Origin: Planctomycetia bacterium
GTDB taxonomy: Bacteria; Planctomycetota; Planctomycetia; Pirellulales; UBA1268
Length of the DNA: 37,469 nucleotides
Assembly (NCBI GenBank): GCA_021414115.1
Contig: JAIOPD010000002.1
Location: 1-37,469 of the forward strand
Reading direction: 5' to 3'
Part shown: positions 1 through 37,469 of the stretch, piece by piece
Numbering within the stretch: position 1 is the first letter of the stretch
Layout of the letters: each line of letters opens with the position of its first letter
Translations under genes and position numbers: made by a program
Notes under the pieces: generated by a model
What the model was told of the DNA's origin: nothing
The model's input: the letters and a program-made list of their open reading frames with translations, nothing else
Databases searched by the model: none

Positions 1-1
1 C

Positions 2-1285
2 CGCATCCTGGAGATCGACCGCGGGCGGATCTTCGACTGGTCGTGCGACTACGACACGTTCCTCGTCCGCAAGGAGGCGGCGATCGCCGCCGAGGAGAAG
101 CAGAACGCGCTCTTCGACAAGAAGCTCGCGCAGGAGGAGGTCTGGATCCGGACCGGCATCAAGGCGCGGCGCACCCGCAACGAGGGCCGCGTGCGGGCGC
201 TCGAGTCGATGCGGCGGGATCGCGCCGCCCGGCGGAGCCAGGTCGGCAAGACGAGCCTCCGGATCCAGGAGGCCCAGCGGAGCGGGGCATTGGTAGCCGC
301 GGTCGAGGAGGTGTCGTTTGGCCACGGCGAGCGGCCGATCCTCAGGGACTTTTCGGCGACGGTGATGCGGGGCGACCGGATTGGCATCGTCGGCCCCAAC
401 GGCGCGGGCAAGACCACGCTGCTGCGGCTGCTGCTCGGCTCGCTCGAACCCGGATCGGGGAGCGTGCGGCTGGGCACCAACCTGCAGGTGGCGTTCTTTG
501 ATCAGCTCCGCGAGCAGCTCGACGACGAGAAGAGCGTGGCCGACAACGTCAGCGACGGCTACGAGACGGTCCTGATCGACGGCAAGCCGCGGCACGTGCT
601 CGGCTATCTCCAGGATTTTCTTTTCGAGCCGGAGCGGGCCCGGATGCCGGTGAAGTTTCTCTCCGGCGGGGAGCGGAATCGCGTGCTCCTGGCCCGCCAC
701 TTCGCCAAGCCCGCCAACGTGATCGTGCTCGACGAGCCGACCAACGACCTCGACGCCGAGACGCTCGAACTGCTCGAGGAGCGGCTCGCGGAGTTTGCGG
801 GCACGGTGCTGGTGGTCAGCCACGACCGCGCGTTTCTCGACAACGTGGTCACGAGCCTGCTCGTGTTCGAGCCGCAGGCCGCGACGGCCCGCGGCGATGC
901 CCGGCCCGCGCACGGGGTGCGGGAATACGTTGGCGGCTATTCCGACTGGCTGCGGCAGCGTGAGCCGGCGGGGGAGCCGAAGGCGGCGGCCGCGTCGCGG
1001 AAGGGGGCGGAGCCCGAGCAGAAGGATCCCGTGGCGATGGCCGGGAAGCGAAAGAAGCTTTCGTTCAAGGAGCAGCAGGAGCTCGCCGCCCTGCCGGCGG
1101 TGATCGAGTCGCTGGAGACGGCGATTGCCGCCATGCATGCCGCGATGACCGCGGCCGACTACTACCGTCAACCGGGCGACGTGCTGGCTGTCGAGAAGGG
1201 CCGGCTCGACGACGCCGAGCGGAAGCTCGCCGAGGCCTTCACCCGCTGGGAAGCCCTCGAAGCCGGTGAACACGGCTCGAAGTGA
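2..1285 (+). CDS. uup: ABC-F family ATPase, Uup-like (5' truncated by window edge)
   Basis: This soluble tandem-ABC ATPase belongs to the ABC-F group, which has no membrane domain; members act on ribosomes, and Uup homologues also bind branched DNA. The frame is open from base 2, so the start and the first ATPase domain lie outside the window. Visible parts are the end of the first domain (EIDRGRIFDW), the charged inter-domain linker rich in Lys, Arg and Glu, and the complete second ATPase domain. That domain has Walker A GPNGAGKTT at about 388-414, signature LSGGERNR at about 658-681, Walker B VIVLDEPTND at about 721-750 and the switch His in VVSHDRAF. A C-terminal basic, Ala-rich linker and a predicted coiled-coil hairpin follow (about 1050-1280), typical of Uup rather than of the short ABC-F members. 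The stop overlaps the GTG start of the next gene, so the two are probably co-transcribed. The family call is firm; the Uup subtype rests on the C-terminal coiled coil. Confidence 0.93.
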   Translation, partial: RILEIDRGRIFDWSCDYDTFLVRKEAAIAAEEKQNALFDKKLAQEEVWIRTGIKARRTRNEGRVRALESMRRDRAARRSQVGKTSLRIQEAQRSGALVAAVEEVSFGHGERPILRDFSATVMRGDRIGIVGPNGAGKTTLLRLLLGSLEPGSGSVRLGTNLQVAFFDQLREQLDDEKSVADNVSDGYETVLIDGKPRHVLGYLQDFLFEPERARMPVKFLSGGERNRVLLARHFAKPANVIVLDEPTNDLDAETLELLEERLAEFAGTVLVVSHDRAFLDNVVTSLLVFEPQAATARGDARPAHGVREYVGGYSDWLRQREPAGEPKAAAASRKGAEPEQKDPVAMAGKRKKLSFKEQQELAALPAVIESLETAIAAMHAAMTAADYYRQPGDVLAVEKGRLDDAERKLAEAFTRWEALEAGEHGSK

Positions 1286-1992
1286 ACCGGAGGTTGTCCG
1301 TGCCGTCACCCATCCACCAGCCCGGCCCGACGGCGACGAACGTGCGCACGCAGAACGGCACGGTGCTCGAGGCCCCGGCGGACTGGGTGCTCCTGCCTCC
1401 CGGAGACCCGGGGCTCACTCGCCGCGTGAAGGCGGCGGGCGACCACTGGGTGGTGCAGGAACGGCGCGGCCGAAAGATGTTTTCGCGGGGCGTGTGGGCG
1501 GCCCGCGCGACCATCGAGCGGATTCGCGAGGAGCTCGCGGCGGAACGCTCGACGGAGCAGTTTGCCAAGCGGCAGGCGTCGGCCGCGAAGCGGCGGGAGA
1601 AGGTGCAGGCGGAATACGTCGGCGACTTTCACGCCGCCGTGAAAGACTTCCTGCGGTTTCACGACCGGCATGCCGAGTTTGCCGAACGGTTCGCGACCGC
1701 CGTCACCACGCACGCCACGCCCGTCGGCAGCGGCACGGTGGCCCGCACCGAGCGGATCCCGATCGAGCGCCGGGCCGAGGCGGCGGTGATCGCCTGGATG
1801 CGGCATCAGACGACGGCCTACGACTCGATGCAGATCGCGCGGGTGAAAGGCAAGCGGCGTGAAGTGCGGCGGATGCTGGCCCAGCGGTCGCAGGAGCTAT
1901 TGCACCGCTATCGGCTCGACGAACCCGTCACCGCGGGCTGCCCGCTCGCGCGAGCGCTCGGGAACGGGAAGGCGAGGGTGGGCGATCCTTGA
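1282..1992 (+). CDS. DUF2293 domain-containing protein
   Basis: A 236-residue protein of unknown function. It begins at a GTG that overlaps the stop of the ABC-F gene by four bases, which suggests translational coupling. The C-terminal half carries the block AVIAWMRHQTTAYDSM followed by KGKRREVRRMLAQRS and LLHRYR, which I recognise as the DUF2293 signature (basic helical, often annotated as a conserved hypothetical). The N-terminal part (about residues 25-75) is a short beta-rich stretch with DWVLLPPGDPGLTRRVKAAG, and the middle is a Lys/Arg-rich helix. No signal peptide or membrane segment is seen, so a cytoplasmic location is expected. The high content of basic residues would suit nucleic-acid binding, but that is inference only. 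Confidence 0.85.
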   Translation: MNRRLSVPSPIHQPGPTATNVRTQNGTVLEAPADWVLLPPGDPGLTRRVKAAGDHWVVQERRGRKMFSRGVWAARATIERIREELAAERSTEQFAKRQASAAKRREKVQAEYVGDFHAAVKDFLRFHDRHAEFAERFATAVTTHATPVGSGTVARTERIPIERRAEAAVIAWMRHQTTAYDSMQIARVKGKRREVRRMLAQRSQELLHRYRLDEPVTAGCPLARALGNGKARVGDP

Positions 1993-2014
1993 GTCGTGGC
2001 CTCGGGTGCTCGGG

Positions 2015-2038
2015 AAGCCCGGAGCGCCAGCGACGGGT
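2015..2038. repeat. Short dispersed repeat, copy 1 (24 bp)
   Basis: This 24-base intergenic stretch just after the DUF2293 gene recurs in inverted orientation at 14771-14794 with 22 of 24 bases identical by eye. It is high in GC and lies between genes in both places, consistent with a genome-wide dispersed element. Confidence 0.6.
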
Positions 2039-2059
2039 AAACGGGCGGCGCTGCGTGAG

Positions 2060-2156
2060 GGTCATGCGGAGCGGGTTGGTGTGGAGGGCGTATGCCCCGC
2101 GCTCGCGCTTGGGGCTTCCCGACGGAGGAGCCCAGCGAGGCGTGAGGCGTGGTGAT
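2060..2156. repeat. Dispersed intergenic repeat, copy A (about 90-97 bp)
   Basis: This direct repeat of the sequence at 3339-3426 sits immediately upstream of the SMP-30 gene, as the other copy sits immediately downstream. The core (2082-2121) holds a GGAGGGCGTAT segment, the sequence GCGCTCGCGCTTGGGGCTTCC, and then a GTGAGGCGTGGT end. Copy A has a roughly 8-base insertion relative to copy B after the GACGG/GCCGG position. Such elements read as spurious peptides of PKRERG type on the minus strand. I see no coding function. The rest of 1993-2266 contains no other recognisable feature. Confidence 0.7.
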
Positions 2157-2266
2157 CCGCGGGGCTCGATCGATGTGCTTGCCCGCTTGGCCGGCGCTCC
2201 CTTGCGACGGCAATCGCTATCATGGTGATCCCGAGTCACGGTGTTTCGTGCCAGCTGAGCAACCCC

Positions 2267-3304
2267 ATGTGTCGCGTCCATTTCACGATTATCGTCGTCG
2301 CCGTGTCCCTCGTCGTGACCGCGACCGTCCGCGTGGCGGAGGGCGGGCCCGCCGATCTGCTGCCCACGGTCGGCTCGATCGAACGGCTCGACCCGCGATT
2401 CGACGGGCTCGTGCCGCAGGCCGCGGTGATCGAGGTGCTCGCCGGCGACTTCGCATGGGCGGAGGGGCCGGTGTGGTTGAAAAAGGAAGGGGCGCTCCTG
2501 TTCAGCGACATTCCCCGCAACCGCGTCTACCGTTGGCAGCCGGGAAAGGGGCTTGCGGTGTTCCTCGAGCCGGCCGGCTTCACGGGCCCCGGCGCCTACG
2601 GCAACGAGCGCGGCAGCAACGGGCTCACGCTCGATCGCGACGGGAGTCTCATCTCCTGCGAGCACGGCGACCGCCGCGTCAGCCGGTTGACGCCCGGCGG
2701 AGGCAAGCGGACCGTGGCCGATGCCTATCGCGGCAAACGGTTCAACAGCCCCAACGACTGTGCGGTCCACTCCTCCGGGGCGATCTACTTCACCGACCCG
2801 CCCTACGGGCTGCCCAAGGGCTGGGACGACGACCGCCGCGAACTCGACTTCTGCGGTGTCTATCGGGTTGCTCCCGACGGGGCGGTCACGTTGCTCTGCG
2901 ACACGATGACCCGCCCGAACGGGATCTGCTTCTCACCTGACGAGAAGAGGCTGTACGTCGCCCAGTCGGATCCGCAGGCGCCGCTGTGGAAGGTCTTCGA
3001 GGTGCAGGCCGATGGCACGCTCGACGAAGGCAAAACCTTCTTCGACGGCACCCGCCTGTGTCAGGAGCGAAAGCAGGGCCTTCCCGACGGCCTCAAGGTG
3101 GACGACCAGGGCAACGTGTTCGCGACGGGGCCGGGCGGCGTGCTGGTCATCGCCCCGGACGGCACGCATCTGGGCACGTTTCTCACCGGTCAGGCGACGG
3201 CCAACTGTGGCTTCGGCGACGACGGCAAAACGCTCTATATCACGGCCGATGCCTACCTGTGCCGTGTCAGGCTGACGACGAGCGGCCCGCTGCCGGGGCC
3301 GTGA
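2267..3304 (+). CDS. SMP-30/gluconolactonase/LRE family exported protein
   Basis: This predicted six-bladed beta-propeller of the SMP-30/gluconolactonase family contains metal-dependent lactonases such as gluconolactonase. The family's metal-ligand and substrate motifs are visible: the early Glu in WAEGPVW, Asn in GSNGLTLDRDGSL, Asn and Asp in SPNDCAV...IYFTDPPYG, RPNGICFSPDEKRLYV, and Asp in GLPDGLKVDDQGNVF. The reading frame is open from 2222, but the ATG at 2267 gives a compact signal peptide (hydrophobic TIIVVAVSLVVTATV, then AEG), so I prefer it. This yields 345 residues, slightly longer than the usual 300 because of the leader. The protein is probably periplasmic. The gene stands alone between two copies of a dispersed repeat and runs convergent with the BrkB-like gene. 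Substrate cannot be inferred. Confidence 0.88.
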   Translation: MCRVHFTIIVVAVSLVVTATVRVAEGGPADLLPTVGSIERLDPRFDGLVPQAAVIEVLAGDFAWAEGPVWLKKEGALLFSDIPRNRVYRWQPGKGLAVFLEPAGFTGPGAYGNERGSNGLTLDRDGSLISCEHGDRRVSRLTPGGGKRTVADAYRGKRFNSPNDCAVHSSGAIYFTDPPYGLPKGWDDDRRELDFCGVYRVAPDGAVTLLCDTMTRPNGICFSPDEKRLYVAQSDPQAPLWKVFEVQADGTLDEGKTFFDGTRLCQERKQGLPDGLKVDDQGNVFATGPGGVLVIAPDGTHLGTFLTGQATANCGFGDDGKTLYITADAYLCRVRLTTSGPLPGP

Positions 3305-3338
3305 CCGCCGTCGCCTTTTGGCGGGTGGCGACCTCGAA

Positions 3339-3426
3339 CGTATCGCGGAGCGAGACGGGGTGGAGGGCGTATACCCCGCGCTCGCGCTTGGGGCTTCCTG
3401 CCGGGAGGCGGTGAGGCGTGGTAGAT
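3339..3426. repeat. Dispersed intergenic repeat, copy B (about 88 bp)
   Basis: This is the direct-repeat partner of 2060-2156. It shares the CGCGGAGCG segment, a GGAGGGCGTATRCCCCGCGC core and the terminal GTGAGGCGTGGT. It begins about 35 bases after the SMP-30 stop and ends about 20 bases before the end of the convergent BrkB-like gene. Confidence 0.7.
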
Positions 3427-3444
3427 CGTTCGGCTCGGGGCGCG

Positions 3445-4809
3445 CTATCCCATCGACAGACGGCCCAGCCCGGCGAGCGTGGTATTGGCAGCGAGTTCGC
3501 GCTGCGAATGCCGGAGCGCCTCGATGGCTCGCGACTTTCGTCGGCCGTTCCGCTCGTGCAGCATGCCGTGGCCAAACTCGATCAGGCTTTCGGCGGTGAT
3601 GTCTTCCGGCGGTCGGGCGAGCGTGTAGGCCGACTCGACGCCGGCGACGCGATGCACGAAGCCCTGCGCCACGAGCTTTCCGAGGATCTCGGCCGCGACC
3701 GGCTCCGGCAGGCCCGTCTCTTCCACCACATGGACGAGCGAGACCGCCTGCCCCGACTCGAAGCCCTCGGCGACCACCTCCATCAAGAGCAGGACCGAGG
3801 TCGAGTCGACCATGCCCCCCTTGAGTCGCATTCGCTCCATCTCCTCGAGTTCGTCCCGCCGCCCGCCGAGCCGCTGCACGATCGCGGCCACTTCGACGCC
3901 GAACAGGATGCAAATCCACATCGCGTAGGTCCAGATCATGAGCACCGGCACGAAACCGAGCGGGCCGTAGAGCTGGCTGAACGAGAACGCGTTGTTGACG
4001 TAGGCCGCGAGGCCGACCTTGCCCACGTGGAGCAGCACCGCCGAGACGAACGCGCCGCCCACGGCCGACCGCCACGAGACGTGGGTGTTGGGGAGGAGCA
4101 CGAACGTGCCCAGCAGCATGAGCGTGATCAGACCGATACTCCAGACCACGCCGAGCAGGCGGATCAGCGAGCCGCTGGCGTCGACGGAGGCGATCCAGCG
4201 GCCGACGTGGGTGTCGACGAGAAACAAGAGCGCGATGCCAATCGGTCCGACCGTGAGCACCGTCCAGTAGACGGGCACCCGCCGCAGCCACGGCCGCCCC
4301 TGCGGCGCGCGATAGATCGTGTTGAAGCAGTCCTCCACCGTCACCATCATCGCCACGGCGGCATACATCATCACCGCGAGGCCGAGGAGGCCGAGGGTCT
4401 CGAGGTCGATCGTGCCGAACTTGCCGATCATGTCTTCGAGCCAGGTTCCCAGCGAGATGCTCTCCACGCCTCCGGTCGCAGCGGCCCCGTCGGCCGGCAT
4501 GATGCGGACGGCGTCGAGCCCCGCGGTCTGCACGAGCTGATGGACGAGCGACTGCAGCTTGTCCACCCCCTGCATGCCCTTGAAGAGGGCCGTGCTCACG
4601 ATCGCCAGCGGCATCAGCGCGAAGAGCGTGTGAAACGCGAGCGCCGCGGCCATCTGCAGGGCCCGGTCCTGCTGGAGCTGCCGGGCACCGACGCGGGCGA
4701 GGTCGTACCAGAACCTCGCGGTGGCCTGCCAATGCGTGAGCTCCTCGCGAGGGTGCGTGACCACGCGGGTGGTCCATTCCACGGCGTCGTGGATGAAGGT
4801 GCGAAGCAT
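3445..4809 (-). CDS. YihY/virulence factor BrkB family inner-membrane protein
   Basis: A 454-residue polytopic membrane protein of the YihY/BrkB family. The family is widespread, its function is unresolved, and it was historically misnamed RNase BN. The conserved family start is clear: ALQMAAALAFHTLFALMPLAIVSTALFKGM, with about six hydrophobic segments through residue 320, including LLGLAVMMYAAVAMMVTVEDCFNTIYRA (the family's N-x-I-Y/W-R-A block), YWTVLTVGPIGIALLFLV and the GPLGFVPVLMIWTYAMWICILFGVEVA block. Beyond the usual membrane core there is a cytoplasmic C-terminal extension (about residues 340-454). It contains a helix-turn-helix-like stretch, VVEETGLPEPVAAEILGKLVAQGFVHRV, that resembles a winged helix. 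The ATG at 4809 is well placed. The gene is divergent from the H1-like gene at 4987, with 177 bases between them that must hold both promoters; I see no convincing consensus there. Confidence 0.88.
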   Translation of the reverse strand: MLRTFIHDAVEWTTRVVTHPREELTHWQATARFWYDLARVGARQLQQDRALQMAAALAFHTLFALMPLAIVSTALFKGMQGVDKLQSLVHQLVQTAGLDAVRIMPADGAAATGGVESISLGTWLEDMIGKFGTIDLETLGLLGLAVMMYAAVAMMVTVEDCFNTIYRAPQGRPWLRRVPVYWTVLTVGPIGIALLFLVDTHVGRWIASVDASGSLIRLLGVVWSIGLITLMLLGTFVLLPNTHVSWRSAVGGAFVSAVLLHVGKVGLAAYVNNAFSFSQLYGPLGFVPVLMIWTYAMWICILFGVEVAAIVQRLGGRRDELEEMERMRLKGGMVDSTSVLLLMEVVAEGFESGQAVSLVHVVEETGLPEPVAAEILGKLVAQGFVHRVAGVESAYTLARPPEDITAESLIEFGHGMLHERNGRRKSRAIEALRHSQRELAANTTLAGLGRLSMG

Positions 4810-4986
4810 GGTGTGGTCCTCGACGGGCGGGAGATGGATGTGCGGCAGGCTGCAACTTTACCAGGGGGGCGCCCAGGCCCGCACCGGCACCGGCGATCGC
4901 AGGGTGACCGAAGCCGTGTGAATCGGATATCCTTCGCGGTCAACGACATTCCTCCCCCCGACTCACTCCAAGGAAATCACGCTCCG

Positions 4987-5508
4987 ATGGCCGACACGCT
5001 CACCGAAACCGAGGGCTGCAACCTGCTCACTCGCCTCTTCAAGGCACGGGGGTATGCGATCGCGAGGAACGTGCAGTTTCGCGAATATGGCGTCGAGTTT
5101 CACATCGACGGCTGGGATGCGAAGGCGCGGGTCGGATTCGAGTTTCTTACGAGCGAGGACGACGATCACGACGACCTCACGCTCGAGGAATACAACGCGC
5201 TGACCACGGCCCAGCGACGGGGCGAACTCGCGCTCTTCATCATCGACGAGGTGGAGCCGCTTTCGGCCGAGGACCTCGCACTGGAGGCCCACGAGTTTCT
5301 CGACGAGCTGGCCGACGCGGCCCACGCGCGACTCAAGGCCGCCGCGCGGAAGAAGGTGGCGAAGAAAGCCGCGAAGAAGAAGCCGGCGGCCACGCAGGCG
5401 ACGGCGCGAAAGACCGTGAAGAAGGCGGTGGCGAAGCCAGCCAAGAAGAAGGCGAAGAAGGCGGCGCCGAAGAAAATCGCGCAGAAGGCTCGCGGCCGGC
5501 GGTCGTAA
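4987..5508 (+). CDS. Small acidic-domain protein with histone-H1-like Lys/Ala tail
   Basis: A 173-residue protein, starting at an ATG preceded by AAGGAAA. Residues 1-115 form an acidic domain (LTRLFKARGYAIARNVQFREYGVEFHIDGW and a run of Asp/His near ASEDDDHDD) that I do not recognise. From about residue 118 to the end the chain is a low-complexity tail of KKAAKKK, KKAVAKPAKKK and KKAAPKK units, as in histone-H1-like bacterial proteins. The tail should bind DNA or other polyanions; the acidic domain may be a partner-binding module. The large open frame upstream (from 3418) runs antisense to the BrkB-like gene and is not part of this protein. The function is unknown; the DNA-binding suggestion is inference from the tail. 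Confidence 0.82.
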   Translation: MADTLTETEGCNLLTRLFKARGYAIARNVQFREYGVEFHIDGWDAKARVGFEFLTSEDDDHDDLTLEEYNALTTAQRRGELALFIIDEVEPLSAEDLALEAHEFLDELADAAHARLKAAARKKVAKKAAKKKPAATQATARKTVKKAVAKPAKKKAKKAAPKKIAQKARGRRS

Positions 5509-5539
5509 AAAAAGCTGCCGCCCCTTGCGGGGCGGCAGC
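5507..5539 (-). terminator. Strong intrinsic terminator, minus strand
   Basis: A perfect 11-bp stem (5514-5524 with 5529-5539) with a four-base loop is followed, on the minus strand, by seven consecutive T residues (complement of 5507-5513). The T-tract side shows that it serves transcription coming from higher coordinates, not primarily the plus-strand gene that ends at 5508. The nearest minus-strand coding gene stops at 5871, about 330 bases upstream. Confidence 0.85.
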
Positions 5540-5654
5540 CGTAGGAACCACTGATTCGTCATCCGTCTGGCCGCGGCGGATCACTCCGCCGATGGCGAGA
5601 CCGCGATGCCGGGATTTGGTGGGCTGCGTCAACGGCAGGCCCGTCGACTCGCCG

Positions 5655-5693
5655 CTATCGGCGCAGCCCTCCGATACAGTCACATTGCGTCAC
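5655..5693 (-). CDS. Possible 12-residue leader peptide
   Basis: GTG at 5693 is preceded by a near-perfect Shine-Dalgarno sequence with 7-base spacing and opens a 12-codon frame, MTQCDCIGGLRR, ending in TAG. The peptide is too short to judge by composition. A second GTG at 5683 in another frame opens a longer frame that runs through the terminator into the antisense of the H1-like gene, which makes that longer frame unlikely to be real. Confidence 0.25.
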   Translation of the reverse strand: MTQCDCIGGLRR

Positions 5694-5870
5694 TGAATCA
5701 CCTCCTTTGCTACGAGGAATCCCAGCCGTCGCGATCACTGTGAGATCGCCGCCAGGCGGTTCTTTCCCCAGCCGTCGCCGGGGACCGTATTTTCATTTTA
5801 GATCTCTGTCCGTCGCTGGCCAGCATTCGGTTTTCCCCGGCCTGCGCCCGGGGCGTGGCCGTGGGCTCCG

Positions 5871-6539
5871 TCAACCGACCCGGCCGAGGAAGAGGGTAGT
5901 CCAACCGCCGCCGCCGGCGTGGGCTCGGGCCCGCTCGACCGTGACGCCGAAGCCGGCCCGCCGCAGCCGCTCTGCAAATGCCGGATCGTCACCGGCGGAC
6001 CACACGGCCAGGCAGCCGCCGGGCCTGAGCGCCGCCTTTGCCGCCGTGAGGCCGGCGACGGTGTAGAGTCGGTCGTTGGCAGCCAGACTCAGGCCCTGGG
6101 CGCCGTTATCCACGTCGAGGATCACGGCATCGAAGCGGCCACGGCTCCTGCGGATCACGTCGGCGACGTCGCCTGCGATGAGCTCGACGCGTCGGTCGGC
6201 GAGAGCGTCGGCGCCGAGGCCGAAGTCAGACGACTGGTTCCAGCGGATCACGGCCGGCATGAGCTCCACGACCACGATGACGGCGTCGGGGCCCACATGG
6301 CCGAGCGCCGCCCGGAGCGTGAACCCCATGCCGAGGCCGCCGATGAGGACGGTCGCGCGGGAGCGGCTCCGGAGGCCGCCGCAGGCCAGTTCCGCGAGCC
6401 GCTCCTCCGAGTGGTGCTGTCGACTCGACATCAACTCCACTCCGCCGACGCGAATCGTGAATTCTCCGTCGCGCTCGTGCAGCGTGAGCGGCTCGCCGTC
6501 GGGTGTGGTGGCCCGGTCGCGGAGAATGGTCGGCTTCAT
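5871..6539 (-). CDS. Spermidine-synthase-like SAM-dependent methyltransferase fold protein
   Basis: A 222-residue class I methyltransferase-fold protein of the spermidine/spermine synthase-like group. Motif I appears as VLIGGLGMGFTLR (about residues 62-74), followed by motif II with an acidic end (AVIVVVELMPAVIRWNQ) and the DAVILDVDNG block (about residues 133-142), which corresponds to motif IV. A C-terminal LRPGGCLAVWSAGDD strand matches the usual LkpGG segment. The start at 6539 is chosen because the longer frame to 6647 would run into the preceding gene; the 26-base gap to that gene suggests one transcript. The substrate is not evident. The complete N-terminal beta domain of true aminopropyltransferases is short here, so polyamine synthesis is doubtful. 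Confidence 0.78.
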   Translation of the reverse strand: MKPTILRDRATTPDGEPLTLHERDGEFTIRVGGVELMSSRQHHSEERLAELACGGLRSRSRATVLIGGLGMGFTLRAALGHVGPDAVIVVVELMPAVIRWNQSSDFGLGADALADRRVELIAGDVADVIRRSRGRFDAVILDVDNGAQGLSLAANDRLYTVAGLTAAKAALRPGGCLAVWSAGDDPAFAERLRRAGFGVTVERARAHAGGGGWTTLFLGRVG

Positions 6540-6565
6540 GGAGAGGATGGGTGTCCGGGGGCCGT

Positions 6566-8026
6566 CTATTCGACGGGGCAGCTCGCCCCGAAATAGCCGT
6601 GGCGGTCGATGTGGGTGGCCACCTCGGGCGAGACGAGCTCTCGCCACGACGGGTCACCCGAACAGATGCGGGATCGCACCTCTTCGCTGGAATACGTTCG
6701 CAGCGTGGCGGGATCGCAGACGAGGCCGAGGATCAGGCCGTTGACCCGTAGGTGCTCGAGCAGATGCGAGAGATGGGGCGCCACCTTCAGGGTCTCGGCG
6801 GTCACGATCGTGCCGGTGATCACGTCACGGGTCGGGTAGACGTAGAGCCGTACGCCGTGGGTGAACAGCCGGCCGAAGGCCTCGAGGATTCCACCGTCGA
6901 GCGACTTGTAGTGGCTCTCGTTGAAGAGTTCCCGGAGCAGCGGCACGCCGAGCACGAGCCCCGTCGCCTCGACGCGGCGGTCGGCGAGATACTCGCCGAG
7001 CGAGTGAAAGGCGCCGATGTCGCTCACGAGCACCATCTTGCCGGCCGCGGTGATCAGGTCGACCCGGGCCAGGAAATCCGAATCCTCGGCGTTCCCCCGG
7101 TCGCGGAGGTTGTTCATGGTGATTTCCATGATCTCGCAGACCTCGTCCGGCTCATTCGCCGGATGATGGCCCGCACGCGGCGCCCCGTGGCCCGCCTCGA
7201 AGGCCGCGCGGGCTTTGGCCAGCATCTCGAGGTTGAGGCTCGTCACCGGGGCGAAGCGTCCTCGTTCCACGAGCACTCGCTTTCGTCGGATCGATTCCGA
7301 CGCCAGCAGGGGCGTGCCGTGGACGTCGAAGAGCAGGGCGGGCGTGTAGCCGATGCGGACGAGGTGCAGGCCGAGGAGCCGCTCGTCGACGTCCTTGAAG
7401 GCGGGGCCCGCGGCCCGTACCCAGTCGATCTCGAGGCGGTTGCGGCCGATGTGCTCCAGGAGCGTTTCGAGCAATGCGCGGGGCTGTCGCCAGTGGGCGA
7501 AGGCGGCATGCACGAGGTTGACGCCGAGGCGGCCGAGGGCGTCGGCCTGCAATGCGTTGCTCGTATCGAGAAGCCGCACATGCAGGATCACGTCGCTGGC
7601 GGCCGCGTGGATGGCATGCTGGAAACGGATGGCCATCCAGGCATGGCATTCGTTGCCGCCGGCGAACGACCTCGCCGCCGCGGTGTCGGCGAGCGCGAAA
7701 AACCGTGTGCGGTCGCCCCGCGTGGGGTCGAGCCGCTCGTGCATCAGGCCGTATTCGTGGTCGAGCATCCGCTCGACCCGTTCGCGGGACACATACCTGG
7801 TCGTCTTGCCGTAGATCGCGTCGCTGACGGTCATGTCGTAGGCAGAGATCGTCTTGGCGACGGTGCCAGCCGCGCCGCCGGCCGCGAAGAACCAGCGGGC
7901 CACCTCCTGGCCGGCGCCGATCTCCGAGAAGCTGCCGTAGATGGAGTCGTCGAGGTTGATGGCCAAGGCGCGCTGGGCTGTGGGGTCGATGGCCAGCGAA
8001 GGGGCGGGCATGGTCATGTCGGACAT
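6566..8026 (-). CDS. Conserved protein of unassigned function (486 aa)
   Basis: A 486-residue soluble protein. The block INLDDSIYGSFSEIGAGQEV followed by ARWFFAAGGAAGTVAKTISA and YDMTVSDAIYG near the N-terminus is a signature I recall from a widespread family found in planctomycetes, cyanobacteria and others. Automated annotations of it vary, including enzyme and receptor names that I do not consider supported. Other strongly constrained stretches are GDRTRFFALADTAAARSF, ECHAWMAIRFQ, VERGRFAPVTSLNLEML and EITMNNLRDRG. No signal peptide, membrane helix or nucleotide-binding P-loop is visible, so it is probably cytosolic. The methyltransferase-fold gene follows 26 bases downstream, suggesting co-expression. 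It is divergent from the second H1-like gene. Confidence 0.75.
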   Translation of the reverse strand: MSDMTMPAPSLAIDPTAQRALAINLDDSIYGSFSEIGAGQEVARWFFAAGGAAGTVAKTISAYDMTVSDAIYGKTTRYVSRERVERMLDHEYGLMHERLDPTRGDRTRFFALADTAAARSFAGGNECHAWMAIRFQHAIHAAASDVILHVRLLDTSNALQADALGRLGVNLVHAAFAHWRQPRALLETLLEHIGRNRLEIDWVRAAGPAFKDVDERLLGLHLVRIGYTPALLFDVHGTPLLASESIRRKRVLVERGRFAPVTSLNLEMLAKARAAFEAGHGAPRAGHHPANEPDEVCEIMEITMNNLRDRGNAEDSDFLARVDLITAAGKMVLVSDIGAFHSLGEYLADRRVEATGLVLGVPLLRELFNESHYKSLDGGILEAFGRLFTHGVRLYVYPTRDVITGTIVTAETLKVAPHLSHLLEHLRVNGLILGLVCDPATLRTYSSEEVRSRICSGDPSWRELVSPEVATHIDRHGYFGASCPVE

Positions 8027-8067
8027 GGGAAGGCTGGGCTCCGGCGGGTGCGGTGGTCGGATTGCTT

Positions 8068-8097
8068 TTGACTCTTTTCCGCCTTGGTCCCTATTCT
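8068..8097 (+). promoter_or_regulatory. Candidate sigma-70-type promoter for the H1-like gene
   Basis: TTGACT (8068-8073) and TATTCT (8092-8097) are separated by 18 bases and lie about 60 bases before the ATG at 8158. The same CTATTCTT hexamer context recurs at 8917-8924, about 55 bases before preT, although without a clear -35 box. Confidence 0.5.
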
Positions 8098-8157
8098 TGG
8101 CCGTCCGGAGTCTGCTGCCTATCCGTCTGCTCCAGTTTTCACAAAAGGATTTTCCTC

Positions 8158-8751
8158 ATGGCCAAGTCGCGTTCGCAACGCTCCCCGCTCGATCAGGTCG
8201 GCTCGCTCCTTACGGCGGGCGAAAAGAGGGTGCTGCAGGCAAGCACGGAGTCGGCGATCGCGAAGGCGACCAGGCAGGAGCTCGTGACGGCGATGGCACA
8301 CGCCCGGACGCTCCGCGACAAGTGGCGTGATCTGCACGCCAAGCAGTCGCGGACCACGAAGCGGTCTGACGCGGCCGGAAGTGCCGTCAACCAGCGGACC
8401 CGCGACAAGCATGACGTGTTCGCCGACGCCGTGAAGCGGCTGGAAGCCCGGCTCGCCACGTCCTCCGACGGGGCTCGTCCGACGGCGAAGGCGAAGCCGT
8501 CCGTGGCGGTCAAGCCTACGGCCGCGAAGCCTGTCGCGACGGCCAAAACCGCGGTGGTAAAGCCTGCCGCGGTGAAGCCCGCGGTCGTCAAGTCCGCGGT
8601 GAAGTCGGCCAAGCCAGTCTCCAAACCCGCCGTGAAGGCGACCTTTAAAGTGGCCAAGCCCAAGCTCGGTGCGGCGAAGGCCCGCCGCGTGGGCCATGTC
8701 ATGGCGAGCAACAAGCGATCGCAGGCCCGCCGCGACGGCCGGTCGCGCTAA
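8158..8751 (+). CDS. Histone-H1-like Lys/Ala/Pro-rich protein
   Basis: A 197-residue basic protein. The start at 8158 is supported by AAAGGA nine bases upstream and the conventional MAKSRSQ beginning; the frame is open further upstream but without a site. Residues 1-100 are predicted helical (LLTAGEKRVLQASTESAIAKATRQ, ARTLRDKWRDLHAKQSRT). From about residue 105 the chain is a degenerate repeat of K-P-x-A-x-K-P units (AVKPTAAKPVATAKTAVVKP), then a basic end (MASNKRSQARRDGRSR). This architecture resembles planctomycete histone-H1-like nucleoid proteins, and DNA binding is the likely role by composition. A candidate promoter is visible upstream. It is separate from the acidic-headed tailed protein at 4987 and shares only the tail style. 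Confidence 0.8.
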   Translation: MAKSRSQRSPLDQVGSLLTAGEKRVLQASTESAIAKATRQELVTAMAHARTLRDKWRDLHAKQSRTTKRSDAAGSAVNQRTRDKHDVFADAVKRLEARLATSSDGARPTAKAKPSVAVKPTAAKPVATAKTAVVKPAAVKPAVVKSAVKSAKPVSKPAVKATFKVAKPKLGAAKARRVGHVMASNKRSQARRDGRSR

Positions 8752-8976
8752 AGACGACCAGTCGTTATCGTTTTGCCGCATCAGAACGGGTAGGCAGAGG
8801 GGGTCGGCGAACGCTCGACGAGCGTCGGCGATCTTGCCGCCGCGAGGCGACTTTTGCCGCCCCCGAGCCGGCGACGGTCCGCAGCGGCTGTCATTTCCGT
8901 GACGGCGGTCCCCGGCCTATTCTTACGGATCGTCCATCACTGCGGCAGGGCGAGCCGAAAGGAACCGGAACTGACC

Positions 8977-10425
8977 ATGCCGATCCAGCCCCTGATCGAC
9001 GCTGCGACCGCCGCCGAGACCATGGCGGACGTCAAGCCGCCGCTCGCGGCCCAGGAAGCGCGGGTCGAGGCCAGCCGCTGCCTGTTCTGCTTCGACGCCC
9101 CCTGCATCATGGCCTGCCCCACGGGCATCGACGTTCCCACGTTCATTCGCAAGATCACGACCGACAACGTCGTCGGGGCCGCCCGCACGATCCTCGAGGC
9201 CAACGTGCTCGGCGCGAGTTGTGCCCGCGTCTGTCCCACGCAGATGCTCTGCGAGGGAGCCTGTGTGATGCTCGACCTGGAGAAGGACCCGATCCAGATC
9301 GGACGGCTCCAGCGATTCGCGACGGATCACGTGGCGGCGAACCGGATCGACGTGCTGACGGCGCCGCAGATCAAGGACGCGGGCCGAGTGGCGGTGCTGG
9401 GAGCCGGACCGGCGGGCCTCGGCTGTGCCGCAGAACTTGCCCGACTCGGCTATGCCGTCACCGTCTACGACAGGAAGCCCGCCGGTGGCGGCCTGAACAC
9501 CTACGGCATCGCCGTCTACAAGATGCGGCCGGAGGTGAGCCTCGACGAGGTGCGGATGATCGAGCGGCTCGGCGTCGAGTTCCGCTACGGCGTCGAAGTC
9601 GGTCGCGACGTGCAGTGTGCCGACCTCGCCCGCGACTGCGACGCGATCTTCATCGGCATCGGCCTCGGCGGCGCGAATCGGCTGGGCATTCCCGGTGAGG
9701 ATCTGCCCGAGGTGGTCGACGCACTCGAGTTCATCGACTGGATCCACACCCGACCGCTGGAACAGGTGCCGGTCGGCCGCCGCGTGGCCGTGCTCGGCTG
9801 CGGCAACACCGCCATCGACGCGGTCACCCAGGCGAAGCGGCTGGGGGCCGAAGAGGCCACGATCATCTATCGCCGCGGTCCGGCCGAGATGTCGGCCTAT
9901 GCGTTTGAATACGACCTCGCCAAGATGGACGGAGCCACCTTTCTCTTCGACACCATGCCCGTCGAGGTGCTGGCGGCCGACGGCCACGTTTCCGCGCTCA
10001 GACTCGCCCGCACGGTCGTGCGTGACGGCCGCGTCGAGGTCGTGCCCGGCAGCGAATGGACGCAGCCGTGCGATCTCGTGCTCAAGGCCGTGGGCCAGGA
10101 AAAGCAGGTGAGGCTGCTCGAACGGCTCTTCCCGGGGCTGAAGCTCGACCGTCAGGGCCGGGTGGAGCACGATCCCGCGACGATGCGGACAAGCCTGTCG
10201 ACGGTGTTCGTTGGTGGCGACGCCGCCAACGGCGGCCGCGAGGTGGTCAACGCTGTCGCGGAGGGCAAGAAGGCCGCGCGGGGCATCCATGCCATGCTGA
10301 CCGGCAAGGCGGTGACGGGGCCCGTGCAGCCGTCGCGACACGGCACGGCCGACGGTGCCACTGGTTCCGGATTCAACCATCCGATCCGCGTCCACGAACT
10401 CGAGGCCGCCCTGACAAAGGGCTGA
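8977..10425 (+). CDS. preT: NAD-dependent dihydropyrimidine dehydrogenase subunit PreT
   Basis: The FAD/NAD(P)H-binding, iron-sulfur subunit of bacterial dihydropyrimidine dehydrogenase passes electrons between NAD(H) and the PreA subunit for reversible uracil/thymine reduction. The N-terminus has the two Cys clusters of the glutamate synthase small-subunit-like family, CLFCFDAPCIMACP (about residues 32-45) and CARVCPTQMLCEGACV (about 78-93). FAD-binding VAVLGAGPAGLGCAAELARLG follows near residue 140, YDRKPAGGGLNTYGI near 170, and a second Rossmann motif AVLGCGNTAIDA near 273. FVGGDAANGGREVVNAVAEGKKAARGI closes the FAD site. The ATG at 8977 is chosen because the conserved sequence begins there; the frame is open upstream. 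The length of 482 residues is somewhat longer than E. coli PreT (about 412). preA follows 13 bases later. Confidence 0.93.
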   Translation: MPIQPLIDAATAAETMADVKPPLAAQEARVEASRCLFCFDAPCIMACPTGIDVPTFIRKITTDNVVGAARTILEANVLGASCARVCPTQMLCEGACVMLDLEKDPIQIGRLQRFATDHVAANRIDVLTAPQIKDAGRVAVLGAGPAGLGCAAELARLGYAVTVYDRKPAGGGLNTYGIAVYKMRPEVSLDEVRMIERLGVEFRYGVEVGRDVQCADLARDCDAIFIGIGLGGANRLGIPGEDLPEVVDALEFIDWIHTRPLEQVPVGRRVAVLGCGNTAIDAVTQAKRLGAEEATIIYRRGPAEMSAYAFEYDLAKMDGATFLFDTMPVEVLAADGHVSALRLARTVVRDGRVEVVPGSEWTQPCDLVLKAVGQEKQVRLLERLFPGLKLDRQGRVEHDPATMRTSLSTVFVGGDAANGGREVVNAVAEGKKAARGIHAMLTGKAVTGPVQPSRHGTADGATGSGFNHPIRVHELEAALTKG

Positions 10426-10438
10426 CGATCAACCGACC

Positions 10439-11749
10439 ATGGCAGACCTCTCCATCGACTTCGCCGGCATCAAAAGCCCCAACCCGTTCTGGGTGGCGAG
10501 CGGACCGCCGTCCAACACCGCGTATCAAGCCCACCGCGCCTTCGAGGCCGGCTGGGGAGGCGTGGTCTGGAAGACAATCGGTGAGCCGATCGTGAACGTG
10601 TCGAGCCGCTATTCGGGACTGACGCTCGGCGGGATGCGGCTGGCCGGATTCAACAACATCGAACTCATCAGCGACCGCTCGCCGGAGACCAACTTTCGCG
10701 AGATCGCCGACGTCAAGAAACGCTGGCCGAAGCACGCCGTGATCGCCTCGCTGATGGTCGACACCCGAGAGCGGTGGCATGAGTTCGTGACGCGGTCGGC
10801 CGACTGCGGCGCCGACGGCATCGAGCTCAACTTCGGCTGCCCGCACGGCATGTGCGAACGGGGCATGGGCTCGGCCGTGGGTCAGAATCCGGACGTCGCC
10901 GAGACGATCGTCGGCTGGGTGATGGAGAAGGCGACGATCCCCGTGATCGTGAAGCTCACCCCCAACATCACCAACGTGGTCTACGCGGCGCGGGCGGCGA
11001 AGAAGGCCGGCGCCCACGCGATCTCGCTGATCAACACGATCAACAGCATCACCAACGTCAATCTCGACACGCTCGTGCCCGAGCCGTTCGTGGCGGGCAG
11101 GAGTTCGCACGGCGGCTACTGCGGTCCGGCGGTGAAGCCGATCGCGCTCAACATGGTGCACGCCTGCGCGGCCGACCCACAGGTGGGCCTGCCGATCTCG
11201 GGGATCGGCGGCATCGGCACCTGGCGGGACGCCGCCGAGTTCGTCGCCCTCGGCTCGACGAGCCTGCAGGTCTGCACGGCGATCATGCACCATGGATTCC
11301 GGATCGTGGAGGACATGACGGACGGCCTCTCGGCCTACCTCGACTCCAAGGGCATGCGATCGCTCGCCGAGCTCCGGGGTCGGGCCGTGCCGCAGGTCGG
11401 GAACTGGCAGCAGCTCGACCTGCACTACAAGCGGGTCGCCCGGATCGACTACGAGAAGTGCATCGGCTGCAACCTCTGCCACATCGCCTGCGAGGACGGG
11501 GCGCACCAGTGCATCGATCTCGTCGACGCGGCGCCGTACGGCCTCGGCCCCGGCCGTGTGCCGGGCAAGCCGGTGCCCAAGGTCCGTGAGAACGACTGCG
11601 TGGGCTGCAACCTCTGCTCGATCGTCTGCCCGGTGGACGGCTGCATCACGATGACGCCCGTTGACACGGGCCGCCCACCCATGACATGGCACGACTACCA
11701 GGCCGGCCTCGCCGCCGGCACGATCCAGCCGATCCTCCCTCACCCCTGA
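10439..11749 (+). CDS. preA: NAD-dependent dihydropyrimidine dehydrogenase subunit PreA
   Basis: The FMN-binding catalytic subunit that reduces (or oxidises) the pyrimidine ring. The first 300 residues form a dihydroorotate-dehydrogenase-like barrel: IKSPNPFWVASGPPSNT, the active-site loop ELNFGCPHGMCERGMG with its catalytic Cys, VKLTPNITNV, INTINSI and the FMN phosphate segment SGIGGIGTWRDAAEF. The C-terminus carries two 4Fe-4S ferredoxin motifs, CIGCNLCHIACEDGAHQC (about residues 341-358) and CVGCNLCSIVCPVDGC (about 387-402). The length of 436 residues fits the family. It is 13 bases downstream of preT, almost certainly the same operon and complex. No hydantoinase or beta-ureidopropionase gene is adjacent, so the rest of the pyrimidine degradation pathway must lie elsewhere or be absent. 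Confidence 0.95.
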   Translation: MADLSIDFAGIKSPNPFWVASGPPSNTAYQAHRAFEAGWGGVVWKTIGEPIVNVSSRYSGLTLGGMRLAGFNNIELISDRSPETNFREIADVKKRWPKHAVIASLMVDTRERWHEFVTRSADCGADGIELNFGCPHGMCERGMGSAVGQNPDVAETIVGWVMEKATIPVIVKLTPNITNVVYAARAAKKAGAHAISLINTINSITNVNLDTLVPEPFVAGRSSHGGYCGPAVKPIALNMVHACAADPQVGLPISGIGGIGTWRDAAEFVALGSTSLQVCTAIMHHGFRIVEDMTDGLSAYLDSKGMRSLAELRGRAVPQVGNWQQLDLHYKRVARIDYEKCIGCNLCHIACEDGAHQCIDLVDAAPYGLGPGRVPGKPVPKVRENDCVGCNLCSIVCPVDGCITMTPVDTGRPPMTWHDYQAGLAAGTIQPILPHP

Positions 11750-11765
11750 CGCCGAAGGAGCCTCG

Positions 11766-12701
11766 ATGCTCACCCGCCGTTTTCGTCATGCCTTTACGCT
11801 CGTTGAACTGCTCGTGGTGATCGCGATCATCGCCACGCTCATCGGGCTGCTGCTCCCGGCCGTCCAGTCGGTTCGCGAGGCGGCCCGTCGCACGCAGTGC
11901 GCCAGCCAGATGAAACAGGTCGGGCTGGCCGTCCTGCTGGCGCACGACGTCAAACGGCTTTATCCGATGGGCCGTGACAGCCGCGACCCGTTCGGCCAGT
12001 CGTGGTCGTTTCGCGTCCTGCCGATGATGGAGCAATCATCGGTTTACGATGCGCTGTATGCAGACCGGGCGGTCCCCAAGACGGTGCCGATGTGGGACGA
12101 CCGAAACGCCACCGCCATGCGCACGCCGGTGCCGACGTTCTTCTGCCCGAGCCGCCGGGCGCCCGTAGCCGATCGCAACTTCGACAACAACGATCAGCCA
12201 CCGGTGAAGGAGGGCGTCGGGGCCGGAGGAGACTACGCGGCGAACGCGGGCACGTACTACAACTACTCGACGGGCACCGCCCCCCTCGACCCGCGACGGG
12301 CCGGACCGATGTTCACGCTCTCCAGGATCCGGTCTGCTCAGGTCAGCGACGGTCTCTCGAAGACGTTCGCCGTCGGGGAGCGGCACATCCCCAGGATCGA
12401 TTCCTCGACGGTGGCGGCCAACATGGTGGATCACGCCCAGGGCGACACCACGTTCTTCGCCTCCGACAACCCGTTCACGGTGTTCCGCGACCCGGCCAAC
12501 GGCCTGGCCGCCGGGCCGGCTGACACGAACCGGCGGAAGTACGGCAGTGCCCATCCCGGCATCTCGCAGTTCACCTTCCTCGACGGCCACGTGGAGTCGA
12601 TCGAGATCGACATCGACACCACCATTCTCCGCTGGTACTGCGCGATCGGCGATGGCAACGACCCGACCACGGCCGCCGACGCGGACGACGGCGACAGCTG
12701 A
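11766..12701 (+). CDS. DUF1559 domain prepilin-like protein
   Basis: A 311-residue member of the DUF1559 family, which is hugely expanded in planctomycetes. AAGGAG lies seven bases before the ATG. The N-terminus is a type IV prepilin leader: basic LTRRFRHA, then FTLVELLVVIAIIATLIGLLLPAVQSVREAARR, where cleavage before Phe and N-methylation would occur. The DUF1559 core follows, with the typical SQMKQVGLAVLLAHDV segment, the disulfide-type region FFCPSRRAP, the DYAANAGTY segment, and the terminal HPGISQFTFLDGHVESIEIDID block (the family's H-x9-DG motif). It is probably exported and retained at the membrane as a pseudopilin-like surface or periplasmic component. It follows preA by 16 bases, so it may read through from that operon, though a functional link is not evident. 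Confidence 0.92.
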   Translation: MLTRRFRHAFTLVELLVVIAIIATLIGLLLPAVQSVREAARRTQCASQMKQVGLAVLLAHDVKRLYPMGRDSRDPFGQSWSFRVLPMMEQSSVYDALYADRAVPKTVPMWDDRNATAMRTPVPTFFCPSRRAPVADRNFDNNDQPPVKEGVGAGGDYAANAGTYYNYSTGTAPLDPRRAGPMFTLSRIRSAQVSDGLSKTFAVGERHIPRIDSSTVAANMVDHAQGDTTFFASDNPFTVFRDPANGLAAGPADTNRRKYGSAHPGISQFTFLDGHVESIEIDIDTTILRWYCAIGDGNDPTTAADADDGDS

Positions 12702-12761
12702 CCCACGCGTGGAGGCAGGCCAGCCGCATCCGAGGAGTCCAGGGGATGAAAGCCGGACACG

Positions 12762-14051
12762 TCAGCCGATCCATCCCCGAAACAGCCTGCGGAGCGGGCC
12801 GAGCGGGGTCAGGCGGATGTCACCGACGCCGATCCCTGTTCGGGGGCCCCGCGGAACCTGATTGGGTGACAGGTGGAAGTGCAGGATGGATGGCTTAGCG
12901 GGCTGCAGCGACACCACCCCTCGGAAGGTGCTGACCCAGTAATCACGCTCCTGCAGCGGCGCGTCGAGCCGGGCCCGAACCAGCTCCCCGTTACAGTGCA
13001 GGCAGAGGCCGTGCAGCGCCGCGCGGTCGGCATGGGCGACGACCAGCCGCAAGTCCGCGCAGCCGCGACGCGTGAAGGGCAGCAACAGACGTGGCCTTGG
13101 GTTGGCCCGCGCCCAGCGGATACCGTCTTGCGGTGTGTCTTCCCAGTCCAGCGCGCAATCGGATGCGGACTGCCGCAGCACGGCTGCCCGCTTCAGCGGG
13201 CGGACCTCGGCTCTCATCAGACCCTTGCGTGCGAGGCTCTGCCTGGCCAGTTCGCCGGGAGGAAAGCGGTCATAGTCTTGATGACGCACGATCATGAAGC
13301 TGCCCACACGGCGCGCGTCGTCCACGATCCGGCGAACCGTCTCGGCATGTTCGTTCGAGGCAAGGGACGCCAGCATGTGGCGTTGCTCGTTCGACTCCTG
13401 GTCAAGGTAGCTCAGGTACCTGTGCCCGGCCGCGAACTTGTGCACCGAGATCAGCCCAGTCGAGGCGAAGCCCATCCCCGCCCGAGCCGCCCGCAGCACA
13501 AACTCGGCGTCCACTGGGGCCGTGATCTGCATCGGCAGACGCCAGCCACCGATCCTGTCGCAGACGGAACGGCGGTGGGCGAAAGAACTGGGTGGGAAAA
13601 AATGGATGAGCTTGTCGGCATCGTCCGTGAACAGACCGGTCACCCAACTTCCGGGTATGCCGTTGGGCAGGTGGAAGATCGCGCCCCCGACTGCGAAATC
13701 GACCTGCGGTCGTCTGTTCAGGATGTCGGAGAGGCTCTGCAGGTGGAATGGTTCCCAGACGTCGTCATGCCCCAGATAGGCAATCATCCGCCCGCGTGCT
13801 GCCGCGATTCCCGCGTTGTTGGGGCCGCTCTGGCTGCCCACGCGTTCGGCAAGGTTGATCCAGCGCAGCCGGGCGTCATCGATCGCCCGCACCACATCAG
13901 GCGTCTCGTCGGTGCAATGATCCCCAACCACCAGCAGCTCGAAGTCGTCGAGTTCCTGCCTGAGGACGGATCGGATCGACGGCTCGATATGCCGCCCCCG
14001 TCCGTAGGTTGCCATGACGACCGTAAACAGCGGCCCGTCAGTCGAAGACAT
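12762..14051 (-). CDS. Family 2 glycosyltransferase
   Basis: A GT-A fold glycosyltransferase of family 2, transferring a sugar from a nucleotide donor to an unknown glycan. The N-terminal nucleotide-binding block FTVVMATYGRGRHIEPSIRS, then DFELLVVGDHCTDETPDVV, and the metal-binding acidic segment MIAYLGHDDVW (about residue 95) define the family. The catalytic half continues to about residue 240 (VDAEFVLRAARAG). The C-terminal 190 residues are not the usual GT2 tail and include a beta-rich stretch that may bind the acceptor. I chose ATG 14051, giving 429 residues, because the longer start at 14108 would overlap the preceding gene by 71 bases; with this start the overlap is 14 bases. No transmembrane helix is seen. 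It probably works with the adjacent cupin protein in surface polysaccharide modification. Confidence 0.88.
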   Translation of the reverse strand: MSSTDGPLFTVVMATYGRGRHIEPSIRSVLRQELDDFELLVVGDHCTDETPDVVRAIDDARLRWINLAERVGSQSGPNNAGIAAARGRMIAYLGHDDVWEPFHLQSLSDILNRRPQVDFAVGGAIFHLPNGIPGSWVTGLFTDDADKLIHFFPPSSFAHRRSVCDRIGGWRLPMQITAPVDAEFVLRAARAGMGFASTGLISVHKFAAGHRYLSYLDQESNEQRHMLASLASNEHAETVRRIVDDARRVGSFMIVRHQDYDRFPPGELARQSLARKGLMRAEVRPLKRAAVLRQSASDCALDWEDTPQDGIRWARANPRPRLLLPFTRRGCADLRLVVAHADRAALHGLCLHCNGELVRARLDAPLQERDYWVSTFRGVVSLQPAKPSILHFHLSPNQVPRGPRTGIGVGDIRLTPLGPLRRLFRGWIG

Positions 14052-14562
14052 AGGGAACGCCGGGGTGGCTGACGGAAAGGCGTGCCTTGTCGGGGGCCGA
14101 AGGGTCATACGCGCGGGTGGGCATGTTCACGAACTGCGCATCGTGCGCGCCGATGTTTTGCACGCCGTGCGCCACCAGCGGCGGAATGGTGAGCAGCACT
14201 CGGTTGTCTTCCCCTGCATCCAGCACGTTCAACCGCTGATAGGTGCCGCTTTCGGGCCGCAGGTCATACAGGACGATGCGGAAACGCCCTGCCGTGAAGG
14301 CGAGGCGGTCATGCTGGAGGCGATGAAACACCCAGGCCCGCACCGACCCGGGAACCGCGGTGACGAGATAGACATGCGGGGAAGTGACGCCCTGATCGTA
14401 ATGGGCCGACATCAGCACCGTCAGATCCCCGCGACCGTCGGCATACCGGGTTAGCCGCTGCACCCGCACCCCGTCGATCTGATCGGCCAGCGGAACGTCG
14501 GCAAACGCCCCGGGATCGTCCTGCCAGGGACTGTCGTCCTTGAAATCCTGAAACCCAATCAT
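14038..14562 (-). CDS. dTDP-sugar 3,5-epimerase-like (RmlC-type cupin) protein
   Basis: A 174-residue single-domain protein related to dTDP-4-dehydrorhamnose 3,5-epimerase. Diagnostic segments are SPHVYLVTAVPGSVRAWVFHRLQHDRLAFTAGRFRIVLYDLRPESGTY and IPPLVAHGVQNIGAHDAQFVNMPTRAYDPSAPDK, which follow the RmlC pattern of a G-x-x-R-G-x-H strand, a D-R-x-x-x-x-G turn and the late P-x-x-x-A-H-G-F strand. Compared with the classic enzymes, the usual G-x-x-R-G-x-H-x-Q motif is altered to SVRAWVFHRLQH, so the catalytic His may be shifted and the substrate uncertain. The start at 14562 gives MIGFQDFKDD. Its stop overlaps the glycosyltransferase by 14 bases, indicating coupling. A role in modifying a nucleotide sugar for that transferase is a reasonable inference. 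Confidence 0.75.
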   Translation of the reverse strand: MIGFQDFKDDSPWQDDPGAFADVPLADQIDGVRVQRLTRYADGRGDLTVLMSAHYDQGVTSPHVYLVTAVPGSVRAWVFHRLQHDRLAFTAGRFRIVLYDLRPESGTYQRLNVLDAGEDNRVLLTIPPLVAHGVQNIGAHDAQFVNMPTRAYDPSAPDKARLSVSHPGVPYVFD

Positions 14563-15010
14563 GCTGTCCTCGCATTCGCCTCAGCCGCAGCCCCGAGCAA
14601 CAGGCCTGCGTTCCTACACCGACTGAAGCAGGATAGCCCGGTCGGCGGCTCTGCCGCCAGCGACGAACGCGGGGAGTCATACGGCCCCCACTTCAGCTTC
14701 GGGCAACCGCGGGGAAAACGGACTGCCGTATCGATCGGTTCCGCGCTGCCAACAAGGTCGCCGCCCGTCCACCCGTCGCTCGCACTCCGGGCTTCCTGAG
14801 TGCGATGGGGCACAGGCTCGCGCGTGTCCCGTATGAGCCCTTCACAATGCCTCACCGGGGCACGTTGATCGCTTGATGCGACGTAGCGGCCGTGCGATAC
14901 CCTCCGGCCCCTCGTCACTGCAGATGTGCCGCGGCACGCCACTCACGGTGCTTCTCCTTGCCCAAAAGGCAGTAAACGCCTGAGCCAGGATTTTTAGGGC
15001 ACGACAGTCG
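14563..15010. other. Gene-free intergenic region with repeat and palindromes
   Basis: These 448 bases separate the sugar genes from the end of the large operon; no open frame has a convincing start or composition. The region holds a second copy of a short repeat (14771-14794), a small hairpin GGCGGC-TCT-GCCGCC (14643-14657) and a 12-base perfect palindrome (14926-14937). I looked for a terminator of the operon after 15011 on the minus strand and found only a weak ACGA/TCGT hairpin followed by an A/T-rich stretch. Confidence 0.5.
14771..14794. repeat. Short dispersed repeat, copy 2 (24 bp, inverted relative to copy 1)
   Basis: The reverse complement of 2015-2038 with two mismatches by eye. 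Like copy 1 it is intergenic. Confidence 0.6.
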
Positions 15011-15955
15011 TCACTGCGCGCGCACCGACACGCCACCGGTATCCCAGAGGCCCTCACCGACGCGAACGACGATTGGTTCGTATTGATAGCCAAGATCGAC
15101 CAATGCGGCTTTGACCGTCTGGAATTGGGCAAACGAATCTTCGGCAACGAGCGTGGAAACAACCCAGTCCTCGGGTGGAAATTGCTGAAGCATTCTGCGG
15201 AGAGACTGCTTGACTGTCGCGCCATCTGCGATGTGCCCGGCGTCTGGCTTCGCCTTCACGGAGAGGTTTCCATCGGACCGAGACGTGATCATGAAATGAT
15301 CGGGGTTTGGGCCGAGTCGGTTTCCATCCTTGTCAAAAAGGTGCCAGGCATATATCCGCCCGTACTTGATCAAGATCGCGAACTGTTTTTTCTTCTGTTC
15401 CGTGAGCTCAGGCAACTGCGCAACTTGTACGATTTTGTCCGGATCCACTGGGCGGTCAATGTCAACTGCGAGTTCCGCTAGGGCCGCCGACGCCTCTTCG
15501 GCCTGCCTGCGGCGTTTCGCCTGCACGGCAGCACGTTCCTCCGTTCGCGTAAACTCCTCTGCCATCTGCGTCGCTTGCCGCTCGAGTTCGACAATGCGGT
15601 CCTGGCTACGGACAATCTCGCCGGACATTGTCGTGTCATCGGTGAGAACCCGGGCGATTTCCTGTGCCGCGGCCGTGCTGTCGCTCGCCAGGCGAGCCAT
15701 CACGGGATCAGGAGGCGGCAGTGCATCGAGAGCAGCTTTCAGCCGGTCGATTTCGCCTGACAACTCAACGACCTGTGCTTCTGCGCGTGCCTGCTCCGTC
15801 TTCGAGACAGGCTCGTGGTCCGCGGGTGTACGGCCCGTCATCCTCAGAAGCACGGCGACAAGCATCGTGATGAACAGGATGCTCCCGAACGTGTTCGTGA
15901 TCGTGTCGAGCAGAAGTTCGAGCCCGCCCTCGACCGACTCGTGGGAGCGTGCCAT
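15011..15955 (-). CDS. ExbD/MotB-like energy-transduction subunit with coiled coil (last gene of the large operon)
   Basis: A 314-residue membrane protein, probably a stator-like partner of the ExbB-type channel encoded two genes upstream. The short cytoplasmic N-terminus leads into one membrane helix, LLLDTITNTFGSILFITMLVAVLL, whose Asp17 sits where ExbD/TolR/MotB carry their proton-binding Asp. Residues 55-160 are a long heptad-rich coiled coil (AEAQVVELSGEIDRLKAAL, VELERQATQMAEEFTRTEER). The C-terminal part, about residues 180-314, looks like an ExbD-type periplasmic domain, with a strand-helix-strand pattern in WVVSTLVAEDSFAQFQTVKA and LGYQYEPIVVRVGE. It differs from normal ExbD (about 140 residues) by the inserted coiled coil, reminiscent of ZorB-like or GldM-like architecture. 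No OmpA/peptidoglycan-binding motif is seen. It lies 26 bases after the preceding gene. Confidence 0.75.
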   Translation of the reverse strand: MARSHESVEGGLELLLDTITNTFGSILFITMLVAVLLRMTGRTPADHEPVSKTEQARAEAQVVELSGEIDRLKAALDALPPPDPVMARLASDSTAAAQEIARVLTDDTTMSGEIVRSQDRIVELERQATQMAEEFTRTEERAAVQAKRRRQAEEASAALAELAVDIDRPVDPDKIVQVAQLPELTEQKKKQFAILIKYGRIYAWHLFDKDGNRLGPNPDHFMITSRSDGNLSVKAKPDAGHIADGATVKQSLRRMLQQFPPEDWVVSTLVAEDSFAQFQTVKAALVDLGYQYEPIVVRVGEGLWDTGGVSVRAQ

Positions 15956-15981
15956 TGAGATGCGTCCTCGCCTGATCTGGC

Positions 15982-16857
15982 CTAAGGGGCCCGGTTCTTG
16001 GTTGTGGAGCCGTCGCGAACGGCCTGATCTTCACCGATAAGATCGATCCCAAATCGTATCCCCGCGTCGTTGAGCCTTTGCTCGATATCCCGTCCTAATC
16101 CTTTTGCGGCGGAGGGTCGAACAAGGAGGAGGCAGTAGTCTCCCTCCGGCTTGAGACCGGCAATCCAGCCTTCGGTGGCGGAGCCGGCATCCGTATCAGC
16201 GCCCAACCGCTGCGTGCGGTTCCCGCCAAGCAGCACGACTGTCGCGCCATCCCCGCTCAATTCCACGAGCCACGCCTTGCGGTCGGAATCCGCGGGCGGA
16301 TTGAAGACGAGCTCCGTGCCCGATCGGGGCTTTTCGGCGATCTCCCGCTTGCGATTCTCCTGCCGTTCCTGCTCCGTGCGGTTGGCAGATTCGAGGCGGT
16401 CGCACTCTTCGCAATCCTCATCCGACTGGCGTTGGAGTTTGGCGAGTCGCTCGGCGTCCGCCGCGTGAGTGGCAGCCTCTTCTTCGGCGGTGGCGAGCAA
16501 TCGCGCTACGGCATTTCGTGTCCGCTGGGTTTCCGCGAGCCGGAGTCGGGCGTCTGTGAGATTCGCTTGGGTGGCAGCCAACACATCTCGAGCCTCTTGG
16601 AGCGTATGGGGCGTCTGCTGGGCCCGACGCGCGGCGACCTCGTTTCGCAACCGTGAGGCGATGGACTCGAGCCTTGTCACCGTTGCATCGATGTGCCGCC
16701 GCGTTGCGTCGGGGCTGTTCGTAGCCTGGTGACGTTGCCGCGTGACCAGCTCGATTGTGAGGAGGATCATCACAAGGATGAGTATCGCCGTGACGGATGT
16801 GATGATGTCCTGGAAGGAGAAAAGCGAGAAGGCGGCAGCTGGCTTGCGGCGGCCCAT
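15982..16857 (-). CDS. ExbD/MotB-like subunit with coiled coil
   Basis: A 291-residue protein with the same plan as the following gene product. It has a basic N-terminus, then the membrane helix FSFQDIITSVTAILILVMIL with Asp17 as candidate proton carrier, and a coiled-coil region (about residues 45-180) including TRLESIASRLRNEVAARRAQ and LATAEEEAATHAADAERL. It ends in a globular domain (about 190-291) with an ExbD-like pattern in GDYCLLLVRPSAAKGLGRDI and EQRLNDAGIRFGIDLIGED. A CEEC pair near residue 150 is unusual. It starts three bases after the ExbB-type gene, so stoichiometric co-translation is likely. The two ExbD-like proteins are divergent in sequence, so a heteromeric pair in the channel is plausible rather than simple redundancy. 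Confidence 0.75.
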   Translation of the reverse strand: MGRRKPAAAFSLFSFQDIITSVTAILILVMILLTIELVTRQRHQATNSPDATRRHIDATVTRLESIASRLRNEVAARRAQQTPHTLQEARDVLAATQANLTDARLRLAETQRTRNAVARLLATAEEEAATHAADAERLAKLQRQSDEDCEECDRLESANRTEQERQENRKREIAEKPRSGTELVFNPPADSDRKAWLVELSGDGATVVLLGGNRTQRLGADTDAGSATEGWIAGLKPEGDYCLLLVRPSAAKGLGRDIEQRLNDAGIRFGIDLIGEDQAVRDGSTTKNRAP

Positions 16858-16860
16858 GAA

Positions 16861-17724
16861 TCACGCCTCCTCGCCGAGCGACTCCAGCCTCAATCGGCCG
16901 ACGATGTTTCGTATTCCGTATTCCATCGACTCGTCGAGGAACTCTTCCTCCGACTTCTTGGTCATCACCATGAGCAACTGGACGATCAAAGCCGCGACCA
17001 GCGCCACGAGCGTCGTATCGAAAGCAGTAGCGAGGCCGGCCGTCACCTTCCCGAGCGCTCCGGTGATCGCCGAGACATCCTCGCCCGTCCCGAGAACGGC
17101 CGTGAAACTGCCGATCGCCTGGGAGAGCCCAAGGACGGTTCCGATGAAGCCGAGCACTGGGATCGCCCAGACAAACCCCTGAATCAATGCGTAACTGGTC
17201 TCGACCTGCGACTCGTCTTGCGATGCCTGCGCCCGAAGCAGTTCCTCCACGTCTCCCACTCGGCCGAGATTTCGCAGGTTCGAAAGAGCCACTTCGACGC
17301 GGTTGAGCAGCATGAAGCTCCGGGGGTCGGCGGCGAGTTCGTGGATGCGTTTGAGGACCTGGTCGACCGTCGACGGCGAAATCACGAATCCAGCCTCGTC
17401 GGGCAAAACCTTGACATCGAGAGCCCGACGCTGCAGACCAAGCTTGGTCCGTTTGAAGACCAAAATCGCGAGCGACCAGAAAAACAAGACTACAACGGCA
17501 TGCTGCGTTGGGCCTCGCTCGAGAAAGATCTGGCCGATGGCGGTCTTTGCAAGCGGCGTCGTCGCGAGAACTGCGTAAAACGCCACCGCTAGCACGATCC
17601 CGATCAGACCCGAGAGCAGGCCGTTGACGCGGGTATAGCGACCGCCGTTGAAAAGCAGCCGTTGCTCCAAATCCTGCCGCGACCAGTTGAGTTGCGGACC
17701 GGTCCGGCCTTCTCGTCGTCGCAT
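16861..17724 (-). CDS. MotA/TolQ/ExbB family proton-channel protein
   Basis: A 287-residue inner-membrane channel subunit that should use the proton motive force together with the ExbD-like partners. Hydrophobic segments are at about residues 36-56, 74-92, 180-207 and 226-254. The last two form the conserved family core, PVLGFIGTVLGLSQAIGSF, then ITGALGKVTAGLATAFDTTLVALVAALIVQLLMV, including the small and Thr residues that line the ion path in TolQ/ExbB. A cytoplasmic helical insert (about 95-175) lies between the second and third segments as expected. It starts one base after the stop of the GYF_2/zinc-ribbon gene and ends three bases before the first ExbD-like gene. Family assignment is firm; the driven process is unknown. 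Confidence 0.9.
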   Translation of the reverse strand: MRRREGRTGPQLNWSRQDLEQRLLFNGGRYTRVNGLLSGLIGIVLAVAFYAVLATTPLAKTAIGQIFLERGPTQHAVVVLFFWSLAILVFKRTKLGLQRRALDVKVLPDEAGFVISPSTVDQVLKRIHELAADPRSFMLLNRVEVALSNLRNLGRVGDVEELLRAQASQDESQVETSYALIQGFVWAIPVLGFIGTVLGLSQAIGSFTAVLGTGEDVSAITGALGKVTAGLATAFDTTLVALVAALIVQLLMVMTKKSEEEFLDESMEYGIRNIVGRLRLESLGEEA

Positions 17725-17725
17725 G

Positions 17726-18553
17726 TCAAATCACCACGCGGAAATACGGCAGACTGAAAGCCACCACGCCAACGGCTATCAGAAGCAGGGCCCCGAGTGT
17801 CGCCCGCCCGAGAACCATACCCTTCGTGGCGAAATCGGCATCGGCGGGCGCCGCTCGCCCCAGGCTGACGGCACTGAGCGCATCATGACCGCACACCACG
17901 GCCACGACGGCAAGCAACAGCGGGCCCACGAGCGTCAAGGCGAAGGCGTGAGGAAATGACTCGTCCATGGCGTAACCAAAAACAGTAGCCCGTCTCGCCG
18001 CAAGCGCGGTGATGGCGAGAAACGCGATGATGTGCCAGACGAATGCGATGAGCCCGCAGACCAAAGCGACCGTAGCAAGCGAGGTTTCATAACCGGGCTG
18101 GACCGCCCCACACGACTTGCAGACCGCGAGGTCGGCTCCGAGTGTCTTGCTGCATGCCATGCACCAGGAGCGGCGACCACCGAACACACCTTCCACGCTC
18201 CGCGCGGCCTGCCATGTGCCATCCGGTAGTCGCCGAACCAGATCGTGCGGCTGCAAGAGACCTCTGGCGGCATACATCTGGAGCATGCCCAACTCCACGG
18301 ACCCCGGAGGCAGACCCGAAGAAGCAACTTCCCAGCCGACGGCCGTCGCAACGCGCCCTTCCGCGATACGCCCATCGGTCAACTCCGAAAACGTCCGGAC
18401 TTCGCGCCATGGCCCAGTCTGGTCTCTTGCCGTCAGGTCCACAGCGCCCACGCACGACACGGCGTACATCCGGCGCATGAGATCCCCAGTAAAGGGGCCT
18501 TGAACCCAGCCGTTCTTCTTCACATACCAGACGGGCTGCAGCGAAGTGGTCAC
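17726..18553 (-). CDS. GYF_2-domain membrane protein with zinc ribbon
   Basis: A 275-residue protein. Residues 8-60 form a GYF_2-type domain (WYVKKNGWVQGPFTGDLMRRMY), with a second, partial copy at about 88-125 (ELGMLQMYAARGLLQPHDLV, then WQAARSVEGVF). A four-Cys zinc ribbon follows, Cys131, Cys134, Cys145 and Cys148 (CMACSKTLGADLAVCKSCG). The C-terminal 120 residues contain about three membrane segments (ATVALVCGLIAFVWHIIAFL, LTLVGPLLLAVVAVVCG, LGALLLIAVGVVAFSLPYF), resembling the DUF4190-like tails of planctomycete GYF_2 proteins. GYF_2 modules are thought to bind Pro-rich or other peptide ligands. Its start overlaps the stop of the preceding gene (ATGA). In this operon it is probably a membrane adaptor. 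Confidence 0.78.
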   Translation of the reverse strand: MTTSLQPVWYVKKNGWVQGPFTGDLMRRMYAVSCVGAVDLTARDQTGPWREVRTFSELTDGRIAEGRVATAVGWEVASSGLPPGSVELGMLQMYAARGLLQPHDLVRRLPDGTWQAARSVEGVFGGRRSWCMACSKTLGADLAVCKSCGAVQPGYETSLATVALVCGLIAFVWHIIAFLAITALAARRATVFGYAMDESFPHAFALTLVGPLLLAVVAVVCGHDALSAVSLGRAAPADADFATKGMVLGRATLGALLLIAVGVVAFSLPYFRVVI

Positions 18554-19581
18554 CTGAGGTTCCTTAGGTCCCCAGAATCCCTGAACTTTGCCTGGACGGA
18601 GTCAGTCGTGAGCTGGCCCGTTTGATGGAGGTCCCAGAGATCGAGCAACTCCTTGAGCGTCGTCGAGCTCTGGCCGATGTCGTCGATCACCTTTTGAGCG
18701 TCTTTCTTGTCCTGGAGCTTCACCGCCTCGCTGAAACTTCGGTAGTCGGCTTTAAGATCCTCGAGTTTGCGGAAGTGCCGGCTGAACCGTGGCGTCGAGG
18801 AAGCCGCCTGAAGGAGATTTTTGTGGGCCTGCGTCAGCAGCATGAGATCTTTCGCCATCTCGTCGCGAGCGACGTTATGGTCGTCGTTCGGCGCATGCTC
18901 CCGATAACGCTTGATGGCGGCTGTAAAGTTGCGTCGGGCGATCTGCATGTCGGCCTCGGCGGTGGCCGTCAGCCGGACGATCCAGGCGTCGCGAGGGTCG
19001 TTCGACACGAGCCACCCAATCGCGGTGACGAGCCCGAGGGCGCTCCCGCAGATCCCGACCACAAGCCCGGTCGTGGCAAAGCCGTCTGTTTGGCGGGCCA
19101 TGGCAATGCAGCTCAGGGCGAGCCCCGTAATCGACGCCACGAGCAGGGGAAAGACCAGCGGCACGGCCCAATAGCCATCCGGGTAGCGAAGCACCCAGAC
19201 CAGCAGCGGCCCCAGCGTGAGCACGAGCCCCGTGGTGGCGGCGATGAACCCCGCTAATGCGAGGCCTCGTCCAGTCCGGGCGGGCCGCGACACCCCGCTG
19301 GCACGTGTTGAGAACTCGCCGGACGGCTGGCTGGCAATCGGGAGCGGAGCAGCCATCGCTGCCACGTGAGTCGTTGGTTCGGGAGCGACGGGAATGGGGA
19401 TCAGATCCTGAGATTCCCAGAGTTCCGGGAAGGTCGACGCCTGCGCAAACGAGGAGCCCCCGTCCACGGAAACCTGCTGAAATCGTCCAAGGGTTCCCAT
19501 GCGGATCATCTTTCGCATCTCGGCGAGCGAAACGGGCCCCAGATCCCGATCCCCCTTCTTCCACAGATAGCCCTGCGTCAT
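18550..19581 (-). CDS. GYF_2-domain membrane protein with C-terminal helical domain
   Basis: A 343-residue protein beginning with a GYF_2-type domain (YLWKKGDRDLGPVSLAEMRK, residues 5-55). A Pro/Ala-rich linker follows, then a hydrophobic stretch with about three membrane helices (residues 105-195: LALAGFIAATTGLVLTLGPL, VPLVFPLLVASITGLALSCI, GLVVGICGSALGLVTAIGWL). The C-terminal 140 residues are charged and helical (TAIKRYREHAPNDDHNVARD, LEDLKADYRSFSEAVKLQDK). It sits seven bases after the large coiled-coil gene and overlaps the next GYF_2 gene by four bases. The two GYF_2 proteins are not close copies: only this one has the helical extension and only the other has a zinc ribbon. The function is unknown; a scaffold role is inference. 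Confidence 0.75.
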   Translation of the reverse strand: MTQGYLWKKGDRDLGPVSLAEMRKMIRMGTLGRFQQVSVDGGSSFAQASTFPELWESQDLIPIPVAPEPTTHVAAMAAPLPIASQPSGEFSTRASGVSRPARTGRGLALAGFIAATTGLVLTLGPLLVWVLRYPDGYWAVPLVFPLLVASITGLALSCIAMARQTDGFATTGLVVGICGSALGLVTAIGWLVSNDPRDAWIVRLTATAEADMQIARRNFTAAIKRYREHAPNDDHNVARDEMAKDLMLLTQAHKNLLQAASSTPRFSRHFRKLEDLKADYRSFSEAVKLQDKKDAQKVIDDIGQSSTTLKELLDLWDLHQTGQLTTDSVQAKFRDSGDLRNLR

Positions 19582-19588
19582 GCCGCGA

Positions 19589-22500
19589 TCAGCCTTTCTT
19601 ATCGAGACTCACTTCGAGGAACACCGGATCGCCAGCCCGGCCATTCACATCGCTACCGGGGGGAATGCCGCCGTTGGCGTCGCACTGAACGCAGGGAACC
19701 ATCGTGGAGCCTTCACTCGCCCCGCCTGCAACAAGCACCCGCTTTCCCGCACGGATCACCGGATCGCCGCCGCTAATCGCCCAACCGCCTTCCGCCCGCT
19801 TCCGCAGCCGGCCGACGCAGCGATAGTGCGAAAGGCTGCGGAAACGCTGCTCAATGTCCCGCTCGCGGGCTTCAATGGTGCGGGCGGCCTCGCTCGCCTC
19901 GTGTGCCACCAGTTTCACAAATGCCTCGCATTTGGCTCGGTTCGCGCGGACCCATGCTCCATCGTCCTGTTTCTGGGGATCAAGCACGGCGGTGAACACC
20001 TCGTTATCCACGCCCTTGAGAATCAGCGGTTGACCGTCGGGCGCTGCTCCTGCGTTAAGGTCAATCAGCGGTTTTTTTAGCAACTCCTTCACGGAGGGGC
20101 TCGCTTCGCAAGCACGAGCGACCAGAAACCTTACGAGAATGGCGTGCAAGCACGGATCGAGGCCCGGGTGGCCTGCCGGCGGTTGCCATTCACTCGAGCA
20201 CTCGCGGATCACATCGATCGCAAGCCGGTCGATGGCAGAGGCGCCGCCTGAAAATGCTTCGGTGACGGACTTACACTTCAAAGCGATGCTCTTCTGCGGG
20301 GAGTCGGCGACCTCGTAGTCGGCAGCATCGAACCAGAGCGTCTTCGTCGGCCACTCCCTCGCCGCATCAGGCCGACCGTTCACGTACCGGATGCTCTTTT
20401 TTTGATCGGCTAGCGGTCGGTCCTGGAGCAGACAATAGTAGCGTGGATACGGCAGCACATCGCGTTTCCAGATCACACCGTCGATACGCTCCCCGTGCTG
20501 GCTCTCGAGGATTGTGACGAAAGCCCCCTTCAACTCGTCGACTTTCTCGGGCATGTTGGCGCTGGCCCGCTCGAGCGCCGGCTCCAGCCACGGCCTTGCT
20601 TCCTTGCAGCCGTGCGATCGTGCAACGTCGGGTCCCAACGAGCGAAGTTTCTCCAACAACCCCTTGGCCTGTTCCGGTGTGAGTTTCGCTGGTTGGTCGA
20701 GACTCGCTAGAAACGTTTGCCATTCGGCGATCGCCAACCATTCGGCATGATCGCGGGCGACGGCCTCGTAATCCCTCGCGACGCCGCCCGAGCCGACATC
20801 GTCTGCGATCTTTCGAATCGCATCGGCGTATTCGGCGTATTTCCCATCAATCAGCAGTCGGTCTGCCGCGCTCTCGCGGGCCTCCATGCCGGCCACGACC
20901 GCGCACCTGGCCCGCAGGCTGTTGATCGCCGTCGCCGCCTTCGACTCCGAGGACACGAGGGCAGCGATCGAGGCCGACACGACTCTGCGGCCTCCATAGC
21001 CGCTGGCCGCGGCAGGGCACGCCGCCTTGGTGGAAAGGAATCGCAGCGTGTCGAAGGAGGCGGTCACCTCGTCGAGCGTGACCCTGGCCTGTCGGGCATC
21101 ATTGGTGAGCGTCAACTGGACTGAAGCGAGATCAGCCTCGAGACGCCGGACTCGGTCCTCAAAGGTATCGTCCGCGGCCGCCGTGAACTCCTTGGCTTTC
21201 GTACGGAGTGCGGCCGCCGGTAGCTCGAGTTGCGCCCGCTCTTCGTCGGTCACGGCCGTGTGCTGCTCCCGCACGTCGTCCAACAGTCTGGCAACCCTCG
21301 CAAACTCCTCCGGCCACGGCGCGAGAGGATCGAGCCGTGGTGCCGCTTGGAGTTCGGCGACTGCCTTACGGATTGCTCCTATCTGACTGGCGAACGCTTC
21401 GCGGCCGTCGGCCTGCTTCTTCGCCGCCGAGGCGACGCGCTCGAGTGCCGCGGCCACCCGGGGATCCTCTCGCACCGCCGCCGACCCGTCCGGGACGGGA
21501 TCCTTGCCGCTGCCATCTCCTGCCTCAATCCGCTTGACGGCCTCCTCGCATGCGGCGAGGGCCGCCGCGACCTCGTCCCGATGCCGGTTCCATGAAAACA
21601 CGCCCCAGGCCGTGGCCGCGATACCGACGAAGAGGGCGACGACCGTCGAGACAGCCAGAGCTCGCCGCATCCATTCCTCACGGTGAACGCTCTCCGTGAT
21701 GTCGGCGACCCGATCGGAGAGTTCTTTGATCCGATTCGGATCGACATCCTCCGCAGGAAGGCGCGTCGCGGAATCATCGACCCTGTCCATCATCTGGATG
21801 AGTTCGTCCACCCACGCCCCCCTGGCGCGGAGTGTCGCCGGACGCTCCGCCACCCGATGCCCGACCTCAAAAATAAGCGAACGGTGTTCGTGTAGCGACG
21901 TCACGTAGTCAAGGATCGGGCTTGCCCGCATGAGCCGCGGGTCGGTGGGGTCGCAGACGCCGCGGTCGGCGAGCGTCGCATGCCATGTGGCGTGAAGGCG
22001 AGCAAGTTTCTTCCCGGCCGCGGCTCGATCAATCGCGATTTCGGCATAGGCCGCCTCCAGTTCCGGCAGCAGCCGGTCGAGCGTGGCATCAGCGCGGCGC
22101 TGCCGCGTCTCGGCCGCGAGTCTTATGACCCGATCGATGAGGTCGTCGGCAGGCTTGACCTGGCTCCATTCACCACGAAGTTCGCCGACAAACTGTTCTA
22201 CGTCGTGCTCGGCCTGCTCCAGGTCCACGGTCCGCTGCCGCATCCGATCACGAATCCTGGAAGTTTCAGCCTTGATCTCCATCAAGCGGTACGATTCGTG
22301 TTCGCGGAGCATTTCTCGCCAGACTTCCTGCGGGTCACGCTCGAAGATCTCGCGAAGCAATCCGATCCGGGCGGGCAGCGGGGCCCGCCGAAAGTTGAGC
22401 CGCCGCCATTGGTCGAGCAGTTCCTGTATGTCGTGGAGCCGGTCTTGCGCCACCACCACTTCGGCCATTTTGTCGAGATCTGGCGGCACTGGGGCGACGA

Positions 22501-22858
22501 GGCCGGCAGTCCGACTCGCTTCCATCCAAGCCGCGTAGTTCGACCTTCCAAACCGCTCGAGATCGAGCACCTTCACCACCTCGAACAGGTCTGGCTGCTC
22601 GAGCGCATGTCCGATCGCCTCGTCGCGCAGGCCGCGGCCGACGAGTTGATGGCAGCGGGCGATCCGGGCGTTGACTGCTGGGAGAACTTTGGCGTTCCAC
22701 TCGCCAACCAATACGCGGATCTCGGCCGGGGCAGCAACCGTTTCCCCGCCGACGAGTTGCTCATAGGCAGCGCGGAGTTCATCCGCGAGTCGCGAGATTG
22801 TCTCAAGCGGCGTTTGGGTTATGAGGCTGGTGTTCACGTCGATGGCTTTTTGAAGCAT
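19589..22858 (-). CDS. Large single-pass coiled-coil protein (1089 aa), unrecognised
   Basis: I do not recognise this protein. I chose ATG 22858 because AGGGGA precedes it by seven bases; the frame is open to 22885. The first 390 residues are strongly helical and charged, with no signal peptide, so they should be cytoplasmic. One membrane helix is near residues 398-421 (RRALAVSTVVALFVGIAATAW). After it come a Gly/Asp-rich linker and a long predominantly helical part with coiled coils (about 430-750). The C-terminus ends in a compact, likely beta-rich domain containing RCVGRLRKRAEGGWAISGGDP and a CVQCD pair. Its single-pass layout with helical segments on both sides of the membrane matches the GAP1-like protein encoded just upstream. 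It may couple the GTPase side to the proton-channel side; this is inference from order and topology only. Confidence 0.72.
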   Translation of the reverse strand: MLQKAIDVNTSLITQTPLETISRLADELRAAYEQLVGGETVAAPAEIRVLVGEWNAKVLPAVNARIARCHQLVGRGLRDEAIGHALEQPDLFEVVKVLDLERFGRSNYAAWMEASRTAGLVAPVPPDLDKMAEVVVAQDRLHDIQELLDQWRRLNFRRAPLPARIGLLREIFERDPQEVWREMLREHESYRLMEIKAETSRIRDRMRQRTVDLEQAEHDVEQFVGELRGEWSQVKPADDLIDRVIRLAAETRQRRADATLDRLLPELEAAYAEIAIDRAAAGKKLARLHATWHATLADRGVCDPTDPRLMRASPILDYVTSLHEHRSLIFEVGHRVAERPATLRARGAWVDELIQMMDRVDDSATRLPAEDVDPNRIKELSDRVADITESVHREEWMRRALAVSTVVALFVGIAATAWGVFSWNRHRDEVAAALAACEEAVKRIEAGDGSGKDPVPDGSAAVREDPRVAAALERVASAAKKQADGREAFASQIGAIRKAVAELQAAPRLDPLAPWPEEFARVARLLDDVREQHTAVTDEERAQLELPAAALRTKAKEFTAAADDTFEDRVRRLEADLASVQLTLTNDARQARVTLDEVTASFDTLRFLSTKAACPAAASGYGGRRVVSASIAALVSSESKAATAINSLRARCAVVAGMEARESAADRLLIDGKYAEYADAIRKIADDVGSGGVARDYEAVARDHAEWLAIAEWQTFLASLDQPAKLTPEQAKGLLEKLRSLGPDVARSHGCKEARPWLEPALERASANMPEKVDELKGAFVTILESQHGERIDGVIWKRDVLPYPRYYCLLQDRPLADQKKSIRYVNGRPDAAREWPTKTLWFDAADYEVADSPQKSIALKCKSVTEAFSGGASAIDRLAIDVIRECSSEWQPPAGHPGLDPCLHAILVRFLVARACEASPSVKELLKKPLIDLNAGAAPDGQPLILKGVDNEVFTAVLDPQKQDDGAWVRANRAKCEAFVKLVAHEASEAARTIEARERDIEQRFRSLSHYRCVGRLRKRAEGGWAISGGDPVIRAGKRVLVAGGASEGSTMVPCVQCDANGGIPPGSDVNGRAGDPVFLEVSLDKKG

Positions 22859-22897
22859 CCGGATTCCCCTCACTGTAGGGGCCACCGGTGGCGGTTG

Positions 22898-25555
22898 CTA
22901 GTCGGACGCCGGTTCCCTGTCGGGGATGACGATGGGAATGCTGTAATCCGTGCCAGACTCTGAGGTGGCCGTCGCCGTAACCTCCTTGATTCGGGCTTTA
23001 ATCGGCTGGAGGTAGACAGCCGCTTTTGCCACGGCTTCGACGAAGTTTTCCGCGTCCTTAGAGGCTTTCCCTCGGCACTTTGCCTCCTGCCCTGAGACTT
23101 CTTCGGCCTTTTTATTAAGCTTAGTTTTCATAAGCTCGTGACTCGTCTTATAACTCATTCGCTCCTCGGGAGTCTTCGGCATGGTAAATGGATTACCACC
23201 TTGTTGTTGAAGACTTTGCAACTCGCTTGCCAGGCGAGCGTACGTCCGCCTCAGATCCGCAGTCACTGGGTCACGCTTCTCATAACCCAGTGCGTCTGCA
23301 ACGTTCTTCTCAAGGGCTTCACGAGCTTGTGGACTGTCGTTGTCGCGAAGCATCCGAAACCTGTCCTTTGTCAACATTTTCTTAAGAACTATCGACTCAA
23401 TTCCAGAAGGTTTCTGTCCGCACTCAAACCCGCCAGGAGTGAATGCCACCGTAAAGGCGTATTGGATTGCCTCGATGCATTCCTGAAAATCCCCTTTTTC
23501 GTCAATGGTGTGATAACGAACCTCCAGACCGGCCGGATGCGGCTTGATAAGCAACAGTTCTTTTTGTATTTCTTCGTGGCTCAATATGACCGGTTCATCG
23601 AAAGCGGGGTGCTTGAGTTCCACTTTCCAGGACAGCCGCTGGTTTTTTTTAGCACCACCTACGTCTTGAGTCTGCTTTATGAGGCCTGACATTCGCCCTG
23701 CTAAGGATTCTTTGATCGGAATCGAAAATGGGTCGTTTTCCTCTAGCGGATCCAAGAGATACGGCTCTGGCGTGCTGACAGGCTGAGCAAGTCGAATCTC
23801 ACGACGCGTCGCGAGGTTGCCAGCCCCCCCCGGGCCACGTGTCGATAGGACAAGAAGCGAGTTCTGTAAACGCGGGAACAGCCAATGCTTTGGGCCCTGC
23901 AGCGGAAGCTCAAGGAAAAGTTTTCCGTTCCGGGCGATGATCCGGCCGGCTGAAACCTCATCAGTCCGCGTCCCCTTGGATTTGTCAAAGATTGTTCCGA
24001 CAATGTGCCAAGTAGGCTTTGCGCCGATGACCCTCGGCCGATCTTCATCGTTATAAGGACTTACCAGTTCAAGAACGGGCGAGATCAGGTTGTCTACGTC
24101 GAAGGCATCGCAGAGTTCAATAGCCCTGCCCATCGGGGCCTGCTCAGGAGTTAAATCGGATTTGCGCTCTGAGCCGATCAAAGATACCGTCGTGCGTGGT
24201 TTCGCCTCGAGTGCCTCTATGGCCTTCTTCTGCTTGTCTTTTTCTTCCTGGTCCTTAGCCCGCATAGCCTCAGCCTTATCAGCCTCGGCGAGCCGCTCAG
24301 CCTCGGCTAGCCGCTCCGCGTCCGCGGCTTTCTTGGTCTGGCGAGCCTCAGCATCCCGCTTCTCTTCTTCTGCCAACCGTTCCGCCCGCGCTTCTTCCTC
24401 ACGCTTCTTTTCATCTGCCAACCGTTTCGCTCGCGTTTCTTCCTCACGCTTCGAACGCAGCGCGTGATCCGGCGATGTCTCAGCGCCGGGGCCCCAACAG
24501 TAAGATCGGACAGCAAGAGTCGCCGCACTAACCCCCAGAAGCGCTAGCATGCACAGTAGGACCGCCGGCAGGAGCCATCGTTGCGTGCCCGGCGTACTGT
24601 TCGCCGCGCGAGTGGCAACGGCGGCGCCGGTTCGTCGCCGTCGCTTCTCACTGATCTCCCTGAGCCGCGCACGGAGCGCAGCGTCGTCTTGGCTTGCGGG
24701 AGATACGTGTTCGCTTTCACCAGAAGGTACGGAATGAATCTCACGGAATGGTGCCCCTCCGCGCGCGAGTCTGGCCAGGTCGTGATCCGGGGCACGACTG
24801 CCGCTGTCACGAATCTTCCCGAGAACCAGTCGGAGTTCGTTGGTGGGCTCGTAGTTTCCGACGAGACCGAGTTCCGGGCGGACGGCCCGCCAATGCGCCG
24901 GGAAGGGCTCGATCTCACACGTGTTGAAGGTCACCTGCCAGCGGACGCTCGCCGGCAGCAGGCGAAGGGCTTCCGTGAAGAGCTCCAGAACGTTGACAGC
25001 GTCACCCGCCCAGATCAGGGCTCGGCGGCCGTCGAGAAATGATTGTGCAAGTTCCCCGGCCCACCCGGCATCGCCTGTGGCCTTTTCCCACGCAGGGCAT
25101 CGAGCCAGGACCCGCTTGGCTTCGGGGTCGGCGGGATCATGCGCAAGGATCGCGACCTCCTCGGCAAGCGGCACGGCACGCGGCTCGCCAGTCCACTGCC
25201 GCAGCCACGGAAACGCACTGGCCGCCAAGGCCGGACCGCCCGGGAGACCGGGAGTCTCCGCCGAATCGATCGCGATCAGTTCGGCGAGATGGTTTGAGCG
25301 CCCCGTGGAACTACCGCCTGCGTCGCGGACCGATCCGAGGATGTGGATCGTTCGGTCGCCAACACGCTCGATCCGGTGAAAGAGCACGTGGGGATTACGC
25401 GGATCACCGAACGGGAAGGGATGAGGATACGCAGCCCGTCCGGCGAGTCGTTCGGCGACCGACGGCTGCATCCCGTGCGTGCGCAGAACGGTCTGAAAAC
25501 CTGCGCCCCCGTCGAGGCCCCGTGGCACGCTGGTGATGACGACTCGGCCAAGCAT
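22898..25555 (-). CDS. GTPase-associated protein 1 (GAP1)-like membrane protein
   Basis: An 885-residue protein. The N-terminus, VVITSVPRGLDGGAGFQTVL followed by RTHGMQPSVAERLAGRAAY, matches my recollection of the N-terminal domain (type 2) of GTPase-associated protein 1. A middle domain (about residues 110-290) follows, with a WAGDAVNVLELFTEALRLLP segment and FNTCEIEP, as in the GAP1 middle domain. GAP1 proteins are typically encoded beside predicted double-GTPases in proposed NTP-dependent conflict systems. Here a membrane helix (about 326-349, RWLLPAVLLCMLALLGVSAATLAV) is inserted after the GAP1 part, followed by a highly charged, TolA-like Glu/Lys/Arg/Ala coiled coil (about 367-452) and a 430-residue C-terminal domain I do not recognise. 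The base composition becomes more AT-rich across that C-terminal half. The GTPase gene lies 12 bases upstream in the operon. Confidence 0.72.
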   Translation of the reverse strand: MLGRVVITSVPRGLDGGAGFQTVLRTHGMQPSVAERLAGRAAYPHPFPFGDPRNPHVLFHRIERVGDRTIHILGSVRDAGGSSTGRSNHLAELIAIDSAETPGLPGGPALAASAFPWLRQWTGEPRAVPLAEEVAILAHDPADPEAKRVLARCPAWEKATGDAGWAGELAQSFLDGRRALIWAGDAVNVLELFTEALRLLPASVRWQVTFNTCEIEPFPAHWRAVRPELGLVGNYEPTNELRLVLGKIRDSGSRAPDHDLARLARGGAPFREIHSVPSGESEHVSPASQDDAALRARLREISEKRRRRTGAAVATRAANSTPGTQRWLLPAVLLCMLALLGVSAATLAVRSYCWGPGAETSPDHALRSKREEETRAKRLADEKKREEEARAERLAEEEKRDAEARQTKKAADAERLAEAERLAEADKAEAMRAKDQEEKDKQKKAIEALEAKPRTTVSLIGSERKSDLTPEQAPMGRAIELCDAFDVDNLISPVLELVSPYNDEDRPRVIGAKPTWHIVGTIFDKSKGTRTDEVSAGRIIARNGKLFLELPLQGPKHWLFPRLQNSLLVLSTRGPGGAGNLATRREIRLAQPVSTPEPYLLDPLEENDPFSIPIKESLAGRMSGLIKQTQDVGGAKKNQRLSWKVELKHPAFDEPVILSHEEIQKELLLIKPHPAGLEVRYHTIDEKGDFQECIEAIQYAFTVAFTPGGFECGQKPSGIESIVLKKMLTKDRFRMLRDNDSPQAREALEKNVADALGYEKRDPVTADLRRTYARLASELQSLQQQGGNPFTMPKTPEERMSYKTSHELMKTKLNKKAEEVSGQEAKCRGKASKDAENFVEAVAKAAVYLQPIKARIKEVTATATSESGTDYSIPIVIPDREPASD

Positions 25556-25567
25556 GCTTATCCACCC

Positions 25568-26875
25568 TCAAGCAGAGGTGCCCCTCACGGAGGCGACGGG
25601 CACGACGCCAGACGTGAGTTCTTGGAGAATCCAGAGTAAGGGTACTTCCGCCCAGATCGGGCGGATCGAGCCCCGACGAAACTTGTAGCACGGATTGCCG
25701 TCCGCGGATTGTTCAACCATCGTGGGGCTGCAGCCCGTAGCGCTCGTGGGGATGTAGCAGACCCTGCGGCTGAACCGCTCGGCCGTGCTCACGATCAACG
25801 GGCAGAGCGTCAGCAATAACTCCCGGATCTTGGTGGAAACCCGCTCCACTTCGTCGACCCTGAAGCCTTGAATCACGGAGAAATCGCCTTCGCGACCCGT
25901 GGCGAACGATGGCAACTCACCCTTGACGAGATGCCGCCACGCGTCGAACTTGGCCACCATCACCACCAGCGGCGTGTCGAGGGGGGCGGCGATTTCGCGG
26001 CCGAGCCATTTTTTCACATTCTGGTCGGCCGTGGCGAGAATCACGGCCTGCGGCTCGTTCTCCTTGTTCTTCACCGCCTCCTCGAACTGCGGATCGGACG
26101 ACGCGACGCGGCAACGCTCGATAAACGCTGGTTCACGAGTGGGGTCGAAGACGAATAGCATCGCCGATGATCGTGCGAGGTGCTCCGTCTCCGGCCTGTT
26201 TGGCTTCGCCCATTGCGGGGCGAAATGCTCGCCGGAGTTGTCGTAGAGGCAAATCGTCCGCATGTAGCGCACCGGATCCTTCGCGTTGGGATGGCGACCG
26301 GTCGGGGCGACTTGGAAGTACATTGGCCGGGGATAGCGTCGAAGGTCGCCCGCATATTCCACTTCCTGATAGTGCTTGTGCCCGCTTGGCTGCGTGGCCG
26401 GAATATCGACAAGGGCATCGGGATCGGGGTTGTTGAAAAGTTTGTTCTCGTAGTCGCGGATCACTGCATTGGAGGCGGAATGCGGCTCGGTGACGCCCAG
26501 GCCAAATCGCTGTGGGAACGAGGAGTTGAGTTGCCGACCAAGCGCCGACAGGAAGTAGGACTTGCCAGAGCTGACGCGGCCGAAGATCGACAGGAACAAC
26601 GTGTCTCGCCGCTCGAACATGACGCGAGGCACAAGCAGGCGGCAGTTCGGGCAGGCGAGATCGAACGATGACGTATCTTTTTCATCAAGGGCGGCGCATT
26701 CTGGCGTGAACCTCGTGGGTACGAAGCGAAGGTGCTCCTGATCGTTCGTGAGCCTGGGGTCGCCCATGAGGTCCCCATGCCCGGCGATGGCGAGTGCATC
26801 CTCGGGGGGGAACTTCTGCCAACAGTTGGGGCAGGTGACTTCATTGAGGAGTTCGATGCCGGTTGGTGTGGCCAT
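25568..26875 (-). CDS. Zinc-ribbon P-loop GTPase, double-GTPase (DO-GTPase2) type
   Basis: A 435-residue predicted GTPase. Two Cys pairs, Cys15/Cys18 (CPNCWQKF) and Cys75/Cys78 (CPNCRLL), form a zinc ribbon split by a 56-residue insert. The P-loop GRVSSGKS is at residues 99-106, a DxxG-type switch appears as LYDNSGEHF (Asp212, Gly215), and a base-recognition motif of the AKFD type (308-311) replaces NKxD. This order and the C-terminal CYIPTSATGC segment match the double-GTPase 2 family that usually accompanies GAP1. No membrane segment is present, so it should be cytoplasmic and recruited by its partners. It probably provides the nucleotide-dependent switch of the whole locus. The biochemical activity is inferred from motifs; the family name is from memory of the domain organisation. 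Confidence 0.8.
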   Translation of the reverse strand: MATPTGIELLNEVTCPNCWQKFPPEDALAIAGHGDLMGDPRLTNDQEHLRFVPTRFTPECAALDEKDTSSFDLACPNCRLLVPRVMFERRDTLFLSIFGRVSSGKSYFLSALGRQLNSSFPQRFGLGVTEPHSASNAVIRDYENKLFNNPDPDALVDIPATQPSGHKHYQEVEYAGDLRRYPRPMYFQVAPTGRHPNAKDPVRYMRTICLYDNSGEHFAPQWAKPNRPETEHLARSSAMLFVFDPTREPAFIERCRVASSDPQFEEAVKNKENEPQAVILATADQNVKKWLGREIAAPLDTPLVVMVAKFDAWRHLVKGELPSFATGREGDFSVIQGFRVDEVERVSTKIRELLLTLCPLIVSTAERFSRRVCYIPTSATGCSPTMVEQSADGNPCYKFRRGSIRPIWAEVPLLWILQELTSGVVPVASVRGTSA

Positions 26876-26896
26876 GTTGAAGAAACGCTCCGGAAG

Positions 26897-27667
26897 TCAT
26901 TCCAAATACGAGGGCGTTGCTCGAGGTATGGGTTTGCGACTCTGGCGTTCTGCAAGATCCTGCAGAATCGTTTTGGCGCTGGCCAAGACGTGCTTGCAGG
27001 CGTCGTCAGACGTCGCGTGCGGCTCAACCGCTTCGAAGGCCTGAATGGCGTCAGCGTACGCGTTCCCCAGATCGCCGGCGGATCGATGCGAGGCGGCCCG
27101 CTTCAGGTGCCGCTCGGCGACCGCCGCCGCCGTGGCGGCGTCATAACGCGGCTTGGGCCGCGGCCGCCCTGGGAGAGCGGCTGGTGGCTGCGAAGGGTCG
27201 GTACCGATCCCGGCGGCCTCGCCCGTCTGGCTGCGCGCCACGGCCGCCCCCCCGTCCTGGTTCCCGCCGCCGGCGACGCCGCCTGCGCTGTCGCCGCTCG
27301 ATCCATCCGGCCCCGATCCCTCGCCGCCCTCGCCTGACCCCGTGCCAGCGCCCTTGGAGCCCTCGCCATCGCCTTGGCCCTGCCCGTCCGTTGAACCGTC
27401 TCCAGAGCCATTGCCGGAACCGGCGCCGTTGCCGTCGCCTGCTTTCGAGGCATTACCAACGTTGGCTCCGCCTCGCTGGGTCGGCTCGGGAACGTTGGTG
27501 CCTCGCAGTCCGGAGTCCCATTCCGGCCGCCGAGTGCAGCTGAACCCACCAAGAACGGCCACAGAAAAAAAAACGATCGCGGTCGTCAGGAGCACGGCCA
27601 ATCGCTGCCAAAGGAGAGCGTTTTTCCCACCCCGCGAGACGGCGGCGTTGGTACGGTGTGGAGCCAT
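26897..27667 (-). CDS. Membrane-anchored Gly/Ser-rich linker protein
   Basis: A 256-residue protein with one N-terminal hydrophobic segment (residues 21-41, LAVLLTTAIVFFSVAVLGGF) ending near a Cys (GFSC). This could be a lipoprotein site, though the residues before the Cys are not a canonical lipobox; otherwise it is a signal anchor. Residues 50-150 are low-complexity Gly/Ser/Asp (GAGSGNGSGDGSTDGQGQGD), an extended flexible linker likely outside the inner membrane. The C-terminal 90 residues are helical with a TPR-like repeat (AAVAERHLKRAASHRSAGDL, GNAYADAIQAFEAVEP). The overall design suggests a tethered helical module reaching across the periplasm. It begins 97 bases after the toroid-protein gene and ends 22 bases before the GTPase gene. 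I do not recognise a specific family. Confidence 0.7.
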   Translation of the reverse strand: MAPHRTNAAVSRGGKNALLWQRLAVLLTTAIVFFSVAVLGGFSCTRRPEWDSGLRGTNVPEPTQRGGANVGNASKAGDGNGAGSGNGSGDGSTDGQGQGDGEGSKGAGTGSGEGGEGSGPDGSSGDSAGGVAGGGNQDGGAAVARSQTGEAAGIGTDPSQPPAALPGRPRPKPRYDAATAAAVAERHLKRAASHRSAGDLGNAYADAIQAFEAVEPHATSDDACKHVLASAKTILQDLAERQSRKPIPRATPSYLE

Positions 27668-27763
27668 GACTCAGTTCCGAAGGGTGCAAGTTGTGCAAGC
27701 GGCCGGACCGGTTCGTTGACCCGTTGGATCAGGCAGGCAAGTTCTTCAGACCTACCGGGTTCT

Positions 27764-29077
27764 TCAGAAAGGGTCGAGGATTCCAGGGCCTGGAGCCGGT
27801 TTAGGCGGCGGATTCTGAGCGGGCGTTGGACGACGTTTCCCGGGGTCTGCAGTCGGAGCGACTGCCGGTGGCGCCGTGGCGCCATCCATGGGTCGCCCAA
27901 TGACCGGCGTGCCGCCACCAAGCCCGGGTGGGGACTCGCCGACTCCGCCGCCGCTGCCGATCGCGGCCGTGAGGTCCGCGGCAACATTGGCTCGGCTGAG
28001 GAAGAGGATGCCGAAGCTCGTGCCGACCGCCTGGGCGAACGGCCAGTTCTTTGTGCTACTGGTGCCCTGCCATTCGCCATTTGGCGATTGCCCGGCCAAC
28101 AACCGCTGGCTTCCCCACCGATACCAGTCCACACCGCCGATATCCTTCAAGTCGTAGATCACGGCAACGCGTTCCAGGGACCAGAAAAAGTAGAGGTCCG
28201 AGTTAATGCCGGCGGACCTGTCCTTGTTGGCGTTTTTCAGTTCGATCCCGAGAGCCTCCAGCGCCCGCTTCGCGATCGGGTCGTTGGCAGCCACCAGACC
28301 ACGGCGCCCCCCGTCTTCTGGGGCAGTGCGACGTCCGTTCGCGCCCTTCGGGATCGCAATACCGACGAGTCCGGCGCACGTCATCGTCGGTGTTGCACCG
28401 AACCCCGGCGAATACCCCCAACCGCCCAGGGATTGGTCGAAGGAACCGCGGAAATATTGATCGAGTCTTTGCAGCAAGACGTCGTTGCCAACTCCGTGCC
28501 GACGACTCACCCATGATGCAAGGGCGGCGAACTGGGTATTGGAGTTGTCGCCCCCATGGCCTCCGCCGCGTTGCAAAGAATACGTCCATGCGCCATTTCC
28601 GCCCTGGCCGCCAGCGAGCCGCTGTCCGAGCTGGCCCAGCAGGTCGGAGTCCCGCGGCAGCCCTAAGCGGTCGAGAAACATGATCGCCAGCGAAATGTCG
28701 TAAGTGCTCCAATCATCCGCCGCCCGCTCACGGACCGCCGTTGCGGCCGCGAGGACCGCTGGTTCGTTGGCTGGCTTCCCCCCAGCCAGGAGAGCCATGC
28801 CAGCGAGCGAAGTCTCGCCGAGTTCATGGCCCACCACGCTGTTCCAGGTCCCGTTCGGGGCCTGCGCCTGGATCAAATAGACCGACGCCCGGTCGATCGC
28901 CTGACGCACGCGATCATCTGCAGCGGCGTGTGCTGCAACCCACGCCGTGATGAGGAGCACGGTTATCCCTGCTGCGCTGATACGCAAGACACCACGGCAG
29001 TGAACACGCCGGAGCCAATGACTGCATCGATATCGGCTCAAAGCACGATGAGAAACCAAAGCACCCTTACTTCGCAA
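27764..29077 (-). CDS. Secreted alpha/alpha-toroid protein (prenyltransferase/squalene oxidase repeat)
   Basis: A 437-residue exported protein with repeats of the squalene-oxidase/prenyltransferase type. The repeat pattern AIDRASVYLIQAQAPNGTWN, the GGWGYSPG segment and AGQSPNGEWQGT mark an alpha/alpha barrel. The DxDD motif of class II terpene cyclases is not evident, so it is probably a binding or scaffold toroid as seen in many planctomycete proteins rather than a hopanoid enzyme. The signal segment is ISAAGITVLLITAWVAAHAA. The start is uncertain: TTG 29077 overlaps the previous stop by 11 bases and has GAGGA 11 bases upstream, whereas a TTG at 28987 would place the signal peptide at the very N-terminus. 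The C-terminus is a Pro/Gly-rich tail of 60 residues. A periplasmic sensing or docking role is a guess. Confidence 0.8.
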   Translation of the reverse strand: MRSKGALVSHRALSRYRCSHWLRRVHCRGVLRISAAGITVLLITAWVAAHAAADDRVRQAIDRASVYLIQAQAPNGTWNSVVGHELGETSLAGMALLAGGKPANEPAVLAAATAVRERAADDWSTYDISLAIMFLDRLGLPRDSDLLGQLGQRLAGGQGGNGAWTYSLQRGGGHGGDNSNTQFAALASWVSRRHGVGNDVLLQRLDQYFRGSFDQSLGGWGYSPGFGATPTMTCAGLVGIAIPKGANGRRTAPEDGGRRGLVAANDPIAKRALEALGIELKNANKDRSAGINSDLYFFWSLERVAVIYDLKDIGGVDWYRWGSQRLLAGQSPNGEWQGTSSTKNWPFAQAVGTSFGILFLSRANVAADLTAAIGSGGGVGESPPGLGGGTPVIGRPMDGATAPPAVAPTADPGKRRPTPAQNPPPKPAPGPGILDPF

Positions 29078-32000
29078 GGTTCACAATGTCCTCATCAACG
29101 GTGGCATTAAGCTTGAGCTTATTAAAAAAGTGGCTGACTTCGTCTTCACGGAGCGGAATCCAGCGATCGCCCTCGACTGCCTCTCCTCTAAGTTTCTTGA
29201 TTTCCTCCGCCGTGAGATCTTTAAACAACTCAGGAGATGTTATGGCCTGCACTACAAGCCAGTTGGGCACAGCTCCGTAAATGTACGTGTAATCCGCGAG
29301 AAAATACCTGCCCGCGAAATCCGCGGAACTGAGTTGCACCGCGTGGTCCTGTATGGCCTCCATGTGGCGCTCCAGGATGCGACATTCGTTGGCGGCATGC
29401 GGCCCGTACTGCCCGGCAGAAAACCATTCCCGCTGTAAATGGACGAGTTGCGGCGTCATGTAGGCACCGAGGCCGCTTCTGATGACCTTGACCCCTGGGA
29501 CCTCATCGAAAATCGCATAGCCGCCAATAATCGCAGATAACGCATTGAGTTTTTTCGTCAGTTTGCCTTGGGCCTCGCCAGCCTGCTCAGCCCTCGCCAA
29601 AAGAATATCCGCGAGTTTCATAAACGCGGCCCGCGAGTTGGACTTTTCGCCCTCGTCGAGCCAATACCACGCGAGCAGAAAACATGCCTTTTCGGCGATC
29701 GGCGACTCAAAGGCTTCCTTATCATTCAGCCCGCACCATTTGCCAATCTCTGAAGCCGACGTGTCGACCAGCATGCCCTTAAATGGCAACGTAAATCCAT
29801 CGTCGCGATCATATGTTCGCGGACAAAACTGAACTGGGTGAATCGTGTATTCCTCGCGTTTTCCGCGTGTTCGAAGCGCAAAGACCTCCCCCTTCGGCAG
29901 CAATGCTTGCCGATAACGGAGCCATGTGTCGAAATCCAAAGCCTCTGCTTCGTCGATTCGCTCCAGCGCGCGATCGAATAACCGCTCATGCTCGGGGCTG
30001 ATTCGGCTTCCATCGACAAGATCGCGCTGATTTTGCAAACGCTGCAAATAAGCATTGATCTCGCCGATCGCTTCAGTCACGCCCTTCTTCTTGGCGGGAT
30101 CACTCTCAGGATACACCCGCCATGGCGGCTCAGTGCAGTGCTTTGCGACTGCCCGTTCGGCCGTCGCCGCCGATTCGTGAAAGCTGGACAAAGCCTTATT
30201 GACGCTGTCACTTGTCCGCAGTCCGTAGCTCTCGATGATCGTTCGAACAATCTTTGCGGTCGGTTGCAGGAGATACTTCTCGTCATCGGCCACTCGCCGC
30301 CAGACAAAATAGGCGGAACTCTTGAGGCCAGCCGCGTTCAACACACCCGCCAACTCCATCTGCGCTGTGACCACCATTTGCTGCGCACGAATCACCTTCT
30401 CAACGCCGACCCCGAACGCCTGTGCCTCATCAGCGGTTACGACTCTACTAAACAGGTCGTGTCCCTGCCGTCGACGCTGCGGCAGGAACATCTGCTCCAA
30501 TACGTCGTTGTAATGCGTTACCGCCTTATGATAAAGGCGGGCCTTTGCAAAATATCTTGCCGTCTCAAGCTGAGTAGCAAGAACTGGCTCCGATTTCGCA
30601 ACCCATTCCTCTTGCTTTGAATTAAATGCCGTGTCGATCTTCCCCTTAAGATCCCCGATCTGCTCCGTCAACGAAGGACTTGAGCCCGCTGCCTTGGAAA
30701 GTTCTGCCAAAGCGTCATACAACATCGGGTATAACTGCAACTCATAGGTAGAAACCGCAAAGGACTTTACCACGCCAACATAGGCATTGTGTAGTGAAAC
30801 AAGTGTATCGGACTGTGATTTGTCTTCGTTGGTGCTCCAGGCGGGAACGGGCCGCAACAGGTTTTCATTACCGGCATTTAAGAGCGATACCGCCTCGCCA
30901 ATTGACCTATTGAAGTCCTTGAGCTTTTTGATCTTCGCGCCAATCTCATCGGAGCTGTCCGCATTGATATCCGATGGGTTTGCGAGCTCTTTTTCGGCAT
31001 CAGCGCGAATTATGCCGACAACAGGAACCGCTGGGTGGTACCGAATAAGTTTATTGAAATGTTCCTTAACTATATTTTCTTTGATTTGCTTATAGTCTTT
31101 CATTGAGTAAATCTGAGTAGTATTAATGCGCCCAACGCCGTCCTGCGCGCGAAAGTCAAACGGAGGCGAGTCGTCAGCTGTGGATGCCGCGGAATTCGTT
31201 GTGCCTGAAACAATGTCTTGGTCTTCACTGAAGCGGCGACTTGTGATCCAGTTTCCGCGTTGGTCGCGCAGATACCGAAACCCATAAACACCATACAACC
31301 GGTTCATCTCGCTTGAAAGAAAAGGCGCGCCTTGCCAACCTGCTTCTGAAAGCATCGCCTTCTGCGCCGAATCACTATCGATTCCAGTCGAGATCATTTT
31401 CGACCTAAGCCTCTGCATGAATCGGGACGGGATATGCTTGGGCTTTTCGATGCAGGTCTGGATTTCGTTGTAGGACTCCGATTCGGTATATCCGGCGTCT
31501 GAGAGAAGCTGGAAGAAAGCCGCGCCCATCCGCCCTCCCTTGAGTAGGTTTTTGGGGACCGAATGAAAGTGCAGCGGCATCGCTACGGTTGCGCCAGGGT
31601 AGTTAATGGTGCAACGCGGCGCGCCTTCGCCCTCATTCAACTCAAAAACCAACCGCTTCCCGTCCTCCAACTGAAGGTAAGGGGATGGTGTATTTTCGGC
31701 GAAGAACTTTGGCATGGTCTCGGCGTTGTCACCGTCAGAAACAATGACCAACGGGTTGAGAACCTGAGTAAACGTCCCTGACGCCGATGGCAGCTCCCAC
31801 CCGCGATCCCTCATCAGTTCAACAAGGGGATGTTTTGTAGCGTCGCGCACGCTCGCCAACGTTTGTAAGACACCGGCAACTCCCGGTGTTGTTTTTACGT
31901 CGTTTGGATCATACGCGCGAGTCGACAATAGCTTTTTTATGGCATACACATCGTTCCTCACAGGATGGTATCGAAGGCGGGCAAACTGAGAGGCGTCTCT

Positions 32001-33209
32001 TACACAGAGAACTTGCGTTTGGGCGGCAATAAGGTCCTCACATGCCTCGATTGGAAAGTCACAGACTGAATAACTATTGTCAGCGAGTTTGAACTCATGC
32101 CTGACGGGCATGGATTCAACCAGTTCTCGGAGCGGCAACTGTTCGTCCTGCTGTGGAGTCCGCCAGAGGAGATTGAGATAGCGACGCTGCCATTTGTGAT
32201 CGTCGTCGAGGTAAAGAACGGCAGCACGCAGGGCGTTGTCACGGTCTTCCACTCGGCAGAACAGGTATCGCCCGTACAGAAGAACAAACCGGTCGGACAT
32301 CCGGTCTCGACCTGCGACAACCTTACCGGGGAGAATGTAGCCGGGGCCAGAAACATCTGGCTTGAGATAAGCGCCGTAATCCAACTCGTCAAGCAAAAAC
32401 TGAAGGCTTTTGGCTTTGTCAATTTCCACGGCGGCGTGCCATGGGAGCAGCGGTTTGTCGGCGCCTTCGCTAGGTGCATCCGGCTTGGTTGGGTCTTTGG
32501 TGGAGTCGTTTTGCCTTTTATCTAGAAATACGACCGGATGAGAAATGTTCACAAGTGTGGATTGTCGTTGCTGGAACGACTTGCGATGCTCTGCACGCAG
32601 GAAGGCTTCCTTAGGATCTGGTGTGTCCAGAAAGAGCCGCAGTGGAGTCGCCATGATGCAGAATGGGTCGCGACGTTCCGCCTCAATCAGCGCTGCCTTA
32701 ATTTCGGCCAGCGTGGCGACGCAGTTGGATGACTCTGGATCGAGCGCGTCGCGATAAACGCCGCGAGCTTGCTGCGCTACTTCGAATAGCCGAACGGCAA
32801 CTTCCCCGAGCACCGGGCCATCGGCAACGCGAGCCATTGCAGCCCATGCCTCGCGAAGTCTTGCGCACGCCTCCTTGTATTTGAGCCGGTTAACGAGGCC
32901 CGGATCTAATACCTTGTCGGCCGTTGTGTTTTCTCCGTCGACATCTCTTATCGCCAAAAACCCTGCAAGCAAAGGGGTTTCCGCAGCGCTTCCGCTTGTC
33001 GCAAGGCGTTGAAGGATCTCCCATCGCTTGCGGCGGCCCCGTTCAACATCCTCGTAGTTACGAAGCTCTCGATCACGCTTCGCGGTGGCACAGAGCTCCT
33101 CAATGATTCGAAGGTCATCGCTGGTTTCGGCCCATACGATTGGATGGGCGGTCATCACAATGAACGTAATGGCCAAAATAATCAATCGACGGGGCAATGA
33201 GAAATGCAT
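29067..33209 (-). CDS. Large exported protein (1380 aa), unrecognised
   Basis: The largest gene of the operon, and unrecognised. ATG 33209 gives a clear Sec signal peptide (PRRLIILAITFIVMTAHPIV, cleavage near WAET), better than the open frame start at 33254. The mature part is mainly helical, with tetratricopeptide-like spacing in places (LETARYFAKARLYHKAVTHY, then AADDEKYLL-like segments) and a long central mixed region with Trp-, Tyr- and Pro-rich strands. I see no enzyme motif and no later membrane helix, so it should be periplasmic. Codon use is visibly more AT-rich than in the backbone genes, with many codons ending in A or T. It overlaps the next gene by 11 bases. Absence of recognisable relatives may reflect fast evolution, as expected in conflict systems. 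Confidence 0.7.
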   Translation of the reverse strand: MHFSLPRRLIILAITFIVMTAHPIVWAETSDDLRIIEELCATAKRDRELRNYEDVERGRRKRWEILQRLATSGSAAETPLLAGFLAIRDVDGENTTADKVLDPGLVNRLKYKEACARLREAWAAMARVADGPVLGEVAVRLFEVAQQARGVYRDALDPESSNCVATLAEIKAALIEAERRDPFCIMATPLRLFLDTPDPKEAFLRAEHRKSFQQRQSTLVNISHPVVFLDKRQNDSTKDPTKPDAPSEGADKPLLPWHAAVEIDKAKSLQFLLDELDYGAYLKPDVSGPGYILPGKVVAGRDRMSDRFVLLYGRYLFCRVEDRDNALRAAVLYLDDDHKWQRRYLNLLWRTPQQDEQLPLRELVESMPVRHEFKLADNSYSVCDFPIEACEDLIAAQTQVLCVRDASQFARLRYHPVRNDVYAIKKLLSTRAYDPNDVKTTPGVAGVLQTLASVRDATKHPLVELMRDRGWELPSASGTFTQVLNPLVIVSDGDNAETMPKFFAENTPSPYLQLEDGKRLVFELNEGEGAPRCTINYPGATVAMPLHFHSVPKNLLKGGRMGAAFFQLLSDAGYTESESYNEIQTCIEKPKHIPSRFMQRLRSKMISTGIDSDSAQKAMLSEAGWQGAPFLSSEMNRLYGVYGFRYLRDQRGNWITSRRFSEDQDIVSGTTNSAASTADDSPPFDFRAQDGVGRINTTQIYSMKDYKQIKENIVKEHFNKLIRYHPAVPVVGIIRADAEKELANPSDINADSSDEIGAKIKKLKDFNRSIGEAVSLLNAGNENLLRPVPAWSTNEDKSQSDTLVSLHNAYVGVVKSFAVSTYELQLYPMLYDALAELSKAAGSSPSLTEQIGDLKGKIDTAFNSKQEEWVAKSEPVLATQLETARYFAKARLYHKAVTHYNDVLEQMFLPQRRRQGHDLFSRVVTADEAQAFGVGVEKVIRAQQMVVTAQMELAGVLNAAGLKSSAYFVWRRVADDEKYLLQPTAKIVRTIIESYGLRTSDSVNKALSSFHESAATAERAVAKHCTEPPWRVYPESDPAKKKGVTEAIGEINAYLQRLQNQRDLVDGSRISPEHERLFDRALERIDEAEALDFDTWLRYRQALLPKGEVFALRTRGKREEYTIHPVQFCPRTYDRDDGFTLPFKGMLVDTSASEIGKWCGLNDKEAFESPIAEKACFLLAWYWLDEGEKSNSRAAFMKLADILLARAEQAGEAQGKLTKKLNALSAIIGGYAIFDEVPGVKVIRSGLGAYMTPQLVHLQREWFSAGQYGPHAANECRILERHMEAIQDHAVQLSSADFAGRYFLADYTYIYGAVPNWLVVQAITSPELFKDLTAEEIKKLRGEAVEGDRWIPLREDEVSHFFNKLKLNATVDEDIVNLAK

Positions 33210-33273
33210 GTGACTTACCGTGCAGTGATGGACTTGATATCTCAAAAACGACATAAAGTTGAGTGAAACGGCC

Positions 33274-34248
33274 CTAGTCGCGGCGAATGATCGGTTCTTC
33301 GCTTAGGGGTGCGATCCGGCTGGCGACTGTGCCGTCGTATGTATTGGTTTCATCGAAGCAGAGGCCCCCTGTATCATCGAGCGCATCGGGGACAACAAGC
33401 ATCCAGCGATAAACCGTCGTCCTGTACTCTCCACCCCGAGAGACGGATCTCCTTCGCCCGGTTGACGGGTCGATGACCCAGTCCGACACCACCGCCGTTG
33501 CGACTCGATGGGACTTCTCCGCCCAGATGCACCACGGCTCACCCGGCGGGATTTCCAGTGTCTGTTTTCCTTCGGAATCTGTTTTCCATTGGGCCGCCGG
33601 CGGGGTCGGGAGCGCGTTAAAAAAATGGTCGGCGAGGTTCGCCTGGAGCGAAGACAACGAGGCCTGCACGTTTGATTGTTCTTGTTTAAGCCGAGCGAGT
33701 TCTGCTTCGAGTGGCTCGATTCTCGACGCGTACGCCTGTTTGTAGGCTGCGTCCGCCCGCGTTTTGGCAGCGCGGGCCTTCGAAAGGCCTTCGAGGGGAT
33801 CACGAGTGGCATACTCCTCGCTGTCTCGTTTCGGCCGTAGTTCGTTGTAGTCGCGGGCAACTGCCTCGCGAGCCTCGCCCAGCTCCACGTGGACCTTATT
33901 CCATGCCGCACGGATACTGGAAAGTGTCCGATCGAAAGCCTTTATCTTCTGATCATGCTCTTCTTGAGCGACGCGAAGTGCCTTCCGCACCGCGCTGATT
34001 GGACTTCCGTTTAAGGCGAGTGAAGGAAACGCGAGTGGTCTCTGATCCTCGCCAGCCACGACCACGCGAGCGGGCACGGTTCGCTTGCCAAACATGCTGC
34101 CCGGCCCGGATTCACCTCCTTGGTCGGCAGTACACCCCAGCAGCAACGCTGCAACCGCGCTCGTGAAAAGGCCGCGGTGAGTGCCGGCGGTAAGACGGTG
34201 CAGGAAGCATTCCACCACGGTTAGGTGCGAAAAAGAAATCAAGGGCAT
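33274..34248 (-). CDS. Predicted lipoprotein with coiled coil (first gene of the operon)
   Basis: A 324-residue predicted lipoprotein: the hydrophobic segment TSAVAALLLGC with a canonical LLGC lipobox near residue 39, preceded by a basic region. The open frame also begins at TTG 34251; internal GTG codons at about 34215-34218 would give a shorter leader. After the lipid site comes a Gly/Ser-rich linker, then residues 85-205 form a coiled coil (HDQKIKAFDRTLSSIRAAWN and YASRIEPLEAELARLKQEQS). The C-terminal 100 residues are beta-rich (YRTTVYRWMLVVPDALDDTG). It is not a family I recognise. It is the first gene of the minus-strand array, 64 bases ahead of the next, and its 5' end lies only 100 bases from the IS3 element, so the operon promoter must lie in that narrow gap or come from the insertion sequence. 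Confidence 0.72.
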   Translation of the reverse strand: MPLISFSHLTVVECFLHRLTAGTHRGLFTSAVAALLLGCTADQGGESGPGSMFGKRTVPARVVVAGEDQRPLAFPSLALNGSPISAVRKALRVAQEEHDQKIKAFDRTLSSIRAAWNKVHVELGEAREAVARDYNELRPKRDSEEYATRDPLEGLSKARAAKTRADAAYKQAYASRIEPLEAELARLKQEQSNVQASLSSLQANLADHFFNALPTPPAAQWKTDSEGKQTLEIPPGEPWCIWAEKSHRVATAVVSDWVIDPSTGRRRSVSRGGEYRTTVYRWMLVVPDALDDTGGLCFDETNTYDGTVASRIAPLSEEPIIRRD

Positions 34249-34419
34249 CAACTCCCGAGACCTCGTTAAGGGGGGGCTCTACATCAGATTAGCGGACCTT
34301 CTGAAGTGAGTATAGGTACCCTGACAAGGGGTATCGACCCTTAAGGCTGAGGCGGACCCTGGATTTCGGGCGCCCTGATAAGGTGGAGCCTCCGGGCTTG
34401 GAGGCCCCCTATCAGGAGT

Positions 34420-34693
34420 ATGACGATGCCGGGCAAGCGACGTGTGTATGGGGCTCCGTTTAAGGCCAAGGTGGCCTTGGCGGCCGCCAAGGGCGACCGC
34501 ACAACGGCCCAACTGGCCAGCCAGTTCGGCATCCACACAAGCCAGGTGACGGCCTGGAAGAAGCAGTTGATGGCCCAGGTGGCCGAACTGTTCGCCGATG
34601 GGCGGCAGCGGCGGCCTGACCAGGCCACGGATGAGCAGGAACTCTTCGAGCAGATCGGCCGCCTAAAGATGGAGGTCGAATGGTTGAAAAAAA
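34420..34693 (+). pseudogene. IS3-family orfA (transposase HTH subunit), 3' end replaced by the ISL3 insertion
   Basis: The orfA helix-turn-helix protein: GKRRVYGAPFKAKVALAAAK, TTAQLASQFGIHTSQVTAWKKQLM, and the leucine-zipper-like end LFEQIGRLKMEVEWLKK. AGGAG lies four bases before ATG 34420 and ten before ATG 34426. The native reading continues into the A-tract at 34686; from 34694 the frame reads seven residues of ISL3 end sequence and stops at 34717-34719. Restoring the A-tract across the insertion would give the normal KKK end and the frameshift into orfB. Confidence 0.82.
34686..34693. repeat. 8-bp target-site duplication, left copy
   Basis: GAAAAAAA directly precedes the left inverted repeat of the ISL3 element and is repeated at 36276-36283. 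An 8-bp duplication is the usual size for ISL3-family insertion. Confidence 0.85.
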
Positions 34694-36275
34694 GCCTCCT
34701 CAGCAGAATCTGTGGGTGAACGCAGGCTCGGGTAACCGCCCGAGCACATGAAAGAGGGCAATTTCGATGCCCTGCGGCGTCCGGAAACCGAATGCTTTTC
34801 TGGTGGTCAGTTTTGCTTTGCCGTTGAATCCTTCGACAACGCCCGACGAGATCGTGCCTCGAGCCCGGAACCAGTTGAGGATCAGATGCCGATGACGCCG
34901 CAAGCTCCGGGCGATCTTCTTCATCGGGCCGATCCGGCTGCGCATGGTGCGGGTGCACCAGGCGTCGAGGAACTTCATGGCCCACTCGGGGCTCGTGTAC
35001 TCCCAGAACCGCTGGAAGTCTTCCCGGAGGAGATGGGCGCGGACGCTCTTGAGGTTGTACTGCAGGATCTCCTTGAGCCTGACTTCTTGATGCTCCGTCA
35101 GGTTCTCCGGTCGCTTGAGCAGGCACCAGCGGGCCTTCGTCAGGATCGGCTCGTAGCCGTCGCGCCGCAGCTGGGCGACCTCGGCCCGCCTGACCTCGTC
35201 GAGGGCCATGTTCATGTTCCGCATGATGTGGAAGCGGTCGAGGACGTGGAGGGCGTCCGGGATCTGCTCCGCGATCACGTTGAGGTATTGTCTCCACATG
35301 TCGCTACAGACGAAGCGGATGCCCAACCGGACCTCGGCGGTGAGCGAGGTGAAGAAGTCCCGCAGGCTCTGCTCGGTCCGCTCCTGGGCCACCCAGAGCA
35401 GCCGCTTCGCCCCGTCGATCTGATAGACGAGCGTCAGGTAGGTGTGGCCGCTTCGCCACTGGATCTCATCGACGCCGATGGCCTCGATGCCCGAGAGATC
35501 CCGATGGGCCAGCCCCCATTCAACCGCGTGTTTTACGGACCGAAACACGTTGTCCCAGGTCGTGTTGAATGCATCCGCCGTCTCCTTCCACGAAAGCCGC
35601 TTGGCCCAGCGGGCGAGGAACCAGCGGTAGCTGGTCGTGAGATGCTCCTTGCCCTCGCCCCACGGCACCCGTTCGACGGTCACGCCGCACGTCGGGCAAT
35701 CGACCCGCCGCATCGCGTAGACGAAGAACACCGCGATGTTCCAGAGCGGCACGAACTGGAACCGTCGCGGCGGAAGCCGGTCGTAACCCGGCCGCTTCTC
35801 GCCGCAACCCGAGCAGATCGCCCGGCTGTTGGCCCGGGGTTCGATATCGACCTCGAGTTCCCGATCGACCAAGCCGTCCACGAAGCGGACGTGCGTGTAG
35901 ACAAAACACTTGTGCCGCTCGACGCGGTTGAGAATACTCTTGAGATGCATCCTGCGGTGGCTCCGGCAAAGGGGCTGATTCAGCAACCGCATCTTTACCG
36001 CACGACGCCGCAGGATGCTTCTTTCTCTCCATGGCCCGCCCGCCATGGGCGGTGCTTCCAGGCGGTGGAACGCCGCCGCATGTCGGCTGCCGCCGCGAAG
36101 CGGCGGGCCGCATCAGGCCGCCGAGGCGGTGACGCCTTGCCCGCTATCGGCTGCGACTCGACGCGACGAGGGCTTGCCACGCTGGGCGATGACGATGCGG
36201 CTGCCCACAACTCTCGGAGGTCATGCCGAGGCGTATTCAGAACCCGCTTTCACCCACAGATTCTGCTGAAGACCC
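34694..36275 (-). mobile_element. ISL3-family insertion sequence (1582 bp)
   Basis: The borders are defined by 33-base imperfect inverted repeats (34694-34726 and 36243-36275; 28 of 33 positions agree by eye) sharing the perfect core CAGCAGAATCTGTGGGTGAA, and by the flanking GAAAAAAA duplication. It contains one transposase gene on the minus strand, whose stop lies inside the left repeat. The 325 bases between the transposase start and the right end (35951-36275) carry no gene I can support, only GC-rich hairpins such as CCGCCGC-GAA-GCGGCGG at 36090-36106. Confidence 0.88.
34700..35950 (-). CDS. ISL3-family transposase
   Basis: A 416-residue DDE transposase of the ISL3 family. The start at ATG 35950 (MHLKSILNRVERHKCFVY) is chosen because that is the typical family beginning; the frame extends upstream without a site. 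The N-terminal zinc finger has CSGCG and CPTCG pairs (about residues 48-85), followed by a helix-turn-helix (AKRLSWKETADAFNTTWDNV). Catalytic acidic residues are in GVDEIQW, the VCSDMWRQY segment and the late GVVEGFNGKAKLTTRKAFGF block. The last residues PEPAFTHRFC are encoded by the left inverted repeat. It appears intact and may be active. Confidence 0.93.
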   Translation of the reverse strand: MHLKSILNRVERHKCFVYTHVRFVDGLVDRELEVDIEPRANSRAICSGCGEKRPGYDRLPPRRFQFVPLWNIAVFFVYAMRRVDCPTCGVTVERVPWGEGKEHLTTSYRWFLARWAKRLSWKETADAFNTTWDNVFRSVKHAVEWGLAHRDLSGIEAIGVDEIQWRSGHTYLTLVYQIDGAKRLLWVAQERTEQSLRDFFTSLTAEVRLGIRFVCSDMWRQYLNVIAEQIPDALHVLDRFHIMRNMNMALDEVRRAEVAQLRRDGYEPILTKARWCLLKRPENLTEHQEVRLKEILQYNLKSVRAHLLREDFQRFWEYTSPEWAMKFLDAWCTRTMRSRIGPMKKIARSLRRHRHLILNWFRARGTISSGVVEGFNGKAKLTTRKAFGFRTPQGIEIALFHVLGRLPEPAFTHRFC

Positions 36276-36283
36276 GAAAAAAA
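36276..36283. repeat. 8-bp target-site duplication, right copy
   Basis: GAAAAAAA immediately follows the right inverted repeat of the ISL3 element, matching 34686-34693. Two further A residues and GCTGCC follow, which belong to the original IS3 A-tract. Confidence 0.85.
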
Positions 36284-37108
36284 AAGCTGCCGAGGTCGGC
36301 TGAGGTCAAGCGGCGGTGTATCGAACCACACCACCAACACCTGAGCGTGTCTCGACAGTGCGAGCTCGTGGGCCTGGCGCGGAGCAGCTGGTACTACGAG
36401 CCCGCGGGCGAGTCGCCGGAGAACCTCGCCCTGATGCGGCAGATCGACGAGCTGTACATCAATCGCCCGTTCTTCGGGACGAGGAAGGTATGCGAGCAGT
36501 TTGCAGTCAACAGGAAGCGCGCCCAGCGGCTCATGCGGCTGATGGGGCTCGAGGGCATACACCGCAAGCGGTCGACCAGTCGCCCGGCTCCCGGTCACAA
36601 GGTTTACCCTTATTTACTGCGGGATATCGTCATCACGCGGCCCGACCAGGTCTGGGCGAGCGACATCACCTACATCCCGTTGCAGCATGGCTTTCTGTAC
36701 TTGGCCGCGGTGATGGACCTCTACAGCCGCAACGTCCTATCGTGGAGGCTTTCCAACACGCTCACGGGAGACTTTTGCGTCGAAGCCCTCGATGCAGCGC
36801 TGTCATGCGCCAGGCCCAAGATCTTCAACACGGACCAGGGCGCTCAGTTCACGTCGGCGGCCTTCACGAGCCGATTGGAGAAGGACGGCGTGGCAATCTC
36901 CATGGATGGCCGCGGCCGAGCTTTGGACAACGTGTTCGTGGAACGGCTCTGGAGGTCGGTGAAGTACGAGGAGGTCTACCTGCGGGACTATGCGGACGGC
37001 TGGGAGGCCGAGGACTCGCTGGGCAGGTACTTCGACTTCTATTGCAACGAGCGGATTCACCAAGCCCTGTCCTACCGCACACCTGCCGACGTCTACGCAG
37101 AGGGCTGA
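36278..37108 (+). pseudogene. IS3-family orfB (DDE transposase), cut off from its frameshift start
   Basis: The catalytic orfB part of an IS3-family transposase, in frame from the A-tract to TGA 37108 (276 residues). Family blocks are CELVGLARSSWYYEP, FFGTRKVCEQFAVNRKRAQR, the HTH_21-like segment, and the rve integrase core with DDE residues in WASDITYIP, IFNTDQGAQFTS and FVERLWRSVKYEEVYL. The end SYRTPADVYAEG is typical. No good start codon and ribosome site lies in the remaining 5' part, so with orfA separated by 1.6 kb the product should not be made by the usual frameshift. The coding frame itself is undamaged, so the disruption looks recent. Confidence 0.88.
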
Positions 37109-37375
37109 CGCGACAAAAGTGTTCGCGCTCAAATTTCCGTTGAGACGGACTCAGAACGAAAGAACATCAACAGGAACACAACCCGTAAACCGCCTCGTGG
37201 CCGCGCGAGACCCTTGGGAGGGGTCTCGCGGGCCACAGCCCAGTAGCGCTACACCTTAAACAGGGCCCCCGACGGTCCAACAAATGGGGTCCACCTCAGG
37301 TTGGAAAACGCTTGACGAGGCCTTGCCGAAGATAAAGCAACCCCTCTTCTGTAAAAGCCGGTGTGAGCAGGCGGG

Positions 37376-37468
37376 TCATCTGGCTTTCATGTTCAGGTAA
37401 GACCGATCAGTTTCCCAGTCGTCACTGATCTCGCTGAGTACTGCCGAGACGAGCCTCAGCACGGATGC
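37376..37468 (-). CDS. IS256-family transposase, C-terminal fragment (runs off the window)
   Basis: The last 30 residues of a minus-strand frame entering from the window edge, including RLVSAVLSEISDDWETDRSY followed by LNMKAR and TGA, match the conserved C-terminal end of IS256 (mutator-type) transposases. The sequence TTTTACAGAAGAGGGGTTG-like on the minus strand just after the stop resembles an IS256 terminal repeat. The interval 37299-37375 between the IS3 end and this stop has no gene. The call is from a short fragment. Confidence 0.6.
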   Translation of the reverse strand, partial: ASVLRLVSAVLSEISDDWETDRSYLNMKAR

Positions 37469-37469
37469 C

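What the first reader, a model, noticed from the sequence alone, without database searches (positions are those of the whole stretch)
15011..34251. Twelve-gene envelope-spanning operon combining a GAP1/double-GTPase pair with a proton-channel module
Seen: twelve minus-strand genes with overlaps or short gaps, including a zinc-ribbon GTPase, a GAP1-like protein, an ExbB/TolQ channel, two ExbD-like subunits, two GYF_2 membrane proteins, a lipoprotein, an exported 1380-residue protein and an exported toroid. Known: GAP1 and double-GTPases are predicted parts of NTP-dependent conflict systems, and MotA/MotB-type channels power Zorya defence and Tol/Ton/gliding machines. Inference: a GTP-controlled, proton-driven machine linking cytoplasm to outer envelope. 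I do not know this exact set as a described system.
Basis: partly seen in the sequence, partly recalled or inferred. Interest (0 to 1): 0.9.

Follow-up and report, generated by a model that had tools for sequence, protein, structure and literature searches.

The report
GTPase-switch operon with proton-channel module
A planctomycete gene cluster joins a GTP-driven molecular switch, of a type so far only predicted to act in bacterial conflict, to a proton-powered membrane motor module, and the two recur together in many related bacteria, which suggests a new envelope-spanning machine of unproven purpose.

Summary
The twelve-gene run is real (gaps -11 to 96 nt). Gene 6 is a true GAP1-N2/GAP1-M protein and gene 5 a zinc-ribbon DO-GTPase2: the known GAP1-N2 GTPase-centric kind (predicted conflict systems, PMC7159879). 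New, as far as I could search, is a conserved ExbB/TolQ-type channel with two ExbD/TolR-like subunits. Unit found elsewhere: [gene-4 domain]-GTPase-GAP1-helical membrane protein-GYF protein-ExbB-ExbD-ExbD. Of 81 distinct GTPase loci with at least 8.5 kb downstream, 79 have GAP1, 75 gene 7, 66 GYF, 40 ExbB. The gene-11 subunit almost never occurs without the GTPase: 38 of 40 genomes in a sample of 296, 12 of 12 in one of 392. Genes 1-3 are not part of the conserved unit. The ExbD assignment rests on position, a conserved membrane Asp and a TolR-like predicted fold; Pfam ExbD does not match. Likely working: a GTPase-GAP1 switch on the inner membrane governs a proton-driven motor whose periplasmic coiled coils act on the envelope. 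Defence is unproven: no sign of defence genes gathering nearby, and an envelope-stress role fits equally well. Verdict: new variant of a known kind; unit well supported, function inferred.

The parts
15011..15955 (-). gene 12: ExbD/TolR-like B-subunit paralogue (one membrane helix with Asp17, coiled coil, C-terminal domain)
   Evidence: D17 in 19 of 20 aligned rows, the exception (L123) being a row without the N-terminal part; profile-profile match to gene 11, probability 98.8 whole, 85.2 for the C-terminal parts alone; no Pfam ExbD match
15982..16857 (-). gene 11: ExbD/TolR-like B-subunit
   Evidence: F13, F15, Q16, D17 invariant in 20 of 20 aligned; model pLDDT 81.9; best VIA match TolR periplasmic domain Z 8.6, rmsd 2.9, 85 aligned
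16861..17724 (-). gene 10: MotA/TolQ/ExbB-type channel subunit, four hydrophobic segments
   Evidence: Pfam MotA_ExbB 4.3e-9; alignment of 18; hydropathy
17726..18553 (-). gene 9: two GYF_2 stretches plus four hydrophobic segments
   Evidence: Pfam GYF_2 4e-8, 2 stretches; hydropathy
18550..19581 (-). gene 8: GYF_2 membrane protein of the conserved unit
   Evidence: Pfam GYF_2 1.6e-5, just under cut-off; profile found in 66 of 81 loci
19589..22885 (-). gene 7: mostly helical protein with one membrane segment, no Pfam family
   Evidence: in 75 of 81 loci; no family at E<=0.1 for the window protein, none shared by more than 2 of 36 members among those listed; model helical throughout, mean pLDDT 68.8
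22898..25555 (-). gene 6: GAP1-N2 + GAP1-M, membrane segment at 331-349, long charged stretch and C-terminal region beyond it
   Evidence: Pfam over cut-off; hydropathy
25568..26875 (-). gene 5: zinc-ribbon DO-GTPase2-type GTPase
   Evidence: Pfam DO-GTPase2 in 20 of 21 aligned members; invariant motifs
26897..27667 (-). gene 4: lipoprotein-like, low-complexity linker, conserved C-terminal domain of about 80 residues
   Evidence: domain found in 24 ORFs upstream of GTPase genes, 17 distinct
27764..29077 (-). gene 3: exported toroid-like protein; neighbour, not part of the conserved unit
   Evidence: not found at other loci; family in 144 of 146 genomes
29067..33254 (-). gene 2: large exported protein, low G+C; neighbour, not part of the conserved unit
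   Evidence: 3 of 296 genomes incl. own; relatives lack the other genes nearby
33274..34251 (-). gene 1: coiled-coil-like protein; neighbour, not part of the conserved unit
   Evidence: not found at other loci
34697..36272 (.). ISL3-type insertion sequence with 33-nt inverted ends, directly upstream of the run
   Evidence: inverted repeats; DDE_Tnp_ISL3 1.7e-75; 92% copy on another contig

Best explanation
The conserved unit (genes 4-12, gene 9 being a second GYF protein) encodes a GTPase-switched, ion-driven machine of the cell envelope. The cytoplasmic zinc-ribbon DO-GTPase acts with GAP1, which is anchored in the inner membrane and reaches into the periplasm, as the switch. The helical membrane-spanning gene-7 protein and the GYF membrane proteins are scaffold or adaptor. 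ExbB forms the channel ring, and the two paralogous ExbD/TolR-like proteins form the axle, each giving one membrane Asp and a long periplasmic coiled coil, ending in a TolR-like domain in gene 11. The most likely working: a change at the envelope, sensed through the periplasmic parts, alters the GTP state of the switch; this starts or stops ion flow through the ExbB ring, and the moving axle pulls or pushes on a periplasmic or outer-membrane partner such as the gene-4 protein. Shown: gene content, conservation, intact GTPase motifs, conserved Asp, recurring linkage. Inferred: complex formation, topology, ion flow, direction of control, and the biological role, which I place as an accessory envelope-guarding system (phage or other envelope damage) rather than a nutrient uptake system.
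For: GAP1-N2/GAP1-M over cut-off and DO-GTPase2 in 20 of 21 aligned members. Of 81 distinct loci with >=8.5 kb downstream: GAP1 79, gene 7 75, GYF 66, ExbB 40, gene 11 32, gene 12 27. Co-occurrence: 40 of 296 order genomes (own included) have a strong gene-11 match (E<1e-30), 38 of them also the GTPase, found in 66 of 296 (Fisher 1.6e-27); within 15 kb of each other in 24 of the 40. Phylum sample: 12 of 392 with gene 11 (E<=1e-30), all 12 among the 24 with the GTPase (E<=1e-20); 11 of 12 on the same contig within about 10 kb by the listed coordinates. ExbB-bearing loci lie all over the GTPase tree (at least 10 changes forced by starred branches). GTPase and ExbB distances correlate (r 0.51, 0 of 2000 permutations as high; GTPase-GAP1 0.70). 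Asp17 in 20 of 20 gene-11 and 19 of 20 gene-12 rows. Gene-11 periplasmic domain: best structural match TolR.
Against: 41 of the 81 loci lack ExbB in the fetched stretch, so the core can exist without it or keeps it elsewhere (of 38 genomes with both, 3 have it far off on the same contig, 11 on another contig). Seventeen of the 22 GAP1-N2 stretches fetched first had no BLAST match (E<=1e-5) to any of the twelve genes: other GAP1-N2 systems of the order are of another sort. Pfam ExbD matches 0 of 40 gene-11 and gene-12 proteins at E<=5e-4. Foldseek gave no PDB match with E<=0.001, and the TolR match at Z 8.6 is closely followed by unrelated folds at 8.1 and below. The Fisher and Mantel tests do not correct for shared ancestry. 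No physical contact between GTPase and channel was tested. No sign of defence families gathering among neighbours.
Confidence: 0.5

Rival explanations
1. A dedicated anti-phage or conflict system that works like Zorya: injection or wall damage opens the ion motor, the GTPase switch sets the threshold, and ion flow or an attached effector stops the infection.
For: GAP1-N2/DO-GTPase systems are predicted conflict systems (PMC7159879, sections 29 and 27 read). Patchy occurrence: GAP1-N2 in 4 of 22 same-genus genomes, own included, GTPase in 66 of 296 order genomes. All twelve genes have lower third-position G+C (0.59-0.77) than four flanking genes (0.86-0.92), and an ISL3 element abuts them. Other modules stand beside the same core at some loci without ExbB.
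Against: No effector enzyme recognised in genes 4-12. The commonest listed PADLOC families match 3 of 110 neighbour ORFs and 2 of 99 control ORFs; 73 and 87 families in all, of which only 25 each were listed. No phage test was found.
Confidence: 0.35
2. An envelope-maintenance or envelope-stress machine, working like Tol-Pal or the PSP response, with GTP control of when the motor runs, for example during budding or membrane stress.
For: TolR-like gene-11 domain; hydrophobic segments in genes 4 and 6-12; [quoted passage not shown]
Against: Patchy distribution, 66 of 296 order genomes, is odd for housekeeping; ordinary ExbD genes are present in 13 of 13 genomes searched.
Confidence: 0.35
3. The ExbB-ExbD-ExbD genes are an ordinary transport motor that merely shares an operon or neighbourhood with the GTPase system and works apart from it.
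For: ExbB absent from 41 of 81 loci; in some loci it stands upstream or on the other strand; not close by in 14 of 38 genomes that have both.
Against: The gene-11 type is nearly confined to GTPase-bearing genomes even where not close by: 38 of 40 and 12 of 12. By Pfam the family is distinct from ordinary ExbD.
Confidence: 0.1
4. All twelve genes, with the large exported proteins and the toroid, form one machine reaching the outside.
For: Same strand, short gaps, similar shift in third-position G+C.
Against: Genes 1-3 at 0 of 61 and 0 of 80 other loci; gene-2 relatives elsewhere lack the unit nearby; the largest gap (96 nt) lies between gene 4 and gene 3.
Confidence: 0.08

Closest known systems
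GAP1-N2-type GTPase-centric conflict systems (DO-GTPase + GAP1; PMC7159879)
   Same: GAP1-N2 and GAP1-M domains, zinc-ribbon DO-GTPase just upstream, GAP1 with a membrane segment; [quoted passage not shown]
   Different: ExbB and the ExbD-like pair: the words MotA, ExbB and proton occur 0 times in the paper's main text (supplements not seen). The gene-7 protein without a Pfam family, the gene-4 domain, and no recognised FNIII-repeat protein.
ExbB-ExbD / TolQ-TolR proton-driven motors
   Same: MotA_ExbB family channel subunit; B-subunit genes directly downstream; single membrane helix with Asp; TolR-like predicted periplasmic domain in gene 11.
   Different: Two unlike paralogous B-subunits with long coiled coils, four hydrophobic segments in the channel subunit, a GTPase switch in the same operon; no Pfam ExbD match.
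Zorya defence (ZorA-ZorB; PMC11890865)
   Same: An ion-motor pair of the MotAB/ExbBD kind tied to a (here only predicted) conflict system.
   Different: No long cytoplasmic tail on the 287-residue channel protein, no OmpA-like domain matched in genes 11 or 12, no Zorya effector matched in genes 3-12; a GTPase-GAP1 switch instead.

Membership tests
GAP1-N2-type GTPase-centric system | GAP1-N2 and GAP1-M domains | tested here: met
   Both over Pfam cut-off in gene 6
GAP1-N2-type GTPase-centric system | DO-GTPase with zinc ribbon, encoded just upstream of GAP1 | tested here: met
   DO-GTPase2 in 20 of 21 aligned members at E<=0.1, best 9.3e-9, window member under cut-off; two CxxC pairs and GTPase motifs invariant; GAP1 in 79 of 81 loci
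GAP1-N2-type GTPase-centric system | FNIII-repeat component | tested here: inconclusive
   No fn3 match listed at E<=1 for any of the 12 proteins, but the paper calls these repeats rapidly evolving, so Pfam may miss them
GAP1-N2-type GTPase-centric system | Activity in biological conflict | not testable with these tools
   Prediction in PMC7159879; no experiment seen in the listings
ExbB-ExbD / TolQ-TolR motor | MotA/TolQ/ExbB channel subunit | tested here: met
   Gene 10, 4.3e-9, over cut-off
ExbB-ExbD / TolQ-TolR motor | B-subunit directly downstream with membrane Asp | tested here: met
   Genes 11, 12 follow gene 10; D17 in 20 of 20 and 19 of 20
ExbB-ExbD / TolQ-TolR motor | Sequence match of the B-subunit to Pfam ExbD | tested here: not met
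   0 of 40 members at E<=5e-4 (full list of 6 families); PMC12505986 reports that ExbD and TolR typically fell below thresholds in its searches too (passage seen)
ExbB-ExbD / TolQ-TolR motor | TolR/ExbD periplasmic fold | tested here: inconclusive
   Gene 11: TolR 5by4 ranks first, Z 8.6; ExbD 8pek Z 7.4, 8p9r Z 7.4 with rmsd 2.1; unrelated folds at Z 7-8.1. Profile-profile E 0.002, probability 13.7. Gene 12 not modelled
ExbB-ExbD / TolQ-TolR motor | 5:2 ring and axle with ion flow | not testable with these tools
   No complex prediction or experiment available
Zorya | ZorA with long cytoplasmic tail | tested here: not met
   Gene 10 has 287 residues, last hydrophobic segment 237-255; PADLOC ZorA matches cover the channel part only, best 2.3e-5
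Zorya | ZorB OmpA-like wall-binding domain | tested here: not met
   By sequence only: no OmpA family among the 6 families matched by 40 members at E<=5e-4; PADLOC ZorB1 matches gene 11 only at 13-128 of 291 (5.9e-4). Gene 12 not modelled
Zorya | ZorC, ZorD or ZorE effectors (ZorC and ZorD recalled; ZorE from the abstract of PMC11890865) | tested here: not met
   PADLOC scan of genes 3-12: of Zorya parts only partial ZorA and ZorB; genes 1 and 2 were not scanned with PADLOC

The most novel reading that the evidence does not exclude
A previously undescribed class of envelope machine in which a GTPase-GAP1 switch of the DO-GTPase kind gates a proton-driven ExbB ring with a two-paralogue axle. 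It is an old part of this branch of planctomycete GAP1-N2 systems, so that they act by doing mechanical work across the periplasm rather than by releasing an enzyme effector.
Probability: 0.35. Interest if true: 0.88.

Novelty: new variant of a known kind. Interest (0 to 1): 0.72.

Why it matters
In what I could search, DO-GTPase/GAP1 systems are known only as predictions, and what they do is open. A conserved motor module gives this branch a testable output: ion flow and periplasmic movement. It would also add a GTP-controlled member to the ExbBD/TolQR/MotAB/ZorAB motors, and it names a core protein without a Pfam family (gene 7) and a small domain (gene 4) as further parts. Two named strains in the genome collection carry GTPase, GAP1, gene 7, GYF, ExbB and both ExbD-like genes: Rhodopirellula solitaria CA85 (L152) and Candidatus Laterigemmans baculatus JC640 (L156), which makes experiments possible.

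Tried and rejected
Twelve genes as one conserved unit: rejected for genes 1-3. Gene 9 as a separately conserved family: its own profile found nothing; it is a second GYF protein.

Rows dropped before counting: 17 of the first 22 GAP1-N2 stretches, which had no BLAST match at E<=1e-5 to any of the twelve genes; matches with strong composition bias (over 40% of the score); of the GTPase matches, short or partial ones were not fetched.

ExbD by sequence: Pfam scans failed, PDB sequence matches of genes 11 and 12 were mostly coiled coils, and the ExbB profile matched TolQ only at E 0.56. Profile-profile comparison with 35 ExbD frames picked by a motif from relatives was weak: gene 11 C-terminal part E 0.002, probability 13.7; gene 12 C-terminal part E 0.036, probability 1.4; the membrane parts did not align in register. 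Foldseek on the gene-11 model ranked ribosomal S11-like and other folds first, with no ExbD or TolR in the 50 rows shown; VIA then put TolR first.

Gene 7 fold: only generic helical matches.

Defence island: 110 of 277 non-core ORFs of 200 or more residues from the system stretches and 99 of 239 from 20 control stretches, drawn at random within a residue limit after dropping rows with X or of 1500 or more residues; no enrichment seen. The two sets were put through the aligner only so that they could be scanned in one call; those alignments (A8, A9) mean nothing. Power is low, ORF picking was greedy and only 25 families per set were listed.

Promoter and terminator scans gave no excess over shuffles.

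Weak gene-11 matches (260 of 296 genomes at E<=0.001) were set aside: below the 40 strong genomes the E-value jumps from 6.7e-31 to 2.5e-24, and most of those frames are 500-900 residues long; I did not identify them.


Full report
What is there. The window is one whole contig (G000:C5, 37469 bases) of a 4.35-Mb, 144-contig genome. Twelve minus-strand ORFs fill 15011-34251 with gaps of -11 to 96 nt. I number them in the direction of transcription: 1 (33274-34251), 2 (29067-33254), 3 (27764-29077), 4 (26897-27667), 5 (25568-26875), 6 (22898-25555), 7 (19589-22885), 8 (18550-19581), 9 (17726-18553), 10 (16861-17724), 11 (15982-16857), 12 (15011-15955).

Families. Gene 6 has GAP1-N2 (5.7e-11) and GAP1-M (5.4e-6), both over Pfam's cut-off. 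Gene 5 alone scores under the DO-GTPase2 cut-off (6.4e-4), but 20 of 21 aligned members, itself included, match DO-GTPase2 at E<=0.1, best 9.3e-9; the four Cys of the zinc ribbon, the P-loop, the Walker-B D..GE and a K.D motif are invariant (motifs read by eye). Gene 10 is MotA_ExbB (4.3e-9), with four hydrophobic segments and invariant Thr residues in the two C-terminal ones; that equivalent Thr residues matter in ExbB/TolQ is recalled. Genes 8 and 9 carry GYF_2 and three and four hydrophobic segments. Gene 7 has no Pfam family at E<=0.1 and is predicted helical with one membrane segment.

Genes 11 and 12. They are related to each other (profile-profile probability 98.8 over the whole, where coils may help; 85.2 for the C-terminal parts alone). 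Asp17 at the start of the membrane helix stands in 20 of 20 gene-11 rows and 19 of 20 gene-12 rows; the exception, L123, lacks the N-terminal part. Pfam ExbD matches 0 of the 40 at E<=5e-4. A model of gene 11 (15 sequences, mean pLDDT 81.9) shows membrane helix, long coil, and a C-terminal domain with strands at 194-201, 204-209, 215-218, 240-246 and 268-273. VIA-align puts the E. coli TolR periplasmic domain first (Z 8.6, rmsd 2.9, 85 aligned), with ExbD entries at Z 7.0-7.4; unrelated folds stand at 8.1 and below, and Foldseek alone had nothing at E<=0.001, so this supports but does not prove the assignment. A study of 205 genomes also found ExbD and TolR typically below detection and named B-subunits by position beside the A gene (PMC12505986, passages seen).

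Is the set a unit? GTPase homologues occur in 66 of 296 genomes of the order. I first fetched 22 stretches around GAP1-N2 hits; 5 carry window-type genes and 17 match none of the twelve (E<=1e-5) and were set aside. With 56 stretches around GTPase hits this makes 61 loci; separately I took the best 80 of 370 relatives in a genome collection whose records bear titles. In the 80: GTPase 80, GAP1 73, gene 7 59, GYF 49, ExbB 23, gene 11 17, gene 12 12, genes 1, 2, 3 and 9 none (several stretches are cut short by contig ends). After merging both sets to 122 distinct GTPase loci, 81 have at least 8.5 kb downstream; of these 79 have GAP1, 75 gene 7, 66 GYF, 40 ExbB, 32 gene 11, 27 gene 12 somewhere in the stretch. 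The usual order is GTPase-GAP1-7-GYF-ExbB-11-12; in some loci the channel genes precede the GTPase (L108, L119, L122, L127). A domain of about 80 residues at the end of gene 4 occurs in 24 ORFs upstream of GTPase genes (one further, weak match left out); 17 are distinct when stretches fetched twice are merged by eye.

Co-occurrence. With a strict threshold (E<1e-30), gene 11 is in 40 of 296 order genomes; 38 of these have the GTPase (Fisher 1.6e-27). In 24 of the 40 the two lie within 15 kb, in 3 far apart on one contig, in 11 on different contigs, and in 2 no GTPase was found; in those 2 the contigs held are 5.1 and 3.2 kb long. In a phylum-wide sample of 392, gene 11 is in 12 and the GTPase in 24, with all 12 in the overlap (Fisher 1.2e-16; 1.8e-14 after taking out the three matching genomes shared with the first sample, shared genomes without a match left in). 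These tests ignore shared ancestry. On a quick GTPase tree of 89 rows, ExbB-bearing loci are scattered (19 changes, at least 10 forced by starred branches; shuffled mean 28.6, 0 of 500 shuffles as low), which fits an old component lost or moved many times; the tree cannot tell gain from loss. GTPase and ExbB distances correlate across 40 loci plus the window (r 0.51; GTPase-GAP1 r 0.70; 0 of 2000 permutations as high).

What is not part of it. Genes 1-3 were found at none of the other loci. Gene 2 has relatives in 2 further genomes of 296, without the other genes in the stretches read. The gene-3 family is in 144 of 146 genomes, in listed frames mostly of about 800 residues.

Mobility. Third-position G+C is 0.59-0.77 in all twelve genes against 0.86-0.92 in four flanking genes. 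An ISL3-type element with 33-nt inverted ends lies at 34697-36272, with a 92% copy elsewhere in the genome. GAP1-N2 is in 4 of 22 same-genus genomes, own included. The nearest GTPase belongs to another genus of the family (57% over 267 columns), though three same-genus GTPases fall in the same loosely supported group. This fits an acquired, patchy accessory locus; vertical descent with losses is not excluded.

Function. The paper that named these systems predicts a conflict role and membrane proximity for GAP1-N2 types, and reports planctomycete versions with a GYF pair fused to a membrane region (PMC7159879; sections 27 and 29 read, passages elsewhere). Its main text has no occurrence of MotA, ExbB or proton; its supplements were not open to me. 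Searches with the terms DO-GTPase, GAP1-N2, double-GTPase, and ExbB or MotA with GTPase, GYF domain, defense system and planctomycet (listings seen) showed no description of this combination; only openly licensed papers are held. My neighbour test gave no sign of defence islands. I therefore hold the machine (GTP switch plus ion motor across the envelope) as the best reading, and leave defence and envelope stress about equally likely as its purpose.

Relation to known kinds. It is a GAP1-N2 system by its core, except that an FNIII component was not recognised (inconclusive). It works like an ExbBD/TolQR motor by its second module; formal membership of the B-subunits is not established. It is not Zorya: the channel protein lacks the long tail, and neither the OmpA-like domain nor the effectors were matched (Zorya features from PMC11890865, abstract and passages, and in part recalled).

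Noticed in passing
window 34697-36272: Complete-looking ISL3-type insertion sequence with 33-nt inverted ends next to an rve/HTH_21 transposase region (about 36.4-37.1 kb); a 92% copy lies on contig C31 of the same genome.
   Followed up: partly
window 29067-33254: Gene 2, a 1395-codon exported protein with 53.5% G+C against 67-69% in four flanking genes and no Pfam family, has relatives in only 2 other genomes of 296.
   Followed up: partly
L101:10072-11121, also L080, L100, L123, L124: A protein grouped by BLAST near the ExbB/ExbD genes; the L101 member has a von Willebrand A domain (VWA_3 1e-7) and stands between ExbB and gene 11. The others were not tested by Pfam and the group is mixed.
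   Followed up: no
L112:5505-7715, L081:12022-14142, L100:11504-13600, L082:5598-7712: A family of about 700 residues upstream of the GTPase; by eye a J-domain-like start, a membrane segment and a later part that resembles the C-terminal part of GAP1. Pfam gave nothing for the L112 member beyond a chance-level match.
   Followed up: no
L089, L090, L092, L099: Loci without ExbB carry instead a protein of about 900 residues; in L089, L090 and L092 a second protein follows, whose L089 member matches LPG_synthase_TM (3.2e-12): an alternative module after the same core.
   Followed up: no
L128, L130, L131: A divergent set: longer GTPase, GAP1, a protein with a weak DnaJ zinc-domain match and a small protein (weak YbjN, E 0.07), both tested in L131 only; L128 and L130 also have a ClpB-like AAA ATPase (tested in L130). 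No gene 7 or ExbB found.
   Followed up: no
G081, G239, G293: Genomes in which gene 11 lies on the same contig as the GTPase but tens of kilobases to megabases away; in G293 it stands with ExbB, gene 12 and a gene-7-like ORF (L235).
   Followed up: partly
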